Source: Phycisphaerae bacterium (GTDB lineage: Bacteria; Planctomycetota; Phycisphaerae; Phycisphaerales; Phycisphaeraceae). From it: a DNA stretch of 64,000 bases. Location: the NCBI GenBank assembly GCA_030426385.1, contig JAUHYI010000005.1, forward strand, positions 32,996 through 96,995, given 5' to 3'. Positions 1 through 64,000 of this stretch are shown here, one piece after another. Every line of letters starts with the position of its first letter. Position 1 is the first letter of the stretch. The position numbers were made by a program, and so were the translations under genes. Below the pieces are notes generated by a model, which was given only the letters and a program-made list of their open reading frames with translations, made no database searches and had not been told where the DNA came from.

Positions 1-32
1 ATACCGATGCTGCCAGTCACGATCAGGGACAT
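1..32 (-). CDS. PfkB-family carbohydrate/adenosine kinase, N-terminus only
   Basis: Only the first ten codons lie in the window. They read MSLIVTGSIG and run off the left edge. The pattern of a start followed by a beta-strand and TGSIG is typical of the first strand of ribokinase/PfkB-type kinases such as bacterial adenosine kinase. The gene lies downstream of gltX and the EVE gene on the same strand with a gap of about 60 bases, so it may be the next gene of that transcript. With so few residues the assignment is tentative. Confidence 0.4.
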   Translation of the reverse strand, partial: MSLIVTGSIG

Positions 33-91
33 GTGATATTTCCAGTTTTCAGAGTCAGGGTTTTACAGGCGAATTTACGGGCAATGGCGGA

Positions 92-505
92 CTAGTGGCC
101 TGCCATTTTCAGAATGGTTTTCCATTCCGTCGCGGTCACCGGCTGAACGCTCAGCCGACTTTGTTTAACCAGTACCATACTGGCAAGCGCGGGGGTTTGC
201 TTGATCTGGTCGAGCGTGACCGGATTTTTGATCGGTTCGATGGCTTTGAAATCCACAGCTACGAACTTGCCGGTCTTGTCGGTTTTGTCCGGATAGGATT
301 CCTTGACCACCTCGACAATGCCAACGATTTGTTTTTCCTTGACCGAATGATAGAAAAAAGCGCGGTCGCCGATTTTCATGGCCATCAGATTGTTTTTGGC
401 GGTGTGATTGCGCACGCCGTCCCACGGCTCGGTGCGGTTTTTTTTCTTCCAGTGATTGTCCCACGACCACGTCGATGGTTCAGATTTGATCAGCCAGTAT
501 TTCAT
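92..505 (-). CDS. EVE domain-containing protein
   Basis: The protein has 137 residues and is a single EVE domain (PUA-like fold, as in human THYN1). It opens with MKYWLIKSEPSTWSW, followed by WDGVRNHTAKNNL, then GDRAFFYHS and GIVEVVKE, the usual EVE blocks. EVE proteins bind modified bases in DNA or RNA; the natural ligand of this family member is not known. I chose the ATG at 505 because the protein then begins exactly at the conserved MKYWL block. This ATG overlaps the TGA of gltX (ATGA, 502-505), which suggests translational coupling. A longer in-frame start at 544 would add 13 unconserved residues. Confidence 0.88.
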   Translation of the reverse strand: MKYWLIKSEPSTWSWDNHWKKKNRTEPWDGVRNHTAKNNLMAMKIGDRAFFYHSVKEKQIVGIVEVVKESYPDKTDKTGKFVAVDFKAIEPIKNPVTLDQIKQTPALASMVLVKQSRLSVQPVTATEWKTILKMAGH

Positions 506-2196
506 GCGTTGGACTCCGCGGTTTCTGCGAGCACATTCAGGCATCGATCGATGCGGGCGAGCACGGTGGGCTTGCCCAGGATGGCGAGCGTCTGGTCGAT
601 TGGTGGGCTGACACTGCTGCCGGTCATGGCGACACGCAAGGGTTGGGCGATTTTACCCATGCCCACCGCTTGTTCGGTGCTGGTGCGTTCGATCAGGGCG
701 TGGATCGGGGCCGCGGTAAAATCATCCAGGGCCTCGAGTGCAGGGCGCAAGGTGCGCAGCATGGTGAATCCTTCGCCGTCGTTTTTGGCCATGAATTTTT
801 TGACGGCCTTGGCATCGTATTCGATCGCATCATCAGCGATGATGAAAAATTGGCCGTTGTCGCAAGGTTCCTGCAAGGTGCGGCTGCGTTCCTGATAGCT
901 GGTGGCTAGCAGTGCGAATGCGGCGTCGTCGAGTTTTTCGAGATAGGCCGGTTCGTAGCGAGCGCAATGGGCTTTCCATAATTCGCGGAATTCATCCGGC
1001 GGCAGGGCGGTGATCGCTTCAGTGTTGAATTTGGCGAGCTTGTCGCGGTCGAATTTGGCATTGGATTTATTGATGTCAGCCAACGCGAATTTTTCGACGA
1101 TGTAATCCAACCCGTAACGCTCGGTGGGATGGCCATGCGACCAACCCAGTTGGGAAATGTAGCCGAGCAACACGTCGGGCAAATAACCGGATCGGCGAAA
1201 ATCCTCGACATCGATTTCTGGCAAGGTGAGTTTCAACGTGTCGGCAATAGCGAAGGCGATGTTGATGTCGTCGGTTTTTTTGTTGAGGAATGCGGACAGG
1301 TCGTCGGATGATACGCCGGTGGCATCGTCGACCGATTGGATGTTTTGCGCTTTGGCTGCGGCGCGTGCAGTTTTGGCCTTATCACGCTTGGACATTTTCG
1401 AGCCGTCACTGTTGAAAATCAGCGGCAGGTGTGCGTAGTCCGGCCGCGTCAATCCCAATGCATCCAACAATGCGACATGTTTTGGGGTGTTGTACAAATG
1501 GTCCTGGCCGCGGATGACATGGGTCACGCCCATCGTGGCATCGTCGATGGTGACGGCCAGATGGAACGTGGGGAAGCCATCGGTTTTCTGAATGATGAAG
1601 TCTTCGAGTTCGGATGACTTGACGGTGACGTCGCCAAACACAGCATCATGAAATGTCACGTCTGCGTCTGGCATGCGAAAACGAATGACGCTGGGTTTGC
1701 CTGCGCTTTCGCATTCAGCGATCTGATCAGGGGTCAGGTTCCGGGATTCGGTAGAGTCATATTTGTACGCGCGTTTTTCGGATTTGGCCTGCTGACGCGC
1801 GGCGTTGAGTTCGTCGGGGGTTTTGAAACATTTGTAGGCCCGGCCCATGTCGATCAATTGCTGGATGTACTGGCGATAGGTGTCGAGTCGTTGCGATTGG
1901 AAATAGGGGCCGGTGTCGCCGAGTTGTTTTTCGAGGGGTTGTTGCGGATCGGGTCCCGCTTGCCAGTCGAGGCCCAGCCATTGCAGGCCCTCGATGATAT
2001 TGCAGGTAGCCTGGGGTGTGGACCGGGTCTGGTCGGTGTCCTCAATGCGCAGGATGAATTGGCCTGCATGTTTTTTGGCATAGGCCCAGGCGAACAGGGC
2101 GGTGCGGGCGCCGCCGATGTGCAATTGCCCGGTCGGCGACGGGGCGAAACGGGTGACGACTGATTGGTTGGCTGGATGGTTCGTAGGGGAGTTCAT
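502..2196 (-). CDS. gltX: Glutamyl-tRNA synthetase
   Basis: This class I aminoacyl-tRNA synthetase charges tRNA-Glu with glutamate in the cytoplasm. The N-terminal catalytic core begins VTRFAPSPTGQLHIGGART (the HIGH-type signature), contains LRIEDTDQTR, and has the second signature SKMSKRDK. The C-terminal anticodon-binding half follows. With the start used here it has 564 residues, somewhat longer than the usual 470-500, because of inserts and extended linkers. The start is uncertain: ATGs at 2196, 2229 and 2268 are in frame and none has a Shine-Dalgarno site. I prefer 2196 because it is closest to the conserved core and leaves about 56 bases to the divergent radical SAM gene. The stop overlaps the EVE gene start. 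Confidence 0.95.
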   Translation of the reverse strand: MNSPTNHPANQSVVTRFAPSPTGQLHIGGARTALFAWAYAKKHAGQFILRIEDTDQTRSTPQATCNIIEGLQWLGLDWQAGPDPQQPLEKQLGDTGPYFQSQRLDTYRQYIQQLIDMGRAYKCFKTPDELNAARQQAKSEKRAYKYDSTESRNLTPDQIAECESAGKPSVIRFRMPDADVTFHDAVFGDVTVKSSELEDFIIQKTDGFPTFHLAVTIDDATMGVTHVIRGQDHLYNTPKHVALLDALGLTRPDYAHLPLIFNSDGSKMSKRDKAKTARAAAKAQNIQSVDDATGVSSDDLSAFLNKKTDDINIAFAIADTLKLTLPEIDVEDFRRSGYLPDVLLGYISQLGWSHGHPTERYGLDYIVEKFALADINKSNAKFDRDKLAKFNTEAITALPPDEFRELWKAHCARYEPAYLEKLDDAAFALLATSYQERSRTLQEPCDNGQFFIIADDAIEYDAKAVKKFMAKNDGEGFTMLRTLRPALEALDDFTAAPIHALIERTSTEQAVGMGKIAQPLRVAMTGSSVSPPIDQTLAILGKPTVLARIDRCLNVLAETAESNA

Positions 2197-2252
2197 AGGG
2201 GGGATTGTAGCGAGGTGTTGACGGGTCATGCTTGTTTGGTTAATGTTCGTAT

Positions 2253-3494
2253 ATGCATGAAGACCCATACGAGCGCAGGGACGCGCTGCCCGACGGATTG
2301 GCCCATCGACGCGGGGCGGGGATCAATCCGGGCAATCGATTTGAGCCCACGCGGGTGCATATCGATGGCGATGCGATGGATCGTCGGCGTCAGGATCGCA
2401 TCGATGAAGGCGGATCGCCCGATGACCCGGTGCGTGTGCCATTGGAAATTTTTGCCGATCACACGCGTCGGCTGATCAACCGGGTGGACCGTACCTCGGA
2501 CGTGCCGTTTGATTGGACGGTGAATCCGTATCGCGGTTGCGAACATGGCTGTGTGTATTGTTTTGCCAGGCCGTTCCACGAGTACCTGGGATTTTCCAGC
2601 GGGTTGGATTTTGAAACGAAGCTGGTGGTTAAGCATGACGCGCCGCGATTGTTGCGCGATGAATTGTCCAACCCGAATTGGCAAGGCGAGCCGATCGTGA
2701 TGTCAGCCATCACGGATGTGTATCAGCCTCTGGAAAAAAAATTACAAATCACTCGGCAATGTTTGGAAATTATGTCGGACTGCGGGCAGCCGGTTTCGAC
2801 GATGACCAAAGGTGCGTTGGTGTTGCGTGATATCGATCTGTGGGAAAAACTAGGCAAAATCAATGCGGGGCGAGTGATCGTGACCTTGGTGACGTTGGAT
2901 GATGTGTTAGCAAAAAAACTGGAACCGCGTGCCGCCGCACCGGCCAGGCGTTTGCATGTGATTCGTGAATTAGTGAAAGCAGGCGTGCCGGTTGGTGTGA
3001 ATATTGCGCCGGTGATTCCAGGCTTGACCGACAAGGAAATTCCGAGGCTGTTGGAAGCGATTGCTGATGCGGGGGCGCGTCGAGTGGCGTGGGTGTTGTT
3101 GCGATTGCCGTATCAATTGAAAGATATTTTTCTGGACTGGTTGGCGCGTGAGTTGCCGGATCGTGCGGGACATGTGGAATCATTAATCCGACAGGCGCAC
3201 GGGGGGAAACTGTATCGGGCTGGCCGACGTGGTAGTGACAAGGTCGCGGTGGATCACGATGGCCAAGGGGCAAGGCGGAAAATTATCAGAAGTGGCATGG
3301 GAGCAAGCGCGGGAGGAAAAGCAATGGGAAATGTAAGAAGGGGTGTGGGTGGAAACGTGGGTGGAAATGTGGGGGGGGTAGCGAGTATGTTTGATGTGTT
3401 TACGCGCAAGTATGGGTTGAATCGAGATGTGCGTCCGCTATCGCGAAAAACGTTCCGTCGTCCGATGCGTGGTGGCCAGATGAGCCTGTTTTAA
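2253..3494 (+). CDS. PA0069-type radical SAM protein (SPL-like family)
   Basis: The protein has 413 residues. The block NPYRGCEHGCVYCFARP holds the CxxxCxxC cysteines that bind the [4Fe-4S] cluster and S-adenosylmethionine. The flanking FHEYLGFSSGLDFETK is characteristic of the PA0069 family, relatives of spore photoproduct lyase-like radical SAM enzymes. The true substrate of this family is unknown. A radical SAM barrel covers roughly residues 95-320. Near residues 360-377 the usual C-terminal region is enlarged by a Gly-Gly-Asn-Val run (MGNVRRGVGGNVGGNVGG), encoded by the dispersed G-rich repeat. The protein ends MRGGQMSLF, a typical family terminus, so the reading frame is intact. No clear ribosome binding site precedes the ATG. 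Confidence 0.88.
   Translation: MHEDPYERRDALPDGLAHRRGAGINPGNRFEPTRVHIDGDAMDRRRQDRIDEGGSPDDPVRVPLEIFADHTRRLINRVDRTSDVPFDWTVNPYRGCEHGCVYCFARPFHEYLGFSSGLDFETKLVVKHDAPRLLRDELSNPNWQGEPIVMSAITDVYQPLEKKLQITRQCLEIMSDCGQPVSTMTKGALVLRDIDLWEKLGKINAGRVIVTLVTLDDVLAKKLEPRAAAPARRLHVIRELVKAGVPVGVNIAPVIPGLTDKEIPRLLEAIADAGARRVAWVLLRLPYQLKDIFLDWLARELPDRAGHVESLIRQAHGGKLYRAGRRGSDKVAVDHDGQGARRKIIRSGMGASAGGKAMGNVRRGVGGNVGGNVGGVASMFDVFTRKYGLNRDVRPLSRKTFRRPMRGGQMSLF
3339..3379 (+). repeat. G-rich 12-bp repeat inside the radical SAM gene
   Basis: About three imperfect units of roughly GGTGGAAACGTG are translated in frame as GGNVGGNVGG near the C-terminus of the radical SAM protein. This is the first of many members of the family in the window. 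Confidence 0.8.
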
Positions 3495-4274
3495 TAACCC
3501 AGGGTGACTAATAGGCATGAGAAGGCATGAGAAGGCATGAGAAAGTAAGAGAAGGCATGAGACAGCACGAAATTGCGTAGCGGGTCACGAGTGCCGAGTG
3601 TGCCGAGAGCGTCGCTGGTGCTGAATTGCAGGCCACACAGCCATGCGGGCGAATTGTCACACGACTGGCCAAGCTGGTCCACCGTGAGACAGGGATAAGG
3701 CCCAACAAGGTCCGATCTTGTTCGCCAAACGTTGTGTTGATGGAAAAAGATCCAACCCCTCCGACGCCCCTAAATCCCCGTGTCATAATTGCAGTTATCA
3801 TATTGACGTGGCATCATTAGGCAGGTAACAGCGTATGCCCGCTGTTGCTGGAGAAGGAAAAACGCCGATAGAAACGATAGTCAGGGGCTCCCAATGGCGA
3901 TTACTGCCAAGGGAAGGCTCACCAGCGATCGGTGTGGCAGGCAGGGATTGTTGGCACATCAGTTGCTCTAATTAATACGGATTGAGCGAATTGGTGGATG
4001 CTAAAATCGAATGAAACAGGTTCTGCACAAAAGGGATGTGGAATTGGGTTGGAGTTGGAAAAAAAATGGGCCGATCTGACGATCGTAGGCAACACGAAAG
4101 ATTCGGTCCTACAATGAAGCAACGATCAGTCAAGCAAAGAATCGAAAAAGATTCAACAAAGAACGAGTTAGCACGGGTCGACATGGATGATTGACCCAAC
4201 CCGATTGCCGAATATCCCATCAAAGTTTTACGCGGCAGACGGGTCAGAAAAATCGAAACGACAGAGAGGATGCT
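3495..4274. other. 780-bp intergenic region upstream of clpC
   Basis: No convincing gene is seen. Short open frames here lack family features. The left end carries a 10-bp tandem repeat. TACAAT at 4111-4116 could serve as a -10 element for clpC, but no good -35 lies at the right distance. AGAGAGGA at 4263-4270 is a good ribosome binding site for clpC. TTAGCAC near 4170 resembles half of a CIRCE heat-shock operator, but the second half is missing. Confidence 0.6.
3513..3562. repeat. Tandem 10-bp repeat (AGGCATGAGA), five units
   Basis: Units start at 3513, 3523, 3533, 3543 (degenerate) and 3553. The array follows the radical SAM stop codon directly. It is a simple tandem repeat with no visible coding or structural role. 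Confidence 0.9.
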
Positions 4275-6797
4275 ATGTTTGAACGATTTACAGACCGAGC
4301 TCGAAAAGTCATGGCCCTGGCAAATCAGGAGGCCCAGCGCTTTAACCATGAATACATCGGGACCGAACATATTCTGTTGGGTCTGGTGAAGGAAGGGTCG
4401 GGTGTCGGCGCGAACGTTCTGAAGAACCTGGATGTCGATCTGCGCAAGGTCCGTCTGGAAGTGGAGAAGCTGGTGAAGTCGGGACCTGATATGGTCACGA
4501 TGGGCAAGCTGCCACAGACGCCGCGTGCGAAGAAAGTCATTGAATACGCGATCGAAGAAGCGCGTAACCTGAACCACAATTACGTCGGCACCGAGCACTT
4601 GTTGCTGGGGTTGTTGCGTGAACACGAAGGCGTGGCCGCGCAGGTGTTGATGAATCTGAACTTGAAGTTGGAAGAAGTCCGCGAAGAAGTGTTGAACCTG
4701 CTCGGGGCGGGCGTGGATTCTGAAGAAGTCACCTCAGGCAAGAGCAGTTCGAGTTCGTCGGAATCCTCGAGCAAGAGCGGCAAAAGCAAAACGCCTGCGT
4801 TGGATAGCTTCGGCCGCGACCTGACGGAGTTGGCTGCGGAAGGGCAGTTGGATCCGGTGATCGGCCGTGCAGATGAAATCGAACGACTGATCCAGATTCT
4901 GTGCCGACGCACGAAGAACAACCCGGTGTTGCTCGGCGAAGCGGGCGTGGGTAAAACCGCGATCGTCGAAGGCATGGCCCAGAAGATCATCCAAAAAGAT
5001 GTGCCCGAGATTTTGGCCGATCGTCGCATTGTCGTGCTGGACCTGGCGATGATGGTGGCAGGTACGAAATATCGTGGGCAATTTGAAGAACGCATCAAAG
5101 CGGTGATGAACGAAGTGCGACGCGCGAAAAACGTGTTGCTGTTTATCGATGAGTTGCACACGCTGGTCGGTGCCGGTGGTGCTGAAGGTGCGATCGATGC
5201 GTCGAACGTGTTGAAGCCTGCGTTGTCACGCGGTGAGATTCAGTGCATCGGTGCCACGACCTTGGATGAGTATCGCAAGTACATCGAAAAAGACGGTGCG
5301 CTCGAGCGACGGTTCCAGACGATTCTGGTTGAGCCGCCGAACAAAGAAGAGAGCTACCAGATCCTGACGGGTCTGCGTGATCGATACGAAGCGCACCACC
5401 GTGTGCAGATCACCGACGAAGCCCTGCGTCAAGCGGTGGAATTGTCGACGCGTTATATCACGGGTCGGGTGCAGCCTGACAAGTCGATCGATGTGATCGA
5501 TGAGGCCGGCGCACGGGTACGACTGAAAAGCATGACCAAGCCGCCGGATTTGGCGGAGCTCGAAGAGCAGATCGAACGATTCAGCATTGAGAAAGACGAA
5601 GCGGTCAAAGGCGCGGACTACGAACGTGCGGCCGAATTGCGTGATCAGGCTGAATCGCTGCGACGCAAGAAAGAAGAGATTCAGCGTGAATGGCGTGCCA
5701 AGGCCAAGGAAGTTGACGGCGTGGTCGATGAAGAAATCATCGCCGAGGTCGTGGCCAAGATGACCGGCATTCCGTTGACACGACTGGAAAAAGCCGAGAC
5801 GGAGCGATTGCTGCGTCTGGAAGAAGAGCTGCACAAGAAAGTGGTCAGCCAGGACGAAGCGATCAAGACGATCAGCAAAGCGCTGCGTCGTGCTCGATCG
5901 GGATTGAAAGATCCTCGTCGTCCCATGGGTGCGTTCATTTTCATCGGTCCATCAGGTGTGGGCAAGACGTTGCTGTCCAAAGCGCTGGCTGAATTCATGT
6001 TCGGCGATGAGGACTCACTGATTCGCATCGACATGTCCGAGTACATGGAGAAGCACAACGTCAGTCGATTGATTGGTGCCCCTCCCGGATACGTTGGTTA
6101 CGAAGAAGGCGGTCAATTGACCGAGCAGATTCGTCGTCGTCCGTATGCGGTGGTGTTGCTCGATGAAATTGAGAAGGCGCACCCGGATGTGTTCAACATG
6201 TTGTTGCAGGTGATGGAAGAAGGCCAGTTGACCGATTCGTTCGGCCGACACGTCGATTTCCGAAACGTCATCCTGATCATGACGAGCAATATCGGTGCGG
6301 ATTTGATCAAGAACAAAGCGGGCTTCGGTTTTGCCAAGAAGACCGAAGAAGCGGACTACACCAAGATGAAGTCCACGCTTAACAGTGAAATCGAACGGTA
6401 TTTCCGTCCGGAATTTATTAACCGTTTGGATGACACGATTGTGTTCCGTCCGTTGACGCGAGATGACCTGGTAGGCATTGTTGAGTTCGAACTTAACAAA
6501 GTGTTTGGCCGATTGGCTGATCGGGAAATCACGTTGCAACTCGAGCCGTCCGCAAAAGAGTTCCTGATCGACAAGGGTTTCAATCCTGACTTCGGTGCCC
6601 GTCCATTGCGGCGTGCGATCGAACAGCATGTGGAAGATCCGTTGTCGGAAGCGATCCTGCGTAGCGAAGTGAAGTCAGGCCAGCGAATTCAGGTGAGTCA
6701 TCCTGATGGTGCCACGACATTGCTGTTTACGCCGATCGATCCTGAGCCAAAGACGGATGAACCTGAGTTCGCAGAAACGGCTGAGCAAAGCACGTAA
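4275..6797 (+). CDS. clpC: ATP-dependent Clp protease ATP-binding subunit ClpC
   Basis: The protein has 840 residues, the normal ClpC length. It is an AAA+ unfoldase that feeds proteins to ClpP. Two N-terminal Clp repeats (about residues 1-145; each has HxYxGTEHxLLGL) are followed by a serine-rich linker. AAA-1 carries the Walker A motif GEAGVGKT at 221-228. A coiled-coil/UVR segment (DYERAAELRDQAESL, about 450) is diagnostic of ClpC. AAA-2 carries GPSGVGKT at 558-565 and the pore loop GAPPGYVGYEEGG. The loop KAGFGF fits a ClpP-docking loop. The start is the ATG at 4275, four bases after AGAGAGGA; an ATG at 4191 would add 28 unrelated residues. A terminator follows the gene. clpP is not in the window. 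Confidence 0.97.
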   Translation: MFERFTDRARKVMALANQEAQRFNHEYIGTEHILLGLVKEGSGVGANVLKNLDVDLRKVRLEVEKLVKSGPDMVTMGKLPQTPRAKKVIEYAIEEARNLNHNYVGTEHLLLGLLREHEGVAAQVLMNLNLKLEEVREEVLNLLGAGVDSEEVTSGKSSSSSSESSSKSGKSKTPALDSFGRDLTELAAEGQLDPVIGRADEIERLIQILCRRTKNNPVLLGEAGVGKTAIVEGMAQKIIQKDVPEILADRRIVVLDLAMMVAGTKYRGQFEERIKAVMNEVRRAKNVLLFIDELHTLVGAGGAEGAIDASNVLKPALSRGEIQCIGATTLDEYRKYIEKDGALERRFQTILVEPPNKEESYQILTGLRDRYEAHHRVQITDEALRQAVELSTRYITGRVQPDKSIDVIDEAGARVRLKSMTKPPDLAELEEQIERFSIEKDEAVKGADYERAAELRDQAESLRRKKEEIQREWRAKAKEVDGVVDEEIIAEVVAKMTGIPLTRLEKAETERLLRLEEELHKKVVSQDEAIKTISKALRRARSGLKDPRRPMGAFIFIGPSGVGKTLLSKALAEFMFGDEDSLIRIDMSEYMEKHNVSRLIGAPPGYVGYEEGGQLTEQIRRRPYAVVLLDEIEKAHPDVFNMLLQVMEEGQLTDSFGRHVDFRNVILIMTSNIGADLIKNKAGFGFAKKTEEADYTKMKSTLNSEIERYFRPEFINRLDDTIVFRPLTRDDLVGIVEFELNKVFGRLADREITLQLEPSAKEFLIDKGFNPDFGARPLRRAIEQHVEDPLSEAILRSEVKSGQRIQVSHPDGATTLLFTPIDPEPKTDEPEFAETAEQST

Positions 6798-6837
6798 TGC
6801 CAGCCCGATAAAGTTAAAAAGTTTTTGAAATTCCCCC

Positions 6838-6870
6838 ACACCCCGCACGATGTTGCGGGGTGTTTTTTTT
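6838..6870 (+). terminator. Rho-independent terminator after clpC
   Basis: ACACCCCGC (6838-6846) pairs with GCGGGGTGT (6855-6863) around an 8-base loop and is followed by eight Ts. It lies 40 bases after the clpC stop and ends that transcript. Confidence 0.92.
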
Positions 6871-7091
6871 ATCGCAATGTGGGCTGGCATGGCCATAAGC
6901 CCGACAGATTATGCGGATCGTAATGATGGTGAGGTTTGTAACGGTTATCCGACCGCTTCGAAAAGGGTAAGTTTCCGTTTAAGTATGGTCACTGAGTCGA
7001 CGATATTCATCGTAGTACAAGTGTGATGGTAGGACCCGTGGAGACGTGTCCCTGCGATTGTTACATCACCTATGGAGAGGGTCACCGAACG

Positions 7092-8582
7092 ATGAATCAA
7101 GAGTTCCTTGATAAGGTGCTGGAGTCGCCACGACTCCCGAGTTTGCCCACGATTGCGTTGGAAGTAATCGATTTGGTGCAAAAGCAAGACGTCAATATTA
7201 AGCAGATCGCTTCGACGATTCAGCTTGATCCGGCGCTGTCGAGTAAAATTCTAAAAACCGTCAATTCCAGTTTTTATGGACAAGCGCATTCGATCAGCAC
7301 GATCAGTCACGCACTGGTGGTGATGGGTTTGAACAGTGTGAAAACACTGGCATTAGGTTTTAGTCTCGTTACCAATCTGAAAAAATGTGAGAATGATAAT
7401 TTCGATCATATGTCATTCTGGAAGCGCAGCCTTTACACGGCGGTAGCGGCGAAGAGCCTTGCTAAAAAGATGAATCTGGTTGAGCAGGAAGAAGTCTTTC
7501 TAGGCGCGCTGTTGCAGGACCTGGGGATGTTGACGCTGGACCAGACTTTGGGTGATGAATATCGTCAGGCCATTGCCGAGGCAGGTACGAATCACAAACA
7601 AGTCCGTGAACTGGAAATCAAAGCATTCGAAACAGATCATGCCGAGGTCGGCGCGGTCTTGGCCGAACGTTGGAAGTTACCGCCGTTGCTGGTGGTGCCG
7701 ATTCGTTATCACGAACAACCGGAAAAGTCACCGGAAGACTTGCGGATGTTGTGTCACTGCGTGAGCATCGGCAACAGTGTGGCCGACGTGTTCATGGAGA
7801 ACACTGAAGGCAAGCCGTTGGATACGTATTACCGATTGGCGCGTGAAAAGCTGAACATGTCGCCTGAAGAGGCTGAGCCGCTTTTGATGATGATCCACAA
7901 AGATACGGTGGAGATGCAGCGGCTGTTTGATCTGCCTACTGGTGGTCTGGGTGATCCGGATGATATTCTCGCCAAGGCGAATGAGACGTTGATGAACCTG
8001 ACGTTGGAACAGCAACAAGCTGCCCAGCAACTGGAAATCAAAAACAAAGAACTGGTTCAGGAAGCCAACACGGATTCATTAACGGGCGTGGCGAACCGTC
8101 GTCGGTTCAACGAGTTTGTGGCTGACCAGTTCAAGCAAGTGCCTGTGACAAAGTGTCCATTGAGTATTTTGTTTTTTGACGTCGATCATTTCAAAAAATT
8201 CAACGATACCTACGGGCATCAGATCGGCGACCTGGTGCTGGTTGAATTTGCCAAGCTCTTAGCAGGGCATATGCCTGAAAAATCGATGGTGGCCCGTTAC
8301 GGTGGTGAAGAGTTTTCGGTGGTGATGCCCAACACGACACGAGCGGAAGCCGCGCAGGAAGCCGAATCGGTGCGACAGGCGATTGAAGCGAATCAGGTTG
8401 AAACGGATCAAGGGGTGTTGTCGATTACATCCAGCATCGGCGTAGCGACCTACGAGGGCGAAGTGTTTTCCCGCGTGGAGCAACTGATCAAAGCCGCGGA
8501 CCAAGCGGTGTACGCCTCGAAATCCGGCGGGCGAAATTGTGTGCGGGTGTTTGTGCCCAAGAGCGCACGCAAGTCGGCGTAA
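7092..8582 (+). CDS. HDOD domain - GGDEF domain signalling protein (putative diguanylate cyclase)
   Basis: The protein has 496 residues. Residues about 8-215 are an HDOD domain (LPSLPTIALEVIDLVQ, then LDPALSSKILKTVNSSFYG), a catalytically silent HD relative found in signal transduction. A helical, glutamine-rich linker at about 300-325 leads to a GGDEF domain with LTGVANRRRF, DVDHFKKFND and an intact RYGGEEF motif (GGEEF at 404-408). It is therefore probably active in making cyclic di-GMP. The RxxD inhibitory site normally five residues before GGEEF is absent. I chose the ATG at 7092 because the HDOD domain begins just after it; GGAGAGG lies 11 bases upstream. The gene stands alone between a terminator and a convergent operon. 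Confidence 0.92.
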   Translation: MNQEFLDKVLESPRLPSLPTIALEVIDLVQKQDVNIKQIASTIQLDPALSSKILKTVNSSFYGQAHSISTISHALVVMGLNSVKTLALGFSLVTNLKKCENDNFDHMSFWKRSLYTAVAAKSLAKKMNLVEQEEVFLGALLQDLGMLTLDQTLGDEYRQAIAEAGTNHKQVRELEIKAFETDHAEVGAVLAERWKLPPLLVVPIRYHEQPEKSPEDLRMLCHCVSIGNSVADVFMENTEGKPLDTYYRLAREKLNMSPEEAEPLLMMIHKDTVEMQRLFDLPTGGLGDPDDILAKANETLMNLTLEQQQAAQQLEIKNKELVQEANTDSLTGVANRRRFNEFVADQFKQVPVTKCPLSILFFDVDHFKKFNDTYGHQIGDLVLVEFAKLLAGHMPEKSMVARYGGEEFSVVMPNTTRAEAAQEAESVRQAIEANQVETDQGVLSITSSIGVATYEGEVFSRVEQLIKAADQAVYASKSGGRNCVRVFVPKSARKSA

Positions 8583-8616
8583 AAAAATAATCGAGTCGAG
8601 TTGAATCGGAGTGACG

Positions 8617-9447
8617 TTACGCGTGTTCAGTCGTGGCAGGTTGTTCGCTGTGATCCGTGATGACTTCGCGCTCGATGAGGCCGTCGCGCAGCCAGATGGT
8701 GCGTTGGCATCGTGTGGCGATGGATGGATCGTGGGTCACCATGATGATGGTCAGGCCCAGTGCGTGTAACTCGTCGAACAAGCCGAGAATCGCCTCACCT
8801 GTGGATGAGTCGAGGTTGCCGGTGGGTTCGTCCGCCAGTAGAAAGCTGGGCTCACTGACCAGAGCGCGAGCGACAGCGACGCGTTGTTGTTGTCCGCCGG
8901 ATAATTCCGACGGGCGATGGTGTAAACGTTCCTGCAAACCAACGCGTTCTGCCGATTGTTCAGCCATCTGTCGGCGTTGTTTGGCGGGGATGGCTTGATA
9001 GAACAACGGCACCTGAATATTTTCGGAAACGGTGAGTTGCGGGATCAGGTTGAACGCTTGAAAGACGAAGCCTAAACGTTTACCGCGTACCTGACTCAGT
9101 TCGCGATCATCGATCTGCGAAATGTCCTGGCCGTCGAGTAGAAACCGGCCATGGCTAGGACGATCCAGACAGCCGAGGATGTTGAGCATGGTAGATTTGC
9201 CGCTACCCGAGGGCCCCATGATGGCGAAATATTCGCCGCGTGTGATGGCCATGTCGATTCCACCGAGCGCGATGACCGGCGGAGCCTGTGCTGATTTTTG
9301 ATAGATTTTTTGAACGTTTTCGAACAGAACCACGACGTCATCTTTTGTAGATGTAGACACAGGCGCGGCGGTAGTCGCTGACGGTGAAAGTGATGATGAG
9401 GGAAGTGGTTGGGGCGTTGGGGGGTGGGGGGGAGTTGGGGGGGTCAT
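8617..9447 (-). CDS. ABC transporter ATP-binding protein (LolD/MacB type)
   Basis: The protein has 276 residues. Walker A is GPSGSGKST at 78-86, the signature is LSGGQQQRV at 182-190, and Walker B is FLLADEPTGNLD. The GNLDSSTG block is typical of the LolD/FtsE/MacB branch, which drives lipoprotein or lipid extraction and peptide export. About 45 residues before the domain are Pro/Thr/Ser-rich (MTPPTPPHPPTPQPLP) and come from the G-rich repeat read on the other strand. The ATG overlaps the fhcA stop codon (ATGA, 9444-9447). No permease gene is adjacent, which is unusual for this family, so its membrane partner must be elsewhere. A link to C1 metabolism is suggested only by position. Confidence 0.92.
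   Translation of the reverse strand: MTPPTPPHPPTPQPLPSSSLSPSATTAAPVSTSTKDDVVVLFENVQKIYQKSAQAPPVIALGGIDMAITRGEYFAIMGPSGSGKSTMLNILGCLDRPSHGRFLLDGQDISQIDDRELSQVRGKRLGFVFQAFNLIPQLTVSENIQVPLFYQAIPAKQRRQMAEQSAERVGLQERLHHRPSELSGGQQQRVAVARALVSEPSFLLADEPTGNLDSSTGEAILGLFDELHALGLTIIMVTHDPSIATRCQRTIWLRDGLIEREVITDHSEQPATTEHA
9411..9444 (-). repeat. G-rich repeat at the fhcA/ABC gene junction
   Basis: The sequence is C-rich on the coding strand. It lies directly after the ATGA overlap and encodes the Pro-rich start of the ABC ATPase. The same arrangement recurs at the fhcB/fhcA junction. Confidence 0.75.
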
Positions 9448-11174
9448 GGTGAGACCTCGGTCAAGTTTTGACGGCGCGTGGCATTGATGCCGTAATTTGT
9501 CGCGTCGATTGTGCTGTGTTTGGTGATCCAGTCGTTGAGCAATGTTTGGCCGTGTTCGCGATCGTGCTTGGGATTGCGGGTCATGACAGGCACGTGTAAA
9601 CGTTGGCCGAAGGTATGTGCCATTTCTTTCGCGTCGGTCACAATCGGTTGACCAGCCTTGATCACGCACCACGGATGGGCAAACATCGATTCAGGATCGT
9701 CGAGTTTGTCGTCGTAGATGGTGAGGTCAGCCTTGGCACCGTGACCGAGATGGCCCGCGTTGGTTAAACCTAATGCGCGGGCCGGTGCGGCGCGTGAGAG
9801 GATCGCGATTTCATACAGTGTTAATTCGCGATCGACCGAACCGAGCGAGGTGTGGTTGGTGGCCTGTTTGTGACAGTCGGCCAGTTGCGCATCACGGCGG
9901 GATTTGCACATGAGTTGGGCGATGAGGCTGGGGTAGTTGAGGAACGAACCGCCATTGGGGTGATCGATGGTGAGCGAGAGTTGCCACAGCATGTCATGGT
10001 CGGCCAGCAGCGCGAGTTCCAAACCGGTGGCCCATTGCATGGCATGTTCGGCTTTGTTGGCGGCGTGGATCATGGGCATGATGCCGAAACAATCTTCGTT
10101 ACCGTTTTCCAGGAAAAACGCGGGCTTGGTGCCGCCGGTCGGTGCGCCGATGTGTCGATATAAATTGAATTCCAAAGGCAAATCAGCGGTCGCGGTGAAT
10201 GCTGGACCGAACGCGACGAGTCCGAGGTCGGCGGTGACTTGCGGATGATCGCGCAAGTGATTGAGGATTTGTTCGACAGCGCTTTGGTAGCCCTCGTTTT
10301 CATTTTTGCCGTAGCAATAATATTGCAAGTGGGCGAGGTGACATCGTCGACCAGCCAGGGCGTTCAACATGGCGAGGGTGATGTCGACATTACCGGGTTC
10401 GCCGAGTTGCGGGCCGTGAATGTGCGTGGGGTGAGGCAGTGCGAAATGTTCCTGGGCTTCGGTGAACAATTCGAGCATGACGCGCGGGGAGACGGTTGAT
10501 CCGGAGGCGGTGTCGTCAATGGTATTAATGCGATCGAGCGACGGATCACGTCGCCACGCAGCCACAGCGGCGGGGTTGACGGCCTTAATGCCATAGGCAC
10601 CGGCGCGATGTAACAATTCGCCGACGAGCGCGATGGCACCGGGACGGTCGTTGTTTTCCAGGCGATCGATGATGGCTTCATGATTGCCGAGCAGGACGAG
10701 CATGCCGGTGTCGAGGTTGGGCATGTCATCGAGTTGCATGTGGGCAAACGTGGCCGCGGCTGGTGGGACGGCCGCTTCAATCGCGGTGGTGTAACCGAGT
10801 TGACCGTATAGTTTGCCGGTCATGGGCGCGGTGGGGCAGATGGCATCGTAGCCTGCGCCGGATTGGATGCTCCGCGCGGTGTTGACGGGCATGGATGCGA
10901 GATGCGAATGCATTTCGATGCCGCCTGCGAGGACGTAACGATTTTGCGCATCGATGATGGTGGGATCGATGCCATCGGGTAATGCGTCGACAATTTTTCC
11001 CTGATGAATCAAAATGTCGCGGGTATCGCCATCGCATTGATGAACGGGGTCGATGATTCGACCCTTGGTGATACGGATGGCGTCGGATGCCGGGGAAAAA
11101 TGTGGGCGGGAAAGTGAAGGGGAGTGTGGGGGGAAGTATGGGGGGGGATATGGGGGGGAATGTGGGGGGGTCAT
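9444..11174 (-). CDS. fhcA: Formylmethanofuran dehydrogenase subunit A homologue (FhcA)
   Basis: The protein has 576 residues and is an amidohydrolase-fold protein. Metal-binding signatures include GGIEMHSHLA (H89, H91), a lysine in YGIKAVNP suited to carbamylation, HIHGPQLGEPGN, HLAHLQYYCYG and TIDHPNGGSF. These blocks are diagnostic of FwdA/FmdA. In methylotrophic bacteria FhcA works in the formyltransferase/hydrolase complex, which converts formyl-tetrahydromethanopterin to formate through a methanofuran-like carrier. The first 28 residues (MTPPHSPPYPPPYFPP and onward) are a repeat-derived extension; the conserved domain begins at about 31. The ATG overlaps the fhcB stop (ATGA), and the TGA overlaps the ABC gene start. 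fhcC and fhcD are not in the window. Confidence 0.93.
   Translation of the reverse strand: MTPPHSPPYPPPYFPPHSPSLSRPHFSPASDAIRITKGRIIDPVHQCDGDTRDILIHQGKIVDALPDGIDPTIIDAQNRYVLAGGIEMHSHLASMPVNTARSIQSGAGYDAICPTAPMTGKLYGQLGYTTAIEAAVPPAAATFAHMQLDDMPNLDTGMLVLLGNHEAIIDRLENNDRPGAIALVGELLHRAGAYGIKAVNPAAVAAWRRDPSLDRINTIDDTASGSTVSPRVMLELFTEAQEHFALPHPTHIHGPQLGEPGNVDITLAMLNALAGRRCHLAHLQYYCYGKNENEGYQSAVEQILNHLRDHPQVTADLGLVAFGPAFTATADLPLEFNLYRHIGAPTGGTKPAFFLENGNEDCFGIMPMIHAANKAEHAMQWATGLELALLADHDMLWQLSLTIDHPNGGSFLNYPSLIAQLMCKSRRDAQLADCHKQATNHTSLGSVDRELTLYEIAILSRAAPARALGLTNAGHLGHGAKADLTIYDDKLDDPESMFAHPWCVIKAGQPIVTDAKEMAHTFGQRLHVPVMTRNPKHDREHGQTLLNDWITKHSTIDATNYGINATRRQNLTEVSP
11101..11173 (-). repeat. G-rich 12-bp repeat at the fhcB/fhcA junction
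   Basis: Five or six G-rich units separated by AANTGT or ATATG sit just inside the start of fhcA. Read on the coding strand they give alternating Pro-Pro and Tyr/His/Phe codons. Confidence 0.85.
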
Positions 11175-12148
11175 GACAGTTCCCCCGTGATTTTTGTGAG
11201 TGCGACGGTGAGTGGATCGTTGTCGAGATGGCCCGTCGTTGAGAAGGGCAACATGATGCCATCGAAACGCATGACGTGGCCGATGCGTGATGGGGGGAGT
11301 GTGAGGATCGGGATGTTGCGGGTGATGGCGTGGCTGATGTGGTCACTGCAGCATCCAGCGAACACCATGAAATCGATCGCACCGATGTCGAGCAAGGTAT
11401 GCAGATCGGCACAGGGTTTGGGTGAGCCATCAGCGAAATCGGTTGGCCCGGTAGCACCTAAACGCCAAGCCATGATCTCGTGCATGCCGCGCGTGTTGGC
11501 AGCATGATCATCGGGCAATGTCAGCACCGCGATGCGAGCGTTGTTCTGACGTTCAGCGGCGAAATGATGCCACTGGCTGGCGACATGCGATTCGACCGAT
11601 GCATCGAGGACGACCGCGATGCGCGTGTATTGTCCGAGCGGTTCGGCGTCGGGTTGATTGCCAAACGTTCGGCGATAATTGAGCACGCTGTCGAGATCGG
11701 GTTTGACGAATGCGGCGCGCAATTGTCGGGCGACGATCCATTGTGTGATGCTGTTGCGATTGCCATCGCAGCCGACCCAGATAATTAATTCGCAGTTGGC
11801 GACCTGGTCGAGTGAGTCCTGCATAGAGACGGGGCGACGCCAATCCTGATTCGCGGTGGTGTTGGATGGGGTAGGGTTGAGCGCGTAGGGGATTAATTTG
11901 CCACGAATTTTTCGGGCCAGATCGATGGCCATGCCGACGTGTTCGATGGACCAATCGGTGAGTCCGACGATGGCCGGTGCACGGCAGTTGGTCAGGGCCG
12001 TGACGAAGGCTTTGGTATCGATGGAGGGGGAGTTGGAAGAGGCGTTGGTGGTGGGGGGGGCATCGGTGGTGTTTGTCGGATCAAGCGCATCGACACTGTC
12101 GTTGGGTGAGGCTAGTCCCGGTATCAATTGCAGGTCAGTGGTCGTCAT
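11171..12148 (-). CDS. fhcB: Formylmethanofuran dehydrogenase subunit B homologue (FhcB)
   Basis: The protein has 325 residues with the start at 12148. It contains segments typical of FmdB/FhcB: a conserved SIEHVGMAIDLARKIRG-type helix, WVGCDGNRNSITQWI, and LPPSRIGHVMRFDGIMLPF near the end. It is much shorter than archaeal FwdB and shows no N-terminal cysteine cluster. This agrees with the bacterial form, in which FhcB is a degenerate, redox-inactive subunit of the hydrolase complex. A short Pro/Ser/Thr insertion near residues 25-40 coincides with a G-rich stretch. The gene follows the ATP-grasp gene by 56 bases and overlaps fhcA by ATGA. Confidence 0.88.
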   Translation of the reverse strand: MTTTDLQLIPGLASPNDSVDALDPTNTTDAPPTTNASSNSPSIDTKAFVTALTNCRAPAIVGLTDWSIEHVGMAIDLARKIRGKLIPYALNPTPSNTTANQDWRRPVSMQDSLDQVANCELIIWVGCDGNRNSITQWIVARQLRAAFVKPDLDSVLNYRRTFGNQPDAEPLGQYTRIAVVLDASVESHVASQWHHFAAERQNNARIAVLTLPDDHAANTRGMHEIMAWRLGATGPTDFADGSPKPCADLHTLLDIGAIDFMVFAGCCSDHISHAITRNIPILTLPPSRIGHVMRFDGIMLPFSTTGHLDNDPLTVALTKITGELS

Positions 12149-12204
12149 GACGGAATATGGAGGGAATATTGCGGGATAAAAATTGAGGAGGAAAAGTGGG
12201 CGGG

Positions 12205-13344
12205 TTATTGTTCCAGATGAGTGTAGAGCGTTTGGGCGCGTTGACGCAACTGATCGTAGCAATCGTTGCGGCTGGTGCCATGGGCGAAAATGGTGCAGAT
12301 CGGTTCGCCCTGACGAATCAGGGTTTTTTCCGGGGGAATATCGCTCATTTGGGTTTCGGGTAACAGGTCGGCCATGTCGGGCGTTTTGAAACGACGTCTG
12401 GCATGGATGACGGCTTTGCCAAACACATTGGCGGGGCGACCGGCAGATCGGCGCTGGGTGGCGTGGGTTGGTTTTTGAGGCGGGCCGTCGTCGAGGATGT
12501 TGATGCCGATGGCGCGTTCGACAATTTCCATGCTGTCGTTGTAGCGTGGGTTGATTTCCACGGGCCACAATCGACCGCGATGATCGAGCACGGCATCAAT
12601 GCCGAACACGCCGCGCAGGTCGAACCGTTGGGCCAACATAACGCCGAGATGATTGAACCCCTCGCGTGTTTTGCGGGTGAGTTCGATCGGTGCGATCGAG
12701 CCGGTGTAACGAAATTGATCGCCGCCGAAATTTTCATCGCCGATGAGTTGTTCGGTGATGGCCAACAATCGACACCCCCAGCCATCGGTTTTGAACACGC
12801 CGCTGAGAGGCATGCCGCGGATGTATTGTTGGATGTAATGATGATCGCCGATGCCGGAGCGACTGTCGTTGAATGCGATGTCGCGTCCGCCTGCGCTGGC
12901 GATCGGCTTGCGTAAGAATTTTGCGCGGGAAAAAATGCCGAACGCCATCTGTGCGAGTTGCGAGGCGAACGATCGTTTGATGCGGACGGCCGGGTATTTG
13001 ATGCCGGCAATGGCAGGCAATGAGGTGAACACGCCGGGGTGTCGAACTTTGGCGACAGTTTGCGGCGAGCAACCCATGAGTGTGAAATCAAAAGCCAGCG
13101 CTTCGAGCAGTTTGGGATGGTTTTCCATGGGACTGGTGTAGAGCAACGGTGCGTTGGGCGCGTCGGCCAACATGTCCAGAATGCCCATGGGAAATCGATC
13201 GGCGGGGCATGTTTGTACGGTGCATTGCGGGGTTCGATTGAGGTCGGGTCGCATGCCGATACACCATGGCGAAAACCCCGCACGCACGGCAGATTCGGCT
13301 GCGGCCCGAATTGATTCGCCGACGATGATCAGGGGTTTGGGCAT
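12205..13344 (-). CDS. ATP-grasp domain protein linked to the Fhc genes
   Basis: The protein has 379 residues. The ATP-grasp core is visible at GVFGIDAVLDHRGRLWPVE followed by INPRYN (about 245-269), where E263 and N265 would bind magnesium. The N-terminus (PLIIVGESIRAAAESAVRAG) looks like a pre-ATP-grasp nucleotide-binding fold. Genes of this kind occur with fhc clusters in methylotrophs (ORF17) and resemble MfnD, the tyramine-glutamate ligase of methanofuran synthesis. A role in making the methanofuran-type cofactor is therefore plausible, but this is inference from context and family. It is the first gene of the leftward fhc operon. Confidence 0.8.
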   Translation of the reverse strand: MPKPLIIVGESIRAAAESAVRAGFSPWCIGMRPDLNRTPQCTVQTCPADRFPMGILDMLADAPNAPLLYTSPMENHPKLLEALAFDFTLMGCSPQTVAKVRHPGVFTSLPAIAGIKYPAVRIKRSFASQLAQMAFGIFSRAKFLRKPIASAGGRDIAFNDSRSGIGDHHYIQQYIRGMPLSGVFKTDGWGCRLLAITEQLIGDENFGGDQFRYTGSIAPIELTRKTREGFNHLGVMLAQRFDLRGVFGIDAVLDHRGRLWPVEINPRYNDSMEIVERAIGINILDDGPPQKPTHATQRRSAGRPANVFGKAVIHARRRFKTPDMADLLPETQMSDIPPEKTLIRQGEPICTIFAHGTSRNDCYDQLRQRAQTLYTHLEQ

Positions 13345-13348
13345 GATG

Positions 13349-13388
13349 TCAACCTATCAACCTATCAACCTGTCAACCTATCAACCGA
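13349..13388. repeat. Tandem 8-bp repeat (CCTATCAA), about five units
   Basis: The array lies immediately upstream of the ATP-grasp start, in its leader. Copies are CCTATCAA, CCTATCAA, CCTGTCAA, CCTATCAA and a degenerate fifth. Copy-number changes here could alter the operon leader. Confidence 0.85.
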
Positions 13389-13503
13389 TTGGCCTGGCAA
13401 CCTGTCTGGCTGAACCGCTTCGTAATGATTCAAACTCAGGCAACGAATCAATGGGGCAACCAAATAAAACGGTTGGATTGATGCGTGAGTTTAAGGCATT
13501 GGG

Positions 13504-14604
13504 TTAGTTAGCAGGCGATGCCAGGATGCGATCGATTGCGGAGTACTCTTCGGCCGTGAACGTCAGGTTTTCTAAAGCGGCGACGTTTTCGTGAATCTGT
13601 TCGGGACGACTGGCACCGATCAGAGCGCTGCATACACTGTCGGCACGCAACACCCACGCGATGGCCATTTGTGCCAGGGATTGGCCGCGTCGCTTGGCCA
13701 GTTCATTGAGTGCGGTAATTTTTTGTAACACGTCGGGCGTGATGGCGCTTTCTTGTAAAAAGCCATCCTTGTCGGCTGCGCGACTGGTGCGTGGAATGCC
13801 GCCGAGGTATTTGTCGGTCAACATGCCTTGGGCCAAAGGACAGAAACAAATCGCACCCATGCCGAAGCGCGAGGTGTGGCCGAACAGATCCGTTTCGGGT
13901 CCGCGTTGAAACATGTTGTACGCCACCTGATGAATCAGCAGTCGAGGGTAACGTTGTCGAATGCAGGTTTCGACGGCTTCGCTGGTGCGGAGTCCGTTGT
14001 AGTTGCTGATCCCGGCGTAGAGCGCTTTGCCGCTGCGCACCGCCTGGTCCAACGCGCCCATGGTTTCATCCAACGGCGTGTCTGGATCGGGACGATGGTG
14101 ATAAAAAATATCCACGTAGTCCAGCTTCATCCGTTGCAGGGATTGATCTAAACTGGCCAACAGATTTTTGCGTGATCCCCACTCGCCGTAGGGCCCGTCC
14201 CACATGCGGAAGCCTGCTTTGGTGGAAATGATCATTTCGTCGCGCAGGTGACTGGGCATGTCGCTGATAATTTTGCCGAAGCGTTTTTCCGCGCTGCCCG
14301 GTGGTGGGCCGTAGTTGTTGGCCAGATCGAAATGGGTGATGCCCAGATCGAATGATTCGTAAATCATACGGCGTGCGGTATCGTCGTCTGCATTTTTGCC
14401 AAAATTGTGCCACAGCCCCAAACTGATCGGCGGCAACATCAAGCCCGACTGTCCACATCGTCGGTAGGGCATGTCGTTGTAACGCTTGGGCGATGGCTTG
14501 TACTTTCGCTTTTTCGGCTTGGCCATCGCTACATCAGGCTGCGCATTGGCAGGTATAGCAGGATGTCGAATCTTGTCATTGGATGGCGTTGAGGATTGAT
14601 TCAT
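13504..14604 (-). CDS. Aldo/keto reductase, YghZ (L-glyceraldehyde 3-phosphate reductase) family
   Basis: The protein has 366 residues. PYRRCGQSGLMLPPISLGLW, GITHFDLANNYGPPPGSAE, IISTKAGFRMW and DYVDIFYHHRPD match YghZ-type reductases closely. The catalytic tetrad is covered by the Asp and Tyr of FDLANNYG, the Lys of STKAG and the His of FYHHR. YghZ enzymes use NADPH to reduce aldehydes such as L-glyceraldehyde 3-phosphate or methylglyoxal. The first 45 residues are polar and unconserved, so a start at 14526 (MAKPKKRKY) or even 14472 is possible. It is a single gene pointing the same way as the fhc operon. Confidence 0.92.
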   Translation of the reverse strand: MNQSSTPSNDKIRHPAIPANAQPDVAMAKPKKRKYKPSPKRYNDMPYRRCGQSGLMLPPISLGLWHNFGKNADDDTARRMIYESFDLGITHFDLANNYGPPPGSAEKRFGKIISDMPSHLRDEMIISTKAGFRMWDGPYGEWGSRKNLLASLDQSLQRMKLDYVDIFYHHRPDPDTPLDETMGALDQAVRSGKALYAGISNYNGLRTSEAVETCIRQRYPRLLIHQVAYNMFQRGPETDLFGHTSRFGMGAICFCPLAQGMLTDKYLGGIPRTSRAADKDGFLQESAITPDVLQKITALNELAKRRGQSLAQMAIAWVLRADSVCSALIGASRPEQIHENVAALENLTFTAEEYSAIDRILASPAN

Positions 14605-14743
14605 GATGTGGCATCGATTGAAATTGTAGTCATGTCACAGGCAGTGGACTTGATGATGGACTATCGCTATTGGGTTGAACCGTCTGGCAACAGCGCATCA
14701 CATGCGCAGGAAAACGCGGGAATAGCGCAGGGTAAGTGGGGGG

Positions 14744-16468
14744 TTATCTTGCGTATTCGACGGTGCGCATTTCGCGTAACACGGTGACGCGAATTTCGCC
14801 CGGGAATGTCATTTCATCGCTGACGCGTTTGGCAATGTCGCGAGCAATGTGATGGCAGACACTGTCATCGACCTGCTGCGGATCGACCACAACGCGAACC
14901 TCCCGGCCCGCTTGAATGGCATACGCTTGTCGCACGCCAGGCAGGCTCATTGCGATTTCTTCCAATTGCTGCAAGCGTTTGACGTAGCGTTCCAATGTTT
15001 CGCGACGCGCGCCGGGACGAGCACCACTGATGGCATCGGCAGCCATCACGATCGGCGTGTAAGGCGTGGTCGCAGGAATATCATTGTGGTGACCAGCGAT
15101 GGCATTCAACACCGCTTCGCTTTCACCAAACCGTTTGCAGAAATCGGCACCGATCGCGGGGTGGCCACCTTCGACTTCGTGGTCCATCGCTTTGCCGATG
15201 TCGTGCAGGAAACCGCACCGTCGGGCCAACTCGCCGTCGAGGCCCAGTTCGTCGGCAATCACCTGACACAGGAACGCCACTTCGTGCGAGTGCCGCAGAA
15301 TATTCTGGCCATAACTCATGCGATAATACAGTCGGCCCATCATTTCGCTGATCTTGGGATGCACGCCCGGCAGGTTGGCTTCGATGCACGCGTCTTTGCC
15401 GAACTTGACGATGCGCTGCTGCATTTCTTTTTGAATCTGTTCGACGATTTCTTCAATGCGCGACGGATGGATACGCCCGTCGTCCAACAGTTTCTGCAAA
15501 GCCTCTGCTGCGATGGCGCGACGCACGGGATCGAAACATGAGACCACCACCACGCCCGGCGTGTCGTCCACAATCACGTCCACGCCGGTGGCTTTTTCAA
15601 ACGCGCGGATGTTGCGACCTTCGCGGCCGATGACCCGGCCTTTCATGTCATCCGAGGGAATCTGAATGGCGGAGACAGTGGCGTCGGCGGTATGCTCCGA
15701 GGCGTAGCGTTGGATGGCCTGCAACGTGATGCGGCGTGCATTGTCGCGGGCGGCTTCTTCGGCGTGTTCCTGCGAACGAGCGATCATCTGTTCGGTTTCG
15801 TGGGCTACTTCACGCTCGACCAGCCGAATGGCTTCCTTACGTGCTTCGTCCGGACTTAACCCGCTCAGACGCAGCGTGATCTGACGCTGTTCCTCGGTGG
15901 TCTTTTCGAGCATCTCGCTATGGGCCACGACCAGCTCGTCGTATTTCGCTTCTTTTTGCGCCGCTTGGTTCTCGCGTTTTTCCAATTTGACGGACTGATC
16001 TTCCAGGAATTTTTCCTTGGAGGCCAGCACGTCCAGTTTTCGGTCCAGCGTGTCTTCACGCTTGGCGATGCGACGTTCCACTTCTTTTAATTCATTGCGT
16101 GTGGCATTCGATTCACGCTCAAATGTTTCTCGCAATTTGGCCTGCTCGGTCCGGGCGTCGAGTTCCAATTGTTTACGCAACGTTTCAGCGTCCAGGCGAG
16201 CCCGATCCACCAATTCGTTCGCGTCACGCTTGGCACGACTGACCGCACCGGCACCCATCAGCTTGGCCACGATCAACGTGACCACAATTCCCACCACCAA
16301 GCCACCCACAGCGATCCCGATTTCCGCATTGCCAACCCCCAACATCCCCCCCCACATGCTGCTAATTTCTGGTTTCATTCCTGCTAACAAATGTCCGGCT
16401 AATATTTCCTGTGATGATAGGCCTGTCCACAGATGGGTCAATTGATTCCAAATTTCTAACGTCGGCAT
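14744..16468 (-). CDS. rny: Ribonuclease Y
   Basis: The protein has 574 residues. This membrane-anchored endoribonuclease starts mRNA decay. A single transmembrane helix ([20 protein letters not shown], about 50-70) is followed by a long coiled coil to about 260. A KH domain with [19 protein letters not shown] comes next, then an HD domain with RHSHEVAFL and [12 protein letters not shown] (HD pair near 422-423), and the family terminus [10 protein letters not shown] chose the ATG at 16468 because AAAGGGG lies six or seven bases upstream; the longer start at 16519 lacks this. RNase Y is normally about 520 residues, and the extra length is in the N-terminal part before the membrane helix. Confidence 0.96.
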
Positions 16469-17045
16469 CGTGTGCCCCTTTCTATGGCGACGGGGCTCGA
16501 GTGGGCGTACTGACCACACGAACAGGCGTCGCGGAATGCGGCACGAGCGAGACTGACTTGACCTGCTACAGTCGATCAGTGATAGATCAAAAGGGTACCC
16601 GCCAGGCTGATTTCATCCGCGGTTTCCCAATGACAATGATCGTGACGGATCACCACACGGGACGGATTTTCCACGCATACTTAATGGATGCGCAGAAACC
16701 ATTCACAAATCATGCGATAACAACGCTGTGCTTATTCACATCGTCATTGGCATTGGGCCCACAATAGGCCAATTCCCTCACATCGGGGCATGGCTCTCGA
16801 GGGGGCACGGGCGATCGGAATGGTAAATAGCCGGGTCTGGTCATGGTTGATCTATCCCGCTTTCGGTGGGGCATCGAAAACTAGCCCACACGTCTCAAGC
16901 GGCCAACGGCACCGGATTGTTCCGAAACCGTCAGTCTAATCGGCCGAGTAGGTATGTGGTGGGCGGTGTTTTGTAATCCCACCACGCTCGTGCCGTGGTT
17001 ATCCGTATCTCGTATCCTATCCCCCATGCTAGGTTACCGTCAAGG

Positions 17046-17150
17046 CACCCCCCCACACTTCCCCCACACTTCCCCCACACTTCCACCACACTTCCATCCC
17101 CAGACTTCCCCTCCATCTTCCCCCACATCTTCCCCTCCACACTTCCCCCG
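17046..17150 (-). repeat. G-rich repeat array, intergenic
   Basis: Eight or so blocks of five to seven Cs alternate with ACACTT, ACCACACTT or ATCTT. The complement is the GGGGGAAGTGTG unit. This is the longest purely intergenic array of the family in the window. Confidence 0.88.
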
Positions 17151-17241
17151 TATCGTCCCCTGGGTTTGGCTTCATCTCAGGCCCGCTAAAATTTCGTGCG
17201 TGACATGCTCATGGCTTAGGCATGACACAAAAACGCTCGCT

Positions 17242-17267
17242 GGCAGGTGGACTAAAGTCTACCTGCC
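17242..17267 (-). terminator. Hairpin downstream of the glycosyltransferase gene, possible terminator
   Basis: GGCAGGTGGAC and GTCTACCTGCC form an 11-bp stem with one G-U pair and a TAAA loop. On the minus strand it is followed, eight bases later, by five Ts. It lies about 100 bases after the glycosyltransferase stop. The gap before the T run makes it a weak terminator candidate. Confidence 0.45.
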
Positions 17268-17270
17268 GGA

Positions 17271-17284
17271 GTCAAACGTTTGAC
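17271..17284. promoter_or_regulatory. Perfect 14-bp palindrome GTCAAACGTTTGAC
   Basis: This dyad-symmetric site is of the size expected for a dimeric regulator. It lies three bases from the hairpin at 17242-17267 and far from any start codon, so it may instead be part of one structured element. Confidence 0.35.
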
Positions 17285-17368
17285 GTTTATGGCCAATTGA
17301 TGCCAATCGACGTCAAGTCAAGCCTAGGCCAAACAGGATGGTAACATGGGAAATGCCAAAAGCCCGGA

Positions 17369-18712
17369 TCAGCTGAGCGGGTGATCGATGATCGGTTCGC
17401 CTGCGGTGAGTTGGCGATAGAGGTTCAGCAATTGCCTGCGGAACTGGGGCAAGCTGTGTCGCGATTGCACGTCGGCCTGGGCGTTGTCCCGTAGACGTTG
17501 GGCTAATGCCCGATCGTCCAGCAATCGGCGTAAGCCATGGCCTAAAAACCGTGGCTCGCCCGGCACGCTCAGCAACGCGCTATGCTCATCGCGCACCACC
17601 GCCTCGATTTCCGGCACCGCTTGCCCCACAATCGGTAAACCCGCACCCATCGCCCACACCAAACTCGCTCCCCCCCCACATTTCCCCCCACATCCCCCCC
17701 CACTTTCCCCCCCATATCTTCCCCCATATCTCCCCACATATCCCCTCCCAGATCCTCCCTCAGATTTTCCCCCGACAGTGCTCTCGGATGTCCCTCCATT
17801 TGTCGCTCCCGAATTTTCGTCACGTACTTCCCCGCGATCGTTGGCCTCGGGCGAACCGCACACGATCGCCAGATCACACGCGGGCAAGGCCAACCATGGG
17901 CGAGTCAATTCGGGAATTTGCATGACTCGATCGGGACAGCCTAATTCGCGCATGGAAGTTTCGGCGCGTTGGCGTCGGGCTTGCATGGGATGCACACCAA
18001 GTCGCAGGTTCGGGTAATACATTTCAATCCCGTCACCGGCCAGCGAGACGGCCATCGTGGCGATGATCGTGTCTGCGCTGGAGGGGCCCATCGGCGGATC
18101 ACTCAACAGGGCCACGACCGTGACGGCTGGAGCATCAGCATGATCTGTGATGCCCCATGATTGGCGCCGTGCGACTCGTTGCGATTGGCCGAGCGCGAGC
18201 CGATCAGGATCTATCGCTGGGCGTAACGTAAAAATTTGTGTGCCTCGGCAACCCAGGGTTAGCAGCGTTCGGCCGTAGGTAGGATTGATGGGTAGCCAAC
18301 CGATATGCTTTTCGTGAGCCAATTGAGCAATGTGCCGCTGATCGGAGGCATCGGGTGGTTCGGTAATCGTGATGCATAGCTGCGCGGGTTTCAGAAATTT
18401 TTTAGCCAGTACCGCGGCGTTTAATGACCATGCATGCACCATGTCAGCTTGCTGCGCACGCTTGGGTAATTTGTGTCGAACATTCAACCATCGGCCTAAT
18501 GCCACGCCTTGGGGCGCACTGATGACCGCATCCGGCGACAGCCCTGATTCGATGGCCATGGCACGCAATGCGGACGGCCCGATCAATACCACGCACGTTT
18601 CGATATTGTCCTGTCGTGCTGCGCTCACCGCGTCAGCCATCATCGCGAACGTGGTTGGCCACGCTCGCAAGCGGTGGCGATCGGTAGCATCTATCAGGTG
18701 GCAAACCAGCAT
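17369..18712 (-). CDS. Glycosyltransferase, group 1 (GT4-like), with repeat insertion
   Basis: The protein has 447 residues. It has a GT-B layout: an N-terminal domain with ADMVHAWSLNAAVLA and a C-terminal donor-binding domain with GAGLPIVGQAVPEIEAVVRD and a helical end (RRLLDDRALAQRLRDNAQ). GT4 enzymes move a sugar from a nucleotide-sugar to an acceptor, usually in envelope glycan synthesis; the substrate here is unknown. Residues about 308-350 are a Gly-rich low-complexity run (GGKSEGGSGRGYVGRYGGR and onward) placed just before the donor-site motif. It is encoded by the dispersed repeat and keeps the frame open. Its upstream neighbours are two lipoprotein genes in the same direction. Confidence 0.82.
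   Translation of the reverse strand: MLVCHLIDATDRHRLRAWPTTFAMMADAVSAARQDNIETCVVLIGPSALRAMAIESGLSPDAVISAPQGVALGRWLNVRHKLPKRAQQADMVHAWSLNAAVLAKKFLKPAQLCITITEPPDASDQRHIAQLAHEKHIGWLPINPTYGRTLLTLGCRGTQIFTLRPAIDPDRLALGQSQRVARRQSWGITDHADAPAVTVVALLSDPPMGPSSADTIIATMAVSLAGDGIEMYYPNLRLGVHPMQARRQRAETSMRELGCPDRVMQIPELTRPWLALPACDLAIVCGSPEANDRGEVRDENSGATNGGTSESTVGGKSEGGSGRGYVGRYGGRYGGESGGGCGGKCGGGASLVWAMGAGLPIVGQAVPEIEAVVRDEHSALLSVPGEPRFLGHGLRRLLDDRALAQRLRDNAQADVQSRHSLPQFRRQLLNLYRQLTAGEPIIDHPLS
17664..17775 (-). repeat. G-rich repeat array inside the glycosyltransferase gene
   Basis: About nine units lie in frame within the coding sequence. On the coding strand they read as GGG/GGA pairs separated by AAN, TAT or AGT codons. 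Confidence 0.85.
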
Positions 18713-18845
18713 AAAAAAATAACTCGCGTTGTAGAATCGGGGTGGGGTTTGTTACAAACCGAAAAATGAAAACCGAAAACTGAAAAACGGAAAAGCGTGC
18801 TAACCGGTAACGCTTATTCAATCGTCCCACCGTCCCATTACCCCA

Positions 18846-19706
18846 TTACCTGGGCATGGGTTTGGGCCCCGTGCGATTCAGATCGCCCAGGGACCGATCG
18901 AATTCCCGGGGATCGCCGGGATCAAACTCGTAAAACAACCGGGCCACTTCGCGACCTAGTTTTTGCGCGATCAGTTGCATGCCTTGCACTTCGGCGGCAT
19001 TGGCATTTTCGATCGTGATCGCACGCATCGGCATTTCCACCTCAACCATTTGCCCCGGCGTTTCCGCGGTCACGCTGGCGGGAAACAATCGCTTGCGCTC
19101 GACCACGTCAATGATTTTTACTTCGCCGGTCGCGCTGGGTTGAATGGTCCCCGCACCCGCGCGTGCTTGTGCATCGAGTACGGCCACATGGATCACCTGT
19201 TGGGCACCCAAAGCCTGGCCAATTTTATCGATCGGCGTGGAAGCAAAATCTTTGCCCAGTTTGTGCCGCAGGGCAGTCATTTCCGATTGATCGATCATCA
19301 ATGGCTCGATGTCTTTCACCCGTTCACGCAGGTCGCGATCGATGCGCCAGGCCACCGCTTCGGATTGCCCGGTCAGGCCCATGTATTCCTGGGGATCATC
19401 CACCAGTACCACCGTTGGCCGTAGTTGCAATTCATACATCGCTGGTTGTTTGCATCCGACCAACCCGATCGCCAAACCGACGAGCAACAGGGCCAACACA
19501 CCATGTCGTCTGTGCGTTCGCATGCGACGCGGCGCTGCCTGTTCAGATCGTATTGCGATTGCTGCCATTACTGACATGGCTATTGCTTTTGTTGCTGATA
19601 CCACGGACATCACATCGGACGTCACATCGCCTTGCGGCGTGGCATAGAAAACCGCATCGTCATATGCATGGGCCGATGACGGCGTTTGGCTTTTTGATTC
19701 ATTCAT
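18846..19706 (-). CDS. Putative lipoprotein, paralogue of the upstream gene
   Basis: The reading frame has 286 residues and I do not recognise a named family. A hydrophobic segment ending in LLLVGLAIGLVGC looks like a lipoprotein signal with a lipobox cysteine at about residue 85. The mature part contains VIHVAVLD and a block GEVKIIDVVERKRLFPAS that align in order with the upstream gene product, so the two are diverged tandem paralogues. The ATG at 19706 overlaps the upstream TGA (ATGA). However, a signal peptide would work better from the ATG at 19523 (MRTHRRHGVLALLL), so the true start is open. A periplasmic or outer-membrane location is inferred. Confidence 0.72.
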   Translation of the reverse strand: MNESKSQTPSSAHAYDDAVFYATPQGDVTSDVMSVVSATKAIAMSVMAAIAIRSEQAAPRRMRTHRRHGVLALLLVGLAIGLVGCKQPAMYELQLRPTVVLVDDPQEYMGLTGQSEAVAWRIDRDLRERVKDIEPLMIDQSEMTALRHKLGKDFASTPIDKIGQALGAQQVIHVAVLDAQARAGAGTIQPSATGEVKIIDVVERKRLFPASVTAETPGQMVEVEMPMRAITIENANAAEVQGMQLIAQKLGREVARLFYEFDPGDPREFDRSLGDLNRTGPKPMPR

Positions 19707-20395
19707 TTTTTCATCACCGTGTGTTGTTGAAACAAATTGACCGTGGCCACCGTAAATGCATCGACCATGCCCGCTTCAATCGCGGACAGATCAGAATTGA
19801 CCACGCCCACCACGGTATCGTTCGGATACCGGGCGCTGACCGTTTCCAGATACACGTAATCATCGGGCGTTTTGCTTTGGGCTTCGACCACGCCGATTTT
19901 TGCCGTGATCTGGCCACGCTGCACATTCGAATCGCCCGGCTCATTGGTGCGGTATTCGATCAGATCCACATGCACGATTCGACCCACTTCCAGTTTCTTG
20001 AGCAATTGCCCAAACGGCATGGTGGTCCAGGCTTGATGTCGATTGGTAAACGCCATCACATCGTCGGGCCTGACCAGTTTGGCGCCGGGGATTTGCATGG
20101 CTAACTGTCCGCTCAGCGCTTTGCATAATTTCGTGCGAGCTTCGGGATAGTGATACAGCAGCGACGCATCCGCACTGACCATCACCGCAATTTCCTGGTC
20201 GTTTAATCCCAGGTACCTCGCGTCGACTTCGTGTTTGCTCGGCCCGCCGAACGGCCCCTGCAAAATAAAACCTGCGACGTTGCAGCTCGACAGGCTCAAC
20301 ATCAGGCTCAGCAGCATGAACGCGACGACGTAATGCACCCTGCGTTTTGTCATACGTTTTATGAGGGGTAGTTTTCGTTCACGCATAGCATTCAA
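19703..20395 (-). CDS. Putative lipoprotein
   Basis: The protein has 230 residues. The N-terminus is positively charged and followed by FMLLSLMLSLSSC, a signal peptide with lipobox cysteine at about 38; the ATG at 20353 (MTKRRVHYVV) is an alternative start. The mature region has LGLNDQEIAVMVSADASLLYHYPEAR and RIVHVDLIEYRT, giving an alpha/beta pattern like small surface lipoproteins that contain a nucleotide-free Rossmann-like fold. No enzyme motif is seen. It is translationally coupled to its downstream paralogue and is followed by a glycosyltransferase, so a role in the cell envelope is likely but unproven. Confidence 0.72.
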   Translation of the reverse strand: MNAMRERKLPLIKRMTKRRVHYVVAFMLLSLMLSLSSCNVAGFILQGPFGGPSKHEVDARYLGLNDQEIAVMVSADASLLYHYPEARTKLCKALSGQLAMQIPGAKLVRPDDVMAFTNRHQAWTTMPFGQLLKKLEVGRIVHVDLIEYRTNEPGDSNVQRGQITAKIGVVEAQSKTPDDYVYLETVSARYPNDTVVGVVNSDLSAIEAGMVDAFTVATVNLFQQHTVMKK

Positions 20396-20483
20396 TCCGT
20401 GGTAGGTGCAGGGCAGTCGGCGAGATAACTTGCGGGATGGACCGCGTCGGTGCGATAGAGTTCAGGGTTGATTCGCCCACATG

Positions 20484-21032
20484 TTATCCGCCCATATGGG
20501 TGACCTGCCAGATTTTATAAATCCATGCCACGCCCAACAGTGTAATTAAGATCACCAATGGCATCGGTCGCCACAGCCTTCGCGTGATCGGTCCAATCGC
20601 TGCGCCGGTAAACATGGCAATACCACTGATCACCGCCAACATGGCCGTTCCCAGAGCCAACAACGCCCCGGCAGGTTGAGCCACAGCCGCACGATCGAGT
20701 CGCCCATGTGCCGCGTAGCTGAAAGACGTGGTCATACCACACGTCACGCAAGGCCAGCCTGTCATGGTTTTGAATGAACACTCAGGCAAGCCCAATTGCG
20801 TATGCGTGCCGAGCCCCTCGTTGGCAGGCGTCAGATATCGGGCCAACCCCAGCACGCCCAGGCATGCCACGAACACAATCGCAGCGACCACACGGTTGGA
20901 CATGATCGAATTCGACACCGGAGCAGGCGGCGATATCGAAGGTTCCTGCATGAGTTCGGGAGATGCCGACGTGTGCTCTGGTGACGTGGCGGAAGGTGTC
21001 GTTTGGATTGGGGTAGGGGGAGATTGATACAT
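20484..21032 (-). CDS. DUF2752 membrane protein
   Basis: The protein has 182 residues. It carries the DUF2752 signature: C85, then a CxxCG motif (C95, C98, G99) within TGWPCVTCGMTTSF. Three hydrophobic helices lie at about 48-66, 113-138 and 152-170. The first 43 residues are Pro/Ser/Thr-rich, and an ATG at 20903 (MSNRVVAAIVFV) could be the real start. The function of DUF2752 is not known; the paired cysteines suggest metal binding or a disulfide. It sits between the lipoprotein pair and divergent pssA. Confidence 0.85.
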   Translation of the reverse strand: MYQSPPTPIQTTPSATSPEHTSASPELMQEPSISPPAPVSNSIMSNRVVAAIVFVACLGVLGLARYLTPANEGLGTHTQLGLPECSFKTMTGWPCVTCGMTTSFSYAAHGRLDRAAVAQPAGALLALGTAMLAVISGIAMFTGAAIGPITRRLWRPMPLVILITLLGVAWIYKIWQVTHMGG

Positions 21033-21144
21033 AAGGGATGGTGGATTGAAACAGAATAGAAGGCAAGGTTGTCTACGTGTGGGATGCGGCGGCTAGTGCG
21101 GTCGGCATGTGGGAAGTATGTGAAGGAGCATGAGGGTGGAGCAT

Positions 21145-21200
21145 GGGGGAGGCATGGAGGGGAAGCGTGGGGGGTGGGGGGGATTAAGTGGGGGGGTGGT
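21145..21200 (+). repeat. G-rich repeat upstream of pssA
   Basis: The run is GGGGGAGG, GGAGGGGAAG, GGGGGGTGGGGGGG and GGGGGGGTGG, ending 17 bases before the pssA ATG. It therefore sits where the promoter or leader of pssA should be. Confidence 0.75.
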
Positions 21201-21216
21201 GATATGATAGACGATC

Positions 21217-22269
21217 ATGATCGATCGTTATGCCAACACGCCGACCGAAGCCAGCTCGCCGGATCCGGAACAGGAACCGGGCGATAGTGCTATCGAGTCT
21301 CCATGTTCTACCGAGACTACCGAGCCTGCTGAGGCAGCCAAGTCTGGCGAGTCTAACGAGACCACCGACGCGGAGGCCCTCATCCCACGGCGCCGGAGAA
21401 AATACCTGCCCGAGCGCACGTTCGTAATTTTTCCCACATTATGCACCTTGGCCAACGTCATGTGTGGGTTCGCCGCGATTTTTTATGCCAGCAAGGAAAT
21501 CGGCCTGGTTTACGATGCCAGCGGTATGGTCATCATTAAAGGATGGATGCCTCTGGGGTGGACCCCTTTGACCGTCGCCGCTGCATTCGTGTTCACCGGC
21601 ATGATTTTCGATGGCCTCGACGGTCGCATCGCGCGACTGACCCACAGTACTTCTGAGTTGGGCGAACAGCTTGATTCCATGGCCGATATGGTGACGTTCG
21701 GCGTGGCGCCTGCATTCATCGCCACGCAGTTGGTCATAGGTTCGCAGATGCCGTTTTTGACCCAGGAGGGCGATGCGGTTTTCAATCGCGCGGCACTGGT
21801 CATTGCCGGGTTGTATGTGGCATGTGCCGCGCTACGACTGGCACGTTTCAATGTTGAAACGCTCAGCGGTGAGGATACCGATCACATGTCGTTTGCAGGC
21901 ATGCCATCGCCCGGCGCTGCGGGCACGATTGTCAGTTTGACCCTGTTGCACCAACATTTTCTAGCCCATGAGATGGGCGATCACTGGTCGGTCATCGCTT
22001 CGTCGGTAGTGATTGTGGGAATCATGTTGTTGTGTGCGTTGGCCATGGTCACACGCATGCGTTACGCCCACGTGCTCAATCGTTATTTGCGCGGCCGCGC
22101 ACCGTTGAGCTATCTGGTATTGGCGGTGTTGGTCGGGGGCTTGTTGATCATTCGCCTGCAACTTTCCGTGGCCACCGCGTTCGTCATCTATGCCTTGTCG
22201 GGCCCGGTCGCTGCGGGTTGGTCATGGTTGCATCGCAAATCCAGGCAACCCCAACAATCCAGCAACTAG
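21217..22269 (+). CDS. pssA: CDP-diacylglycerol-serine O-phosphatidyltransferase
   Basis: The protein has 350 residues. This membrane enzyme makes phosphatidylserine from CDP-diacylglycerol and serine, the first step toward phosphatidylethanolamine. The CDP-alcohol phosphotransferase signature is complete: D132/D135-G136, A139-R140, G149, D153 and D157 in DGLDGRIARL...GEQLDSMAD. Several transmembrane helices surround it. The first 60 residues are acidic and disordered, followed by a basic patch RRRRKY before the first helix, which is longer than usual. psd, the next enzyme of the pathway, is present at 37-38 kb but not adjacent. Confidence 0.94.
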   Translation: MIDRYANTPTEASSPDPEQEPGDSAIESPCSTETTEPAEAAKSGESNETTDAEALIPRRRRKYLPERTFVIFPTLCTLANVMCGFAAIFYASKEIGLVYDASGMVIIKGWMPLGWTPLTVAAAFVFTGMIFDGLDGRIARLTHSTSELGEQLDSMADMVTFGVAPAFIATQLVIGSQMPFLTQEGDAVFNRAALVIAGLYVACAALRLARFNVETLSGEDTDHMSFAGMPSPGAAGTIVSLTLLHQHFLAHEMGDHWSVIASSVVIVGIMLLCALAMVTRMRYAHVLNRYLRGRAPLSYLVLAVLVGGLLIIRLQLSVATAFVIYALSGPVAAGWSWLHRKSRQPQQSSN

Positions 22270-22468
22270 GCCACAACCCATTCAATCTAGAGATTGATGT
22301 TTAACGGACGACGCGCCATCGTCCCGTTTCGTGTGCAGAAAACGTCCTTGTTTCATAGACGCAAACGCTACGATTGAAATGGGAATGCTAGATCGCCTGT
22401 TATCAATTCCGTTAAAAATTCGCGCGGTCTAAAACCAATCTCACAAAAATACGCGTGGGGTTTTATAG

Positions 22469-22544
22469 TTAGCCGCCGCCTTCATGGCAGCGCGAAACGT
22501 GTGGAAAACATAGGCCCTCGCGCCGCCATGAAGGCGGCGGCTAA
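22469..22544. repeat. Long inverted repeat (26-bp arms)
   Basis: The left arm 22469-22494 and right arm 22519-22544 match at 25 of 26 positions (core CGCCATGAAGGCGGCGGCTAA on the right). The loop is 24 bases. No T run follows on either strand, so it may be a mobile-type palindrome, though its position between two convergent genes would also suit a bidirectional terminator. Confidence 0.88.
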
Positions 22545-22594
22545 CACGCGAGTTTTAAGTGGAATGCCTATGAAATTTCCCAGCCAATAAACCA

Positions 22595-22617
22595 CTCGGT
22601 ATTCACCGGGGGCTAGG
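22595..22617 (+). repeat. Palindromic repeat family A (GGTATTCACC...GGCTA)
   Basis: CGGTATTCACCGGGGGCTAGG. The family consists of a short stem around GGTATKCACC followed by GGCTA and often GGAAA. It resembles REP elements moved by REP-associated transposases; that link is inferred. Confidence 0.75.
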
Positions 22618-22656
22618 ACGGATGGCATAAATTTTTTGTCGGATATGAGGCGGCGT

Positions 22657-22944
22657 TTATTCTTCGCCGAACTTATCGTCAACCAATTGCGTCAGCGCGG
22701 TGATGGCTTCGGTCGCATCGGGGCCTTCGGCGGTGATCTGCAGCTTTGTGCCTTTGGTGGCACCGAGCATCATCACTTGAAAGATGCTTTTGCCGTCGGC
22801 TGTTTGTGAGCCGTTGGCAATTTTGATGACGCTCTGGTAACTGTTGGCTGTGTCGACAAACGCCATCGCAGGTCGGGCGTGCATGCCCAGTTTGTTGGCA
22901 ATAATCACATCAGCAGCAGCATGGGGTGTTTGGGTTGAAGACAT
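22657..22944 (-). CDS. ptsH: Phosphocarrier protein HPr
   Basis: The protein has 95 residues. HPr carries phosphate between EI and EIIA proteins of the phosphotransferase system. The phosphorylated histidine is H22 in GMHARPA, and the regulatory serine region DGKSIFQVMML (S53) is conserved, so control by HPr kinase is possible. The start at 22944 gives normal HPr length; an in-frame start at 23028 would add 28 residues, partly Gly-rich repeat translation, and is unlikely. It is the last gene of raiA-ptsN-ptsH. ptsI is not in the window. Confidence 0.94.
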   Translation of the reverse strand: MSSTQTPHAAADVIIANKLGMHARPAMAFVDTANSYQSVIKIANGSQTADGKSIFQVMMLGATKGTKLQITAEGPDATEAITALTQLVDDKFGEE

Positions 22945-22980
22945 CAGAATCACATTTTTGTTAATTAACAATACAAAGTC

Positions 22981-23062
22981 AGCCCCCCCCACACTTCCCC
23001 CCACACTTCCCCCTCCACAGCTCCCCACACTTTTCCCCCATATCTCCCTTACATTTCCCTCC
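22981..23062 (-). repeat. G-rich repeat between ptsN and ptsH
   Basis: Blocks of C5-C8 are separated by ACACTT and similar short spacers. The array fills most of the 156-base gap between ptsN and ptsH and would be transcribed as a G-rich RNA leader of ptsH. Confidence 0.8.
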
Positions 23063-23100
23063 CACGTCTTCCCTTTAGCCTCTTGTCTGCTAAAGCAGCG

Positions 23101-23577
23101 TTATCCCTGAATTTTATTCGCGTCCGCTTCGTGAATCAGCTCCACCACCGCCTCGCTGGTTGTGGCCTGTCGTAGGAATCGGCGGAACATTTCGTTTTGC
23201 AGATGGCCGAATACCGTTTCCATGGCTTGCAGATGGCTCTCGGGTTCGTCCTTGGGTGACAGCAACAGTACCACACTGTACACCGGCTGTTTATCCAATG
23301 CTTTGAAATCGATCCCTTCCTGCGACACGCCGATGGCAGCTACCATTTTCGGAATCTCGGTGTGCTTCACATGCGGCACGGCCACGCCTTTGCCAAAACC
23401 CGTGGATCCTTTTTTCTCGCGATCCAGAATTTCCTTGATCAATTCCGGCTGAACTTCTTTCGGGGCAGCGCCCGATTTGATCAGTGCATCGATCATGGTT
23501 TCGATCACGGTGTCACGATCGGTCGCGGTGATGTTCACCACGATGGCTTCTTGAGAAACGAAATCTGCGAGTTTCAT
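23101..23577 (-). CDS. ptsN: PTS system EIIA domain protein (PtsN type)
   Basis: The protein has 158 residues and is a single type-2 EIIA domain. The active histidine is H69 in GVAVPHVKH, with GSTGFGKG before it and LLLSPKDEPESHLQAM after it, as in PtsN/EIIA-Ntr. PtsN proteins usually regulate rather than transport. The neighbours raiA upstream and ptsH downstream repeat the hpf-ptsN-npr order of the proteobacterial rpoN region, although rpoN is not in the window. A regulatory role in a small nitrogen-type PTS is inferred. Confidence 0.92.
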   Translation of the reverse strand: MKLADFVSQEAIVVNITATDRDTVIETMIDALIKSGAAPKEVQPELIKEILDREKKGSTGFGKGVAVPHVKHTEIPKMVAAIGVSQEGIDFKALDKQPVYSVVLLLSPKDEPESHLQAMETVFGHLQNEMFRRFLRQATTSEAVVELIHEADANKIQG

Positions 23578-23664
23578 AGACGAGGTACCGCTCTAATTAC
23601 AGGGGTGAGAAAAAGGGGAATGCGTGATGGCCATCAATATTCAAATTTAAAATATTCAAAATAC

Positions 23665-23970
23665 TTAATGGGGGGGGTGTTTACGGTTACGCAACTTTTC
23701 TTTGTGATCGGTTAATTGTCGCTCGAGCTTGTCCACCGCTTCATCAATGCAGTGATATAAATCGTCGCCGGTTATGTTGACAATAAACGGGGTGGTGCCT
23801 TCGGCATGCACGATGACTTCGACTTTCTGGCCTCGCTCGGCTTTGTCGATGATCACTTCAATGCTGGTGACACGATCAAAATAACGCGGCAGTTTGCTCG
23901 CTTTGCTTTCAACGTGTTCGCGAATGGGGGCGGTGACCTCAATATGTCGGCCTGTAACAATCATTTCCAT
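23665..23970 (-). CDS. raiA: Ribosome hibernation promoting factor, short form
   Basis: The protein has 101 residues. It begins MEMIVTGRHIEVTAPIREHVE and contains YFDRVTSIEVIIDKA and DDLYHCIDEAVDKLERQL, the standard HPF/YfiA pattern. It binds the 30S decoding region and inactivates ribosomes in slow growth. It lacks the C-terminal dimerisation domain of long HPF. AGGAG lies about 13 bases before the ATG. A hairpin (CTCAGC-ATG-GCTGAG, 24003-24018) sits in the leader. Confidence 0.94.
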   Translation of the reverse strand: MEMIVTGRHIEVTAPIREHVESKASKLPRYFDRVTSIEVIIDKAERGQKVEVIVHAEGTTPFIVNITGDDLYHCIDEAVDKLERQLTDHKEKLRNRKHPPH

Positions 23971-24155
23971 GGTGGAAAAAACTCCTGGACTTAGTCGGAC
24001 AACTCAGCATGGCTGAGCATGTATATCGTCGCACTCAATAGGGCGAGTACGCGCTCGGAACTTGATAGCTTAGCATTTGCGGGCAAGGTTTACCCAGCCG
24101 GGGTTCAAAATTTGGCGGATCGCAGATCATGAGAGATTCCGCAGGTGGTGGCCTG

Positions 24156-25121
24156 TCAGTCGGGAGGCGTGTTGGGGAGAGTCGTGGAAGGGGTGGTGGG
24201 GGGAGTAGTGGGGGGAGTGGTAGGGGGGATGCTGGGGGGGGTAGTGGGGGGTGGGGCGATCGCGGTGGTGGAAGTTGCCGGGTGGGGAATCACTTGAGAG
24301 GGTGGCACGACGACGCCACCACTGATGGTGAACTGTAGCGCTTCTTCGATGGATATGGCCAGTTCGCGGGTGTCTTTTTTCGGAACGGTGATGACATAAC
24401 CAGTAAAAGGTGTGGGTGAACTGGGGATAAATACAGTCAGGCAATGCTCGCCCGCGGCGGCTTGGATCGCACGCATGGTATTACCGGTCAGTAGTCCGAC
24501 CGACCACAGGCCCCTGCGTGGGTATTCAACCGCAACGACCTTGGAAAATTGCATTTTATCTGCGGTATCGTTACCGCCGACGAGAAAATCGGTCACTTGT
24601 TTGACTGCGGGATAGACTTGCCGGATCAACGGAACCTTGCGCAGCAGGTCTTCGCCACGATGGACCAATCGCCTGCCGATGAAACTGCCCAGAAACGCAC
24701 CAGCCATATAAATGATGACCACAGCGACGACCAGCCCGATCAGGTCCATATACAGGGCGTTTTGCCGCCACCAATCGTTAACCAGATGGCGTTTGGTGCT
24801 GTGAGCCAACCAGCCTCGGTTGAAATTGGTCGCCTGCCATTGCTTGTATTGTTGGCCGAATTCCGTGTCGCGGCCTCGGGCGTCCATCAGGGTCTCCGAA
24901 TAGAACTGGATGTCCTCGTCGGTCGCCTGGGGCCAATGGCTGTAACTGGTGATCAACCCACGAATGCCGACGTTGATCGGTTCGGCAATGCGTGTGGAGA
25001 CAAAATTGTAGGCCCAGATGAGAATTCCGATAGTCAGAATACTGGGCAGAAGGATGGCCAGGCCTCGCAGGAAAAAATGGCGAAAATTCGCTCCGAAGCC
25101 TCGGTTTTTAGTCGCCGTCAT
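24156..25121 (-). CDS. DUF502 family membrane protein
   Basis: The protein has 321 residues. It starts with a basic stretch and a hydrophobic helix (LAILLPSILTIGILIWAY), has a second helix near 126-150, and then the DUF502 core (VPLIRQVYPAVKQVTDFL, FSKVVAVEYPRRGLWSVGL, VFIPSSPTPFTGYVITVP). DUF502 proteins are widespread; the function is not known. Residues about 283-321 are a Pro/Thr tail (TTPPSIPPTTPPTTPPTTP) that comes from the G-rich repeat read antisense. The conserved domain ends before the tail, so the repeat has extended the C-terminus. Confidence 0.9.
   Translation of the reverse strand: MTATKNRGFGANFRHFFLRGLAILLPSILTIGILIWAYNFVSTRIAEPINVGIRGLITSYSHWPQATDEDIQFYSETLMDARGRDTEFGQQYKQWQATNFNRGWLAHSTKRHLVNDWWRQNALYMDLIGLVVAVVIIYMAGAFLGSFIGRRLVHRGEDLLRKVPLIRQVYPAVKQVTDFLVGGNDTADKMQFSKVVAVEYPRRGLWSVGLLTGNTMRAIQAAAGEHCLTVFIPSSPTPFTGYVITVPKKDTRELAISIEEALQFTISGGVVVPPSQVIPHPATSTTAIAPPPTTPPSIPPTTPPTTPPTTPSTTLPNTPPD
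24174..24256 (-). repeat. G-rich repeat encoding the DUF502 C-terminal tail
   Basis: About seven G5-G7 blocks are spaced 9-12 bases apart. In the sense of the gene this is a C-rich array giving PPTT repeats. Confidence 0.85.
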
Positions 25122-25386
25122 CGTGGGTTCCGTCGCATTAGAGTGGTCAAGGGCACCAAAAAGTAGCCAGATCAGCCAGTTATTGTAGCTATTCCACAGG
25201 GTTGTGTAGTTTCAGCGCATCATCCGAGGCCCAACGATCAAGCACCGTTATGAAATGGTGACCCGATAGGCGGGCGAGGGCTGTTTGTGAATCCCGTGAT
25301 TGGCTCGCACAGTGCGGTTCGGTGAATTGGTTATCATGTTTGGCTGCAATCCCCCTGATGAAATCGTTTTTTTGGAGCTTGGCTCG

Positions 25387-26679
25387 ATGCCTGACTATCT
25401 CGATCGTGACGACCTGACCACTATTGTTCCTGATGTGCTGGCCAAACAGCCTGTGACCGATATGCATACGCATTGCTATCCGCCGACGTTCGGGGATTCA
25501 TCCGACGGCAGTGGCGAGGGTTTGTTGCTGTGGGGCATCGATGAGTTGGTGACGTACCACTACCTGATTGCTGAGGTTTATCGCGTGGTGCCCGAAAGCG
25601 AATTGCCGATCGATAAATTCTGGGCCATGACCAAAGCCCAACAGGCAGACCACATTTGGAAAAACCTGTTCGTCGAGCGCACCCCGATCGGCGAGGCTTG
25701 CCGGGGTGTGTTGACGACGCTGCACAAACTGGGCCTGGACCCCAATGAAAAAACGTTGGACAACTATCGCAAGTGGTTTGCCCAGCAGACGGCTGACCAA
25801 TACATCGATCGCGTGATGGAATTGGCCAACGTGGATTCGATCACGATGACCAACCCGGTGTTCGACGATCCGGAACGTTTGATGTGGGAAAAAAATCAGA
25901 AGGTCGGCGACGACCCGCGCTTCGAAGCAGTGCTGCGCATCGATCCGTTGTTGCGCGACTGGCCCGGTGCGGTGGCGAAGATGTCGGCATGGGGTTACGA
26001 CGTCTCGGTTGAATTTACCCAGAAAACCATCGACGAAACCAAGCGATTCCTGAACCACTGGCTCGACTACATGAATGCGATTTATGTGGCGATGAGCCTG
26101 CCGCCGGAGTTTCGATACCCGAGCGATAGCGACCTGGCGGGCAACCGATTTGTGTCAGACATCCTGATGCCGGTCTTGGCCGAGCGCGGGTTGCCGTTTG
26201 CGATGATGATCGGCTGTCACCAACAGGTGAAGCCGGAACTGCGTGATGCGGGCGACATGGTGGGTAAATCGGATGTGCAAAGCGTGGTCAGCCTGTGCCG
26301 GGAATTTCCGAAGAATAAATTTTTCATCACGATGCTGAGCCGGGAAAACCAGCATGAGCTATGCGTGGCTGCGCGGAAATTCGGCAACCTGATGCTGTTC
26401 GGCTGTTGGTGGTTTTTGAACAACCCGTCGATCATCGAGGAAATGACCCGCGAACGTTTGGAATTGCTGGGCACCAGTTTTATCCCGCAGCATTCGGATG
26501 CCCGCGTGTTGGACCAGTTGGTCTACAAATGGGATCACAGCCGTCGCATCATCGGCGAGGTGCTGATCGACAAATACAACGACCTGATCACGGCGGGCTA
26601 TCGCGTCCAGCGCGATCACATCGAACGCGATGCCCGGTTGATGCTGCGTGATAATTTCCGCGATTTTTGCAAGCGGTAA
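25387..26679 (+). CDS. Amidohydrolase-fold protein related to uronate isomerase (UxaC)
   Basis: The protein has 430 residues with the start at 25387, nine bases after GGAG. Metal ligands H27 and H29 occur in TDMHTHCYPP. Later blocks FGCWWFLNNPSIIEEMTRERL, LGTSFIPQHSDAR and RRIIGEVLIDKY parallel the C-terminal third of glucuronate isomerases. The N-terminal match is looser, so this may be a UxaC-like enzyme with another substrate. Isomerisation of a uronic acid is a reasonable guess. No other hexuronate pathway gene is nearby. An upstream in-frame ATG at 25300 would add 29 residues. Confidence 0.7.
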   Translation: MPDYLDRDDLTTIVPDVLAKQPVTDMHTHCYPPTFGDSSDGSGEGLLLWGIDELVTYHYLIAEVYRVVPESELPIDKFWAMTKAQQADHIWKNLFVERTPIGEACRGVLTTLHKLGLDPNEKTLDNYRKWFAQQTADQYIDRVMELANVDSITMTNPVFDDPERLMWEKNQKVGDDPRFEAVLRIDPLLRDWPGAVAKMSAWGYDVSVEFTQKTIDETKRFLNHWLDYMNAIYVAMSLPPEFRYPSDSDLAGNRFVSDILMPVLAERGLPFAMMIGCHQQVKPELRDAGDMVGKSDVQSVVSLCREFPKNKFFITMLSRENQHELCVAARKFGNLMLFGCWWFLNNPSIIEEMTRERLELLGTSFIPQHSDARVLDQLVYKWDHSRRIIGEVLIDKYNDLITAGYRVQRDHIERDARLMLRDNFRDFCKR

Positions 26680-26732
26680 ATTGCGGCGATGTAGGTCATG
26701 ACCTGGCAGGGCATCAGCATTACAATAATGTC

Positions 26733-27851
26733 ATGCTACGCATCGGCGGCGTGACGCTGCGCTCCAATTTGTTGTTGGCTCCGATTGCCGGTTATTGCGA
26801 CCTGGCATTTCGGCTGGTGGTGCGCGCGTGCGACATGCAGTTGGATGATGCGACAGGCAATGGCGCTGCCGTTGGCGCTGGCGTTGGGAATGATATGTAC
26901 GGTGGTTTTCGCGGTGTGGGGTTGACGTGTACGGATTTGCTGTGTCCGCAGGCATTGCTGTCGGAAAATGATAAATCGTTATGGCTGGCGGCGACGTCGC
27001 CGGAGGATCAGCCGATATGCATGCAACTGTACGGGGCAGATGCGGACATCCTGGCCGAGGCGGCGCGCTGGGCCGAAGCGCACGGCGCGACGACGATCGA
27101 TATCAACATGGGGTGTCCGGTTGACAAGGTGACGAAAAAAAACGGCGGGTCGATGTTGCTATGCGATCCAGCCAACACGTTGCGACTGGCGAAAAAAATT
27201 GTGGATGCGGTGGATGTGCCGGTGACGGCGAAAATCCGATTGGGGTGGGACGATACGCAATTGATCACCGATACCTTGCCGGCGCAATTGGTGGATCAGG
27301 GCATTTGCATGGTGACGGTGCATGGGCGCACGACCGAGCAAAAATTTCGCGGTCATGCGCGATTGACGCCGACGCATCCATCAGGGTTGGACGCGATCAG
27401 TGTGGTGGTTGAATCGGTGAAACGACATCATCCGACGATCCCGGTGATTGGTAATGGTGATGTGAAAACGCCTGAGGATGCAGCGCGAATGATCGACGTC
27501 ACGGGTTGCGACGGGGTGATGATCGGACGCGGTGCCCTGGGCAAGCCGTGGCTGTTTCGGGAAACGGCGCACTACCTGGCGACAGGAGAAAAGTTACCGC
27601 CGATGTCACGAGCGGATCGAGCGCGGTTGGTGGTACAGCATTTTGATCTGTTGCATCAGTATCGCAACGAGCGGGTGGCGCTCAATCTCATTCGGCAACG
27701 GATGAGCTGGTATTCCGCCGGGTTGCAGCCGTGGCAGGGATTGCGACACGATGTGCGATCAATCACATCGGCCGAAGAATTTCACGATTTCATGGCCGCA
27801 GGTATCGAACGGCATCTGGCCAACGAACCCGAGCCGACACCGATCGGGTGA
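26733..27851 (+). CDS. dusB: tRNA-dihydrouridine synthase
   Basis: The protein has 372 residues. This FMN enzyme reduces uridine in tRNA D-loops. It shows LLLAPIAGYCDLAFR at the N-terminus, the active-site cysteine in DINMGCPVDKVTKKNGGSML, the substrate lysine region KIRLGWDD, VHGRTTEQKFRG, and the FMN-phosphate segments IPVIGNGDVKTPEDA and VMIGRGALGKPW. The start at 26733 places the protein at MLRIGGVTLRSN; an earlier start at 26667 would overlap the preceding gene. A Gly/Ala-rich stretch near residues 43-58 is longer than in most relatives. Confidence 0.95.
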   Translation: MLRIGGVTLRSNLLLAPIAGYCDLAFRLVVRACDMQLDDATGNGAAVGAGVGNDMYGGFRGVGLTCTDLLCPQALLSENDKSLWLAATSPEDQPICMQLYGADADILAEAARWAEAHGATTIDINMGCPVDKVTKKNGGSMLLCDPANTLRLAKKIVDAVDVPVTAKIRLGWDDTQLITDTLPAQLVDQGICMVTVHGRTTEQKFRGHARLTPTHPSGLDAISVVVESVKRHHPTIPVIGNGDVKTPEDAARMIDVTGCDGVMIGRGALGKPWLFRETAHYLATGEKLPPMSRADRARLVVQHFDLLHQYRNERVALNLIRQRMSWYSAGLQPWQGLRHDVRSITSAEEFHDFMAAGIERHLANEPEPTPIG

Positions 27852-27870
27852 TCAGGGTTAGAATCGCAGT

Positions 27871-30120
27871 ATGACAGGTTCGCCTCCCGACCATGATGAA
27901 TCGCAACCGCCGATGACGGACGATGGCAAGTCGTTGTTGCTATCGACGCGCGTGCGTGATGTGGCGGGGGTAACCAAGCGGCAGGCCGAACAATTCACAC
28001 GCTTGGAATTGAAAACGCTGAGCGATTTGTTGCGGTACCTGCCGATGCGGTACGAAACGCATGCGGAGGAAACCGATATTGCGAACCTGACCGAAGGCAC
28101 GATCGGCATGGCTCGCGGGGTGGTGACGAATTGTCGCGTCGTGCGATCAGGCGGGGGGCGTAGGGGCCGTGGTGGCGGCGGAAGATTTGAAGCGACGATT
28201 GAGGATCATGGTGGGGAAGTGGTGGGCGGGCGTGGGGGGGGGCGGTTGGCATTGACGTGGTTTAACGCGGGGTATTTGCAGGGTCGGATCAGTCCGGGGA
28301 TGACGTTGCGTGTGCAGGGCAAGGTGGCCAGTTGGCAGGGTTATCCGCAGATCGTGAATCCGAAATGGGAAGCATTGGACGATGAGGAATTGTCGGATGC
28401 GGATCGACAGGGCGAACGGTTACGGCCGGTGTATTCGGCGACGGAGAAATTGCCGAGTCGGAAAATCGAGGCGCTGATCGAGCGGGTGTTGCCGGTGTTG
28501 TTGCCACAGGTGGTTGACCCGTTGCCGGGCGAATTGGTGACGAGTCACGAAATGCCGAAGTTGGCTGATGCGTTTCGCATGGCACATGCGCCCGAGCATC
28601 TCGAGGAAACCAAAGCGGCGCGGCGACGGTTGGCGTACAACGAATTGTTGTTGTTGCAACTGGGAATTGCGTTGAAACGACACGACACCGCCACGCGATT
28701 GATTGCCCCGGCGTTGACTTTTAATGATGCGATTGATGAACACATTCGGGCGCGGTTTCCGTTTGAATTGACCGATGCGCAGGATCGAGTGGTGCGTGAG
28801 GTGGCGGGCGATCTGGCACGAAATCGGCCGATGAATCGGTTGTTGCAAGGTGATGTGGGTTCGGGCAAAACGGTGGTGGCGTTGCATGCGATGTTGCTGG
28901 CGGTGGCGGATCGGAAACAGGCGGCCCTGATGGCACCCACAGAATTGTTGGCCGAGCAACACTACCGATCGATTCAAGCGATGTTGGCCGGTTCGAATGT
29001 GCGGATGGCATTGCTCACTGCGGGGATGGCCGCATCGGGATCAGCCGATCGTGCGGAGCTGAATCGCGCGATTGAATCGGGTGAGATCGATATCGTGATC
29101 GGGACGCAGGCCCTGGTGCAGGGCGGGGCGATGTTTAAAAATCTGGCGGTGGTGATCGTGGATGAACAGCATCGGTTCGGCGTGTTGCAACGGGCGGCAT
29201 TTCGACAGGCGGGCGCGGCGGAAATCGATGGCCGACAGCCTGCGCCGCATTGCCTGGTGATGACGGCAACACCGATTCCGCGGACGCTGAGTTTGACGGT
29301 GTTTGGCGATCTGGATGTGTCGACGATTGATAAATTGCCGCCGGGGCGTGGGCAGATTATTACGCGCGTGGTGGGTGAAAATAAATCGGATGATGTGTAT
29401 CGCTATTTGGCCACGCGCGTAGGTCGCGGGGAGCAAGCGTATGTGGTGGTGCCTGCGATTGACGAAGGGGGTGGTAGTGGTGGTGGGGGGGGTGAATCGG
29501 CGGCGCAGTTGAAAAGTGTGAATGCACACGCGAAATTGCTGGCGGATAAATATCTGTCGGCCTATCGCGTGGCGACGGTGCATGGCCGATTGAAATCGTC
29601 GACGCGTGATGCAGTGATGGAAAAATTTCGGCAAGGGAAAACGGATGTGCTGGTGGCCACGACGGTGATCGAGGTGGGGGTGGATGTGGCCAACGCGTCG
29701 GTGATGATTGTGGAACATGCGGAGCGGTTCGGCTTGGCACAGTTGCATCAATTGCGGGGCCGCGTGGGGCGGGGCGGGGATGGTCGGCAAAGTTTATGCG
29801 TGTTTATTGCCGAGCCGAACAATGATGATGCGCAGTCGCGTCTGGAAGCGATCGCGGCGACGACGGATGGATTCAAAATTGCGGAACGCGATTTGGAAAT
29901 TCGTGGGATGGGTGATTTTTTCGGAACGCGACAGCATGGGGCGGCACCGCTGCGAACCGCGAAAATCCCAGAGGATTTGGATTTGTTGCAATTGGCGCGG
30001 CGCGATGCGATTGCAATGATCGATGAGGATCCCACGTTGGATGATCCGTCACGGCATCAATTGCGACAGGTGTTGGTGCGACAGTATGGGGATGCGATCG
30101 GGTTGGTGGATGTGGGGTGA
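27871..30120 (+). CDS. recG: ATP-dependent DNA helicase RecG
   Basis: The protein has 749 residues. RecG remodels stalled replication forks and Holliday junctions. A wedge/OB domain (about 60-180) is followed by the helicase core with Walker A GDVGSGKT at 328-335, DEQHRFG at 431-437 (motif II), VMTATPIPRTLSLT, TVIEVGVDVANASVM and QLRGRVGRG. Two Gly-rich inserts sit in the wedge (GGGRRGRGGGG and GGEVVGGRGGG) and a third, GGGSGGGGG, follows VVPAIDE. These loops are absent from typical RecG and coincide with G-rich DNA. The gene begins 19 bases after dusB, so the two are probably co-transcribed. Confidence 0.95.
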   Translation: MTGSPPDHDESQPPMTDDGKSLLLSTRVRDVAGVTKRQAEQFTRLELKTLSDLLRYLPMRYETHAEETDIANLTEGTIGMARGVVTNCRVVRSGGGRRGRGGGGRFEATIEDHGGEVVGGRGGGRLALTWFNAGYLQGRISPGMTLRVQGKVASWQGYPQIVNPKWEALDDEELSDADRQGERLRPVYSATEKLPSRKIEALIERVLPVLLPQVVDPLPGELVTSHEMPKLADAFRMAHAPEHLEETKAARRRLAYNELLLLQLGIALKRHDTATRLIAPALTFNDAIDEHIRARFPFELTDAQDRVVREVAGDLARNRPMNRLLQGDVGSGKTVVALHAMLLAVADRKQAALMAPTELLAEQHYRSIQAMLAGSNVRMALLTAGMAASGSADRAELNRAIESGEIDIVIGTQALVQGGAMFKNLAVVIVDEQHRFGVLQRAAFRQAGAAEIDGRQPAPHCLVMTATPIPRTLSLTVFGDLDVSTIDKLPPGRGQIITRVVGENKSDDVYRYLATRVGRGEQAYVVVPAIDEGGGSGGGGGESAAQLKSVNAHAKLLADKYLSAYRVATVHGRLKSSTRDAVMEKFRQGKTDVLVATTVIEVGVDVANASVMIVEHAERFGLAQLHQLRGRVGRGGDGRQSLCVFIAEPNNDDAQSRLEAIAATTDGFKIAERDLEIRGMGDFFGTRQHGAAPLRTAKIPEDLDLLQLARRDAIAMIDEDPTLDDPSRHQLRQVLVRQYGDAIGLVDVG

Positions 30121-30212
30121 TGAGCGGGGTGATGAGTGGGGTGAGGAATGCCGGGCGTATGATGTTGGTTGTGTTGTGTTTTTATGGTGGCGGGCAGATT
30201 GGATGATAGATT

Positions 30213-33107
30213 TTGCATGACAAGTTGCGTGAACGTGTGTTGGTGGGTTGGGCTGATCTGACGTGTGATCATCCGTGGTGGGTGTTGGGTGTGGCAATGT
30301 TGATTGCGGTGGCGTCGGTGGTGGTGACGGTGCAACGATTGACATTCAAACCAGATCGCAACGATTTGTTGTCAGCAGATATTCCGTGGAATCAAACGTT
30401 TCTGGATTGGACGGAATCGTTTGAGGGTTTTGATGATTTGATTGTGGTGGTGGAGTCTGATGATCCGAGCGATGGTGATGCGGAACGTTTTATCGATGCG
30501 CTGGCCGAGCGGTTGTTGGTGTTGGATCGGGTTGAGCGGGTGTTGTCGAAGTATGACACGACGGCGCTGAGTCCGAAATTGATTCGGTCGTTGGATGATG
30601 CGGCGTTTGATGCGGCGTTGAATGATGTGGAACAGGCGCGGCCGTTGTGGGGTAGCGATACGCCGGGTGCGTTGTTGGGTGCGATGTCACGGGCGATGCA
30701 GGCGGGTGTTGGGGGTGGGGGTGGTGGTGATGCAGAAGATGGTGGGGGAGTGGCGGGGATTGTGGATGGGGTTGAACGGATGGGCGAGGTGATTGATGGT
30801 TTTTCTGTGGTGATTCGTGGGGATTCTGATGCGTTGGTGTTGGACCGTTCGGCCCGGTATCGGTATTTGACGAGCGAGAATGGGCGATTGTTTTTTGTGC
30901 GGGTGACGCCGAATTTGGAAAAGGATACGTTGGATGCGATCGGGCATGCGGTGGATGAAGTGCGTGGTGCGATCGATGGTTTGCGCGGCGATTATCCGGA
31001 ATTGTCGGTGGGTGTGACGGGCGTGAAAGCGTTGGAGACGGATGAGACGCGGGTGGCGACGCGGGATAGCGCGATCGGGTCGGCAGTGGCGGCGGTGCTG
31101 TTGACGGTGTTGCTGGTGGTAGCGTTTCATGGTTGGCAGATGCCGGTGTTGATGATGGTGTCGTTGCTGGTGGGGGTGGCGTGGTCGTTTGGATTTACGA
31201 CGCTGGCGGTGGGGCATTTGCAGGTGCTGAGCATTACGTTCATGGTGATATTGTTGGGGCTGGGGATTGCGTATGGGATTTATCTGACGTCGCGTTTTGA
31301 GATGGTGCGTCACGATTACGCGGATGATGTGGCAGGTTTCAAACTGGCCATGCGCGATAGTTTTGTGGTGACCGGGCCGGGGGTGGCAACGGGTGCGTTG
31401 ACGACGGCAGCGGCGTTTGTCACGACGGTGTTTACCGATCTGGATGGCATGGCGGAAATGGGAATCATCGCGGCGGGGGGCGTGGTGTTGTGTTTTGTGG
31501 CGATGTTTTTTGTGTTGCCTGCGTTGATGCGATTGTTTCATCGACATCATGATCATTTTCGGGAACTGGAATCGCGATCGATACATCTGTATCGGGAATC
31601 GTGGTCGATGCCGTTTGTGCGTCATCGAGTGGCGACGTTGGTGGTGGCAGGTTTGCTGACATGCTGTGGGATTGTTGCAGCGCTGGGTATGCAGTTTGAT
31701 TACAACTTGACGAATTTGCAGCCGCCGGATGTTGAAAGCGTGGTGTGGCAGCAACGGATATTGGAACGCGGTGGGCGGAGTGTGTGGTACGCGGTGAGTG
31801 TGGCGGACGATCTGGATGATGCGCGAGCGAAGGCAGCGGCGTTTGAAGCATTGGATAGCGTGGCTGAGGTGGGTGGGATCATGGCATTTTTGCCGAGGAA
31901 CGAATCGGCGAAACTGGCACGATTGGATACGTTGCGTGAATCGATGGGTGCTGTGTTGAAAGATGGAAATGATGTTGGGGATGCGGGGGGAAATGTGGGG
32001 GGGAATGTGAGGGAAAACGTGGAGGGGGCTGGGGGGTTGTTGGGGCAGGTGAGGTTGATGCGGTCAGCGTTGGCGTTAGCGCGTGGTGCGCAATTGCCCG
32101 ATGGATTGGCGGGGGCGTTGTCGAATTTGTCGGCATCGATCGATGGGTTGATTGGTGCGATTGAGGGGCTGGCGGAGTCGGAACGTGCGGAGCGATTGGC
32201 AGCGTTGCAGCGGGTTTATGCGGAAGCGCGGGCGGGGGTGATTGGGCGGACGGAAGGTTTGTTTGATGCGACGGTGTTTACGATGGCGGACTTGCCGGGT
32301 GAATTGGCGTCGCCGTATGTGGATGAACGTGGTCGTGTGGTGTTGGAAATTTTTCCCGCGGTGGCTGTGGGGGTGGGTGGTGGGGATGGAGTTGGTGATG
32401 GTGAGGGGGGAGCGCTAAGCCGCAAGCGGCGGGGTGAAGATGCCGGGGGAAATGTGGGGGGGAATGCGGGGGAGAATGTGGGGGGGGGTGGGCCGTTGGA
32501 TTCGGGGTTTTTGCCGGGGTTTGTGGCGGATGTGGCGGGTGTGGATGAGGATGTGACCGGGCCGATGGTGCAGGTGTATCGCTCGAGCGAATTGATTCGG
32601 CGATCGTATTTGCAGGCGGGGTTATATGCGCTGGTGGTGGTGTGGGTGTTGGTGATGTTGGATTTACGCAGCCCATGGGGTGGGCTGGTGAGTCTGGTGC
32701 CGGTGGCGGTAGGTTTTGCGGTGACGTTTTTGATGTTGCGATTGTTGGGGATGCGATTGAATCCAGCGAACGTGATTGTGTTGCCGTTGATGTTTGGGAT
32801 TGGTGTTGATGCGGGTGTGCATGTGTTGCATCGGGCGCGTGTGGATGGAAGCGGGCGGGGGAAAGCGGGGGGAAATGTGGGGGGGAAAGTGGGGGGGGCG
32901 GTGGGGTTGACGTCGGGGACGGGCAAGGGGATTACGGTGACGAGTTTGACGGTGATGATTGGGTTTGGGGTGTTGGCGTTTGCGTCGCATCGTGGGATTG
33001 CGAGTCTGGGTTTGGTGATGACGATTGGGATTGGGCTAACGATGCTGGCGTGTTGGACGGTGATGCCCGCGTGGTTGTCGAGGGGGAAGGGGAAGTCTGG
33101 TCACTGA
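30213..33107 (+). CDS. MMPL/RND family transporter (HpnN-like)
   Basis: The protein has 964 residues. It has an N-terminal transmembrane helix (about 19-41), a periplasmic loop, an MMPL bundle (about 289-440), a second helix and loop, and a final bundle (about 800-955). DRNDLLSADIPWNQTFLDW resembles the HpnN group of hopanoid-linked RND proteins, which move lipids to the outer membrane; the cargo here is unknown. Three Gly-rich runs interrupt it: about 588-610 (GGNVGGNVRENV), 718-765 (GGNVGGNAGENVGGGG) and 881-898 (AGGNVGGKVGG). The second also contains a translated palindromic repeat (ALSRKRRGE). All keep the frame open. Confidence 0.87.
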   Translation: MHDKLRERVLVGWADLTCDHPWWVLGVAMLIAVASVVVTVQRLTFKPDRNDLLSADIPWNQTFLDWTESFEGFDDLIVVVESDDPSDGDAERFIDALAERLLVLDRVERVLSKYDTTALSPKLIRSLDDAAFDAALNDVEQARPLWGSDTPGALLGAMSRAMQAGVGGGGGGDAEDGGGVAGIVDGVERMGEVIDGFSVVIRGDSDALVLDRSARYRYLTSENGRLFFVRVTPNLEKDTLDAIGHAVDEVRGAIDGLRGDYPELSVGVTGVKALETDETRVATRDSAIGSAVAAVLLTVLLVVAFHGWQMPVLMMVSLLVGVAWSFGFTTLAVGHLQVLSITFMVILLGLGIAYGIYLTSRFEMVRHDYADDVAGFKLAMRDSFVVTGPGVATGALTTAAAFVTTVFTDLDGMAEMGIIAAGGVVLCFVAMFFVLPALMRLFHRHHDHFRELESRSIHLYRESWSMPFVRHRVATLVVAGLLTCCGIVAALGMQFDYNLTNLQPPDVESVVWQQRILERGGRSVWYAVSVADDLDDARAKAAAFEALDSVAEVGGIMAFLPRNESAKLARLDTLRESMGAVLKDGNDVGDAGGNVGGNVRENVEGAGGLLGQVRLMRSALALARGAQLPDGLAGALSNLSASIDGLIGAIEGLAESERAERLAALQRVYAEARAGVIGRTEGLFDATVFTMADLPGELASPYVDERGRVVLEIFPAVAVGVGGGDGVGDGEGGALSRKRRGEDAGGNVGGNAGENVGGGGPLDSGFLPGFVADVAGVDEDVTGPMVQVYRSSELIRRSYLQAGLYALVVVWVLVMLDLRSPWGGLVSLVPVAVGFAVTFLMLRLLGMRLNPANVIVLPLMFGIGVDAGVHVLHRARVDGSGRGKAGGNVGGKVGGAVGLTSGTGKGITVTSLTVMIGFGVLAFASHRGIASLGLVMTIGIGLTMLACWTVMPAWLSRGKGKSGH
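31977..32036 (+). repeat. G-rich repeat, first MMPL insertion
   Basis: Four to five 12-bp units are read in frame as GGNV/RENV/EGAGG inside a periplasmic loop of the transporter. Confidence 0.85.
32412..32434 (+). repeat. Palindromic repeat family B (GCTAAGCCGCAAGCGGC) inside a coding region
   Basis: GCGCTAAGCCGCAAGCGGCG forms a short stem (GCCG-CAAG-CGGC). Here it is translated as ALSRKRRGE within the MMPL protein and lies eight bases before the second G-rich insertion. Other copies in the window are intergenic. Confidence 0.85.
32443..32490 (+). repeat. G-rich repeat, second MMPL insertion
   Basis: Four 12-bp units encode GGNVGGNAGENVGGGG directly after the family B palindrome. Confidence 0.88.
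32858..32902 (+). repeat. G-rich repeat, third MMPL insertion
   Basis: Units encode GKAGGNVGGKVGGAVG between two predicted helices of the last membrane bundle. Confidence 0.85.
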
Positions 33108-33158
33108 AGTGACCAGTCCAGTGTGAATTTCACGAGGCCGTAAATTGTGCAGGATTTT

Positions 33159-33686
33159 TTAGTTGCGGGTGCGGCGGAGTTGTTGGAAAAAATCGGTGAG
33201 CAGTTTGGCGCACTGGTCGGCGTGGATGCCGGGGATGATTTGTAAGCGATGATTGAAACGGGTGTCGTCGCAGAGACGATGGAGGGTGTCCACGCAACCC
33301 ATGTTGGGATCGGTGGTGCCGTAGACGAGCCTGGGGATGCGGGCATTGACCAGGGCACCGGCACACATGGGGCAGGGTTCGAGGGTGACGGCGATGGTGC
33401 AATCAATGAGGCGCCATGATCCGAGTGCGTGGGCAGCGTGGCGAATGGCGATAATTTCCGCGTGGGCGGTGGGATCCTGGTCGATTTCACGGCGATTGCT
33501 GGCCTCGGCGATGATCTGGTTTTGGCCGGTGTCGGGGGCGTTGCGGTAGATGACGGCACCGACGGGAACCTCATCAATGGATGCGGCATGTTGGGCCAGT
33601 TCGATGGCGCGTGACATCATGGCGAGGTCGGTCTCGGTAGGGCCCGTTGGGTTGATGGGATCGGAGGGGGGGGTGGGGGAGGGCAT
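33159..33686 (-). CDS. tadA: Nucleoside deaminase, TadA family (tRNA adenosine deaminase)
   Basis: The protein has 175 residues. The zinc-dependent deaminase motifs are HAEIIAIRHAA (His ligand and catalytic Glu) and LEPCPMCAGAL (two Cys ligands). DEVPVGAVIY and NMGCVDTLHRL are typical of TadA, which converts A34 to inosine in tRNA-Arg. The start at 33686 gives a short Pro-rich leader before the domain. The reading frame continues far upstream over the glycerate kinase gene on the other strand, but that part is a shadow. It is divergent from the glycerate kinase gene with about 55 bases between starts. Confidence 0.92.
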   Translation of the reverse strand: MPSPTPPSDPINPTGPTETDLAMMSRAIELAQHAASIDEVPVGAVIYRNAPDTGQNQIIAEASNRREIDQDPTAHAEIIAIRHAAHALGSWRLIDCTIAVTLEPCPMCAGALVNARIPRLVYGTTDPNMGCVDTLHRLCDDTRFNHRLQIIPGIHADQCAKLLTDFFQQLRRTRN

Positions 33687-33741
33687 ACATGAAAGTTTAG
33701 CGAAAGGGAGATCCCATGATGAGGTTTGGCGCGGTACAGTC

Positions 33742-34926
33742 ATGGGTGATATGAAAATTATTTTGGCGCCGGATAGTTTCAAGGAATCGATATCAGCCGC
33801 GGACGCTGCGCAAGCGATGGCGCGGGGTGTGAAGCGGGCATGTGATGATGGAGGGATAGCGGGGGCGTTGGTGGACCAGTGCCCGGTGGCCGATGGTGGC
33901 GAGGGCACGGTGGCGGCGATGTTGGCCGCGTGCGATGGGCAAGCGATGGTCACTACGGTGCGTGGGCCGATGGGTGAGGCGGTGGAAGCGGCATGGGGAT
34001 ATTTGGGTGGGGAACGGGGTGGGGGGGCGGTGATTGAAATGGCGACAGCGTCGGGGCTGGCGTTGGTTGATCCGGCGAAGCGCGATCCATTACGGGCCTC
34101 AACATTTGGCACGGGGCAATTGATTCGCGCTGCGCTGGAACGCGGGGCGAAGCGCATCATCATCGGGATCGGCGGGAGTGCAACCAATGATGGTGGATGC
34201 GGGATGGCCCAGGCATTGGGGGCGCGGTTTTATGATGGTGGTGGCCAATTGATGGCCGATGGGTTGGCAGGTGGTGATCTGGAACGCGTGGCGCGTATCG
34301 AGGTGGATGAATTGAAACGTTTGTTGGGCGGGGTGACGATTGAAGTGGCCTGTGATGTGACCAATCCGTTGACGGGCGCGAACGGGGCGTCAGCGATTTA
34401 TGGTCCGCAAAAAGGAGCGACGCCTGCGATGGTGCAACGATTGGATGCGGGGTTGGCGCATCTGGCCACGTTGTGGCGGGAACAGTTGGGAGCGGATGTG
34501 GCACAGCGTGAAGGCGCGGGCGCGGCAGGCGGATTGGGCGGTGGGTTGATTGCGTTTACTGGTGCGACATTGCGCAGCGGCGCGGCGATGGTGTTGGATG
34601 CGGTAGGGTTTGAATCGCGCGTGGTGGGGTGCGATTTATGTTTGACGGGTGAAGGGCGATTGGATGGGCAATCGTTGTCCGGGAAATTGTGTATGACGGT
34701 GGCACGGTGCGCAGCCAAACATGGTGTGCCAACGATAGCCTTGGTGGGGTCAGCTGATGATGATGCAGATCGAGCGCTGGTTGGGGGTGGTGAGAATGAA
34801 GAGGGATTGGAAGCGTATCATGTGATTGGGCAGGGATTGTCGGTGGAGGAGTCGATGCGGCGGGCGGGGGAGTTGTTGGAACAGTATGCGTTCGAGGTGG
34901 TGAGCGAGCGGTTGATGAAAGGGTGA
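33742..34926 (+). CDS. glxK: Glycerate kinase (GarK/GlxK type)
   Basis: The protein has 394 residues. The N-terminus KIILAPDSFKESISAADAA and the blocks CPVADGGEGTVAAM, GIGGSATNDGGCG, VACDVTNPLTG, GPQKGA and LTGEGRLDGQSLSGK are diagnostic of the glycerate 2-kinase family that phosphorylates D-glycerate with ATP. The product enters glycolysis. Two in-frame ATGs, 33742 and 33751, are possible; the second starts exactly at the conserved MKIILAPDSF. No glyoxylate pathway genes are adjacent. Confidence 0.94.
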   Translation: MGDMKIILAPDSFKESISAADAAQAMARGVKRACDDGGIAGALVDQCPVADGGEGTVAAMLAACDGQAMVTTVRGPMGEAVEAAWGYLGGERGGGAVIEMATASGLALVDPAKRDPLRASTFGTGQLIRAALERGAKRIIIGIGGSATNDGGCGMAQALGARFYDGGGQLMADGLAGGDLERVARIEVDELKRLLGGVTIEVACDVTNPLTGANGASAIYGPQKGATPAMVQRLDAGLAHLATLWREQLGADVAQREGAGAAGGLGGGLIAFTGATLRSGAAMVLDAVGFESRVVGCDLCLTGEGRLDGQSLSGKLCMTVARCAAKHGVPTIALVGSADDDADRALVGGGENEEGLEAYHVIGQGLSVEESMRRAGELLEQYAFEVVSERLMKG

Positions 34927-34991
34927 TGGTGCGGGGTGCGAGTGAACGTTTCGTTTTTTGATGGCTGGTGAAAATTTTACGTGCGGAGTCA

Positions 34992-36734
34992 ATGATGAAA
35001 GAGTGGTGGCCACGCGTTGTGATTGTGCTGTTGATGGTGTTGGTGGTGGGTGTCCCGTTTTTGTTGCGACCTGCGGGGGAAACGGATGCGATGCCTATGG
35101 GAGGTGATGGGAATACGGGGGAAAATGTGGGGGGGCGGTTGGTGATTTTGAGTCCGCACAATGAGCAGATTCGATTTGAACTGTCACGTGGTTTTAATCG
35201 GTATCGCGTGGATCAGGGGTTGGTGCCGATTACATTTGATTGGCGTAGTTCGGGGGGCACGACGGATTTGCGTAAGCAGATCATTTCGGAATTTGAATCG
35301 CAAGCACGGCAAGCGATTGATGATGGTACGCCGATCGGGGGGATTGGTTACGACTTGTTTTTTGGGGGCGGGGAATACGATCACAACAAGGTCGCCAAGG
35401 GTGTGACGCAATCGGATACGTATGCGGGTCATCCTGATGCGGACCAGATCGCGCGGTGGGAAGGCATTGGCGTGGCTGTCGAGCTGATTGAACATGATGG
35501 AAAAAAAACGCACACGCGCAGCATTGCCTTTCCAATCAGCGTGTCGCCGGAGTTGGATGCGTCGTTGATCGCGTTGGTGTTTCCATCAGCCACGATTGCG
35601 GGCGAGCGGTTGTATCATCCAGAGTTTCGATGGGTGGGAACCGCGTTGTCGAATTTTGGTATCGCATACAACCGTGATGTGTTATCGATGTTGAATTTGC
35701 CGGAGCCGACGACATGGGCAGACTTGGCGGATGGTCGTTATCAGGGTTGGCTGGCGCTGGCTGATCCGGGGCATAGCGGGTCGATCGCGGCGACATACAA
35801 CGCGATCCTGCGGCGGTTGGGTTGGGCGGACGGTTGGAGTCTGCTGCGGCGGACGTTTGCCAATGCGCGTTATTTTTCAGCCGGAGCAACGAAGGTGCCC
35901 ACCGATGTATCTGCCGGTGAGGCGGCCGCGGGCATGTGCATTGATTTTTATGGCCGGTTCCAGGCGCAGTCGGTGGGGAATGTGGGCCGTGTGGGGGAAA
36001 ACGTGGGCGGGGGAAGGATGGGGTACGTGGATCCGGTGCATATGACGGCGACGACTGCGGACCCGATCAGTTTGTTGCATGGTGCGCCGAGTCGAGAATT
36101 AGCGGTCGAATTTATTTCGTGGATGCTATCGAAACGTGGGCAGCGATTGTGGCAGCAGCGATTGGATTTGCCTGCGGATCAACATGGTCCGGCACGATTT
36201 GAATTGCGTCGTTTGCCGGTGCGTCGCGATTTATACACGGCAGAGGAGATGGCCGACTGGGCGGATCAGGTCGATCCTTTTACGGATATCGCGGCGCCTT
36301 TTGCGCCGGGGATGCCTGACATGTTTGGGCCGATCGCAACGGTGGCCCATGCGATGGCGATCAATCAGCATGAGGCGCTGCGTGACGCGTGGGCAGCGAT
36401 CCAACGACAGCCTGCGGACAGTGCAACACGAGCGGCGATGGTGGCGCTGTTCGATGCGATGCCTGCGGAGTTGACGTTGACCTGGCCTGATGCGGACATG
36501 GCGGCCCACTGGCAGACCTACATCAATGACAAGGAACACCCGCGCTATCAGGCGACGACGGATCATCTCACGCAATTCGTCAATAGCGTGACCGGACGAT
36601 GGCGCGATATCGATGAACTCACGGGTACCAATCGCACCGCGCTATTGGGGCGCGATCAACGGCTGGCAGACACGCTGGCATGGACCGCGTTTTTCCGCGA
36701 AAATTATCGACAGATCATGGCGTTGGGACAATGA
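34992..36734 (+). CDS. Extracellular solute-binding protein (ABC transporter type)
   Basis: The protein has 580 residues. A membrane segment (VVIVLLMVLVVGVPFLL) near the N-terminus acts as signal peptide or anchor. The binding fold follows: LVILSPHNEQIRFELSRGFN, GGIGYDLFFGGGEYD, GIAYNRDVLSMLNLPEPTTW, LADPGHSGSIAATYNAIL and LSKRGQRLWQQR are typical of type 2 periplasmic binding proteins of the iron/sulfonate group. The ligand is not clear. Gly-rich inserts occur at about 37-50 (GNTGENVGGR) and 329-345 (GNVGRVGENVGGGR). The start at 34992 or 34995 follows GGAG; 34968 is also in frame. No permease or ATPase is adjacent. Confidence 0.85.
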   Translation: MMKEWWPRVVIVLLMVLVVGVPFLLRPAGETDAMPMGGDGNTGENVGGRLVILSPHNEQIRFELSRGFNRYRVDQGLVPITFDWRSSGGTTDLRKQIISEFESQARQAIDDGTPIGGIGYDLFFGGGEYDHNKVAKGVTQSDTYAGHPDADQIARWEGIGVAVELIEHDGKKTHTRSIAFPISVSPELDASLIALVFPSATIAGERLYHPEFRWVGTALSNFGIAYNRDVLSMLNLPEPTTWADLADGRYQGWLALADPGHSGSIAATYNAILRRLGWADGWSLLRRTFANARYFSAGATKVPTDVSAGEAAAGMCIDFYGRFQAQSVGNVGRVGENVGGGRMGYVDPVHMTATTADPISLLHGAPSRELAVEFISWMLSKRGQRLWQQRLDLPADQHGPARFELRRLPVRRDLYTAEEMADWADQVDPFTDIAAPFAPGMPDMFGPIATVAHAMAINQHEALRDAWAAIQRQPADSATRAAMVALFDAMPAELTLTWPDADMAAHWQTYINDKEHPRYQATTDHLTQFVNSVTGRWRDIDELTGTNRTALLGRDQRLADTLAWTAFFRENYRQIMALGQ

Positions 36735-36773
36735 ATTTTTGTGTGTAGCGGGTTAGGGTGTGTGTGGCGGAGA

Positions 36774-36801
36774 AGCAGGAAGCAGGGAGCAGGAAGCAGG
36801 G
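36774..36801. repeat. Tandem 7-bp repeat (AGCAGGA/AGCAGGG), four units
   Basis: Alternating units AGCAGGA and AGCAGGG lie in the convergent gap between the solute-binding protein gene and psd. No coding role is seen. Confidence 0.85.
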
Positions 36802-36862
36802 CCGCTGCCGCATCAGTGTGACGTCGTGTTGTCGTGTCAAAATCGTTGCACTGTGCTTGTGA

Positions 36863-36888
36863 TAGCCGTCGGTGAATACCGACGGGCC
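36863..36888 (-). repeat. Palindromic repeat family A, minus orientation
   Basis: CCGTCGGTGAATACCGACGG is a perfect 8-bp stem with a GAAT loop. It lies in the gap between convergent genes. Confidence 0.8.
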
Positions 36889-37032
36889 CCGTGTTGCGAA
36901 GGCGAGTAGAAGTGTTGTTTGCAACCAGATGCGGTGCGAGAACCGGCATGGGACGCTGCGCGTCTCCCGCTAAACATTGACCTTCTTGGCTTTGACCAGT
37001 GCGTGGCTGTGTTTCGCTTTGCGTGTTATGCG

Positions 37033-38220
37033 TTACGCATTGCGATTATTGTCAGGCGAATAGAACAACTCGCCTATCTCCATCTGCCTTCCTACCTGTC
37101 CACGTTCCCCTCCATCGTCCTCATCCCCGGCTTTGTCCTCCGCCTTTTTGGCCACACTTGTCTCAGCATTCAGTGCCGATTTTTTATCTGCGTTTTCCTC
37201 AGTATTCCCATTAACATTTTCAACGGGTTTGTCGTCGTCTGTGGTGTCGTCGTCCGATGCGTCGTCCGATGCGTTGTCCGATGCGTTGTCCGATTCGTTG
37301 GCAAGTGGTGTTGCATCGTCGGCAGATCCGATCGTCACTGGCGAGGTGGTTGCGGTAGCTGTGGGTTGTTCAGATGTGTCTGTAGATACGGTTGTAGATG
37401 ATGTGGCAGATGTTGCAGTCGTATCGGGGGCCTTGTTCGGTTCAGGCGTTTTAGCCGATCCGATTGGTTCAGCCGTTTCGGCATCAGGTTGAGCATCCGA
37501 TGGCTCTTCGGCATACAAATCCGATTGCGGATGATCGTGGCGTCCGGGTGGGCCCTGGGGTTCGTTGGGTGTGCGGATGTTGGCGATGACGGTGGTGCCG
37601 CCTTGGACTTTTTGACCCTGTTGAATCTGCACCTCAGGTTTCAAGGTGTGAGGCAGATACAGTTCCGTGGTCGAGCCGAGTTTGATAATGCCCAGGCGTT
37701 CGCCGCGTTGCAGGATCTGGCCTTCACGCACCCCGCAATAGATGGTGCGAGCCAGCAAGCCCGCGACCTGTCGGACGGCAGCGATGGGGTATTGCCGAGT
37801 GGGATGATAGAGCGCCAGAAAATTGGATTCGTTGTCCTCGGCCGATTCGGGGTTGAGTGCATTGCGATGCAGGCCGGGCTTGTGGGTGATGGTCTGCACG
37901 ATGCAATGGCATGGGGAGCGATTGACGTGGACGTTGGCGACGGACAGAAAAATTCGCACGCAGACGGCCGGGCCGTTGAGTGGTTCGAAATGTTCGATTT
38001 CATGAATGGAACTGACGCGACCATCAGCGGGACTGACGACGATGCCACGTTGCGAAGGAATGCGTCGATCCGGATCACGGAAAAAACTGATCAGGGCGAA
38101 GGTGAGGATGATCGTAGGGATGGCGAGCCACCACCAGCCGACGATCAACAGGGTGATCGTCAGTAATGCGCCAGCTGCGGCAATCGTGAGCCATTCGCTT
38201 TTAGCGTAGGTGCTAAGCAT
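37033..38220 (-). CDS. psd: Phosphatidylserine decarboxylase with acidic C-terminal tail
   Basis: The protein has 395 residues with the start at 38220. Two hydrophobic segments near the N-terminus precede the core with FFRDPDRRIP, VVSPADGRV, VRIFLSVANVHVNR and IIKLGSTTELYLP. Self-cleavage should occur at G182-S183 to form the pyruvoyl group. LGST is the form seen in short, PSD-A-like enzymes of about 210 residues. The core ends near residue 215; the remaining 180 residues are Asp/Glu/Thr/Ser-rich and disordered, with tandem (N/D)ASD units. Such a tail is not part of the family. It makes phosphatidylethanolamine from the product of PssA. Confidence 0.92.
   Translation of the reverse strand: MLSTYAKSEWLTIAAAGALLTITLLIVGWWWLAIPTIILTFALISFFRDPDRRIPSQRGIVVSPADGRVSSIHEIEHFEPLNGPAVCVRIFLSVANVHVNRSPCHCIVQTITHKPGLHRNALNPESAEDNESNFLALYHPTRQYPIAAVRQVAGLLARTIYCGVREGQILQRGERLGIIKLGSTTELYLPHTLKPEVQIQQGQKVQGGTTVIANIRTPNEPQGPPGRHDHPQSDLYAEEPSDAQPDAETAEPIGSAKTPEPNKAPDTTATSATSSTTVSTDTSEQPTATATTSPVTIGSADDATPLANESDNASDNASDDASDDDTTDDDKPVENVNGNTEENADKKSALNAETSVAKKAEDKAGDEDDGGERGQVGRQMEIGELFYSPDNNRNA
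37253..37300 (-). repeat. Tandem 12-bp repeat in the psd tail, four units
   Basis: Units TCCGATGCGTTG (with small changes) encode the Asn/Asp-Ala-Ser-Asp repeats. As with the G-rich repeat, the 12-bp period preserves the reading frame. Confidence 0.85.
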
Positions 38221-38343
38221 ACGAGTGTCTGACCCCCAGAACCCCACGACCCTGATCTAATCTGACTCTAATTGGGACGCACGATGGGATAGGCAGCGTT
38301 ACATACATGGCCGCGACCATCGGGTGCCGCGATGCGACGAGCA

Positions 38344-39486
38344 TCACCGATCGACAGCTTTACCAACGAACATGAACAGCACGCCGAGCACGATGGACAC
38401 GACGAGCAAGCCACCGGCAGCGCCCCACAACATGCCGTTGCTCTGGCTGAGGGTTTCGGTGACGCTGGATGCTGCGCCGCCGAGTGCGGAGACGGTGACG
38501 ATCAACACGAGCAGCAGGGCAATGAAAGAGCCGATGAGCATGCCCGCGACCAATCCTGCCCCGGCGGGATCCATCGCTTCGCTATAGCCAGCACCAATGG
38601 CGGTCATGCCGGTGGCTGATTCACCCGCTTCATCAACACTGGCGACATCGATATCGGCAAAACCACTGGACACGCCGGTGTCGGTCAGTGCGGTGCCTGT
38701 GCCGGTTTCGAAAACTGCCGACGAACCGGGCAGGTCTTCAAGTTTGGCATCCGAACCTTCGCCCGCGGGATAGATTTCGTCGAGCAATTCTGCGCCGAGA
38801 CTGGTGTCATCGGATTCGCGCGTCAGGTCCAGAAGCCCGGAGCCTGATCCAACGCTGTCGAGGGCGAGCATGTCTTCGTCAATGTTGGGCGAAGAAACCT
38901 GGGTCTGTGCCATGGGGTCGGCATGATCGATTTCGCCCGCGTCAAAGACACTGATGCCGGTTTGTGATTTGAGGTCGTCGGACTCGATGTTAGTGCCGGT
39001 GTCGTTGAGATCGATGTCGAACCCGGTGCCGGTTCCAGTGAGGCCGAGTCCTGTTGCGGACAGTTCAATGCCTGTGCCGTCAGCGGGGTCATCTAAATCC
39101 AATTCGTTGGTGCCGGTGAGGCCGATGCCCGAGCCGGTGGCAGAGAGGCCTGTGTCGGTGATGCCCATGATGTCAGCGGCATCGGTGGAACCGGTGTTGG
39201 AAGCCTCGTCGAGTGAAAGAGGAATCGCGTCGGTGGCGTCGGAGCGTCCGGTGTCCGCCAGACCGATGCCCGAATCCGCCAGGCCGATTCCTGAATCATC
39301 GCTCAATGACATGGCGTCGCCGGAATCACCACTGGCGAGTTGATCAACCTGATCACGTTTGAACATGATCTTGTTGCCGTCGCGCAGTTGATCCAGTTGG
39401 CCGCCTGAGACCATGGCCTGGATTTGGTCTTGTGATTTGCCCAAGCGTTGGGCAGCTTCTTCGAGAGTGTAAAACATCTTATCCAT
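38344..39486 (-). CDS. HTH (excisionase/MerR-like) domain protein with repeat linker and membrane anchor
   Basis: The protein has 380 residues. Residues 1-50 (MFYTLEEAAQRLGKSQDQIQ, then GNKIMFKRDQVDQL) are an excisionase-type winged helix. A long acidic Gly/Thr/Ser/Asp linker repeats SGIGLAD and TGIGL-like units (about 60-300). Two transmembrane helices close the protein (MLIGSFIALLLVLIVTVSA and a second ending FMFVGKAV). This layout is common in planctomycetes but its role is unknown; a membrane-tethered DNA- or protein-binding function is possible. AGGAG lies six bases before the ATG at 39486, which fixes the start. Confidence 0.85.
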   Translation of the reverse strand: MDKMFYTLEEAAQRLGKSQDQIQAMVSGGQLDQLRDGNKIMFKRDQVDQLASGDSGDAMSLSDDSGIGLADSGIGLADTGRSDATDAIPLSLDEASNTGSTDAADIMGITDTGLSATGSGIGLTGTNELDLDDPADGTGIELSATGLGLTGTGTGFDIDLNDTGTNIESDDLKSQTGISVFDAGEIDHADPMAQTQVSSPNIDEDMLALDSVGSGSGLLDLTRESDDTSLGAELLDEIYPAGEGSDAKLEDLPGSSAVFETGTGTALTDTGVSSGFADIDVASVDEAGESATGMTAIGAGYSEAMDPAGAGLVAGMLIGSFIALLLVLIVTVSALGGAASSVTETLSQSNGMLWGAAGGLLVVSIVLGVLFMFVGKAVDR

Positions 39487-39682
39487 CGAGCGCTCCTGTG
39501 GAACGGTTTTGGCGGAATGGTAGTAGCCAAGGCAGATCGGGCAGGTACCCAAAGAGCCGGGAGGCCGCCGGTGGGCCGGGGCTTACCCTAAACTGTAGAT
39601 TCTATCGTGCGTTGTGACAAGCCCGTCCCGGTCAGAATCCCCGGATTTTACGGATTGTTTTACATCGGGCATCAAGGGGGGC

Positions 39683-40537
39683 ATGATGGGGGCCATGTCC
39701 AGCCCGCGCCTGATCGATCCCATTGATGTCACGTTGCCCCATTTGCCACCCGAATTGGATGGCGTGCGCATTGCCCATCTGACGGATATGCACATCACCC
39801 GCTTGCGTTCTCGCTACACCGCGGTGGCGTCACGATTGGCCTGTATGCGATTGGATTTGGTGTTTTTGACCGGCGATTACATGACCTATCGCTACGATCA
39901 CGCGATTTCGGTGGACCTGCTGGGCAGGCTATGTCGTGAAGTACGTCCCCGGCATGGCATCTACGGCGTATTTGGCAATCACGATACGACGCCGTTGCGG
40001 CAGGTGCTGCGCGAGCTGCCCGTGCACTGGTTGGATAATCAAGCGGTGCAGCTCGACGGCCTACCGATGGAAATTTTCGGCATGGGGGCGGGGCATGGCC
40101 TGAATCCGGATGCGATGGCGCTGGCCTGCATGGCAACCAATCGACAGGCTGAGCAAGAGGCTCAAGTGGATGTCGATAATCCCAAGGGAAAACGTGGGGG
40201 GGGTGGGGGGGTGCGGGTGATGTTGTGTCATTGGCCGACGTATTTGCCGGTGGCATCGGACATGGGCATGGACCTGATGTTCAGTGGTCACACGCATGGC
40301 GGACAGATTCGTTTGCCCAATGGCTATGCCCCGCGCACGTCGACCGATCTGCCTGGCAAATTAGCCAGTGGCGTATTGCGTCATCGTGAGACGTTGTGTC
40401 TGGTTTCACGCGGCGTGGGCGAAACCGCGTTGCCCGTTCGGTTGTGGTGCAATCCGCATGTGCCGGTGTACACCTTGCATCGTGGCCCGATGCGCGGCAC
40501 GCCGACCGATAGTGTGACCAATGTCCAGCCGTGGTGA
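39683..40537 (+). CDS. Metallophosphoesterase, YkuE-like
   Basis: The protein has 284 residues. The five metallophosphoesterase motifs are present: LTDMHIT, TGDYMT, GNHDTT, CHWPTY and SGHTHGGQIRLP. The family includes YkuE and UDP-2,3-diacylglucosamine hydrolase-like enzymes; the substrate is not evident. A Gly run (KGKRGGGGGVRV, about 168-178) sits between motifs III and IV and comes from G-rich DNA at 40195-40212. I chose the ATG at 39683 because AAGGGGG precedes it; a GTG at 39614 is in frame. It has no signal peptide from this start. Confidence 0.9.
   Translation: MMGAMSSPRLIDPIDVTLPHLPPELDGVRIAHLTDMHITRLRSRYTAVASRLACMRLDLVFLTGDYMTYRYDHAISVDLLGRLCREVRPRHGIYGVFGNHDTTPLRQVLRELPVHWLDNQAVQLDGLPMEIFGMGAGHGLNPDAMALACMATNRQAEQEAQVDVDNPKGKRGGGGGVRVMLCHWPTYLPVASDMGMDLMFSGHTHGGQIRLPNGYAPRTSTDLPGKLASGVLRHRETLCLVSRGVGETALPVRLWCNPHVPVYTLHRGPMRGTPTDSVTNVQPW
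40188..40214 (+). repeat. G-rich repeat inside the phosphoesterase gene
   Basis: A single unit (GGGAAAACGTGGGGGGGGTG) is translated GKRGGGGGV in a loop between active-site motifs. Confidence 0.75.
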
Positions 40538-40617
40538 ACGGATAGACGGGCAGGTATATGCATAGCAAGCACTGCGCATCACGCACGAGCAAGCCACGGA
40601 TAAACCGCAGGTATTCC

Positions 40618-40648
40618 AGGGGAAATGTGTGGGGGGGGGAGGGGGGTT
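40618..40648 (+). repeat. G-rich repeat in a convergent gap
   Basis: AGGGGAAATGTGTGGGGGGG and following Gs lie between the phosphoesterase gene and the 3' end of the unknown gene; the last bases touch that gene's stop codon. Confidence 0.75.
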
Positions 40649-41465
40649 AGATCAGGTGTGCGAATTGGTCGTAGGGGCGTTTGCGTTGGTGACCCAAAGC
40701 ATTGAGCAGTGCGTCACGGCGATAGGGCACCATGCGTTCGAGAATGGATTCGAATCGGCGGGCAGCGACGATGGTGGTATTCATGCGTGAGCCAGCCACC
40801 GGCGGCAGCACTGCTACTGCGGCGAGCAACATGCCGCGCAAACGCACACGGCGCAGGTTCCGTCGAATGAAATTGAAGTCCGCGTATTCGAGCGTTAATC
40901 GTTCGCTTAAAAAAGCAATGTGGCCAGCCAGATCACCGCGTACTTGTCGACAGATGTTGATCAAGTCATCGTCGTGACTGGTGCGTACCACGTGTCGGCA
41001 TTGTTCAGCCAACACGATCAAGCGCATCAGATGCACGGACAATTCGAATCGCGCGCCGAGCTTGCGTCGCCACGTGGGAATGGGTCGCATGGTCAGGCGG
41101 ATGCTGGAGGGTTGCTGTTCGTTTTTTGGGGCAGAGCCATCGTCCTGGCATTGCGTCTGGCTTGGTGATTGGCATTGCGATTGGCATTGCTTATGGACCC
41201 GGGCAAACATGTGCGCGTGGTATTGGCGTTCCTTGAAATACAGACGCAAGGATTGCAGATAGGCCGGGTCGTCGTGACTGTGGACCTGTTCGGTTTTGAG
41301 CAACCAATGGTCATCGGTTTGCGACCAATGCTTGAGCCAGTTGTGGGGCGTGGTGGTATCGTCCGCACCGCAGGTTTCCCAGGTGATTTTGCCGCGTTGA
41401 TGGCGATTGTTCAGGAAGTGGCACAGCCAGTATCGACTGCGACTCCATTCGCGGTTGGTTTCCAT
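40647..41465 (-). CDS. Hypothetical protein
   Basis: The protein has 272 residues and is not recognised. The frame is open over its full length with a codon pattern like its neighbours. It is rich in Trp, His and Arg at the N-terminus (METNREWSRSRYWLCHFLNN), has a Gln/Ser/Cys run (about 92-105) over a 12-bp DNA repeat, and then long basic amphipathic helices (RFELSVHLMRLIVLAEQCRH and onward). The only hydrophobic stretch, GMLLAAVAVLPPVAG, may be a short membrane or buried helix. Nothing around it suggests a function. Confidence 0.6.
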   Translation of the reverse strand: METNREWSRSRYWLCHFLNNRHQRGKITWETCGADDTTTPHNWLKHWSQTDDHWLLKTEQVHSHDDPAYLQSLRLYFKERQYHAHMFARVHKQCQSQCQSPSQTQCQDDGSAPKNEQQPSSIRLTMRPIPTWRRKLGARFELSVHLMRLIVLAEQCRHVVRTSHDDDLINICRQVRGDLAGHIAFLSERLTLEYADFNFIRRNLRRVRLRGMLLAAVAVLPPVAGSRMNTTIVAARRFESILERMVPYRRDALLNALGHQRKRPYDQFAHLI

Positions 41466-41617
41466 GTTTCGTATTCCTCTTCCTCGCCGCCTTGGGTGGC
41501 CGTGTCATCTGTTTTATCTCCCTCCCATCCCTACATTGTATCGGCTAATGAGGGGGTGCTGAATAAAATCCGTGTGACATAGTAGACCCGCATCGCGAGT
41601 CGCGATACGATCGGGGT

Positions 41618-42046
41618 ATGCCAGTGGCCATGGAGTTAGTTCGGATTCTGATTCGCGAGACCAGTGACTCGCACGTGGTGGAATTGCGCGAAAAAGACGG
41701 GGAACGGCTGTTTAAAATCCTGATCGGCTGGACCGAAGCGTCGGCGATTGAACGGCGATTGATGGGCGAATTACCCCCCAGGCCGCAGACGCACGAACTG
41801 TTGGCCAGCGTGGTCGAACACATGGGCGGGCGTCTCGAGCAGATTGTGATCAATGATTTGAAGCACGACGAATTGGGGCGAGGCACGTTTTATGCCCGTT
41901 TAATGATCCGGCAGGGCGATCACGTATTGGATATCGACGCGCGTCCCAGCGATGCGATCGCATTGGGGGTGGCCACGGATGTGCCGATTTTTGTAGCAGA
42001 ACACGTGCTTGACGAGGTTTGCAAGGTAGATGACGAGGCGGTGTGA
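41618..42046 (+). CDS. Bifunctional nuclease family protein (DUF151)
   Basis: The protein has 142 residues. It is a single BFN domain with VVELREKDGERLFKILIGW, EASAIERRLMGE, RPQTHELLASVVEHMGG, and RPSDAIALGVATDVPIFVAEHVL. The block RPSDAIALG is the family hallmark. BFN proteins were described as DNase/RNase enzymes, but most bacterial members are uncharacterised. It is the last gene before the ribosomal superoperon promoter and probably a separate transcript. Confidence 0.92.
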   Translation: MPVAMELVRILIRETSDSHVVELREKDGERLFKILIGWTEASAIERRLMGELPPRPQTHELLASVVEHMGGRLEQIVINDLKHDELGRGTFYARLMIRQGDHVLDIDARPSDAIALGVATDVPIFVAEHVLDEVCKVDDEAV

Positions 42047-42097
42047 TGATTCGAATGACGATCAATACGCGTGCAGAAGTTGGGAAGTTAGATTCCT

Positions 42098-42175
42098 AGT
42101 AGCCCCCGGTGAATACCGGGGGGGGCGTGCGAGGAGAAAATTGAGGCCGCGCGAGTTTTCAACGGGATGGGTATT
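42098..42175 (-). repeat. Composite repeat: family A palindrome plus conserved flank (left copy)
   Basis: CCCCCGGTGAATACCGGGGG (42103-42122) is followed by a flank containing GAAAATTGAGGCCGCGCGAG (42134-42153). The reverse complement of the whole block matches 60133-60208 closely. The two copies flank the ribosomal superoperon in opposite orientation. Confidence 0.85.
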
Positions 42176-42330
42176 ATTCGTCCTGCAGCCAGTGGTGGTG
42201 TGTGTGTGTGTGTGGGGGGGGGTGGGGGTGGGGGGATACGGTTTTTGCTCAAATAAGACGGTGGGAATCGGGTTTTTCCCCCGAATTATCCCCGACCTTG
42301 AAAAAAAATCGCCCAGAGTCCGAAACGGGT

Positions 42331-42358
42331 TTGACACAGAAGCCCATTTAGGTACACT
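42331..42358 (+). promoter_or_regulatory. Sigma70-type promoter of the S10-spc-alpha superoperon
   Basis: TTGACA (42331-42336) is a perfect -35 hexamer. TACACT (42353-42358) follows after 16 bases as a 4-of-6 match to the -10 box. Transcription would begin near 42365, about 105 bases before rpsJ. Confidence 0.7.
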
Positions 42359-42469
42359 TTTCCTTCTGCCCAAAGTTGGGCCAGGGGTGTGGCTACCGCG
42401 TAACGGTGGCTCGAACACACAGACCACGCTTGAATTCGACTGTTTTTTTGTTAGCACGAAAGATTATTG

Positions 42470-42778
42470 ATGAGCACGGGCACGATCCGAATCCGCATGG
42501 AAGCCTATGACCACCAGGCCCTCGACGCGTCAGCGCGAGAGATCGTGGATCATGCCAAGCGCACCAACGCCAGGGTAGCTGGACCAGTTCCACTGCCAAC
42601 TCGCATCGAACGTTACACCGTTTTGCGTAGTCCGCACATCGATAAGAAATCGCGTGAGCAATTCGAAATCCGAACGCACAAGCGCATCATTGACATTAAA
42701 GATCCCAACGCCCGAACCGTTGAGGCGCTCAATCGACTGGTTGTGCCCGCTGGCGTGTTCGTCAAGATCAAGGCCTAG
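42470..42778 (+). CDS. rpsJ: 30S ribosomal protein S10
   Basis: The protein has 102 residues, the usual size. [40 protein letters not shown] and RTHKRIIDI are S10 signatures. It lies in the head of the 30S subunit and also acts in antitermination with NusB. It is the first gene of the superoperon. The start is ATG 42470; a TTG directly before it is also in frame. Confidence 0.98.
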
Positions 42779-43035
42779 TGAGGGTTGGGCTGGGTTCTTG
42801 AGGGGCGGGTAAATAGTATTGCCGCGAGCCGGTTTGTATGAACCAGCTTGAACAACGGCTGAATCGAGTTTTGAAAATTTAGCAATCAAACGGGGTTGTG
42901 ATCCGCTGGTAAATCAGTTGCTCGCATGCATGAGTCAGTCGATGGCTCGGCACTGCGAAAACACTGGACGCCATGATCCGCAACCGGCCCACAGGTACGT
43001 AAGCCTGAAAGCCAGCACCCCCAGAGGTTAGAACG

Positions 43036-43719
43036 ATGACTACCGCATTATTAGGCCGCAAGGTCGGCATGACACGTATATTTGACGAGGCTGGCAATAA
43101 TCAGCCCGTGACCGTTATTCAAGTCGGTCCGTGTTTTGTCAGTCAAATTAAAACTCAGGAAACTGACGGTTACAACGCGATCCAGCTCGCGTTTGACGAC
43201 GTCAAAGCTCGCAACTCGACCCAGCCGGTGATCGGTCACGACGCTAAGGCGGGTTTGGGCAGCAAGCGTTTTCATCGCGAAGTTCGCCTGAATGATAAAG
43301 AAGCCGAGGCTGGGGGTTACGAGCTTGGGCAGGCCTTGAATGTCGACTTGTTTGATGAAATCAAATACGTCGATGTGATCGGCACCAGCAAAGGCAAGGG
43401 GACGCAGGGTGCGATGAAGCGGCATGGCTTTAAAGGTCAGCTTGCTAGTCACGGCGTGGAACGCAAGCATCGCTCGCCAGGTTCGATCGGCGGCCGATCG
43501 AGTAACCTGGGTACGGGTAAACCCAAAAAAGGCATCCGGATGGCCGGACGCATGGGGAATGAACGTGTCACAGTTCGCAGCCTTGAAGTGGTTGCGATTG
43601 ATAAAGACAATAACCTCCTGCTCGTCAAGGGACCGGTTCCCGGGGCGAACAAGGGGTTGGTAACGATTCGAAAGGCAATCAGGCTATATAAGAGCAAAAG
43701 CAACAAGGCAAAAGCATAA
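43036..43719 (+). CDS. rplC: 50S ribosomal protein L3
   Basis: The protein has 227 residues. It opens LLGRKVGMTRIFDEAGNNQP and contains GVERKHRSPGSIG and GNERVTVRSLEVV, as in all L3. It binds 23S rRNA near the peptidyl transferase centre early in assembly. AGAGG lies nine bases before the ATG. A 257-bp gap separates it from rpsJ, far wider than in most bacteria; I see no gene in that gap. Confidence 0.98.
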   Translation: MTTALLGRKVGMTRIFDEAGNNQPVTVIQVGPCFVSQIKTQETDGYNAIQLAFDDVKARNSTQPVIGHDAKAGLGSKRFHREVRLNDKEAEAGGYELGQALNVDLFDEIKYVDVIGTSKGKGTQGAMKRHGFKGQLASHGVERKHRSPGSIGGRSSNLGTGKPKKGIRMAGRMGNERVTVRSLEVVAIDKDNNLLLVKGPVPGANKGLVTIRKAIRLYKSKSNKAKA

Positions 43720-43950
43720 ACCTGCCTTGGAGAACGCCGTAAGTCGCGTCGATTGAAAGAGGCCTGCAAAACAGGTCAACATTAATCGGCTCATCGAAAC
43801 TGCGGCGGCGCGACATGCAAATTATCGAGCCGAGTCAACCGGCAATCAACGTCCCCATCGGACGTGTCGGCTGGCGCAACAGAACGTATCCCGGAACGGC
43901 AACTAACGTACAACAATGGCAAACAATGCCCGGGCCCGTAGGTAGAACCG

Positions 43951-44613
43951 ATGATCGAAATCCCTGTCCATAACGTCAGCGGCCAACAGGTCGACACCCT
44001 CACTCTTGACGAGCAATTGCTCGGCGGCGAGGTACGTCACGCCCTGCTCAAACAGGCCTACGTCCGCTCGCATGCCAATCGCCGACAAGGCACCAGCGCC
44101 ACTCGTGGCCGTGGTCTCAAGTCCGGCTCGACCCGCAAGCTGTATAAGCAGAAGGGCACCGGCAACGCTCGCCGCGGTAACATCCGCACCAACCTCATGC
44201 GTGGCGGCGGCCCGGCATTCGGCAAAGTTACCAAGTCCTGGCGACAGGACATGCCGACCAAGATGCGTCGCCTGGCCAATCGTAACGCACTGCTGGCCAA
44301 AGCCGTCGATCAGGAAATCAAAGTCATTGACAGCCTGAGTTTCGACAAGCCCTCGACTAAAGCATTTCAAGACCTGCTCGCCGCCCTGCAAATCGATCGT
44401 TCCTGTCTGGTCGCCCTCTCGACCACTATTGGCTCGGAAGCCAAAAGCGCCAAAAACATTGATAGCGTTAGTTTGACTCAGGTCGACCGCCTCAACGCGT
44501 TCGACCTGCTCACGCATCGTTATCTCTTGGTGGAAAAGGCTACTTTGCAAGGTTGGATTGACAAAGCCAAATCGGCAACCTCAGAAGTTGCTGACAATCA
44601 GGAGGCTGCCTGA
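43951..44613 (+). CDS. rplD: 50S ribosomal protein L4
   Basis: The protein has 220 residues. The conserved loop GTSATRGRGLKSGSTRKLYK and KGTGNARRGNIR reaches the exit tunnel. In many bacteria L4 also represses its own operon by binding the leader RNA; whether that occurs here is unknown. Its TGA overlaps the rplW ATG by one base (TGATG). The gap to rplC is 231 bp without a visible gene. Confidence 0.98.
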   Translation: MIEIPVHNVSGQQVDTLTLDEQLLGGEVRHALLKQAYVRSHANRRQGTSATRGRGLKSGSTRKLYKQKGTGNARRGNIRTNLMRGGGPAFGKVTKSWRQDMPTKMRRLANRNALLAKAVDQEIKVIDSLSFDKPSTKAFQDLLAALQIDRSCLVALSTTIGSEAKSAKNIDSVSLTQVDRLNAFDLLTHRYLLVEKATLQGWIDKAKSATSEVADNQEAA

Positions 44614-44891
44614 TGCACGCCACGCAAATTATCAAAAAACCACTCATCACTGAGAAAACGACCTGGGAAGCCGACGCTCGTAACCGTGTGAGTTTTCAAG
44701 TTGACATGAAAGCCAACAAAGAAGACATCCGCAACGCGATCGTCGAGATTTACAAAGTCCGCGTTGAGAAAGTCAGTACCCAGGTTCGCAAGGGTAAATA
44801 TTTTCGCAACAAGTTTGGCACCGGCAAAACCAATAGCTGGAAAAAAGCCACCGTGCATATTCACGAGGACGACAAAATCGACCTGTTCTAA
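44613..44891 (+). CDS. rplW: 50S ribosomal protein L23
   Basis: The protein has 92 residues. IIKKPLITEKTTW and FQVDMKANKEDIRNAIVEIY are the family blocks. L23 lies at the tunnel exit and docks trigger factor and SRP. GGAGG seven bases before the ATG is among the best ribosome binding sites in the window, and the gene is coupled to rplD. Confidence 0.98.
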   Translation: MHATQIIKKPLITEKTTWEADARNRVSFQVDMKANKEDIRNAIVEIYKVRVEKVSTQVRKGKYFRNKFGTGKTNSWKKATVHIHEDDKIDLF

Positions 44892-45011
44892 ACGCATGCA
44901 TGCGAAAACGCTTCGCAACGCAATGCCGCAGTCCGTTTCGCCGTCTGAGTTTGAATCCTAAGTATGAACCAATGCGTGACTGATCGTCACGACTTGACAA
45001 GGCACAGAATC

Positions 45012-45866
45012 ATGGCCATCCGAATTTACAAACGAACAAGCCCCGGCCGACGCAACAGCTCGGTGAACCTGAATACTCAGGTGACCAAGACCAAGCCCGA
45101 GAAGTCGCTGCTCAAGGCGCAGAATAAAAACGGTGGTCGCAACCATCACGGCAAAATCACGACCAAAGGTCGTGGCGGTGGGGCCAAGCGTCGTTACCGT
45201 TTGATCGATTTTCGTCGCAATAAGGTAGAGATGCCTGCGACCGTGATCGGCATCGAATACGATCCGAACCGCACCTGCCACATCGCGCTGCTGCAATACG
45301 AAGACGGCGACAAGCGATACATTCTCGCCCCGGCTGGTTTGACCGACGGCGATACCGTGGTGGCCAGTGATGATGTGGCAGAACCGAAGGTTGGTAATTC
45401 GATGCCGTTGGCTCGCGTGCCTGCAGGTCTCGACGTGCACAACATCGAACTGGTGCCCGGCAAGGGTGGCCAACTGTGCCGCTCGGCGGGTAGCTCGGCA
45501 CGACTCACCAATAAAGAAGGCCAGTGGGCCACCTTGGTGTTTCCATCCGGCGAAATTCGTCAGATCTCGCTCAATTGTCGCGTGACCATCGGCGTGGTCG
45601 GCAATTCCGATCATGCTCGCGTTCGTTACGGCAAAGCTGGGCGTCGTCGTCACAAAGGCCTGCGTCCCAAGACGCGTGGTATGGCGAAAAACCACCACGA
45701 TCACCCCATGGGTGGTGGTGACGGCGGCTCCAAGAGTAACCGACCGCCTGCGTCGAAGACCGGCGTGCTGTCCAAGGGTGGACGTACCCGTGATCGCGGC
45801 AAGCCATCCGACAAACGCATCATTCGCCGACGCAAGAGCAAACGTTACGGCCAGTTGGTGCTGTAA
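45012..45866 (+). CDS. rplB: 50S ribosomal protein L2
   Basis: The protein has 284 residues. It includes GRNHHGKITTKGRGGGAKRR, RYILAPAGL, GQLCRSAGSSARL and the peptidyl-transferase histidine region NHHDHPMGGG. I chose ATG 45012 (MAIRIYKRTSPG) because the protein family starts there; the frame is open to 44964. L2 is needed for subunit joining and peptidyl transfer. Confidence 0.98.
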   Translation: MAIRIYKRTSPGRRNSSVNLNTQVTKTKPEKSLLKAQNKNGGRNHHGKITTKGRGGGAKRRYRLIDFRRNKVEMPATVIGIEYDPNRTCHIALLQYEDGDKRYILAPAGLTDGDTVVASDDVAEPKVGNSMPLARVPAGLDVHNIELVPGKGGQLCRSAGSSARLTNKEGQWATLVFPSGEIRQISLNCRVTIGVVGNSDHARVRYGKAGRRRHKGLRPKTRGMAKNHHDHPMGGGDGGSKSNRPPASKTGVLSKGGRTRDRGKPSDKRIIRRRKSKRYGQLVL

Positions 45867-45885
45867 ACCGTGGGTGTAAAAACGA

Positions 45886-45908
45886 CCTGCGGTATGCACC
45901 ACAGGCTA
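45886..45908 (+). repeat. Palindromic repeat family A in the rplB-rpsS spacer
   Basis: CCTGCGGTATGCACCACAGG followed by CTA. The loop is ATGC, the form found in the ribosomal spacers. Confidence 0.75.
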
Positions 45909-45992
45909 GGAAAGTAAAAGTAAAAAGAGAACGACAATAAAATTTGTCACGACTCACGAACTAAACGAACTACGTTTCACGAGATAAACATC

Positions 45993-46286
45993 ATGCCCCG
46001 ATCACTGAAAAAAGGCCCGAACGTCGTTGAAAAGCTGTACCGCAAGGTCGAGCAGCTCAATCAGATGAACCGCAAGGATCCGATCAAGACCTGGTCGCGT
46101 GCCTGCACCATCGTGCCTGAATTCGTCGGCCACACGTTTCTGGTCCACAACGGCAAGGTGTTCAACAACGTGTTCGTCACCGAAGACATGGTCGGCCACA
46201 AACTCGGCGAGTTCAGCCTGACCCGAACGTTCAAAGGACACACGACTGGTACCAAGGCCCAACGCGCCGCAGGCACGATTCGCTAA
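45993..46286 (+). CDS. rpsS: 30S ribosomal protein S19
   Basis: The protein has 97 residues. [29 protein letters not shown] and [16 protein letters not shown] are S19 hallmarks. It binds 16S rRNA with S13 in the 30S head. The C-terminus [16 protein letters not shown] is slightly longer than in E. coli. Confidence 0.98.
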
Positions 46287-46298
46287 ACGGCACCAGAG

Positions 46299-46322
46299 CC
46301 GCACGGCATGCACCGCGGGCTA
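46299..46322 (+). repeat. Palindromic repeat family A in the rpsS-rplV spacer
   Basis: CGGCATGCACCGCGGGCTA, a slightly degenerate copy. It is followed by an A-rich stretch and CACGACTCACGA, as in the neighbouring spacers. Confidence 0.7.
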
Positions 46323-46406
46323 TCAAGAAATAGACAATGCAGCGCTTAAACTGCTGCAGGATTCACGACTCACGAACAATTACGAAACACGATTCACGAG
46401 AATACC

Positions 46407-46736
46407 ATGCCCTATACCAACATTCATCGCGGTGCCCGCATCAGTCCGACCAAGTGTCGGCTTGTGGCTGACCAGATTCGCGGCAAGCGCATTGATGAGG
46501 CGATGATGATCCTCGAAACGTCCAAGCGACGCGGTGCGTATTACATCCGTCGTGCCCTCGACGCGGCTCGCGCCAATGCTGAGGAAGCCGAAGTTGATGT
46601 CCGTCGCCTGATCGTCTCCGACGCTCGCGTCGACAGTGGCCCGACAATCAAACGCTTCCAACCCAAAGACCGTGGCCGTGCTCATCCGATCAAAAAGCGC
46701 ACCTGCCACATTACCGTGTCGGTTGACGCGAAGTAA
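46407..46736 (+). CDS. rplV: 50S ribosomal protein L22
   Basis: The protein has 109 residues. HRGARISPTKCRLVADQIRG, RGAYYIRRALDAARANAEE and the hairpin end KRTCHITVSVD are typical. The long beta-hairpin lines the exit tunnel, and mutations there can give macrolide resistance in other species. Confidence 0.98.
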   Translation: MPYTNIHRGARISPTKCRLVADQIRGKRIDEAMMILETSKRRGAYYIRRALDAARANAEEAEVDVRRLIVSDARVDSGPTIKRFQPKDRGRAHPIKKRTCHITVSVDAK

Positions 46737-46752
46737 AAGCAGATGCGGGAAA

Positions 46753-46775
46753 CCCGCGGTATGCACCGCGGGCTA
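46753..46775 (+). repeat. Palindromic repeat family A in the rplV-rpsC spacer
   Basis: CCCGCGGTATGCACCGCGGG followed by CTA is a perfect 8-bp stem with an ATGC loop, the best-formed copy. Confidence 0.85.
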
Positions 46776-46812
46776 CAAAAGAAAAAGACAGCGAAAAGTA
46801 AAATTCGTCACG

Positions 46813-46854
46813 ACTCACGACTCACGACTCACGACTCACGACTCACGACTCACG
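46813..46854 (+). repeat. Tandem 7-bp repeat (ACTCACG), six perfect units, upstream of rpsC
   Basis: The array sits between the palindrome and the rpsC start and is transcribed as leader. One further CACGACTCACGA copy follows at 46866-46877. Single copies of the same motif precede rpsS and rplV. Confidence 0.92.
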
Positions 46855-46891
46855 AACTAATAGAACACGACTCACGAAACTGAGAGTAATC

Positions 46892-47596
46892 ATGGGACAG
46901 AAAACACATCCATTCGGCTTCCGCGTCGGCATTACCGAACCGCACAAGAGCCGTTGGTACGCACCGAAAGCGCTTTACGGCGAATTGCTGGTTGAAGACC
47001 AGAAGATTCGTAAGTTCCTCGATGAACGTCTGAACCGTCGCCCTCCATTTGCGGCTGTCAGTGACATTCACATCGAACGTACCCGTGAAGAACTGAAGAT
47101 CATCGTGCGTACCGCGCGGCCTGGCCTGGTGATTGGTCCCAAGGGATCGAACGTCGAAGAGCTGACCCGCGAGCTGATTGATCTGACCGGCCGAAACGTG
47201 TCGATCAACTGCGTCGAAGTGGCCAACCCAGACATGGAAGCCCAGCTCGTCGCCGAGTCGATCGCCGAGCAAATGAAAAAGCGTGCGAGTTTCCGCCGCG
47301 TGATGAAGATGAAAGCCGAAGCCTCGATGACTGCCGGTGCCAAGGGTTGCAAGATCATGTTGTCGGGTCGTCTCGGTGGCCACGAAATGAGTCGCAGCGA
47401 AGAAACCAGCCTCGGCTCGATTCCGTTGCAGACATTGCAGGCCAACATTGACTACGGATTTGCCGTGAGTCACACCACGTACGGCTCGATCGGCGTGAAA
47501 GTGTGGATCTATAAAGGCATGTACGAAGAAAACACCGCTGCGGAATACGAATCGAAAGCCGCTGGTGCTCGTCCCCGTGCTCGAGGACGTCACTAA
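46892..47596 (+). CDS. rpsC: 30S ribosomal protein S3
   Basis: The protein has 234 residues. It begins MGQKTHPFGFRVGITEPHKS and has the KH segment LVIGPKGSNVEELTRELIDL and the C-terminal KGCKIMLSGRLGG and DYGFAVSHTTYGSIGVKVWI. S3 lies at the mRNA entry site with helicase activity. The usual gene order rplV-rpsC-rplP is kept. Confidence 0.98.
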   Translation: MGQKTHPFGFRVGITEPHKSRWYAPKALYGELLVEDQKIRKFLDERLNRRPPFAAVSDIHIERTREELKIIVRTARPGLVIGPKGSNVEELTRELIDLTGRNVSINCVEVANPDMEAQLVAESIAEQMKKRASFRRVMKMKAEASMTAGAKGCKIMLSGRLGGHEMSRSEETSLGSIPLQTLQANIDYGFAVSHTTYGSIGVKVWIYKGMYEENTAAEYESKAAGARPRARGRH

Positions 47597-47737
47597 ACCG
47601 CACTGGCGACTGGTTGTTTTATCAACTCCGTCAGCCGTTATTGGAAATGTCGCGACACTGACGACGTGTCGCGGTCCCAGGAATAGACATTAATCATGGT
47701 GGTCCGTTGGATCGCCACATGAATCGGAAATGAACCC

Positions 47738-48154
47738 ATGCCTCTGATGCCCAAACGAGTCAAGTTCCGCAAGCAACAGCGCGGCGTCCTCAAAGGAAAT
47801 GCCCAACGCGGTAATTTTGTGGCGTACGGTGAGTACGGCCTGCAATGCACCGGCATGGGTTGGATGACTGCTCGCCAGATTGAAGCTGGTCGTATTGCCG
47901 CCCGTCAGTTTTTGTCTCGCGAAGGCAAACTGTACATCCGCGTTTTCCCCGACAAGCCGATCAGTAAGAAGCCGTTGGAAACACGTATGGGTAAAGGTAA
48001 GGCCGAACCGGAATACTGGGCAGCCCGCGTGAAACCTGGCACGATCATTTACGAAGTGGCTGGTGTGCCTCGTGAACTGGCCGTGCAGGCGTTTACCCGA
48101 GTGGCCCACAAGATGCCGTTCAAGTGCCGATTCATTGAACGACGACACGCCTAA
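47738..48154 (+). CDS. rplP: 50S ribosomal protein L16
   Basis: The protein has 138 residues. [36 protein letters not shown] and [20 protein letters not shown] are L16 blocks. It organises the A-site region of the 50S subunit. Confidence 0.98.
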
Positions 48155-48253
48155 GCAAGTTGCAGACAAAACAAACGTTCGGCATGACATGTGCCGGTTA
48201 GCCAAGACAGAACAAACGACCCGAACCCAAGACGTATACCAGGAAGCCTCGCG

Positions 48254-48469
48254 ATGAAGACCGACGAAGTCCACAAGATGAAAGACGAAGAACTGACCGT
48301 CGAAGCCAATCGGTTGCGTCACGAACTGTACGAACTGCGTAGCCAGGCGGTGACCGAGAAGCTGGAAAACCCACGTCAGTTACGCCACATGCGACGCGAC
48401 ATCGCTCGTTTGCTCACCGAAGCGCGTAGCCGACAGATTGCTGCCGCAGCCAACACGGCCGAAGCCTGA
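48254..48469 (+). CDS. rpmC: 50S ribosomal protein L29
   Basis: The protein has 71 residues. MKTDEVHKMKDEELTVEANR, LYELRSQAVTEKLENP and RRDIARLLTEARSR give the helical L29 pattern. I chose ATG 48254; the frame is open to 48191 but those residues are not conserved. Confidence 0.96.
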   Translation: MKTDEVHKMKDEELTVEANRLRHELYELRSQAVTEKLENPRQLRHMRRDIARLLTEARSRQIAAAANTAEA

Positions 48470-48536
48470 AATAAGTAGACCTAACGAAACAAGACCGACA
48501 CGATTTACGGATCACGAAACCCAGAGACGCTAGACC

Positions 48537-48830
48537 ATGACCACGACTCAAGATAATCCAACTTCATCACGCGGCACGCTCACGCGGACCGTCACCGGTG
48601 TCGTCGCATCGGACAAACGCGACAAGACCCGCACCGTGGTCGTTGCGTTTCAACAGCGTCATCCCAAGTATGGCAAGTACCTCAAGCGATCCACTCGCTA
48701 TCAGGTGCATGATCCGAACAACGAAAGCAAGACCGGCGATCGCGTGGAAATCGCCAACTGTCGTCCGATCAGCAAGACCAAAAGCTGGCGGTTGGTCCGA
48801 GTGGTTGAGGCAGCCCCCGAAGCCCTCTAA
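48537..48830 (+). CDS. rpsQ: 30S ribosomal protein S17
   Basis: The protein has 97 residues. RTVTGVVASDKRDKTRTVVV, HPKYGKYLKRSTRYQVHDP and GDRVEIANCRPISKTKSWRL match the OB-fold of S17. Short unconserved extensions occur at both ends. Confidence 0.97.
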   Translation: MTTTQDNPTSSRGTLTRTVTGVVASDKRDKTRTVVVAFQQRHPKYGKYLKRSTRYQVHDPNNESKTGDRVEIANCRPISKTKSWRLVRVVEAAPEAL

Positions 48831-48920
48831 TTTAATTGATGGCACGTACGGTTAAGACCAGCCCAAAGAAACAGATAACAGGCTCGTGAGTGCATCGCCA
48901 CTCAGTGAAGGAATAGAAAC

Positions 48921-49307
48921 ATGATTCAAGTTGAATCCAGAGTAGACGTCGCGGATAACACAGGTGCGAAAATCGCCTATGTGATCCGTGTGCTGCGAGG
49001 CTCGACGGCACGGGGCAAATACACCCGTCGAACCGCGGGCGTCGGTGACCGTGTGGTCTGCTCGGTCAAGAAAGCACTGCCCGGCGGTGACATGAAGACC
49101 GGCACAATCGTCAAGGGTGTCGTGGTTCGCACGAAATATCCTGTGCGACGACCCGATGGCAGCTACGTCAAGTTCGATCGTAATGCGGTGGTGCTCATCG
49201 ACGATGATGGCAATCCGCGTGGCACACGTATCTTCGGGGCAGTGGCCCGCGAACTGCGTGAGAAAAGTTATATGAAAATTGTGTCCCTCGCTTCGGAGGT
49301 GGTGTAA
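48921..49307 (+). CDS. rplN: 50S ribosomal protein L14
   Basis: The protein has 128 residues. [39 protein letters not shown] and [20 protein letters not shown] are conserved L14 sequence, and it ends IVSLASEVV. The TAA and the rplX ATG share one base (TAATG), so the two genes are coupled. Confidence 0.98.
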
Positions 49308-49651
49308 TGGCTCGACATGTACGACGAGATGACATGGTGATCGTCACCAGTGGCGACGACAAAGGTAAGCAAGGGCGAATCCTGCGCGTGATCCCTGGCG
49401 ATCATCCTAACCTGACCAAAGTGGTCGTTGAAGGTATCAACGTCCGCACCCGGCATATGCGTCCTTCGCAGGCCAACCCGCAAGGCGGCACGGTGCAAAA
49501 GGAATTGCCGATCCACGTGAGCAAAGTCTCGCCTGTGGTCGACGGCAAGCCCACCCGTGTGCGTTTTGAAATCGCTGACAACGGTGCCAAACGTCGCATC
49601 GCGGTCAAGGGTGGCGGCAAGATTGGGCCTGATCTCAAGAAAGCGCGATAA
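49307..49651 (+). CDS. rplX: 50S ribosomal protein L24
   Basis: The protein has 114 residues. The KOW motif is in DMVIVTSGDDKGKQGRILRV, followed by VVVEGINVRTRHMRPSQANP. L24 starts 50S assembly. Its start overlaps the rplN stop. Confidence 0.97.
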   Translation: MARHVRRDDMVIVTSGDDKGKQGRILRVIPGDHPNLTKVVVEGINVRTRHMRPSQANPQGGTVQKELPIHVSKVSPVVDGKPTRVRFEIADNGAKRRIAVKGGGKIGPDLKKAR

Positions 49652-49707
49652 CCCCCCACACATACGCACGGCAAAACAAGCAAGACACGTTAAACGGATA
49701 GATCATC

Positions 49708-50274
49708 ATGATTCCGCGAATGAAACAAAAATGGCAAGAGTCGGTCAACGCCAAGCTCAAGAGCGAGTTCGGCATCGACAATCCCATGGCACTGCCCACG
49801 TTTGAAAAAATCGTGGTCAACGTCGGCATGGGACACAGTCTCGAAGGCACGAAGCTCAACCCGACGCACAAAGAAGAAGTGCTCAAGACCTTGACCGTGA
49901 TCACCGGCCAAAAGCCTGTCGTGGTCAAAGCCAAGAAGTCGGTCTCGAACTTCAAAGTGCGTACCGGCTATGAATCCGGAGCCATGGTCACCTTGCGTGG
50001 CGATCGCATGTGGGAATTCTTCGATCGCCTTGTCTCGCTGGCTATCCCGCGAATTAAAGACTTTCGTGGACTCAAGAAAACCAGTTTCGACAAAGCAGGC
50101 AACTACTCGTTCGGCGTCAACGAGCAGGGTATTTTCCCTGAAGTTGATATTGCCAACGCCAAGTACCAGCACGGCATGCACATCACCTTGTGCTTTGCCA
50201 AGAGCAACAAAGAAATCTCAACAGTGGCCCTGACGGAAATGGGCATGCCTTTCCAACGGCCTGAAGATAACTGA
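49708..50274 (+). CDS. rplE: 50S ribosomal protein L5
   Basis: The protein has 188 residues. NPMALPTFEKIVVNVGMG, ITGQKPVVVKAKKSVSNFKV, GAMVTLRGDRMWEFFDRLVS and FGVNEQGIFPEVDI identify L5, which contacts 5S rRNA and the P-site tRNA. Confidence 0.98.
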   Translation: MIPRMKQKWQESVNAKLKSEFGIDNPMALPTFEKIVVNVGMGHSLEGTKLNPTHKEEVLKTLTVITGQKPVVVKAKKSVSNFKVRTGYESGAMVTLRGDRMWEFFDRLVSLAIPRIKDFRGLKKTSFDKAGNYSFGVNEQGIFPEVDIANAKYQHGMHITLCFAKSNKEISTVALTEMGMPFQRPEDN

Positions 50275-50349
50275 ATTACACCAGCAAGCCCGCGAATCAA
50301 TTAACCAGCGATCACGAGTCAACATCGAGATACGAAACGAGTTAACCCA

Positions 50350-50619
50350 ATGTCCAGTAAATCCACCATTGTAAAAATGAAGCGCATCGAAGCGACGATC
50401 GCCAAGCATCGCGAGCAGCGTGAAGCGTTGAAAAAAGCAGGCGACTATGCGGGTTTGGCCCGTTTGCCTCGCGACGCCAGCCCGACACGATTGCGTAACC
50501 TGTGTGCCCTGACCGGCCGAAGCCGATCGGTGTATCGCAAGTTCAAAATCTCGCGTATCAAACTGCGTGAACTGGCCTTGGAAGGCAAAATCCCCGGCAT
50601 GCGTAAAGCATCCTGGTAA
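50350..50619 (+). CDS. rpsN: 30S ribosomal protein S14, zinc-free form
   Basis: The protein has 89 residues, the long class of S14. It ends [20 protein letters not shown], then [18 protein letters not shown]. Only one cysteine is present, so the CxxC...CxxC zinc site of the short form is absent. This fits a zinc-independent ribosome, as does L36 in the same operon. Confidence 0.97.
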
Positions 50620-50805
50620 CCCCCCCCCATATTTTCCCCTGCATGAACGACATTTTTGGGGGTCGGGAATGATGGGATGGGAAATGGGAATGGCGAAAGC
50701 CTGATACGAAAGTAAAGACGAACCAAACGTCACGAAGATATAAGAGTCACGAATTACGGACCCGAATCACCACAACGCGTGATTCACTGATAGGACACTA
50801 GCCCA

Positions 50806-51204
50806 ATGTCATATAGCGATACGATCGCCGACATGCTCACACGGATTCGCAATGCGACGCGTAACAAGGCCGACAAGGTCGATTGCCGTCACAGCAAAGT
50901 TTGCCAGGGCATTGCTCAGGTGCTGCAACAGGAAGGTTACATCGAAGGCTTTAATGTCATCGAAACAACCAACCAGGGCATCCTGCGTTTGGACCTGAAA
51001 TACGGCATGAGCGGAGAGCAGCTGTTTCACAAAATCGTACGCGAGTCCAAGCCAGGCCGCCGCGTGTATGTGAAGGCTGATGATATGCCTCGCCCGTTGG
51101 CAGGTTTGGGCATCGCGATTGTCAGCACGCCTCAGGGTGTGTTGTCCGATCGACAAGCCCGCGAAGCTCACATTGGTGGTGAGCTGTTGGCAACGATTGA
51201 GTAG
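50806..51204 (+). CDS. rpsH: 30S ribosomal protein S8
   Basis: The protein has 132 residues. YSDTIADMLTRIRNATRNK, ESKPGRRVYVKADDMPRPLA and GLGIAIVSTPQGVLSDRQAR are typical. S8 is a primary 16S rRNA binder and, in E. coli, the repressor of the spc operon. The 186-bp spacer before it has more CACGA motifs. Confidence 0.98.
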   Translation: MSYSDTIADMLTRIRNATRNKADKVDCRHSKVCQGIAQVLQQEGYIEGFNVIETTNQGILRLDLKYGMSGEQLFHKIVRESKPGRRVYVKADDMPRPLAGLGIAIVSTPQGVLSDRQAREAHIGGELLATIE

Positions 51205-51315
51205 TTAATAATTGCTCGTGCTTCACGGGCCGTTATTGCCTGACGTTGCTTGCATCGAACGATTGGTTTATTGGATTATTTACTAACATCACACTGACTC
51301 GATTGGATTCATACG

Positions 51316-51852
51316 ATGTCCCGTATCGGTAAACAACCTATTGCGATTCCCGCTGGCGTGAAGGTCAGCGTCAATGGCTGCGATGTCACCGTCGAAAACA
51401 GTGGCAAGAAATTAGCCATTACGCATCGACCTGAAGTCACTGTCAAGGTCGAAGATGACCAGGTCATTGTCGAACGTGGCGGAGATGATAAGCCGTCCAA
51501 ATCGTTCCACGGCCTGACACGCTCGCTGATTGCCAACATGATCACAGGCGTGACCACTGGCTTCACCCGCGAGTTGGAAATCGTCGGCGTGGGTTGGAAT
51601 GCTCAGGTGACTGGCAAGACCATCGGCCTCAAAGTCGGCTATGCCGATACCAAGGTTGTCGAGATCCCCATGGGAGTCGACGTGCAGGTACAAGGCCCTA
51701 AGATCACGGTTTCCGGAACTGACAAACAAGCCGTTGGTCAGACCGCCGCGAAGATTCGCGATCAACGTAAGCCTGAACCCTACAACGGTAAAGGCATCAA
51801 GTATTCCGACGAAGTGATTCTGCGTAAGCAGGGTAAAGCATTCGGTAGCTGA
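51316..51852 (+). CDS. rplF: 50S ribosomal protein L6
   Basis: The protein has 178 residues. MSRIGKQPIAIPAGVKV, FHGLTRSLIANMITGVTTGF, LEIVGVGWNAQVTGK and PEPYNGKGIKYSDEVILRKQ are diagnostic. L6 lies near the GTPase-associated region. Confidence 0.98.
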   Translation: MSRIGKQPIAIPAGVKVSVNGCDVTVENSGKKLAITHRPEVTVKVEDDQVIVERGGDDKPSKSFHGLTRSLIANMITGVTTGFTRELEIVGVGWNAQVTGKTIGLKVGYADTKVVEIPMGVDVQVQGPKITVSGTDKQAVGQTAAKIRDQRKPEPYNGKGIKYSDEVILRKQGKAFGS

Positions 51853-51956
51853 TTAAGCTCGAGTTAAGCGTATCGTATTAACGATCATTATGAGGATAAT
51901 GATCAGTAGAACCAAGGAAAAGCGTGGCGGGGGCAGCGTAAGAACTGAGAAATATT

Positions 51957-52313
51957 ATGGCCCAAACCAATGCCAATTATGCCCGTCGGATTCGTCGCAA
52001 ACGCGGTGTCCGTAAAAAGATTTTCGGCACGCCTGAGCGTCCGCGTCTGACGATTTTCCGCAGCAACAAGCACATGTACGCCCAGGTGGTCGATGACCTG
52101 TCGGGGCGCACGCTGGCTGCGGCTGGTACCGCGACCAAGAGTGGTGGCGCTGGTGGTAACATCGACGCGGCGGTTCAGATCGGCCAGCAGATCGGCGAAA
52201 AGGCCAAGGCTGCTGGTGTGGAACAGGTCGCGTTTGATCGCAACGGGTTTCGCTATCACGGGCGTGTCAAAGCATTGGCTGATGCGGCACGCGAAGCGGG
52301 ACTGAAGTTTTAA
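51957..52313 (+). CDS. rplR: 50S ribosomal protein L18
   Basis: The protein has 118 residues. [40 protein letters not shown] and [20 protein letters not shown] match L18, the 5S rRNA carrier. Confidence 0.98.
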
Positions 52314-52395
52314 TTGATAGTTCGGATTTAGAAAGCAAACAGAAATAGTTGCTACTCATCACCCGCCGACGCGGGATAAAGGCTAGGAAAGACCC

Positions 52396-53172
52396 ATGGC
52401 AGAAGCATTGATGGAACAAGGCCACGACCTCGAGTCGACAACCGTCAAGATCTACCGCACCGCTGCGGTGGTCAAGGGTGGTCGACGTTTTAGTTTCGGC
52501 GCGTTGGTGGTGGTCGGTGACCGTCGCGGCTCGGTCGGTATCGGTTACGGCAAAGCCCCAGGCGTGCCGGCTGCGATCGAAAAAGCTCAGAAGGCAGCAC
52601 GTAAAAATCTGGTGAAGGTCTCGTTGCTCAAAGGCACGATCCCACACGAGATTAACGCGACATTCGGCGCTTCGAAAGTGCGTATGTTGCCTGCCGCACC
52701 TGGCACGGGCGTGATTGCCGGTGGTACGGTGCGTGCCGTGTTGGAACTCGCTGGGGTTAAGGATTGCTTGACCAAAGCGTATGGCTCGACCAATGAAAAG
52801 AATCTGTCCCGGGCAGCGTTGGCGGGATTGTCATCGTTGCGTACCAAGGAAACTATCGCCACACTGCGCGGCGTTGACCTGGGTGAGACGGAAGTGGAAC
52901 AACGCCTGACCGCTGGCGAAAAATACGCACCGCAAGTGTCGTCAGAATCGGCACCCGCACGTGGCCCGGAAAATGTGGTCAAGAGTGGCCGTGGTGGTGG
53001 TAAGGGTGGTAATCGTGGTGGTCGCGGCGGCGGTGGTGGCGGTCGCGGTGGTCGTGATAATGCAACGGCATCGACGCCAACCCCAAGCCCAGAAGCAGCC
53101 GCACCTGCAGCCAGCGAAGGCGCTGCTCCAGCGGGTGATGCCCCAAGTCCTGAAGCGACGCCAGAGTCGTAA
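52396..53172 (+). CDS. rpsE: 30S ribosomal protein S5 with RGG-rich C-terminal tail
   Basis: The protein has 258 residues against about 166 in E. coli. The S5 core contains FSFGALVVVGDRRGSVGIGY, GKAPGVPAAIEKAQKAARKN and KAYGSTNEKNLSRA. After about residue 170 comes an unusual tail: a Gly/Arg segment (GRGGGKGGNRGGRGGGGGGR), then Ala/Pro/Ser repeats. RGG-type tails bind RNA in other proteins; this role is inferred. rpmD (L30), which normally follows rpsE, is absent. Confidence 0.97.
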   Translation: MAEALMEQGHDLESTTVKIYRTAAVVKGGRRFSFGALVVVGDRRGSVGIGYGKAPGVPAAIEKAQKAARKNLVKVSLLKGTIPHEINATFGASKVRMLPAAPGTGVIAGGTVRAVLELAGVKDCLTKAYGSTNEKNLSRAALAGLSSLRTKETIATLRGVDLGETEVEQRLTAGEKYAPQVSSESAPARGPENVVKSGRGGGKGGNRGGRGGGGGGRGGRDNATASTPTPSPEAAAPAASEGAAPAGDAPSPEATPES

Positions 53173-53359
53173 GGGATTCGGATCAGAAGTTCGAACGTCA
53201 TCGGATCGAACTGAATAATTGAGCAGGCGTGGCCCATGAAGCCCGTCACGCGAAACAACAGAACAGAGATTGACGCGAAATCGTCAGTCCAGGACCGTGA
53301 ATCAAAACCGCGTGCAATAACCGTGGTCAACGAATAGCCATCAGTAGGAAATAATCGCC

Positions 53360-53806
53360 ATGATGATCCATGAAATCACCAAAGAGGCCGGTGCTCATAA
53401 GCGACGCAAGCGTGTGGGCCGAGGTATTGGTTCGGGGCACGGCAAGACCTGTGGTCGCGGCCACAAGGGTGCCGGTTCGCGTTCAGGCCATTCGCATCGC
53501 GCGAACTTTGAAGGCGGCCAGATGCAGTTCTTCCGTCGCATTCCTAAACGCGGTTTTTCCAATGCGAATTTCCGCAAGGTTTTTGCTGTGATCAACATCA
53601 AAGCGTTGGAAAACCGTTTTGATGACGGTGCGGAAGTCAACGCGGACATGCTGGTCAAGGTCGGCCTGATTCCGGATACGAAAACGCCTGTGAAAATCCT
53701 CGGCGAAGGCGATATCAGCAAGAAGCTGGTTGTGACTGCCGCGGCATTTAGCAAAGGCGCGATTGAGAAATTGGAAAAAGCTGGCGGTTCGGCAACCGTG
53801 GGTTGA
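53360..53806 (+). CDS. rplO: 50S ribosomal protein L15
   Basis: The protein has 148 residues. RRKRVGRGIGSGHGKTCGRG, HKGAGSRSGHSHRANFEGGQ and FFRRIPKRGFSN are the L15 N-terminus. A second ATG directly after the first is equally possible as start. It follows rpsE by 187 bases with no L30 gene between them. Confidence 0.97.
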   Translation: MMIHEITKEAGAHKRRKRVGRGIGSGHGKTCGRGHKGAGSRSGHSHRANFEGGQMQFFRRIPKRGFSNANFRKVFAVINIKALENRFDDGAEVNADMLVKVGLIPDTKTPVKILGEGDISKKLVVTAAAFSKGAIEKLEKAGGSATVG

Positions 53807-53904
53807 GCGACGCGTTCGGCTTTAAAAAGTCATAAGCACGCCATGGTGGGGCAGACGTTTTTTAGGTTTTGTTTTTAGCTTAGTAGCTGGGTCATAGATT
53901 CATT

Positions 53905-55299
53905 ATGTTGCAAGCATTTTTGAACATCTGGAAAGTTGCTGAGCTGCGGAACAAACTGCTGTTCACCATTGCGATGCTGTGCATTTACCGCATCGGTTTT
54001 TTCATTCCCTTGCCAGCGGTGGATCAGTCCGAGTTGGCCGATTGGGCCAAAAATGCCGAGGGCGGCGCTGCCGGTAACCTGATCGCCTACGTGAGTATTT
54101 TCACCGGCGGTTCGTTCAGCCAATCAACGATTTTCGGCTTGGGTATCATGCCGTACATTTCGTCGGCGATTATTTTCCAATTGCTGGCCACGGTGTTGCC
54201 TAGCTTGCAGAAACTGCGAAAAGAAGGTCCAGCCGGTCAACAGAAAATTCAGGAATACACACGCTACGCCACGATTCCATTGTGTCTGGTGCAGGCGATA
54301 TTCTGGCTTGGGTTTATTCAAAGCAATCAACTGGTGTACCCTTCGTATATCGGGTCGTGGATGTTCTGGATGGCGGGGGTATTGGGTCTGACCGCAGGCA
54401 CGATTTTCCTGATGTGGCTGGGTGAACAGATTGACAAGTATGGCATCGGCAATGGTGTGAGCCTGATCATTACCGCGGGTATTATCGCGGCGATTCCGTC
54501 AGCGATCGGCGTGATCGCCGATGGATTTTCGGTCAGTGCCGGTGGCGATGCTTCGAAGCCGTTTGGCGTCGATACGGTGATATTCCTGATCGCAGCGTTT
54601 GTGATGGTGGTGGCTGGGACGGTTTTGATCACGCAGGGCCAACGACGGATTCCGATCCAGCAAGCCAAACATACGCGCGGTCGACGTGTGTATGGTGGAC
54701 AGCGATCGTACCTGCCATTGCGTGTGAATCACGGTGGCGTGATGCCGATCATTTTTGCCAGTTCACTGATGATCATGCCGTCGATGCTGTTTGGCTATAT
54801 CGATCGGGCGACCGGCGGGCAGTGGTTCATCCTGCGTTTTCTCAACGATAATTTTGCAAACATGACCGGCTATCTGTACGCATTGGTCTACATCGTGATG
54901 ATCTATTTCTTCGCGTACTTCTGGACGACGGTCCAGTTTCAGCCCAAGGAAATGGCCACGCAATTACGCGATCATGGCAGTTTCATTCCGGGCTTGCGAC
55001 CTGGGCCACGCACCGCGGAATACCTGGAAACCGTGATGGAACGCATCACGTATGTCGGGGCAGGGTTCCTGGCCGTGATCGCGGTGATTCCCACGTTGGT
55101 GGCCTCGGCGTTTGATGTGCCGTTTCTCGTGACGCAGTTCCTGGGTGGTACGGGTTTGTTGATTTGCGTCAGCGTGATGTTGGATTTCATTCAGCGGATC
55201 GAAGCGACGCTGTTGATGCGAAATTACAAAGGATTCCTGGGCGGCGGGCCTGGCGGTGGTAGCGGTAAACGCATCCGTGGAACACGGCACGCGGGCTAG
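53905..55299 (+). CDS. secY: Preprotein translocase subunit SecY
   Basis: The protein has 464 residues. It forms the protein-conducting channel of the inner membrane with SecE and SecG. Ten membrane segments are visible; FGLGIMPYISSAIIFQLLA, GNGVSLIITAGIIA and the cytoplasmic loop QGQRRIPIQQAKHTRGRRVYG plus FIPGLRPGPRTAEYLE are SecY hallmarks. A short Gly-rich tail (GGGPGGGSGKRIRGTRHAG) ends the protein. adk, which often follows secY, is absent; map comes next. Confidence 0.98.
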   Translation: MLQAFLNIWKVAELRNKLLFTIAMLCIYRIGFFIPLPAVDQSELADWAKNAEGGAAGNLIAYVSIFTGGSFSQSTIFGLGIMPYISSAIIFQLLATVLPSLQKLRKEGPAGQQKIQEYTRYATIPLCLVQAIFWLGFIQSNQLVYPSYIGSWMFWMAGVLGLTAGTIFLMWLGEQIDKYGIGNGVSLIITAGIIAAIPSAIGVIADGFSVSAGGDASKPFGVDTVIFLIAAFVMVVAGTVLITQGQRRIPIQQAKHTRGRRVYGGQRSYLPLRVNHGGVMPIIFASSLMIMPSMLFGYIDRATGGQWFILRFLNDNFANMTGYLYALVYIVMIYFFAYFWTTVQFQPKEMATQLRDHGSFIPGLRPGPRTAEYLETVMERITYVGAGFLAVIAVIPTLVASAFDVPFLVTQFLGGTGLLICVSVMLDFIQRIEATLLMRNYKGFLGGGPGGGSGKRIRGTRHAG

Positions 55300-55452
55300 A
55301 TGGCCAGGTGAGACAGGTTAGGAATATGATTGGTTTTGTGAAGCCCCAAGAGGATCGGTTCTGAAGGGGAAGTGTGGGAGGGGGGTAACAGGTGTAATGA
55401 TCGGGATTTGCAATAGCAGGTCACCGTGATAAACTATTGGGCTCGATTCGCT

Positions 55453-56223
55453 ATGGCGATTCAACTTAAATCGCGGGAGCAGATCGAGAAGATGCGAGTG
55501 GCCGGACGGGTCGTTCGGCAGGTACTCGAGACAGTGCGTGAGCATTGCAAGCCTGGCGTGACCACGCTGGAATTGGATGAACTGGCGCCGCCGATCATTG
55601 AAAAGGCCGGTGGCAAAGGCTTGTTCAAAAATTACCCAGGCCCGACACCGTTTCCGTCGAACCTGTGCATCAGTGTGAACGAGCAAGTGGTTCACGGGAT
55701 TGGGGGGAGTCGGGTGATTGAAGACGGCGACATAGTGAGTGTGGATTGCGGCGTGTCGGTTGATGGCTGGTGTGGGGATTCGGCCACGACGATTATGGTT
55801 GGCAAAGTGGCCAGCGACACACGTCGTTTATGCGAAGTGACGCAGCACGTGCTGCAGATTGCGATAGATAACATTCGGCCCGGACGCCGATGGAGCCAGA
55901 TTGCCAGGTTGATGCAAAATTATGCAGAGTCGCAGGGCATGGGCGTGGTACGAGACTACGTCGGACATGGAATCGGCGATACGATGCATCAGGATCCTAA
56001 GATCCCCAATTTTGTGTCGCCGGAACTATTGAGGCATGACATCACGTTGCGAGAAGGTTTGGTGATGGCCGTTGAGCCGATGTGCAACCTGGGGACTCGG
56101 GATGTACGGACGTTGGCGGATCAATGGACGGTCGTTACGAATGACGGCAAACCATCAGCCCATTACGAGCACACCTTGGCTGTGACGCAAACGGGTTGCG
56201 AAATCCTGACGGATGGGAATTGA
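55453..56223 (+). CDS. map: Methionine aminopeptidase, type I
   Basis: The protein has 256 residues with the start at 55453. It removes the initiator methionine from new proteins. Metal ligands are in DIVSVDCGVSVDGWCGDSAT (two Asp), YVGHGIGDTMHQDP (His), LVMAVEPM (Glu) and the C-terminal YEHTLAVT (Glu). NEQVVHGIG carries the substrate-contacting His. TTGCAA (55408) and TAAACT (55430), 16 bases apart, could be a weak internal promoter just upstream. A 27-base longer start at 55426 is in frame. Confidence 0.97.
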   Translation: MAIQLKSREQIEKMRVAGRVVRQVLETVREHCKPGVTTLELDELAPPIIEKAGGKGLFKNYPGPTPFPSNLCISVNEQVVHGIGGSRVIEDGDIVSVDCGVSVDGWCGDSATTIMVGKVASDTRRLCEVTQHVLQIAIDNIRPGRRWSQIARLMQNYAESQGMGVVRDYVGHGIGDTMHQDPKIPNFVSPELLRHDITLREGLVMAVEPMCNLGTRDVRTLADQWTVVTNDGKPSAHYEHTLAVTQTGCEILTDGN

Positions 56224-56307
56224 ACCAATTTTCACAGGAATTGGAAGCGAAAAAAGACAAGTCGACACCAACGAGTGACGGCACAATCGGAAGTAGAACA
56301 ATAAAGC

Positions 56308-56523
56308 GTGGCTAAAGAAGAAAAAATCCAGATCGAAGGCGAAGTGTTGGACGCACTACCAAACGCGATGTTTCGCGTGAAGCTCGAGAATGATCACGAG
56401 ATGGTGGCCCACATTTCCGGAAAAATGCGTATGCACTACATTCGCATTCTGCCTGGCGATCGTGTCACGGTTGAAATCAGTCCCTACGACCTGAGCAAAG
56501 GGCGGATCACATACCGGCACTAA
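56308..56523 (+). CDS. infA: Translation initiation factor IF-1
   Basis: The protein has 71 residues. [40 protein letters not shown] and [20 protein letters not shown] match IF-1 end to end. It begins with GTG at 56308; no ATG fits the family N-terminus. IF-1 occupies the A site during initiation. Confidence 0.97.
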
Positions 56524-56582
56524 AATATGACGCGTTCACGAGACGCGATAAAAAGCGATTGCGATATTTTGCGGGTGGCTGA

Positions 56583-56605
56583 CCCCGGGTATGCACCCGG
56601 GGCTA
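56583..56605 (+). repeat. Palindromic repeat family A in the infA-rpmJ spacer
   Basis: CCCCGGGTATGCACCCGGGG followed by CTAGGAAAAG, an 8-bp perfect stem. It is the fourth copy inside the ribosomal superoperon. Confidence 0.82.
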
Positions 56606-56719
56606 GGAAAAGCAAAATGATACAATCAGCGTCTAAGAGAGTCTAAAGAATAGATAGAAAAAGCAGAACGTTTCAGTCAGCACCGAATAAAAAGAACCCG
56701 AAAGCCTACGAGGTAGATC

Positions 56720-56866
56720 ATGAAAGTCGTCAGTTCCATTGGATCATTAAAAGCCCGTCACCAGGATTGCCAGATCGTCCGCCGTCGCGGTCGTGTCTAT
56801 GTCATCTGCAAATCGAACCCACGATTTAAAGTGCGGCAGGGCGGCGCGAAGATCAAGAACAAATAA
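56720..56866 (+). CDS. rpmJ: 50S ribosomal protein L36, zinc-free (B-type)
   Basis: The protein has 48 residues. It starts [20 protein letters not shown] and continues [20 protein letters not shown]. This matches the longer YkgO-type L36 rather than the 37-residue zinc ribbon: the second pair of metal ligands is replaced (SNPRFK in place of the His-containing form). L36 is the smallest ribosomal protein and binds 23S rRNA. Its place between infA and rpsM is the standard one. Confidence 0.95.
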
Positions 56867-56931
56867 ATTCAGTAGATCAATAAAATTCCACAAATGCACC
56901 GAGGCTGATCGCCTCGCTCAGGAGCAGAATC

Positions 56932-57315
56932 ATGCCACGACTGGCTGGGATGGAAATCCCCGACAATAAAAAAATTCGCATCTCGTTGCGTTACATCTAC
57001 GGCGTTGGCCCCAAGAATGTGCAAGACATTCTCAAAGCGGCTGACATCGATGGCGAACGACGTGCCCACGAATTGAACGAAGACGAACTGGCGAAAATCG
57101 CTGGTATTCTCGAAGCCGATTACATCGTCGAAGGTGCTCTGCGTCGACAAGTGGCTCAGGATATCTCGCGACTACGCGATATCCGTTGCTATCGTGGTGA
57201 TCGTCATCGTCGCGGCTTGCCCGTGCGTGGCCAACGAACGCAGACCAATGCCCGTACCCGTAAGGGCCGTCGTAAGACCGTGGCAGGCAAGAAGGGCGTC
57301 AAAGGCATGAAGTAA
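56932..57315 (+). CDS. rpsM: 30S ribosomal protein S13
   Basis: The protein has 127 residues. MPRLAGMEIPDNKKIRISLR, YIYGVGPKNVQDIL, DISRLRDIRCYRGDRHRRGL and PVRGQRTQTNARTRKGRRKT are S13 blocks. S13 bridges the 30S head to the 50S subunit. Confidence 0.98.
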   Translation: MPRLAGMEIPDNKKIRISLRYIYGVGPKNVQDILKAADIDGERRAHELNEDELAKIAGILEADYIVEGALRRQVAQDISRLRDIRCYRGDRHRRGLPVRGQRTQTNARTRKGRRKTVAGKKGVKGMK

Positions 57316-57525
57316 CCCCCCCCCACGTTTCTCTTGGTTATTGGCAAGGGAAATGGTGGCTGTGGTTGGTTAGGTTTGGGATTGGAAGTTTCCAGTTGGT
57401 ACGGTTTGTCGTCGGACGACGAATCAATTTGAGTCAGTATGAATCAGTGGCGTGTGGCTACTGAATGACAATTTAACGATGCAAGCTGCTGATATCACGG
57501 CGGCGCCACTAAAAAGAGAGCATCA

Positions 57526-57903
57526 ATGGCTAAGAAACAACGCAAAGTTCGTAAGAATGTCACTCGTGGAATTGCCCACGTACGTGCGACATTCAATAAC
57601 ACCACCATCACGATCACGGACATGAACGGCGAGACGCTGTGCTGGCAGTCAGCGGGTACGGTCGGTTTCAAAGGTTCGCGTAAGAGCACGCCATTTGCCG
57701 CAACACGTGCGGCAGAGGAATGTGCCACGCGTGCCCGTAAGTTCGGGATGCAGGAACTGGAAGTGCGAGTTCGTGGTGCTGGCAGTGGCCGCGAATCTGC
57801 GGTGACTGCATTGCAGCACGGCGGTTTGAAGATCACCGCCGTTGAAGATCGGACGCCGATTCCGCACAACGGTTGCCGACCCAAGAAAAAGCGACGCGTG
57901 TAA
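57526..57903 (+). CDS. rpsK: 30S ribosomal protein S11
   Basis: The protein has 125 residues. [40 protein letters not shown] and the terminal [15 protein letters not shown] are typical. It forms part of the mRNA exit channel. The gene for S4, which normally follows, is missing. Confidence 0.98.
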
Positions 57904-58268
57904 ACGCACCGTTGGCATTGGGTTGCCCTGATGATGCGGCAATATGCGATGTGCAATGTGGTGGTGATGAGGCGTTCCACCGAACGCAAACCAACACATG
58001 GCAAAGCACCGCCAATCATCGGAACAACACATGTCGCGGTTCGAAACGTCACGAACGTCACCAACGTTTGGGCGTATCCAAAGTATTAACGTATTGTCAT
58101 CCGAATGATTGGCCTTGCCGTTTTAGAAAATGTGCCAAGGTCACCTCGGATGGAACTTGATTAAAACACCTGTTGATAGAAGCACTGATCGCACCGCAGC
58201 GGCGAACAGAAGCGTGAATCGACAGGCATTACCTGACCCCAAGGTCTGCTGCAACCGGAGTGTTTCCC
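57904..58268. other. 365-bp spacer between rpsK and rpoA, no gene seen
   Basis: This is where rpsD usually lies. Short frames on both strands show no S4 similarity or other family motif. GGAG at 58257-58260 serves rpoA. Confidence 0.65.
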
Positions 58269-59273
58269 ATGCGAATTCGATGGCGTGGATTGGAATTGCC
58301 TAGTCGTGTTAACCCCGACCATGAGCTGAACAACCAAACGTACGGCAAATTTACGGTCGAGCCGTTCGAACGTGGTTTTGGTACCACGGTCGGCAACTCG
58401 TTGCGTCGTATTTTGCTTTCGAGTCTGGAAGGTGCGGCAGTGACCAGCGTGAAAATCAAAGGCGCGCTGCATGAGTTCACCAGCCTTGAAGGCGTGACCG
58501 AAGATGTGACCGACATCATTTTGAATGTCAAGAACATGATCGTGTCGCTGGATTCGGATGAGCCGAAGACCATGCGTTTGCAGGCTGAAGGCCCTGGTGA
58601 AGTCACCGCGGATCTGGTGGAAGCCGACACGTCGATCACGATCCACAACAAGGATCTGATTCTGGCGACGCTGACCAAGCCCGTGGATTTCGATATGGAA
58701 TTCGTGGTGGAGAAGGGACGCGGTTATGTGCCTGCGTCGCAGCAATACGAGCGTGAAGAAGACCGCGAAGTGGGTCAGATTCCGGTTGATGCGATTTTCT
58801 CACCCGTGACGCGTGTGCGTTACAAGGTGGACAATGCTCGTGTCGGTCAGAAGACAGACTATGACAAGCTGACGCTGGAAGTGTGGACCAACGGTACGGT
58901 TGATCCGGAAATGGCATTGGTTGAAGCGGCGAAGATTCTGCGTAAACACCTGAATCCGTTCGTGCAGTATTTCGAACTGGGCGATGCGACGGCCAGCGAA
59001 ACGGCTACCGCGGCAGCGCGTGTCGAAGAAGAATTGATCCGTAAGTTGCAAATGTCGGTTGGCGAGCTGGACCTGTCGGTTCGAGCGAGCAACTGTTTGG
59101 AATCGGCCAAGTTGAACACGGTGACGGACCTGGTGGTGATGACCGAATCGGACCTGTTGAAGGTTCGGTCGTTCGGCAAAACATCGCTGCGTGAAGTCAA
59201 GCGTAAACTGTCTGATATGAATTTGAGTCTGGGTATGGAGTTGCCTGCGGAATTAACCGCGACGGCACAGTAA
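58269..59273 (+). CDS. rpoA: DNA-directed RNA polymerase subunit alpha
   Basis: The protein has 334 residues. The N-terminal dimerisation domain shows GKFTVEPFERGFGTTVGNSL and RRILLSSLEGAAVTSVKIKG; the C-terminal domain shows LDLSVRASNCLESAKLNTV and LLKVRSFGKTSLREVKRKL, which bind UP elements and activators. I chose ATG 58269, eight bases after GGAG; a GTG at 58260 is in frame. It keeps its usual place before rplQ. Confidence 0.98.
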   Translation: MRIRWRGLELPSRVNPDHELNNQTYGKFTVEPFERGFGTTVGNSLRRILLSSLEGAAVTSVKIKGALHEFTSLEGVTEDVTDIILNVKNMIVSLDSDEPKTMRLQAEGPGEVTADLVEADTSITIHNKDLILATLTKPVDFDMEFVVEKGRGYVPASQQYEREEDREVGQIPVDAIFSPVTRVRYKVDNARVGQKTDYDKLTLEVWTNGTVDPEMALVEAAKILRKHLNPFVQYFELGDATASETATAAARVEEELIRKLQMSVGELDLSVRASNCLESAKLNTVTDLVVMTESDLLKVRSFGKTSLREVKRKLSDMNLSLGMELPAELTATAQ

Positions 59274-59363
59274 GCCTGAATTATTAAAAAGCCGTTCGCG
59301 GCTACGGTTTTGTGTTCGACCTGCGAGGCAGGACGAGGCAAAGCACCGTCGGAGAATATTATC

Positions 59364-60005
59364 ATGAGACACCGCATTAAAGGTTTCAAACTGGGCCGGG
59401 ATACCGAGCATCGCAAAGCGCTGTGGCGTAATCAGGCGATTGCTCTGTTCACCCATGGTCAGATCACGACGACCGTGCCTAAGGCCAAGGCCGTTCAGCC
59501 GTTCGTTGAGAAGCTGATCACCGCCGCCAAGAAGGGCGATCTGGCCTCGCGTCGTCGTGTGTTGTCGATGATCGGCGACCCGATTCTCATTCATGGTGAG
59601 GACGACGAAAACATCGAACGCAACAAGTACGGCGAAGTCGTCAAAGCTCCGAAGGTGGTTAAGCACCTGTTCGAGGAAATCGCGCCCAAGTTTGCTGATC
59701 GAGCGGGTGGTTGCACGCGTATCGTGAAGCTGGGCACACATCGATTGGGCGACGGCGGTGACTTGTGCGTGTTGATGTTGGTCGGCGATGAAGAAGGCCC
59801 GCAAGTGAGCGGACAGTTTTCACGTCGTCGCGACAAAGCCAACAAACGCATGGTGTTTGCCGCACAGTTGCGCAAGGGTGCCGAATCAAGCAGTGCGACT
59901 GATGCAGCCAGCGAATCCGCTGGTGAGTCAGCGACGGCTGTGGCTGAGCCTGAGGTGGAAGCCCAGGGCGAAGCGGACGGTGGCGAAGAGAGCAAGTCCG
60001 AGTAA
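59364..60005 (+). CDS. rplQ: 50S ribosomal protein L17 with C-terminal extension
   Basis: The protein has 213 residues against about 127 in E. coli. MRHRIKGFKLGRDTEHRKAL, WRNQAIALFTHGQITTTVPK and KAVQPFVEKLITAAKKGDLA identify L17. The domain itself is longer than usual (to about 170), and an acidic Ala/Glu/Ser tail (SSSATDAASESAGESATAV and onward) follows. GGAGA lies nine bases before ATG 59364. It is the last gene of the superoperon. Confidence 0.97.
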   Translation: MRHRIKGFKLGRDTEHRKALWRNQAIALFTHGQITTTVPKAKAVQPFVEKLITAAKKGDLASRRRVLSMIGDPILIHGEDDENIERNKYGEVVKAPKVVKHLFEEIAPKFADRAGGCTRIVKLGTHRLGDGGDLCVLMLVGDEEGPQVSGQFSRRRDKANKRMVFAAQLRKGAESSSATDAASESAGESATAVAEPEVEAQGEADGGEESKSE

Positions 60006-60078
60006 CGCGTTTTCGTGTGACGTTTTCGACGACGATGTCGCGATAAACGCATGCCAGGATACGATCAATGTAAGACCA

Positions 60079-60107
60079 AGCCGGCCCGATGATGGGCCGG
60101 TTTTTTT
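60079..60107 (+). terminator. Rho-independent terminator of the ribosomal superoperon
   Basis: CCGGCCC (60081-60087) pairs with GGGCCGG (60094-60100) around GATGAT, followed by seven Ts. It is 75 bases after the rplQ stop. Confidence 0.95.
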
Positions 60108-60132
60108 ATGGGTGGATCGTGAGTTGAGGGGG

Positions 60133-60208
60133 GATACCCATCCCGTTAAAAAACTCGCGCGGCCTCAATTTTCCCTTCACACAAACTCCCGGTATTCACC
60201 GGGATCTA
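60133..60208 (+). repeat. Composite repeat: conserved flank plus family A palindrome (right copy)
   Basis: The flank contains CTCGCGCGGCCTCAATTTTC (60152-60171), then CTCCCGGTATTCACCGGG (60186-60203). It is the inverted counterpart of 42098-42175. Confidence 0.85.
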
Positions 60209-60279
60209 ACAAAAAACTACGCGCGAGTATTTATCGTAATCCGTATGAGCTAAAAGTTAACCATAGAAGCATGGCATAA

Positions 60280-60304
60280 TAGCCCGCGATGAATATCGTG
60301 GGGC
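60280..60304 (-). repeat. Palindromic repeat family A variant
   Basis: TAGCCCGCGATGAATATCGT followed by GGGGC. The stem uses GAT/ATC in place of GGT/ACC at its top. It is nearly identical to the copy at 62657. Confidence 0.7.
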
Positions 60305-60320
60305 GTTATTTTTGGGGTAC

Positions 60321-60334
60321 GTTAAGCCGCGAGC
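60321..60334 (+). repeat. Partial palindromic repeat family B
   Basis: GTTAAGCCGCGAGC matches the first half of the family B element; the second half has decayed. Confidence 0.45.
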
Positions 60335-60429
60335 AGCAGTGGCCGAGGCAGGTAATATGTGAAGTGTATCGAAGGGGGATAATTACGCTATGGAAACATG
60401 GGGGGGGTAAGTGGGTACAATTGCGTGTT

Positions 60430-61185
60430 ATGCGATTTTTACTGACAAACGATGACGGAATCGATGCGCCGGGAATGGCAGCGCTGTACCGCGCGGCCCA
60501 GGGGTTAGGCGATCGACATGTGGTGGCCCCGGCGAAAGTACAATCCGCCACGAGTCATGCGGTGACTTTTCATCGTGAATTGATTGCCAAACCACACCAG
60601 GAGGGCACGCTGTTCGAGGGGATTGCCGTGGACGGTCGTCCTGCGGATTGTGTGAAGCTGGGCTTGAATTATCTGGTGGATGATGTGGACGTGGTATTGA
60701 GTGGCATCAATGCGGGGGCGAACGTGGGGGTGAATGTCACGTATTCAGGCACGGTGGGCGCAGCACGCGAAGCGGCGATGATGGGCGTGCCTGCGATTGC
60801 CTTGAGTTTGCATATCGGTGATCCGACCAAGACCGATTGGGATGCGGCGCATCGGCATGTGCATGATGCGCTCGAGGCGGTGTTGGCCGGGCCGTTGGAA
60901 CCGGGCACGTTGCTGTGCATCAATGTGCCGATTCTGGATGATGGTCGAGCGCCGGTGGGGATGTGTGTGGCGCCGTTGTCGTCGAGTCCGTTGGTGGATG
61001 CGTATGATCGTGCTGATCACGACGAAGGTGGTCATCGTTTTATGGCCAGTGCGACGATGACGTTTCGACAGACGACGCCTGGCAGTGATGTGGAACGATT
61101 GTTTGCGGGGTATATCACGGTAACGCCGTTGGCTTTGGATACAACGTGCCCGAAGCGTTTGGATGCGTGGCGGGATCACATGTGA
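60430..61185 (+). CDS. surE: 5'/3'-nucleotidase SurE
   Basis: The protein has 251 residues. SurE is a metal-dependent phosphatase of nucleoside monophosphates used in stationary phase. MRFLLTNDDGIDAPGMAALY carries the metal-binding Asp pair; VVAPAKVQSATSHAVTF, DGRPADCVKLGLNYL and VLSGINAGANVGVNVTYSGT are the other family blocks. I chose ATG 60430, where the family begins, instead of an in-frame ATG at 60289 that lies in repeat sequence. Confidence 0.96.
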   Translation: MRFLLTNDDGIDAPGMAALYRAAQGLGDRHVVAPAKVQSATSHAVTFHRELIAKPHQEGTLFEGIAVDGRPADCVKLGLNYLVDDVDVVLSGINAGANVGVNVTYSGTVGAAREAAMMGVPAIALSLHIGDPTKTDWDAAHRHVHDALEAVLAGPLEPGTLLCINVPILDDGRAPVGMCVAPLSSSPLVDAYDRADHDEGGHRFMASATMTFRQTTPGSDVERLFAGYITVTPLALDTTCPKRLDAWRDHM

Positions 61186-61220
61186 TCTGAAACGGCAGAG
61201 GAAACAGAACAGTAGCGATG

Positions 61221-61250
61221 GGGATATATGGGGATATGTGGGGGGGGATG
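61221..61250 (+). repeat. G-rich repeat at the start of mgtE
   Basis: GGGGATATATGGGGATATGTGGG runs on into more Gs. It overlaps the possible first codons of mgtE, again placing the repeat at a gene start. Confidence 0.75.
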
Positions 61251-62628
61251 GGAAAGACACGTGGCCGAATCAGAGACGATCATTAATCCGGTGGAGGAAG
61301 TGGAGCGTTTGGTCGAGACGGGCCAAGCGGTGGCGTTGGAGATGTTTGTCAATGCGCTGCCGCCGAGCGATGTTGCGCACACGATCAATCATTTGAGTGA
61401 GACGGTGCGGACGCAGTTGTTTGAAATGCTGCGTCCGGAAGTGGCGGCGGATCTGCTGGAACATTTTGCCGACGAACATGCGGCTGAAATTATTGAGGAA
61501 CTGGCGACCGACAAAGCTGCGGACATTCTCGACGAGTTGGATTCGGATGACCAGGCTGACATTCTGACGGAGCTGGACGACGAGGATGCCGAAGCCATTC
61601 TCGATGAGATGGAGCCGGATGAAGCGGCTGATGCGCGTGTGCTGATTCAGTATCCGGAGGGGACGGTAGGCTCGATCATGCACCGCGAGTTCATTGCGTT
61701 TCCGCCGAAGCGCATGATCGAGGAAGTGGTCACGAACTTGCGTGCCAATCAGGAAGAATACGGGGAATACGATGTGAGTGCGGTGTATGTGGTTGAGTCA
61801 ACGGGCGAGTTGCGCGGCGTGGTTCGTCTGCGCGATATTCTGTTGGCTCCCGGTTCGAAGCCCGTGTCGTCGATTCGTATTGATGAGCCCGCCAAACTGG
61901 AAGCGGATTTCACGGTACAGGAAGCCGAAGATTATTTTGACCGACACAGTTACGCGTCGGCGGCAGTGGTGGACAAATCGAATCGTTTGATTGGTGTGGT
62001 GCGTCGCGAAGCAGTGGAAGAAGCGTTCGGCGAAAAAGCGCAGAAAGCATTGGCAAGTTTCGGCGGGATTATTGGGGGTGAAGAATTGCGGACCATGTCG
62101 ATGCGATCACGCGTGCTTCGGCGATTGGCGTTTCTAGTGCCGAATGTGTTTTTGCTGTTGATATCTGCCAGTGTGATCGCGATGTTTGAAACAACTGTGG
62201 AACAGGTGACCGCGCTGGCGGCGATGTTGCCGGTGTTGGGGGGGTTGGGCGGCTGTGCGGGGAATCAATCCGTGGCAGTGAGTATTCGGGAACTGTCGTT
62301 GGGTTTGGTTAAGCCAAGTGATATTACGTGGATCGTGATGAAAGAAGCCATGCTGGGATTTCTGATGGGGCTGGTGTTGGGCGTGTTGCTGTTCGCTGTG
62401 ACGTGGGCGTGGCGGGGCAATCCATATCTGGGATTGGTGGTGGGATCCGTGTTGCCCGTGAGTATTTTTGTGGCGACGACGATGGGGGGATTGGTGCCGT
62501 TGGTATTGACGCGATGGAAGCTGGACCCGGCAATGGCGTCAGGCCCGATCCTGAGTACGTCGGTGGATTTCGTGTCATTTTTTATGGTGCTGGTGTTGGC
62601 GCGGATGATGATTGGCTATTTGGCGTAG
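61228..62628 (+). CDS. mgtE: Magnesium transporter MgtE
   Basis: The protein has 466 residues. An acidic helical N-domain with repeats (AAEIIEELATDKAADILDEL, DDQADILTELDDEDAEAIL) senses magnesium. Two CBS domains (about 145-270) follow, and then a five-helix channel with PVLGGLGGCAGNQSVAVSIR and GPILSTSVDF. MgtE gates magnesium entry according to internal level. The start is uncertain: ATG 61228 lies within a G-rich repeat, and GTG 61261 would give MAESETIINP and may be the true one. The gene follows surE by 42 bases and is probably co-transcribed. Confidence 0.95.
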   Translation: MGICGGGWERHVAESETIINPVEEVERLVETGQAVALEMFVNALPPSDVAHTINHLSETVRTQLFEMLRPEVAADLLEHFADEHAAEIIEELATDKAADILDELDSDDQADILTELDDEDAEAILDEMEPDEAADARVLIQYPEGTVGSIMHREFIAFPPKRMIEEVVTNLRANQEEYGEYDVSAVYVVESTGELRGVVRLRDILLAPGSKPVSSIRIDEPAKLEADFTVQEAEDYFDRHSYASAAVVDKSNRLIGVVRREAVEEAFGEKAQKALASFGGIIGGEELRTMSMRSRVLRRLAFLVPNVFLLLISASVIAMFETTVEQVTALAAMLPVLGGLGGCAGNQSVAVSIRELSLGLVKPSDITWIVMKEAMLGFLMGLVLGVLLFAVTWAWRGNPYLGLVVGSVLPVSIFVATTMGGLVPLVLTRWKLDPAMASGPILSTSVDFVSFFMVLVLARMMIGYLA

Positions 62629-62656
62629 GGCGAATCGAAGTAGAAAGAGGGAATGA

Positions 62657-62681
62657 TAGCCCGCGATGAATATCGCGCGGG
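62657..62681 (-). repeat. Palindromic repeat family A variant after mgtE
   Basis: TAGCCCGCGATGAATATCGC then GCGGG. It lies 29 bases after the mgtE stop and could act as a 3' RNA hairpin. Confidence 0.72.
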
Positions 62682-62713
62682 TTTGGATAGTGGCGTGAAT
62701 TGTTGATGTATGC

Positions 62714-62737
62714 GCGCTAAAGCCGCAAGTGGTGGGG
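62714..62737 (+). repeat. Palindromic repeat family B, degenerate
   Basis: GCGCTAAAGCCGCAAGTGGT followed by GGGG. The second arm has two changes. Confidence 0.65.
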
Positions 62738-62876
62738 ATTGGGGAGGTGGATTGTGTGTGGGCGTGCGTGAGAGGGTCGGAGTTTCACGCGCAAAAGTAA
62801 ATGCTGGAGTGCACGCAAGAATCGCGCGGAGAAAATGTGGGTGTGTGGGTGTGTGGTGTGTGTGGGGGGGGAGGGG

Positions 62877-63518
62877 TTAGAGGGTGCCGAACATGCGGTC
62901 GCCTGCGTCGCCGAGGCCGGGGAGGATGTAGCCGATGTCGGAGAGTTGTCGGTCCATGGCCGCGATGTAGACGGGAACATCGGGGTGATGGTCTGCGAAG
63001 TTTTTAGCCCCAGCGGGTGCGGCGACGAGATTGACCAGACGGATGGATTGACAGCCGCGTTTTTTGAGGTGGTCGATCGCAGCGATGGCGCTGCCAGCGG
63101 TGGCAAGCATGGGGTCGATGACCATGACGAGATGGTCGGCAATGTCGGGTGGAAATTTTTCGTAGTAACAAATGGGTTCGAGTGTTTTTTCATCGCGCTG
63201 CATGCCGAGGTGGCCGACCTGAGCGTTGGTGAAAACCTGGAGCGCTCCGTCAGCCATGCCGAGTCCAGCGCGGAGGATGGGGACGATGGTGATGTTGGTG
63301 GCCAGGCGGTGGCCATTGCATGGTTCGAGTGGCGTATCGATGGGTTGTGATGTGAGGGCGATGTCGCGTGTGGATTCGTAAGCGAGCAGTCCGCCGAGTT
63401 GTCGGATCAATTCACGGAAGCGTGGGGGTTTAGTGTTTTTGTCGCGGACCGTGGTGAGCAGGTCGCTGATGAGCGGGTGGTGGACGAGATGGAAGTTTGA
63501 AGGATGGGGATGGGACAT
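62877..63518 (-). CDS. upp: Uracil phosphoribosyltransferase
   Basis: The protein has 213 residues. It salvages uracil to UMP with PRPP. FHLVHHPLISDLLTTVRDKN, VPILRAGLGMADG, the PRPP loop VMVIDPMLATAGSA, and the C-terminal GYILPGLGDAGDRMFGTL are diagnostic. ATG 63518 (MSHPHPSNFHLVHHP) fits the family; longer starts do not. It stands alone, convergent with mgtE. A GT/G-rich tract (62829-62875) lies directly after its stop codon. Confidence 0.97.
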   Translation of the reverse strand: MSHPHPSNFHLVHHPLISDLLTTVRDKNTKPPRFRELIRQLGGLLAYESTRDIALTSQPIDTPLEPCNGHRLATNITIVPILRAGLGMADGALQVFTNAQVGHLGMQRDEKTLEPICYYEKFPPDIADHLVMVIDPMLATAGSAIAAIDHLKKRGCQSIRLVNLVAAPAGAKNFADHHPDVPVYIAAMDRQLSDIGYILPGLGDAGDRMFGTL

Positions 63519-63615
63519 GGGAGAATTTCTGATTTCTAATTTCTGATTTTTGATATAGGGCTGCGTGGGTCGGAGTGCGTGAGTCGAGGGGATAGATGTG
63601 AAAGTAAATTGAATG

Positions 63616-63638
63616 GCGCTAAGCCGCAAGTGGCGGGG
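63616..63638 (+). repeat. Palindromic repeat family B
   Basis: GCGCTAAGCCGCAAGTGGCG followed by GGG, one mismatch from the copy inside the MMPL gene. Confidence 0.78.
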
Positions 63639-63729
63639 AAGGGTTTAGGGATGGGATGTGAAGTGGTGAAGTCGCGCGGCGGGAAATGTGAGACGCGCGG
63701 GGGAAAAATGGGGAGGGTTGCGGGCGCAT

Positions 63730-63879
63730 AAAAAGGGCCGAGCGAGCGGGATGAAGGTAGTGAATATGGCTATTCTGCAGATAGAAGAATAATCGGATTT
63801 GCTCGATCGGCCACGTCGGTTAGGACGTTTCTCAGATTTTTACACTTGGTTGGCGACCTCCTTTCGCATCTTGTCTGTC
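63730..63879 (-). ncRNA. Candidate structured small RNA
   Basis: Reading leftward, transcription from the promoter at 63886-63914 would start near 63879. The RNA would carry AAAGGAGG near its 5' end with no usable start codon after it, then a small hairpin (ACGTC-CTAACC-GACGT), then a long stem joining 63801-63812 to 63736-63747 (one mismatch). An internal hairpin (ATTCT/AGAAT) lies within that stem. The stem is followed directly by C and five Us. This combination suggests a discrete RNA of about 150 bases. I cannot assign it to a known family. Confidence 0.35.
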
Positions 63880-63885
63880 ATATAT

Positions 63886-63914
63886 ATTGTCGGCGCGCGA
63901 AGGGGGGAAGTCAA
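63886..63914 (-). promoter_or_regulatory. Sigma70-type promoter, leftward
   Basis: TTGACT (63914-63909) and GACAAT (63891-63886) are 17 bases apart, matching 5 and 4 of 6 consensus positions. It points into the candidate small RNA. Confidence 0.45.
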
Positions 63915-63983
63915 GGGGTAGAAGGAAGTGTGGGATTACGGGCCAGGGTGTGTGAGGTCTAGTAAGAGGGGGGAAAGGGGGTT

Positions 63984-64000
63984 GCTAAGCCGCGAGCGGG
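63984..64000 (+). repeat. Palindromic repeat family B, cut by the window edge
   Basis: GCTAAGCCGCGAGCGGG. Confidence 0.7.

Follow-up and report, generated by a model that had tools for sequence, protein, structure and literature searches.

The Phycisphaeraceae genome studied here carries dispersed short tandem repeats rich in G, likely a genus-specific family, in which runs of G are joined by AAAYGT-like spacers. The ClpC protein of this genome has its nearest match (79%) in a Phycisphaeraceae MAG. In the window, i.e., the whole 64,000-nucleotide stretch that was analysed, the unit GGGGGAAATGTG had 44 matches at ≤2 mismatches, compared to a mean of 9.86 (sd 2.86, max 19) in 100 shuffles. Across the genome (a G-skewed MAG in draft assembly; 5,193,894 bases in 177 contigs counted), the 16-base form GGGGGAAATGTGGGGG had 966 matches at ≤2 mismatches and the reversed word had 6. 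A first-pass annotation of this DNA had described a 12-bp unit recurring at more than twenty places; that observation is confirmed and the repeat is more abundant than it stated, at counts far beyond the base-composition expectation it had offered as a null, while its interpretation is partly supported.

Samples and gene calls

Genes in this study are the calls of our own codon-usage caller and not a standard annotation. The genome sample was non-random and comprised 60 loci including the window (1.21 Mb); part of these loci came from contigs present in pattern match lists. Main counts refer to 53 loci (1.07 Mb), with the seven loci of contig C42 (140 kb) excluded and tabulated apart for the stop-offset counts, while the strand-skew analysis drew on all 60 loci, C42 included, and G-run distances and array listings on 437 kb. 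Relatives are given by G numbers. One locus set was picked around TAA-C8 matches; the stretches sampled from G014 were not match-centred, but their contigs had appeared in match lists.

Architecture of the arrays

The arrays consist of runs of at least four Gs (G4+ runs) and AAATGT, AAACGT or shorter spacers, and they are irregular, with a last G-run that is often longer. End-to-end distances of G4+ runs peaked at 12 in the 437-kb sample, and 12 was likewise the mode of G-run spacing within 8–16 bp, the only range counted, with most spacings at 10–14 bp. Counted from the listing for the same 437 kb, 71 arrays had at least three G4+ runs (three runs in 37, four in 20, and five or more in 14). 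Spacers common to different loci exceeded column shuffles at length 6 (3482 vs 887 pairs), length 7 (194 vs 31 pairs), and length 8 (9 vs 1.2). No spacer of 9–14 bases was common to different loci, and long templated copies were thus not seen. G-quadruplex (G4) motifs, a count that stands for predicted G4 only, numbered 537 in 1.07 Mb compared to 81 in first-order Markov sequence, in line with the earlier suggestion that the G-runs could form such structures. Array density did not track the size of the strand skew (Spearman 0.04), and most of the sampled 140 kb of C42 was almost array-free and differed in codon usage.

Arrays between genes and translated in proteins

Of 191 strict cores in the main sample (C42 excluded), 81 were genic (70 with G in sense, 11 antisense), 100 lay between genes, and the remaining 10 stood directly at stops. 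The GGNV frame proposed by the first-pass annotation was found in 31 of 38 sense cores, with GKCG in four and GEMW in three. Twelve of its 16 example sites matched the unit at ≤2 mismatches; the site at 40188 fitted a looser core only, and those at 9411, 21145, and 24174 were indeed G-run arrays, but with spacers that differ from the unit described. The estimate that about half of the copies lie in genes agreed with nine of the 16 sites (3339, 17664, 24174, 31977, 32443, 32858, 35111, 35973, and 40188), and of the remaining seven, six fell between genes and that at 22981 spanned a called gene start. Some copies taken to be genic were not so by our gene calls: 9411, 11101, and 61221 are intergenic, given called starts at 9333 (ABC), 11012 (amidohydrolase), and 61261 (MgtE).

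Intergenic arrays in the window included nine G4+ runs in two groups (17048..17160, minus strand), an array with other spacers 5′ of the gene 21217–22269 (+) (21145..21196, plus strand), and one 5′ of the MgtE gene (61218..61247, plus strand). The array at 22983..23061 (minus strand) crosses the called start (23004) of an HPr gene (−) whose true start may be further downstream. Within genes, arrays were located with G on the sense strand in a radical-SAM gene (2253–3494, +; array 3348..3378, plus strand), as seven runs translated in frame in a glycosyltransferase-like gene (17369–18643, −; array 17670..17745, minus strand), and in a metallophosphatase gene (39683–40537, +; array 40186..40211, plus strand). 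A further seven-run array with other spacers (24174..24251, plus strand) lies antisense at the 3′ end of a DUF502 gene (24156–25121, −), where it encodes a Pro/Thr tail.

Arrays were compared with orthologues in two host proteins, an RND/MMPL protein (gene 30213–33107, +) and a solute-binding protein (SBP; gene 35019–36734, +), and the sites examined were Gly-rich additions. For the RND protein, 18 of 19 non-own sequences were usable as orthologues, L183 being ignored for its wrong reading frame. Site 3 (32857..32898, plus strand) is a 13-residue insertion relative to these 18 and ends at a Gly common to all of them. The region of site 2 (32431..32488, plus strand) spans about 45 residues in the own protein, compared to roughly 3–12 in 16 of the 18 orthologues and about 27–33 in the other two; its extra length is partly a second, palindromic repeat, and it ends at a Gly found in 6 of 18. 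Site 1 (31977..32045, plus strand) falls within a loop of variable length. In the SBP, site 1 (35117..35135, plus strand) lies in a variable linker after the N-terminal hydrophobic stretch, and site 2 (35973..36023, plus strand) stands directly 5′ of the Gly-Gly of several short-loop homologues, in a loop whose own array columns were occupied in 24–54% of 119 homologues. For these two proteins, the view that the arrays are added Gly-rich stretches is supported, with RND sites 2 and 3 absent from orthologues and SBP site 2 in a length-variable loop. A strict 12-bp period that keeps the frame, as had been proposed, did not hold: multiples of 3 made up only 39.4% of G-run spacings (8–16 bp) in coding sequence (n=477) and 34.3% in intergenic sequence (n=731). 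As spacings are barely more often multiples of 3 in genes, the frame seems to be kept by selection on the entire insertion rather than by a strict period.

Many arrays start exactly after stop codons

The C-rich strand of the arrays starts exactly at the first base after many stop codons, for which slippage alone does not account. At this position in 703 called genes, a C6+ run began in 52, a T6+ run in two, and G6+ or A6+ runs in none, and among the 70 genes with a first C6+ run ≤60 bases past the stop, the offset was 0 in 52. The array ends are polar: G-strand 3′ ends facing an antisense stop within 400 bp lay at distance 0 in 50 of 129 cases, compared to 1 of 201 for array 5′ ends facing a sense stop. 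CCCCCC at stop+1 (52 vs 4.3 per other offset; 700 genes) was the sole hexamer seen at least six times there, and the pentamers TGGGT (7 vs 1.0) and TGTGA (6 vs 1.1) were weakly raised.

The exact junctions in the window involve genes on both strands. On the plus strand, a G-run end touches the stop of the amidohydrolase gene 9444–11012 (−) (intergenic array with other spacers, 9411..9443; junction 9443/9444), of the gene 11171–12148 (−) (intergenic array 11093..11170; 11170/11171), of the gene 14744–16378 (−) (a G6 run, 14738..14743; 14743/14744), and of the gene 40647–41465 (−) (array 40618..40646; 40646/40647). The others, with G on the minus strand, lie in a ribosomal-protein cluster, for which separate promoters are possible: G6 (C6 in sense) right after the gene 49334–49651 (+) (49652..49657; 49651/49652), and arrays with C9 in sense right after genes that we take, from their sequences, to be rpsN-like (50377–50619, +; array 50620..50639; 50619/50620) and rpsM-like (56950–57315, +; array 57316..57331; 57315/57316). 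As a control for such boundaries, tRNAs were too few to use (three in 51 loci, zero in the window).

A C-rich, G-poor stretch spanned −20 to +40, and the stop codon was TAA in 45 of 52 element-bearing genes, compared to 93 of 194 matched genes. From the most C-rich to the most G-rich genes, post-stop runs occurred in 23/87, 14/102, 11/114, 4/129, 0/132, and 0/143, and none was found in the 275 own genes with GC3 skew >0.2. At fourfold sites of the last 12 codons, C reached.63/.77/.66; in the same 48 genes, codons 12–100 upstream of the stop had.49–.60. Codon positions 1 and 2 were without such a rise, and 168 matched genes had the opposite trend. Whether in sense (152) or antisense (45), intragenic arrays were likewise flanked by a one-sided silent-site shift in the same direction, located 3′ of the G-strand; intergenic array flanks were without it, with G at.33 (3′) and.43 (5′).

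Several other readings of the junction were discarded. Stem-loop terminator-like sites were rare overall (6/52, 19/194, and 11/339) and did not differ between element-bearing (6/52) and other (19/194) genes. TTA is not supported as an insertion target, as it followed 49 of 56 G-run ends at stops but only 2 of the 250 ends in coding sense and 16 of the 404 between genes (background 0.8%). Some of those 16 intergenic ends may be uncalled stops. Growth of G-runs overwriting the flank up to the stop is not supported, because terminal runs are only slightly shorter elsewhere (mean 6.8–6.9, vs 7.6 at stops) and the coding arrays examined are additions.

Orientation follows strand skew

The strand of G6+ runs tracked local G-skew (r = 0.87, 36 loci). 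Sense GC3 skew was anticorrelated between plus- and minus-strand genes (r = −0.79, 33 loci), indicating that the skew is a property of the DNA strand. The G-skewed strand is presumably the leading strand, an assignment that we infer, since the skew in the window is patchy and flips near 14–24 kb. Around gene starts, 64 C6+ runs were found compared to 252 G6+ runs. In G014, unit orientation followed skew weakly (r = 0.17).

Dialects and stop junctions in relatives

In copy number, a comparison with relatives that the first-pass annotation had proposed, the unit was near background in most of 60 relatives. Since the 60 included zero same-genus genomes, no empty site was seen. The AAATGT unit exceeded its control in G005 (21 vs 7), G014 (19 vs 3), and G035 (13 vs 8), partly in other spellings such as GGGGGAAATCCG. 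A differently spelled unit, CCCCCGGAAGT, was expanded (91–642 copies) in ten same-family genera (copies/control: G014 642/1, G006 575/3, G015 440/0, G026 352/4, G030 244/4, G028 218/0, G013 120/1, G002 118/0, G029 117/3, and G033 91/4) and more weakly so in further genomes, among them G045 (42/0) and G057 (37/0) from another family in the order; the own genome had 4/0. Among the matches listed, neighbouring CCCCCGGAAGT copies were often 11–13 bp apart. The repeat is therefore differently spelled from genus to genus, with one spelling per lineage, i.e., in genus-level dialects.

TAA followed by C8 occurred 101 times compared to 6 for its control in the own genome, 123 vs 61 over 36 other same-family genomes, and 6 vs 12 over 24 other-family genomes. 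The same-family excess was carried by G015, G014, G020, G026, G030, G033, and G028, and in many of those relatives the post-stop tract continues as CCGGAAG. G020 is without such a unit, and seven of its eight distinct genes with a C-run at the stop are G-skewed; the skewed strand thus does not always determine orientation. In the last codons of G-skewed G020 genes with a run, C accounted for.65 of 20 sites vs.19 (three genes), and 36 G-skewed G020 genes without a run had no such switch (.20 vs.19). In 400 kb of G014 not picked around matches, C5+ stood at +1 in 12 of 273 genes, and of 17 CCCCGGAAG units that came first behind a sense stop, none began at the stop itself.

In the ribosomal-protein region of 20 relatives, C6+ after genes was found only in G026, behind presumably rpsC- and rpsN-like genes, and C5 forms in G011, G013, G014, and G026. 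Conservation of the post-stop tract at the same genes was weak: at-stop runs occurred at 2 of 39 orthologous genes vs 2 of 261 (p = 0.08), and the 39 came almost all from three ribosomal-protein genes. This test used best matches at ≥45% identity with matched C-termini and excluded match-chosen loci (0/1 vs 3/25). The clear case of a conserved tract is the gene taken as rpsN, which has it both in G026 and in the own genome.

Comparison with known systems

Rickettsia palindromic elements and other in-frame coding repeats are units read in frame in unrelated proteins. The present arrays are likewise translated in frame in unrelated proteins, but they are not palindromic and have no fixed length; being variable, they lack the fixed ends and length of a MITE or palindromic element.

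The closest described kind is the G4-forming dispersed heptamers GGGNATC of Xanthomonas and GGGGA(C/T)T of Nostoc (Rehm et al. 2015, PMC4692102), so the earlier statement that no described element behaves in this way was too strong. Those repeats are reported to be G-rich on the coding strand ≤50 bp from the stop (in Nostoc, the noncoding strand is preferred), and the authors report no role for them. Shared traits are scattered G-rich tandem units, predicted G4 capacity, variable length, lineage-specific spelling, and a gene-end bias. The heptamers are mostly noncoding, and further differences are that spacing here is ~12 with irregular G-runs, four units are not preferred (37/20/14 arrays with three/four/five or more), orientation follows strand skew, and translated copies are common. 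After the stop, the tract here is C-rich in sense and starts exactly at +1, whereas PMC4692102 has mainly G on the coding strand; G6+ at stop+1 was found here in 0 of 703 genes, with few within 45 bp.

Two other systems offer partial parallels. DNA uptake sequence (DUS) dialects of Neisseriaceae (PMC3630211) are likewise highly abundant short words whose spelling differs across related species and genera; the arrays here, by contrast, are irregular tandems with variable G-runs, skew-oriented in the own genome. Like Rho-loading (rut) sites (PMC9160355), the elements give C-rich, G-poor RNA, with C clusters spaced akin to YC dimers at ~9–13 nt; unlike them, they occur inside a ribosomal-protein cluster and have similar strand effects within genes, and any terminator role is putative. 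In titles and abstract openings, we found no work on such repeats in planctomycetes, which leaves their absence in print unproven.

Possible origin of the repeats

We hypothesize, with a probability of roughly 0.5, that the repeats multiply through strand-asymmetric replication slippage or template switching where G-runs lie on the G-skewed strand, presumably the leading one. A polymerase copying the G-rich strand would slip or switch between G-runs of different arrays and thereby insert units 5′ of a pre-existing run, e.g., Gly or Gly-Gly codons. This process would keep spacers alike genome-wide, and each lineage would thus drift towards a dialect of its own; harmless copies would then be retained by selection, namely those that are intergenic, in GGNV-frame loops and termini, or at gene ends. 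The model is favoured by the genome-wide excess (966 vs 6), the dialects among relatives, the correlation with skew (r = 0.87), common spacers, the additions at RND sites 2 and 3, arrays ending at the Gly of homologues, the GGNV bias, and the predominance of G-sense over antisense cores in genes (70 vs 11). Against it stand the 52 exact stop junctions in 703 genes, G020, the weak correlation in G014 (r = 0.17), the lack of common spacers of 9–14 bases, array density independent of skew size, and the lack of an empty site among the 60 relatives. The one-sided effects and the strand bias suggest a process at the level of the DNA, and the G020 genes, like the exact start at stops, suggest something that is read in the direction of the gene; these two lines of evidence are not fully reconciled.

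The strongest rival, which we regard as possible though doubtful, is that the C-rich strand is a Rho-loading sequence: Rho would load as ribosomes leave and end transcription, and arrays on the G-skewed strand would let it stop transcripts that run against the fork, among them antisense transcripts of genes with G-sense arrays. This would fit CCCCCC as the only recurrent hexamer at stop+1, the C-rich, G-poor −20 to +40 stretch, and the excess of C at silent sites of the last 12 codons, which G-skewed G020 genes share. Rho was present in 35 of 37 genomes, the own one included, C-sense cores were scarce in genes (11/81), as were C6+ runs around starts, and intrinsic terminator-like sites were few. 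The C clusters, mostly 10–14 nt apart, resemble the YC dimers spaced 9–13 nt of the rut descriptor in PMC9160355. However, the elements also sit between genes of a ribosomal-protein cluster that are expected to be co-transcribed, terminator-like sites are not rarer in element-bearing genes, and there was no clear enrichment before convergent genes (18/51 vs 135/498 others, gaps ≥60). Moreover, the one-sided silent-site shift occurs beside intragenic G-sense arrays where the mRNA is not C-rich, at-stop runs are barely conserved at orthologues, and no own gene with GC3 skew >0.2 carries one. Both the ribosomal-cluster copies and the shift within genes argue against a plain terminator. It is a rather speculative proposal that the per-genus C-tract dialects are a gene-end signal starting at the first post-stop base and spreading C into the last silent sites, most likely a Rho landing site that would clear transcription as ribosomes leave and terminate transcription against replication on the G-skewed strand, its DNA being reused as protein loops.

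A DNA signal that molecular drive or selection maintains, in the manner of an uptake sequence or Chi-like site, would match the hundreds of copies and lineage-specific spelling known from DUS dialects (PMC3630211), but we consider it improbable in view of irregular tandem arrays whose G-runs and spacers vary around no single fixed word. Slightly less probable still is the insertion of copies, within and between genes, by a small MITE- or RPE-like mobile element. The extra in-frame sequence within coding regions would suit such an element, but the arrays are graded from one to many units without fixed length or ends, no dominant word adjoined non-stop copies when the next three bases were tabulated, and one exact 17-base form had zero matches in IMG/VR, on which a phage origin was also rejected. 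An explanation of the counts by base composition, by strand skew or by an artefact of assembly is hardly credible; the draft assembly is G-skewed, and most of C42 is almost array-free with different codon usage, but the controls already contradict this reading (966 vs 6), and an other-spelled repeat occurs in independent genomes, including G030 with a contig of >5.8 Mb.

Implications

These arrays illustrate noncoding repeats turning into protein loops. As spelling changes between genera while the architecture recurs (G/C runs, short spacers, and a C-tract at the stop), concerted repeat turnover becomes testable. To our knowledge, terminators have been little studied in Planctomycetota, and the exact stop junction together with the silent-site shift raises the question of whether translation termination, Rho or replication shapes the 3′ ends of their genes.

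Repeats beside and beyond the G-arrays

The arrays (dispersed G-runs with AAAYGT-like spacers) were adjoined, in the window and at sampled locus L011, by a palindromic repeat resembling GCTAAGCCGCAAGCGGC, found at 32414-32430 and 63984-64000 of the window and at 7498-7560 of L011. The first of these copies lies in the RND/MMPL gene (30213-33107, + strand), where it is translated in frame as LSRKRR, within a segment that is absent from orthologues. G-arrays of L011 were also adjoined by AGTTAAA arrays.

Other short tandem repeats in the window comprised the heptamers TCACGAC, GAAGCAG, AAACCGA and ATTTCTG (46808-46855, 36772-36800, 18756-18786 and 63525-63554) and five copies of the 10-mer AGGCATGAGA a short way past the end of the radical-SAM gene (3513-3562). 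Sequence resembling GAGGCCGCGCGAGTTTTTAACGGGATGGGTAT was scattered at about 42139-42175 (+) and 60134-60173 (-) of the window, near 4115 of L013 and near 430 of L014. The longer repeats GAGCCGAATTACGTTAG and GCGTCTGCAGTTGACC were likewise scattered through the sampled loci, with 18-26 occurrences of their 12-mers in 437 kb (the window plus L009-L027 of the sampled genome).

An array-poor stretch of the same genome

Over 140 kb of contig C42 (G000:C42:1-140000, loci L017-L023), arrays were almost absent, and no run of six or more C was found within 150 bases of the 69 gene ends checked. GC was reduced there and the codon-usage score was lower (0.086 vs 0.165). This stretch may have been acquired as an island, or it may stem from a binning error.
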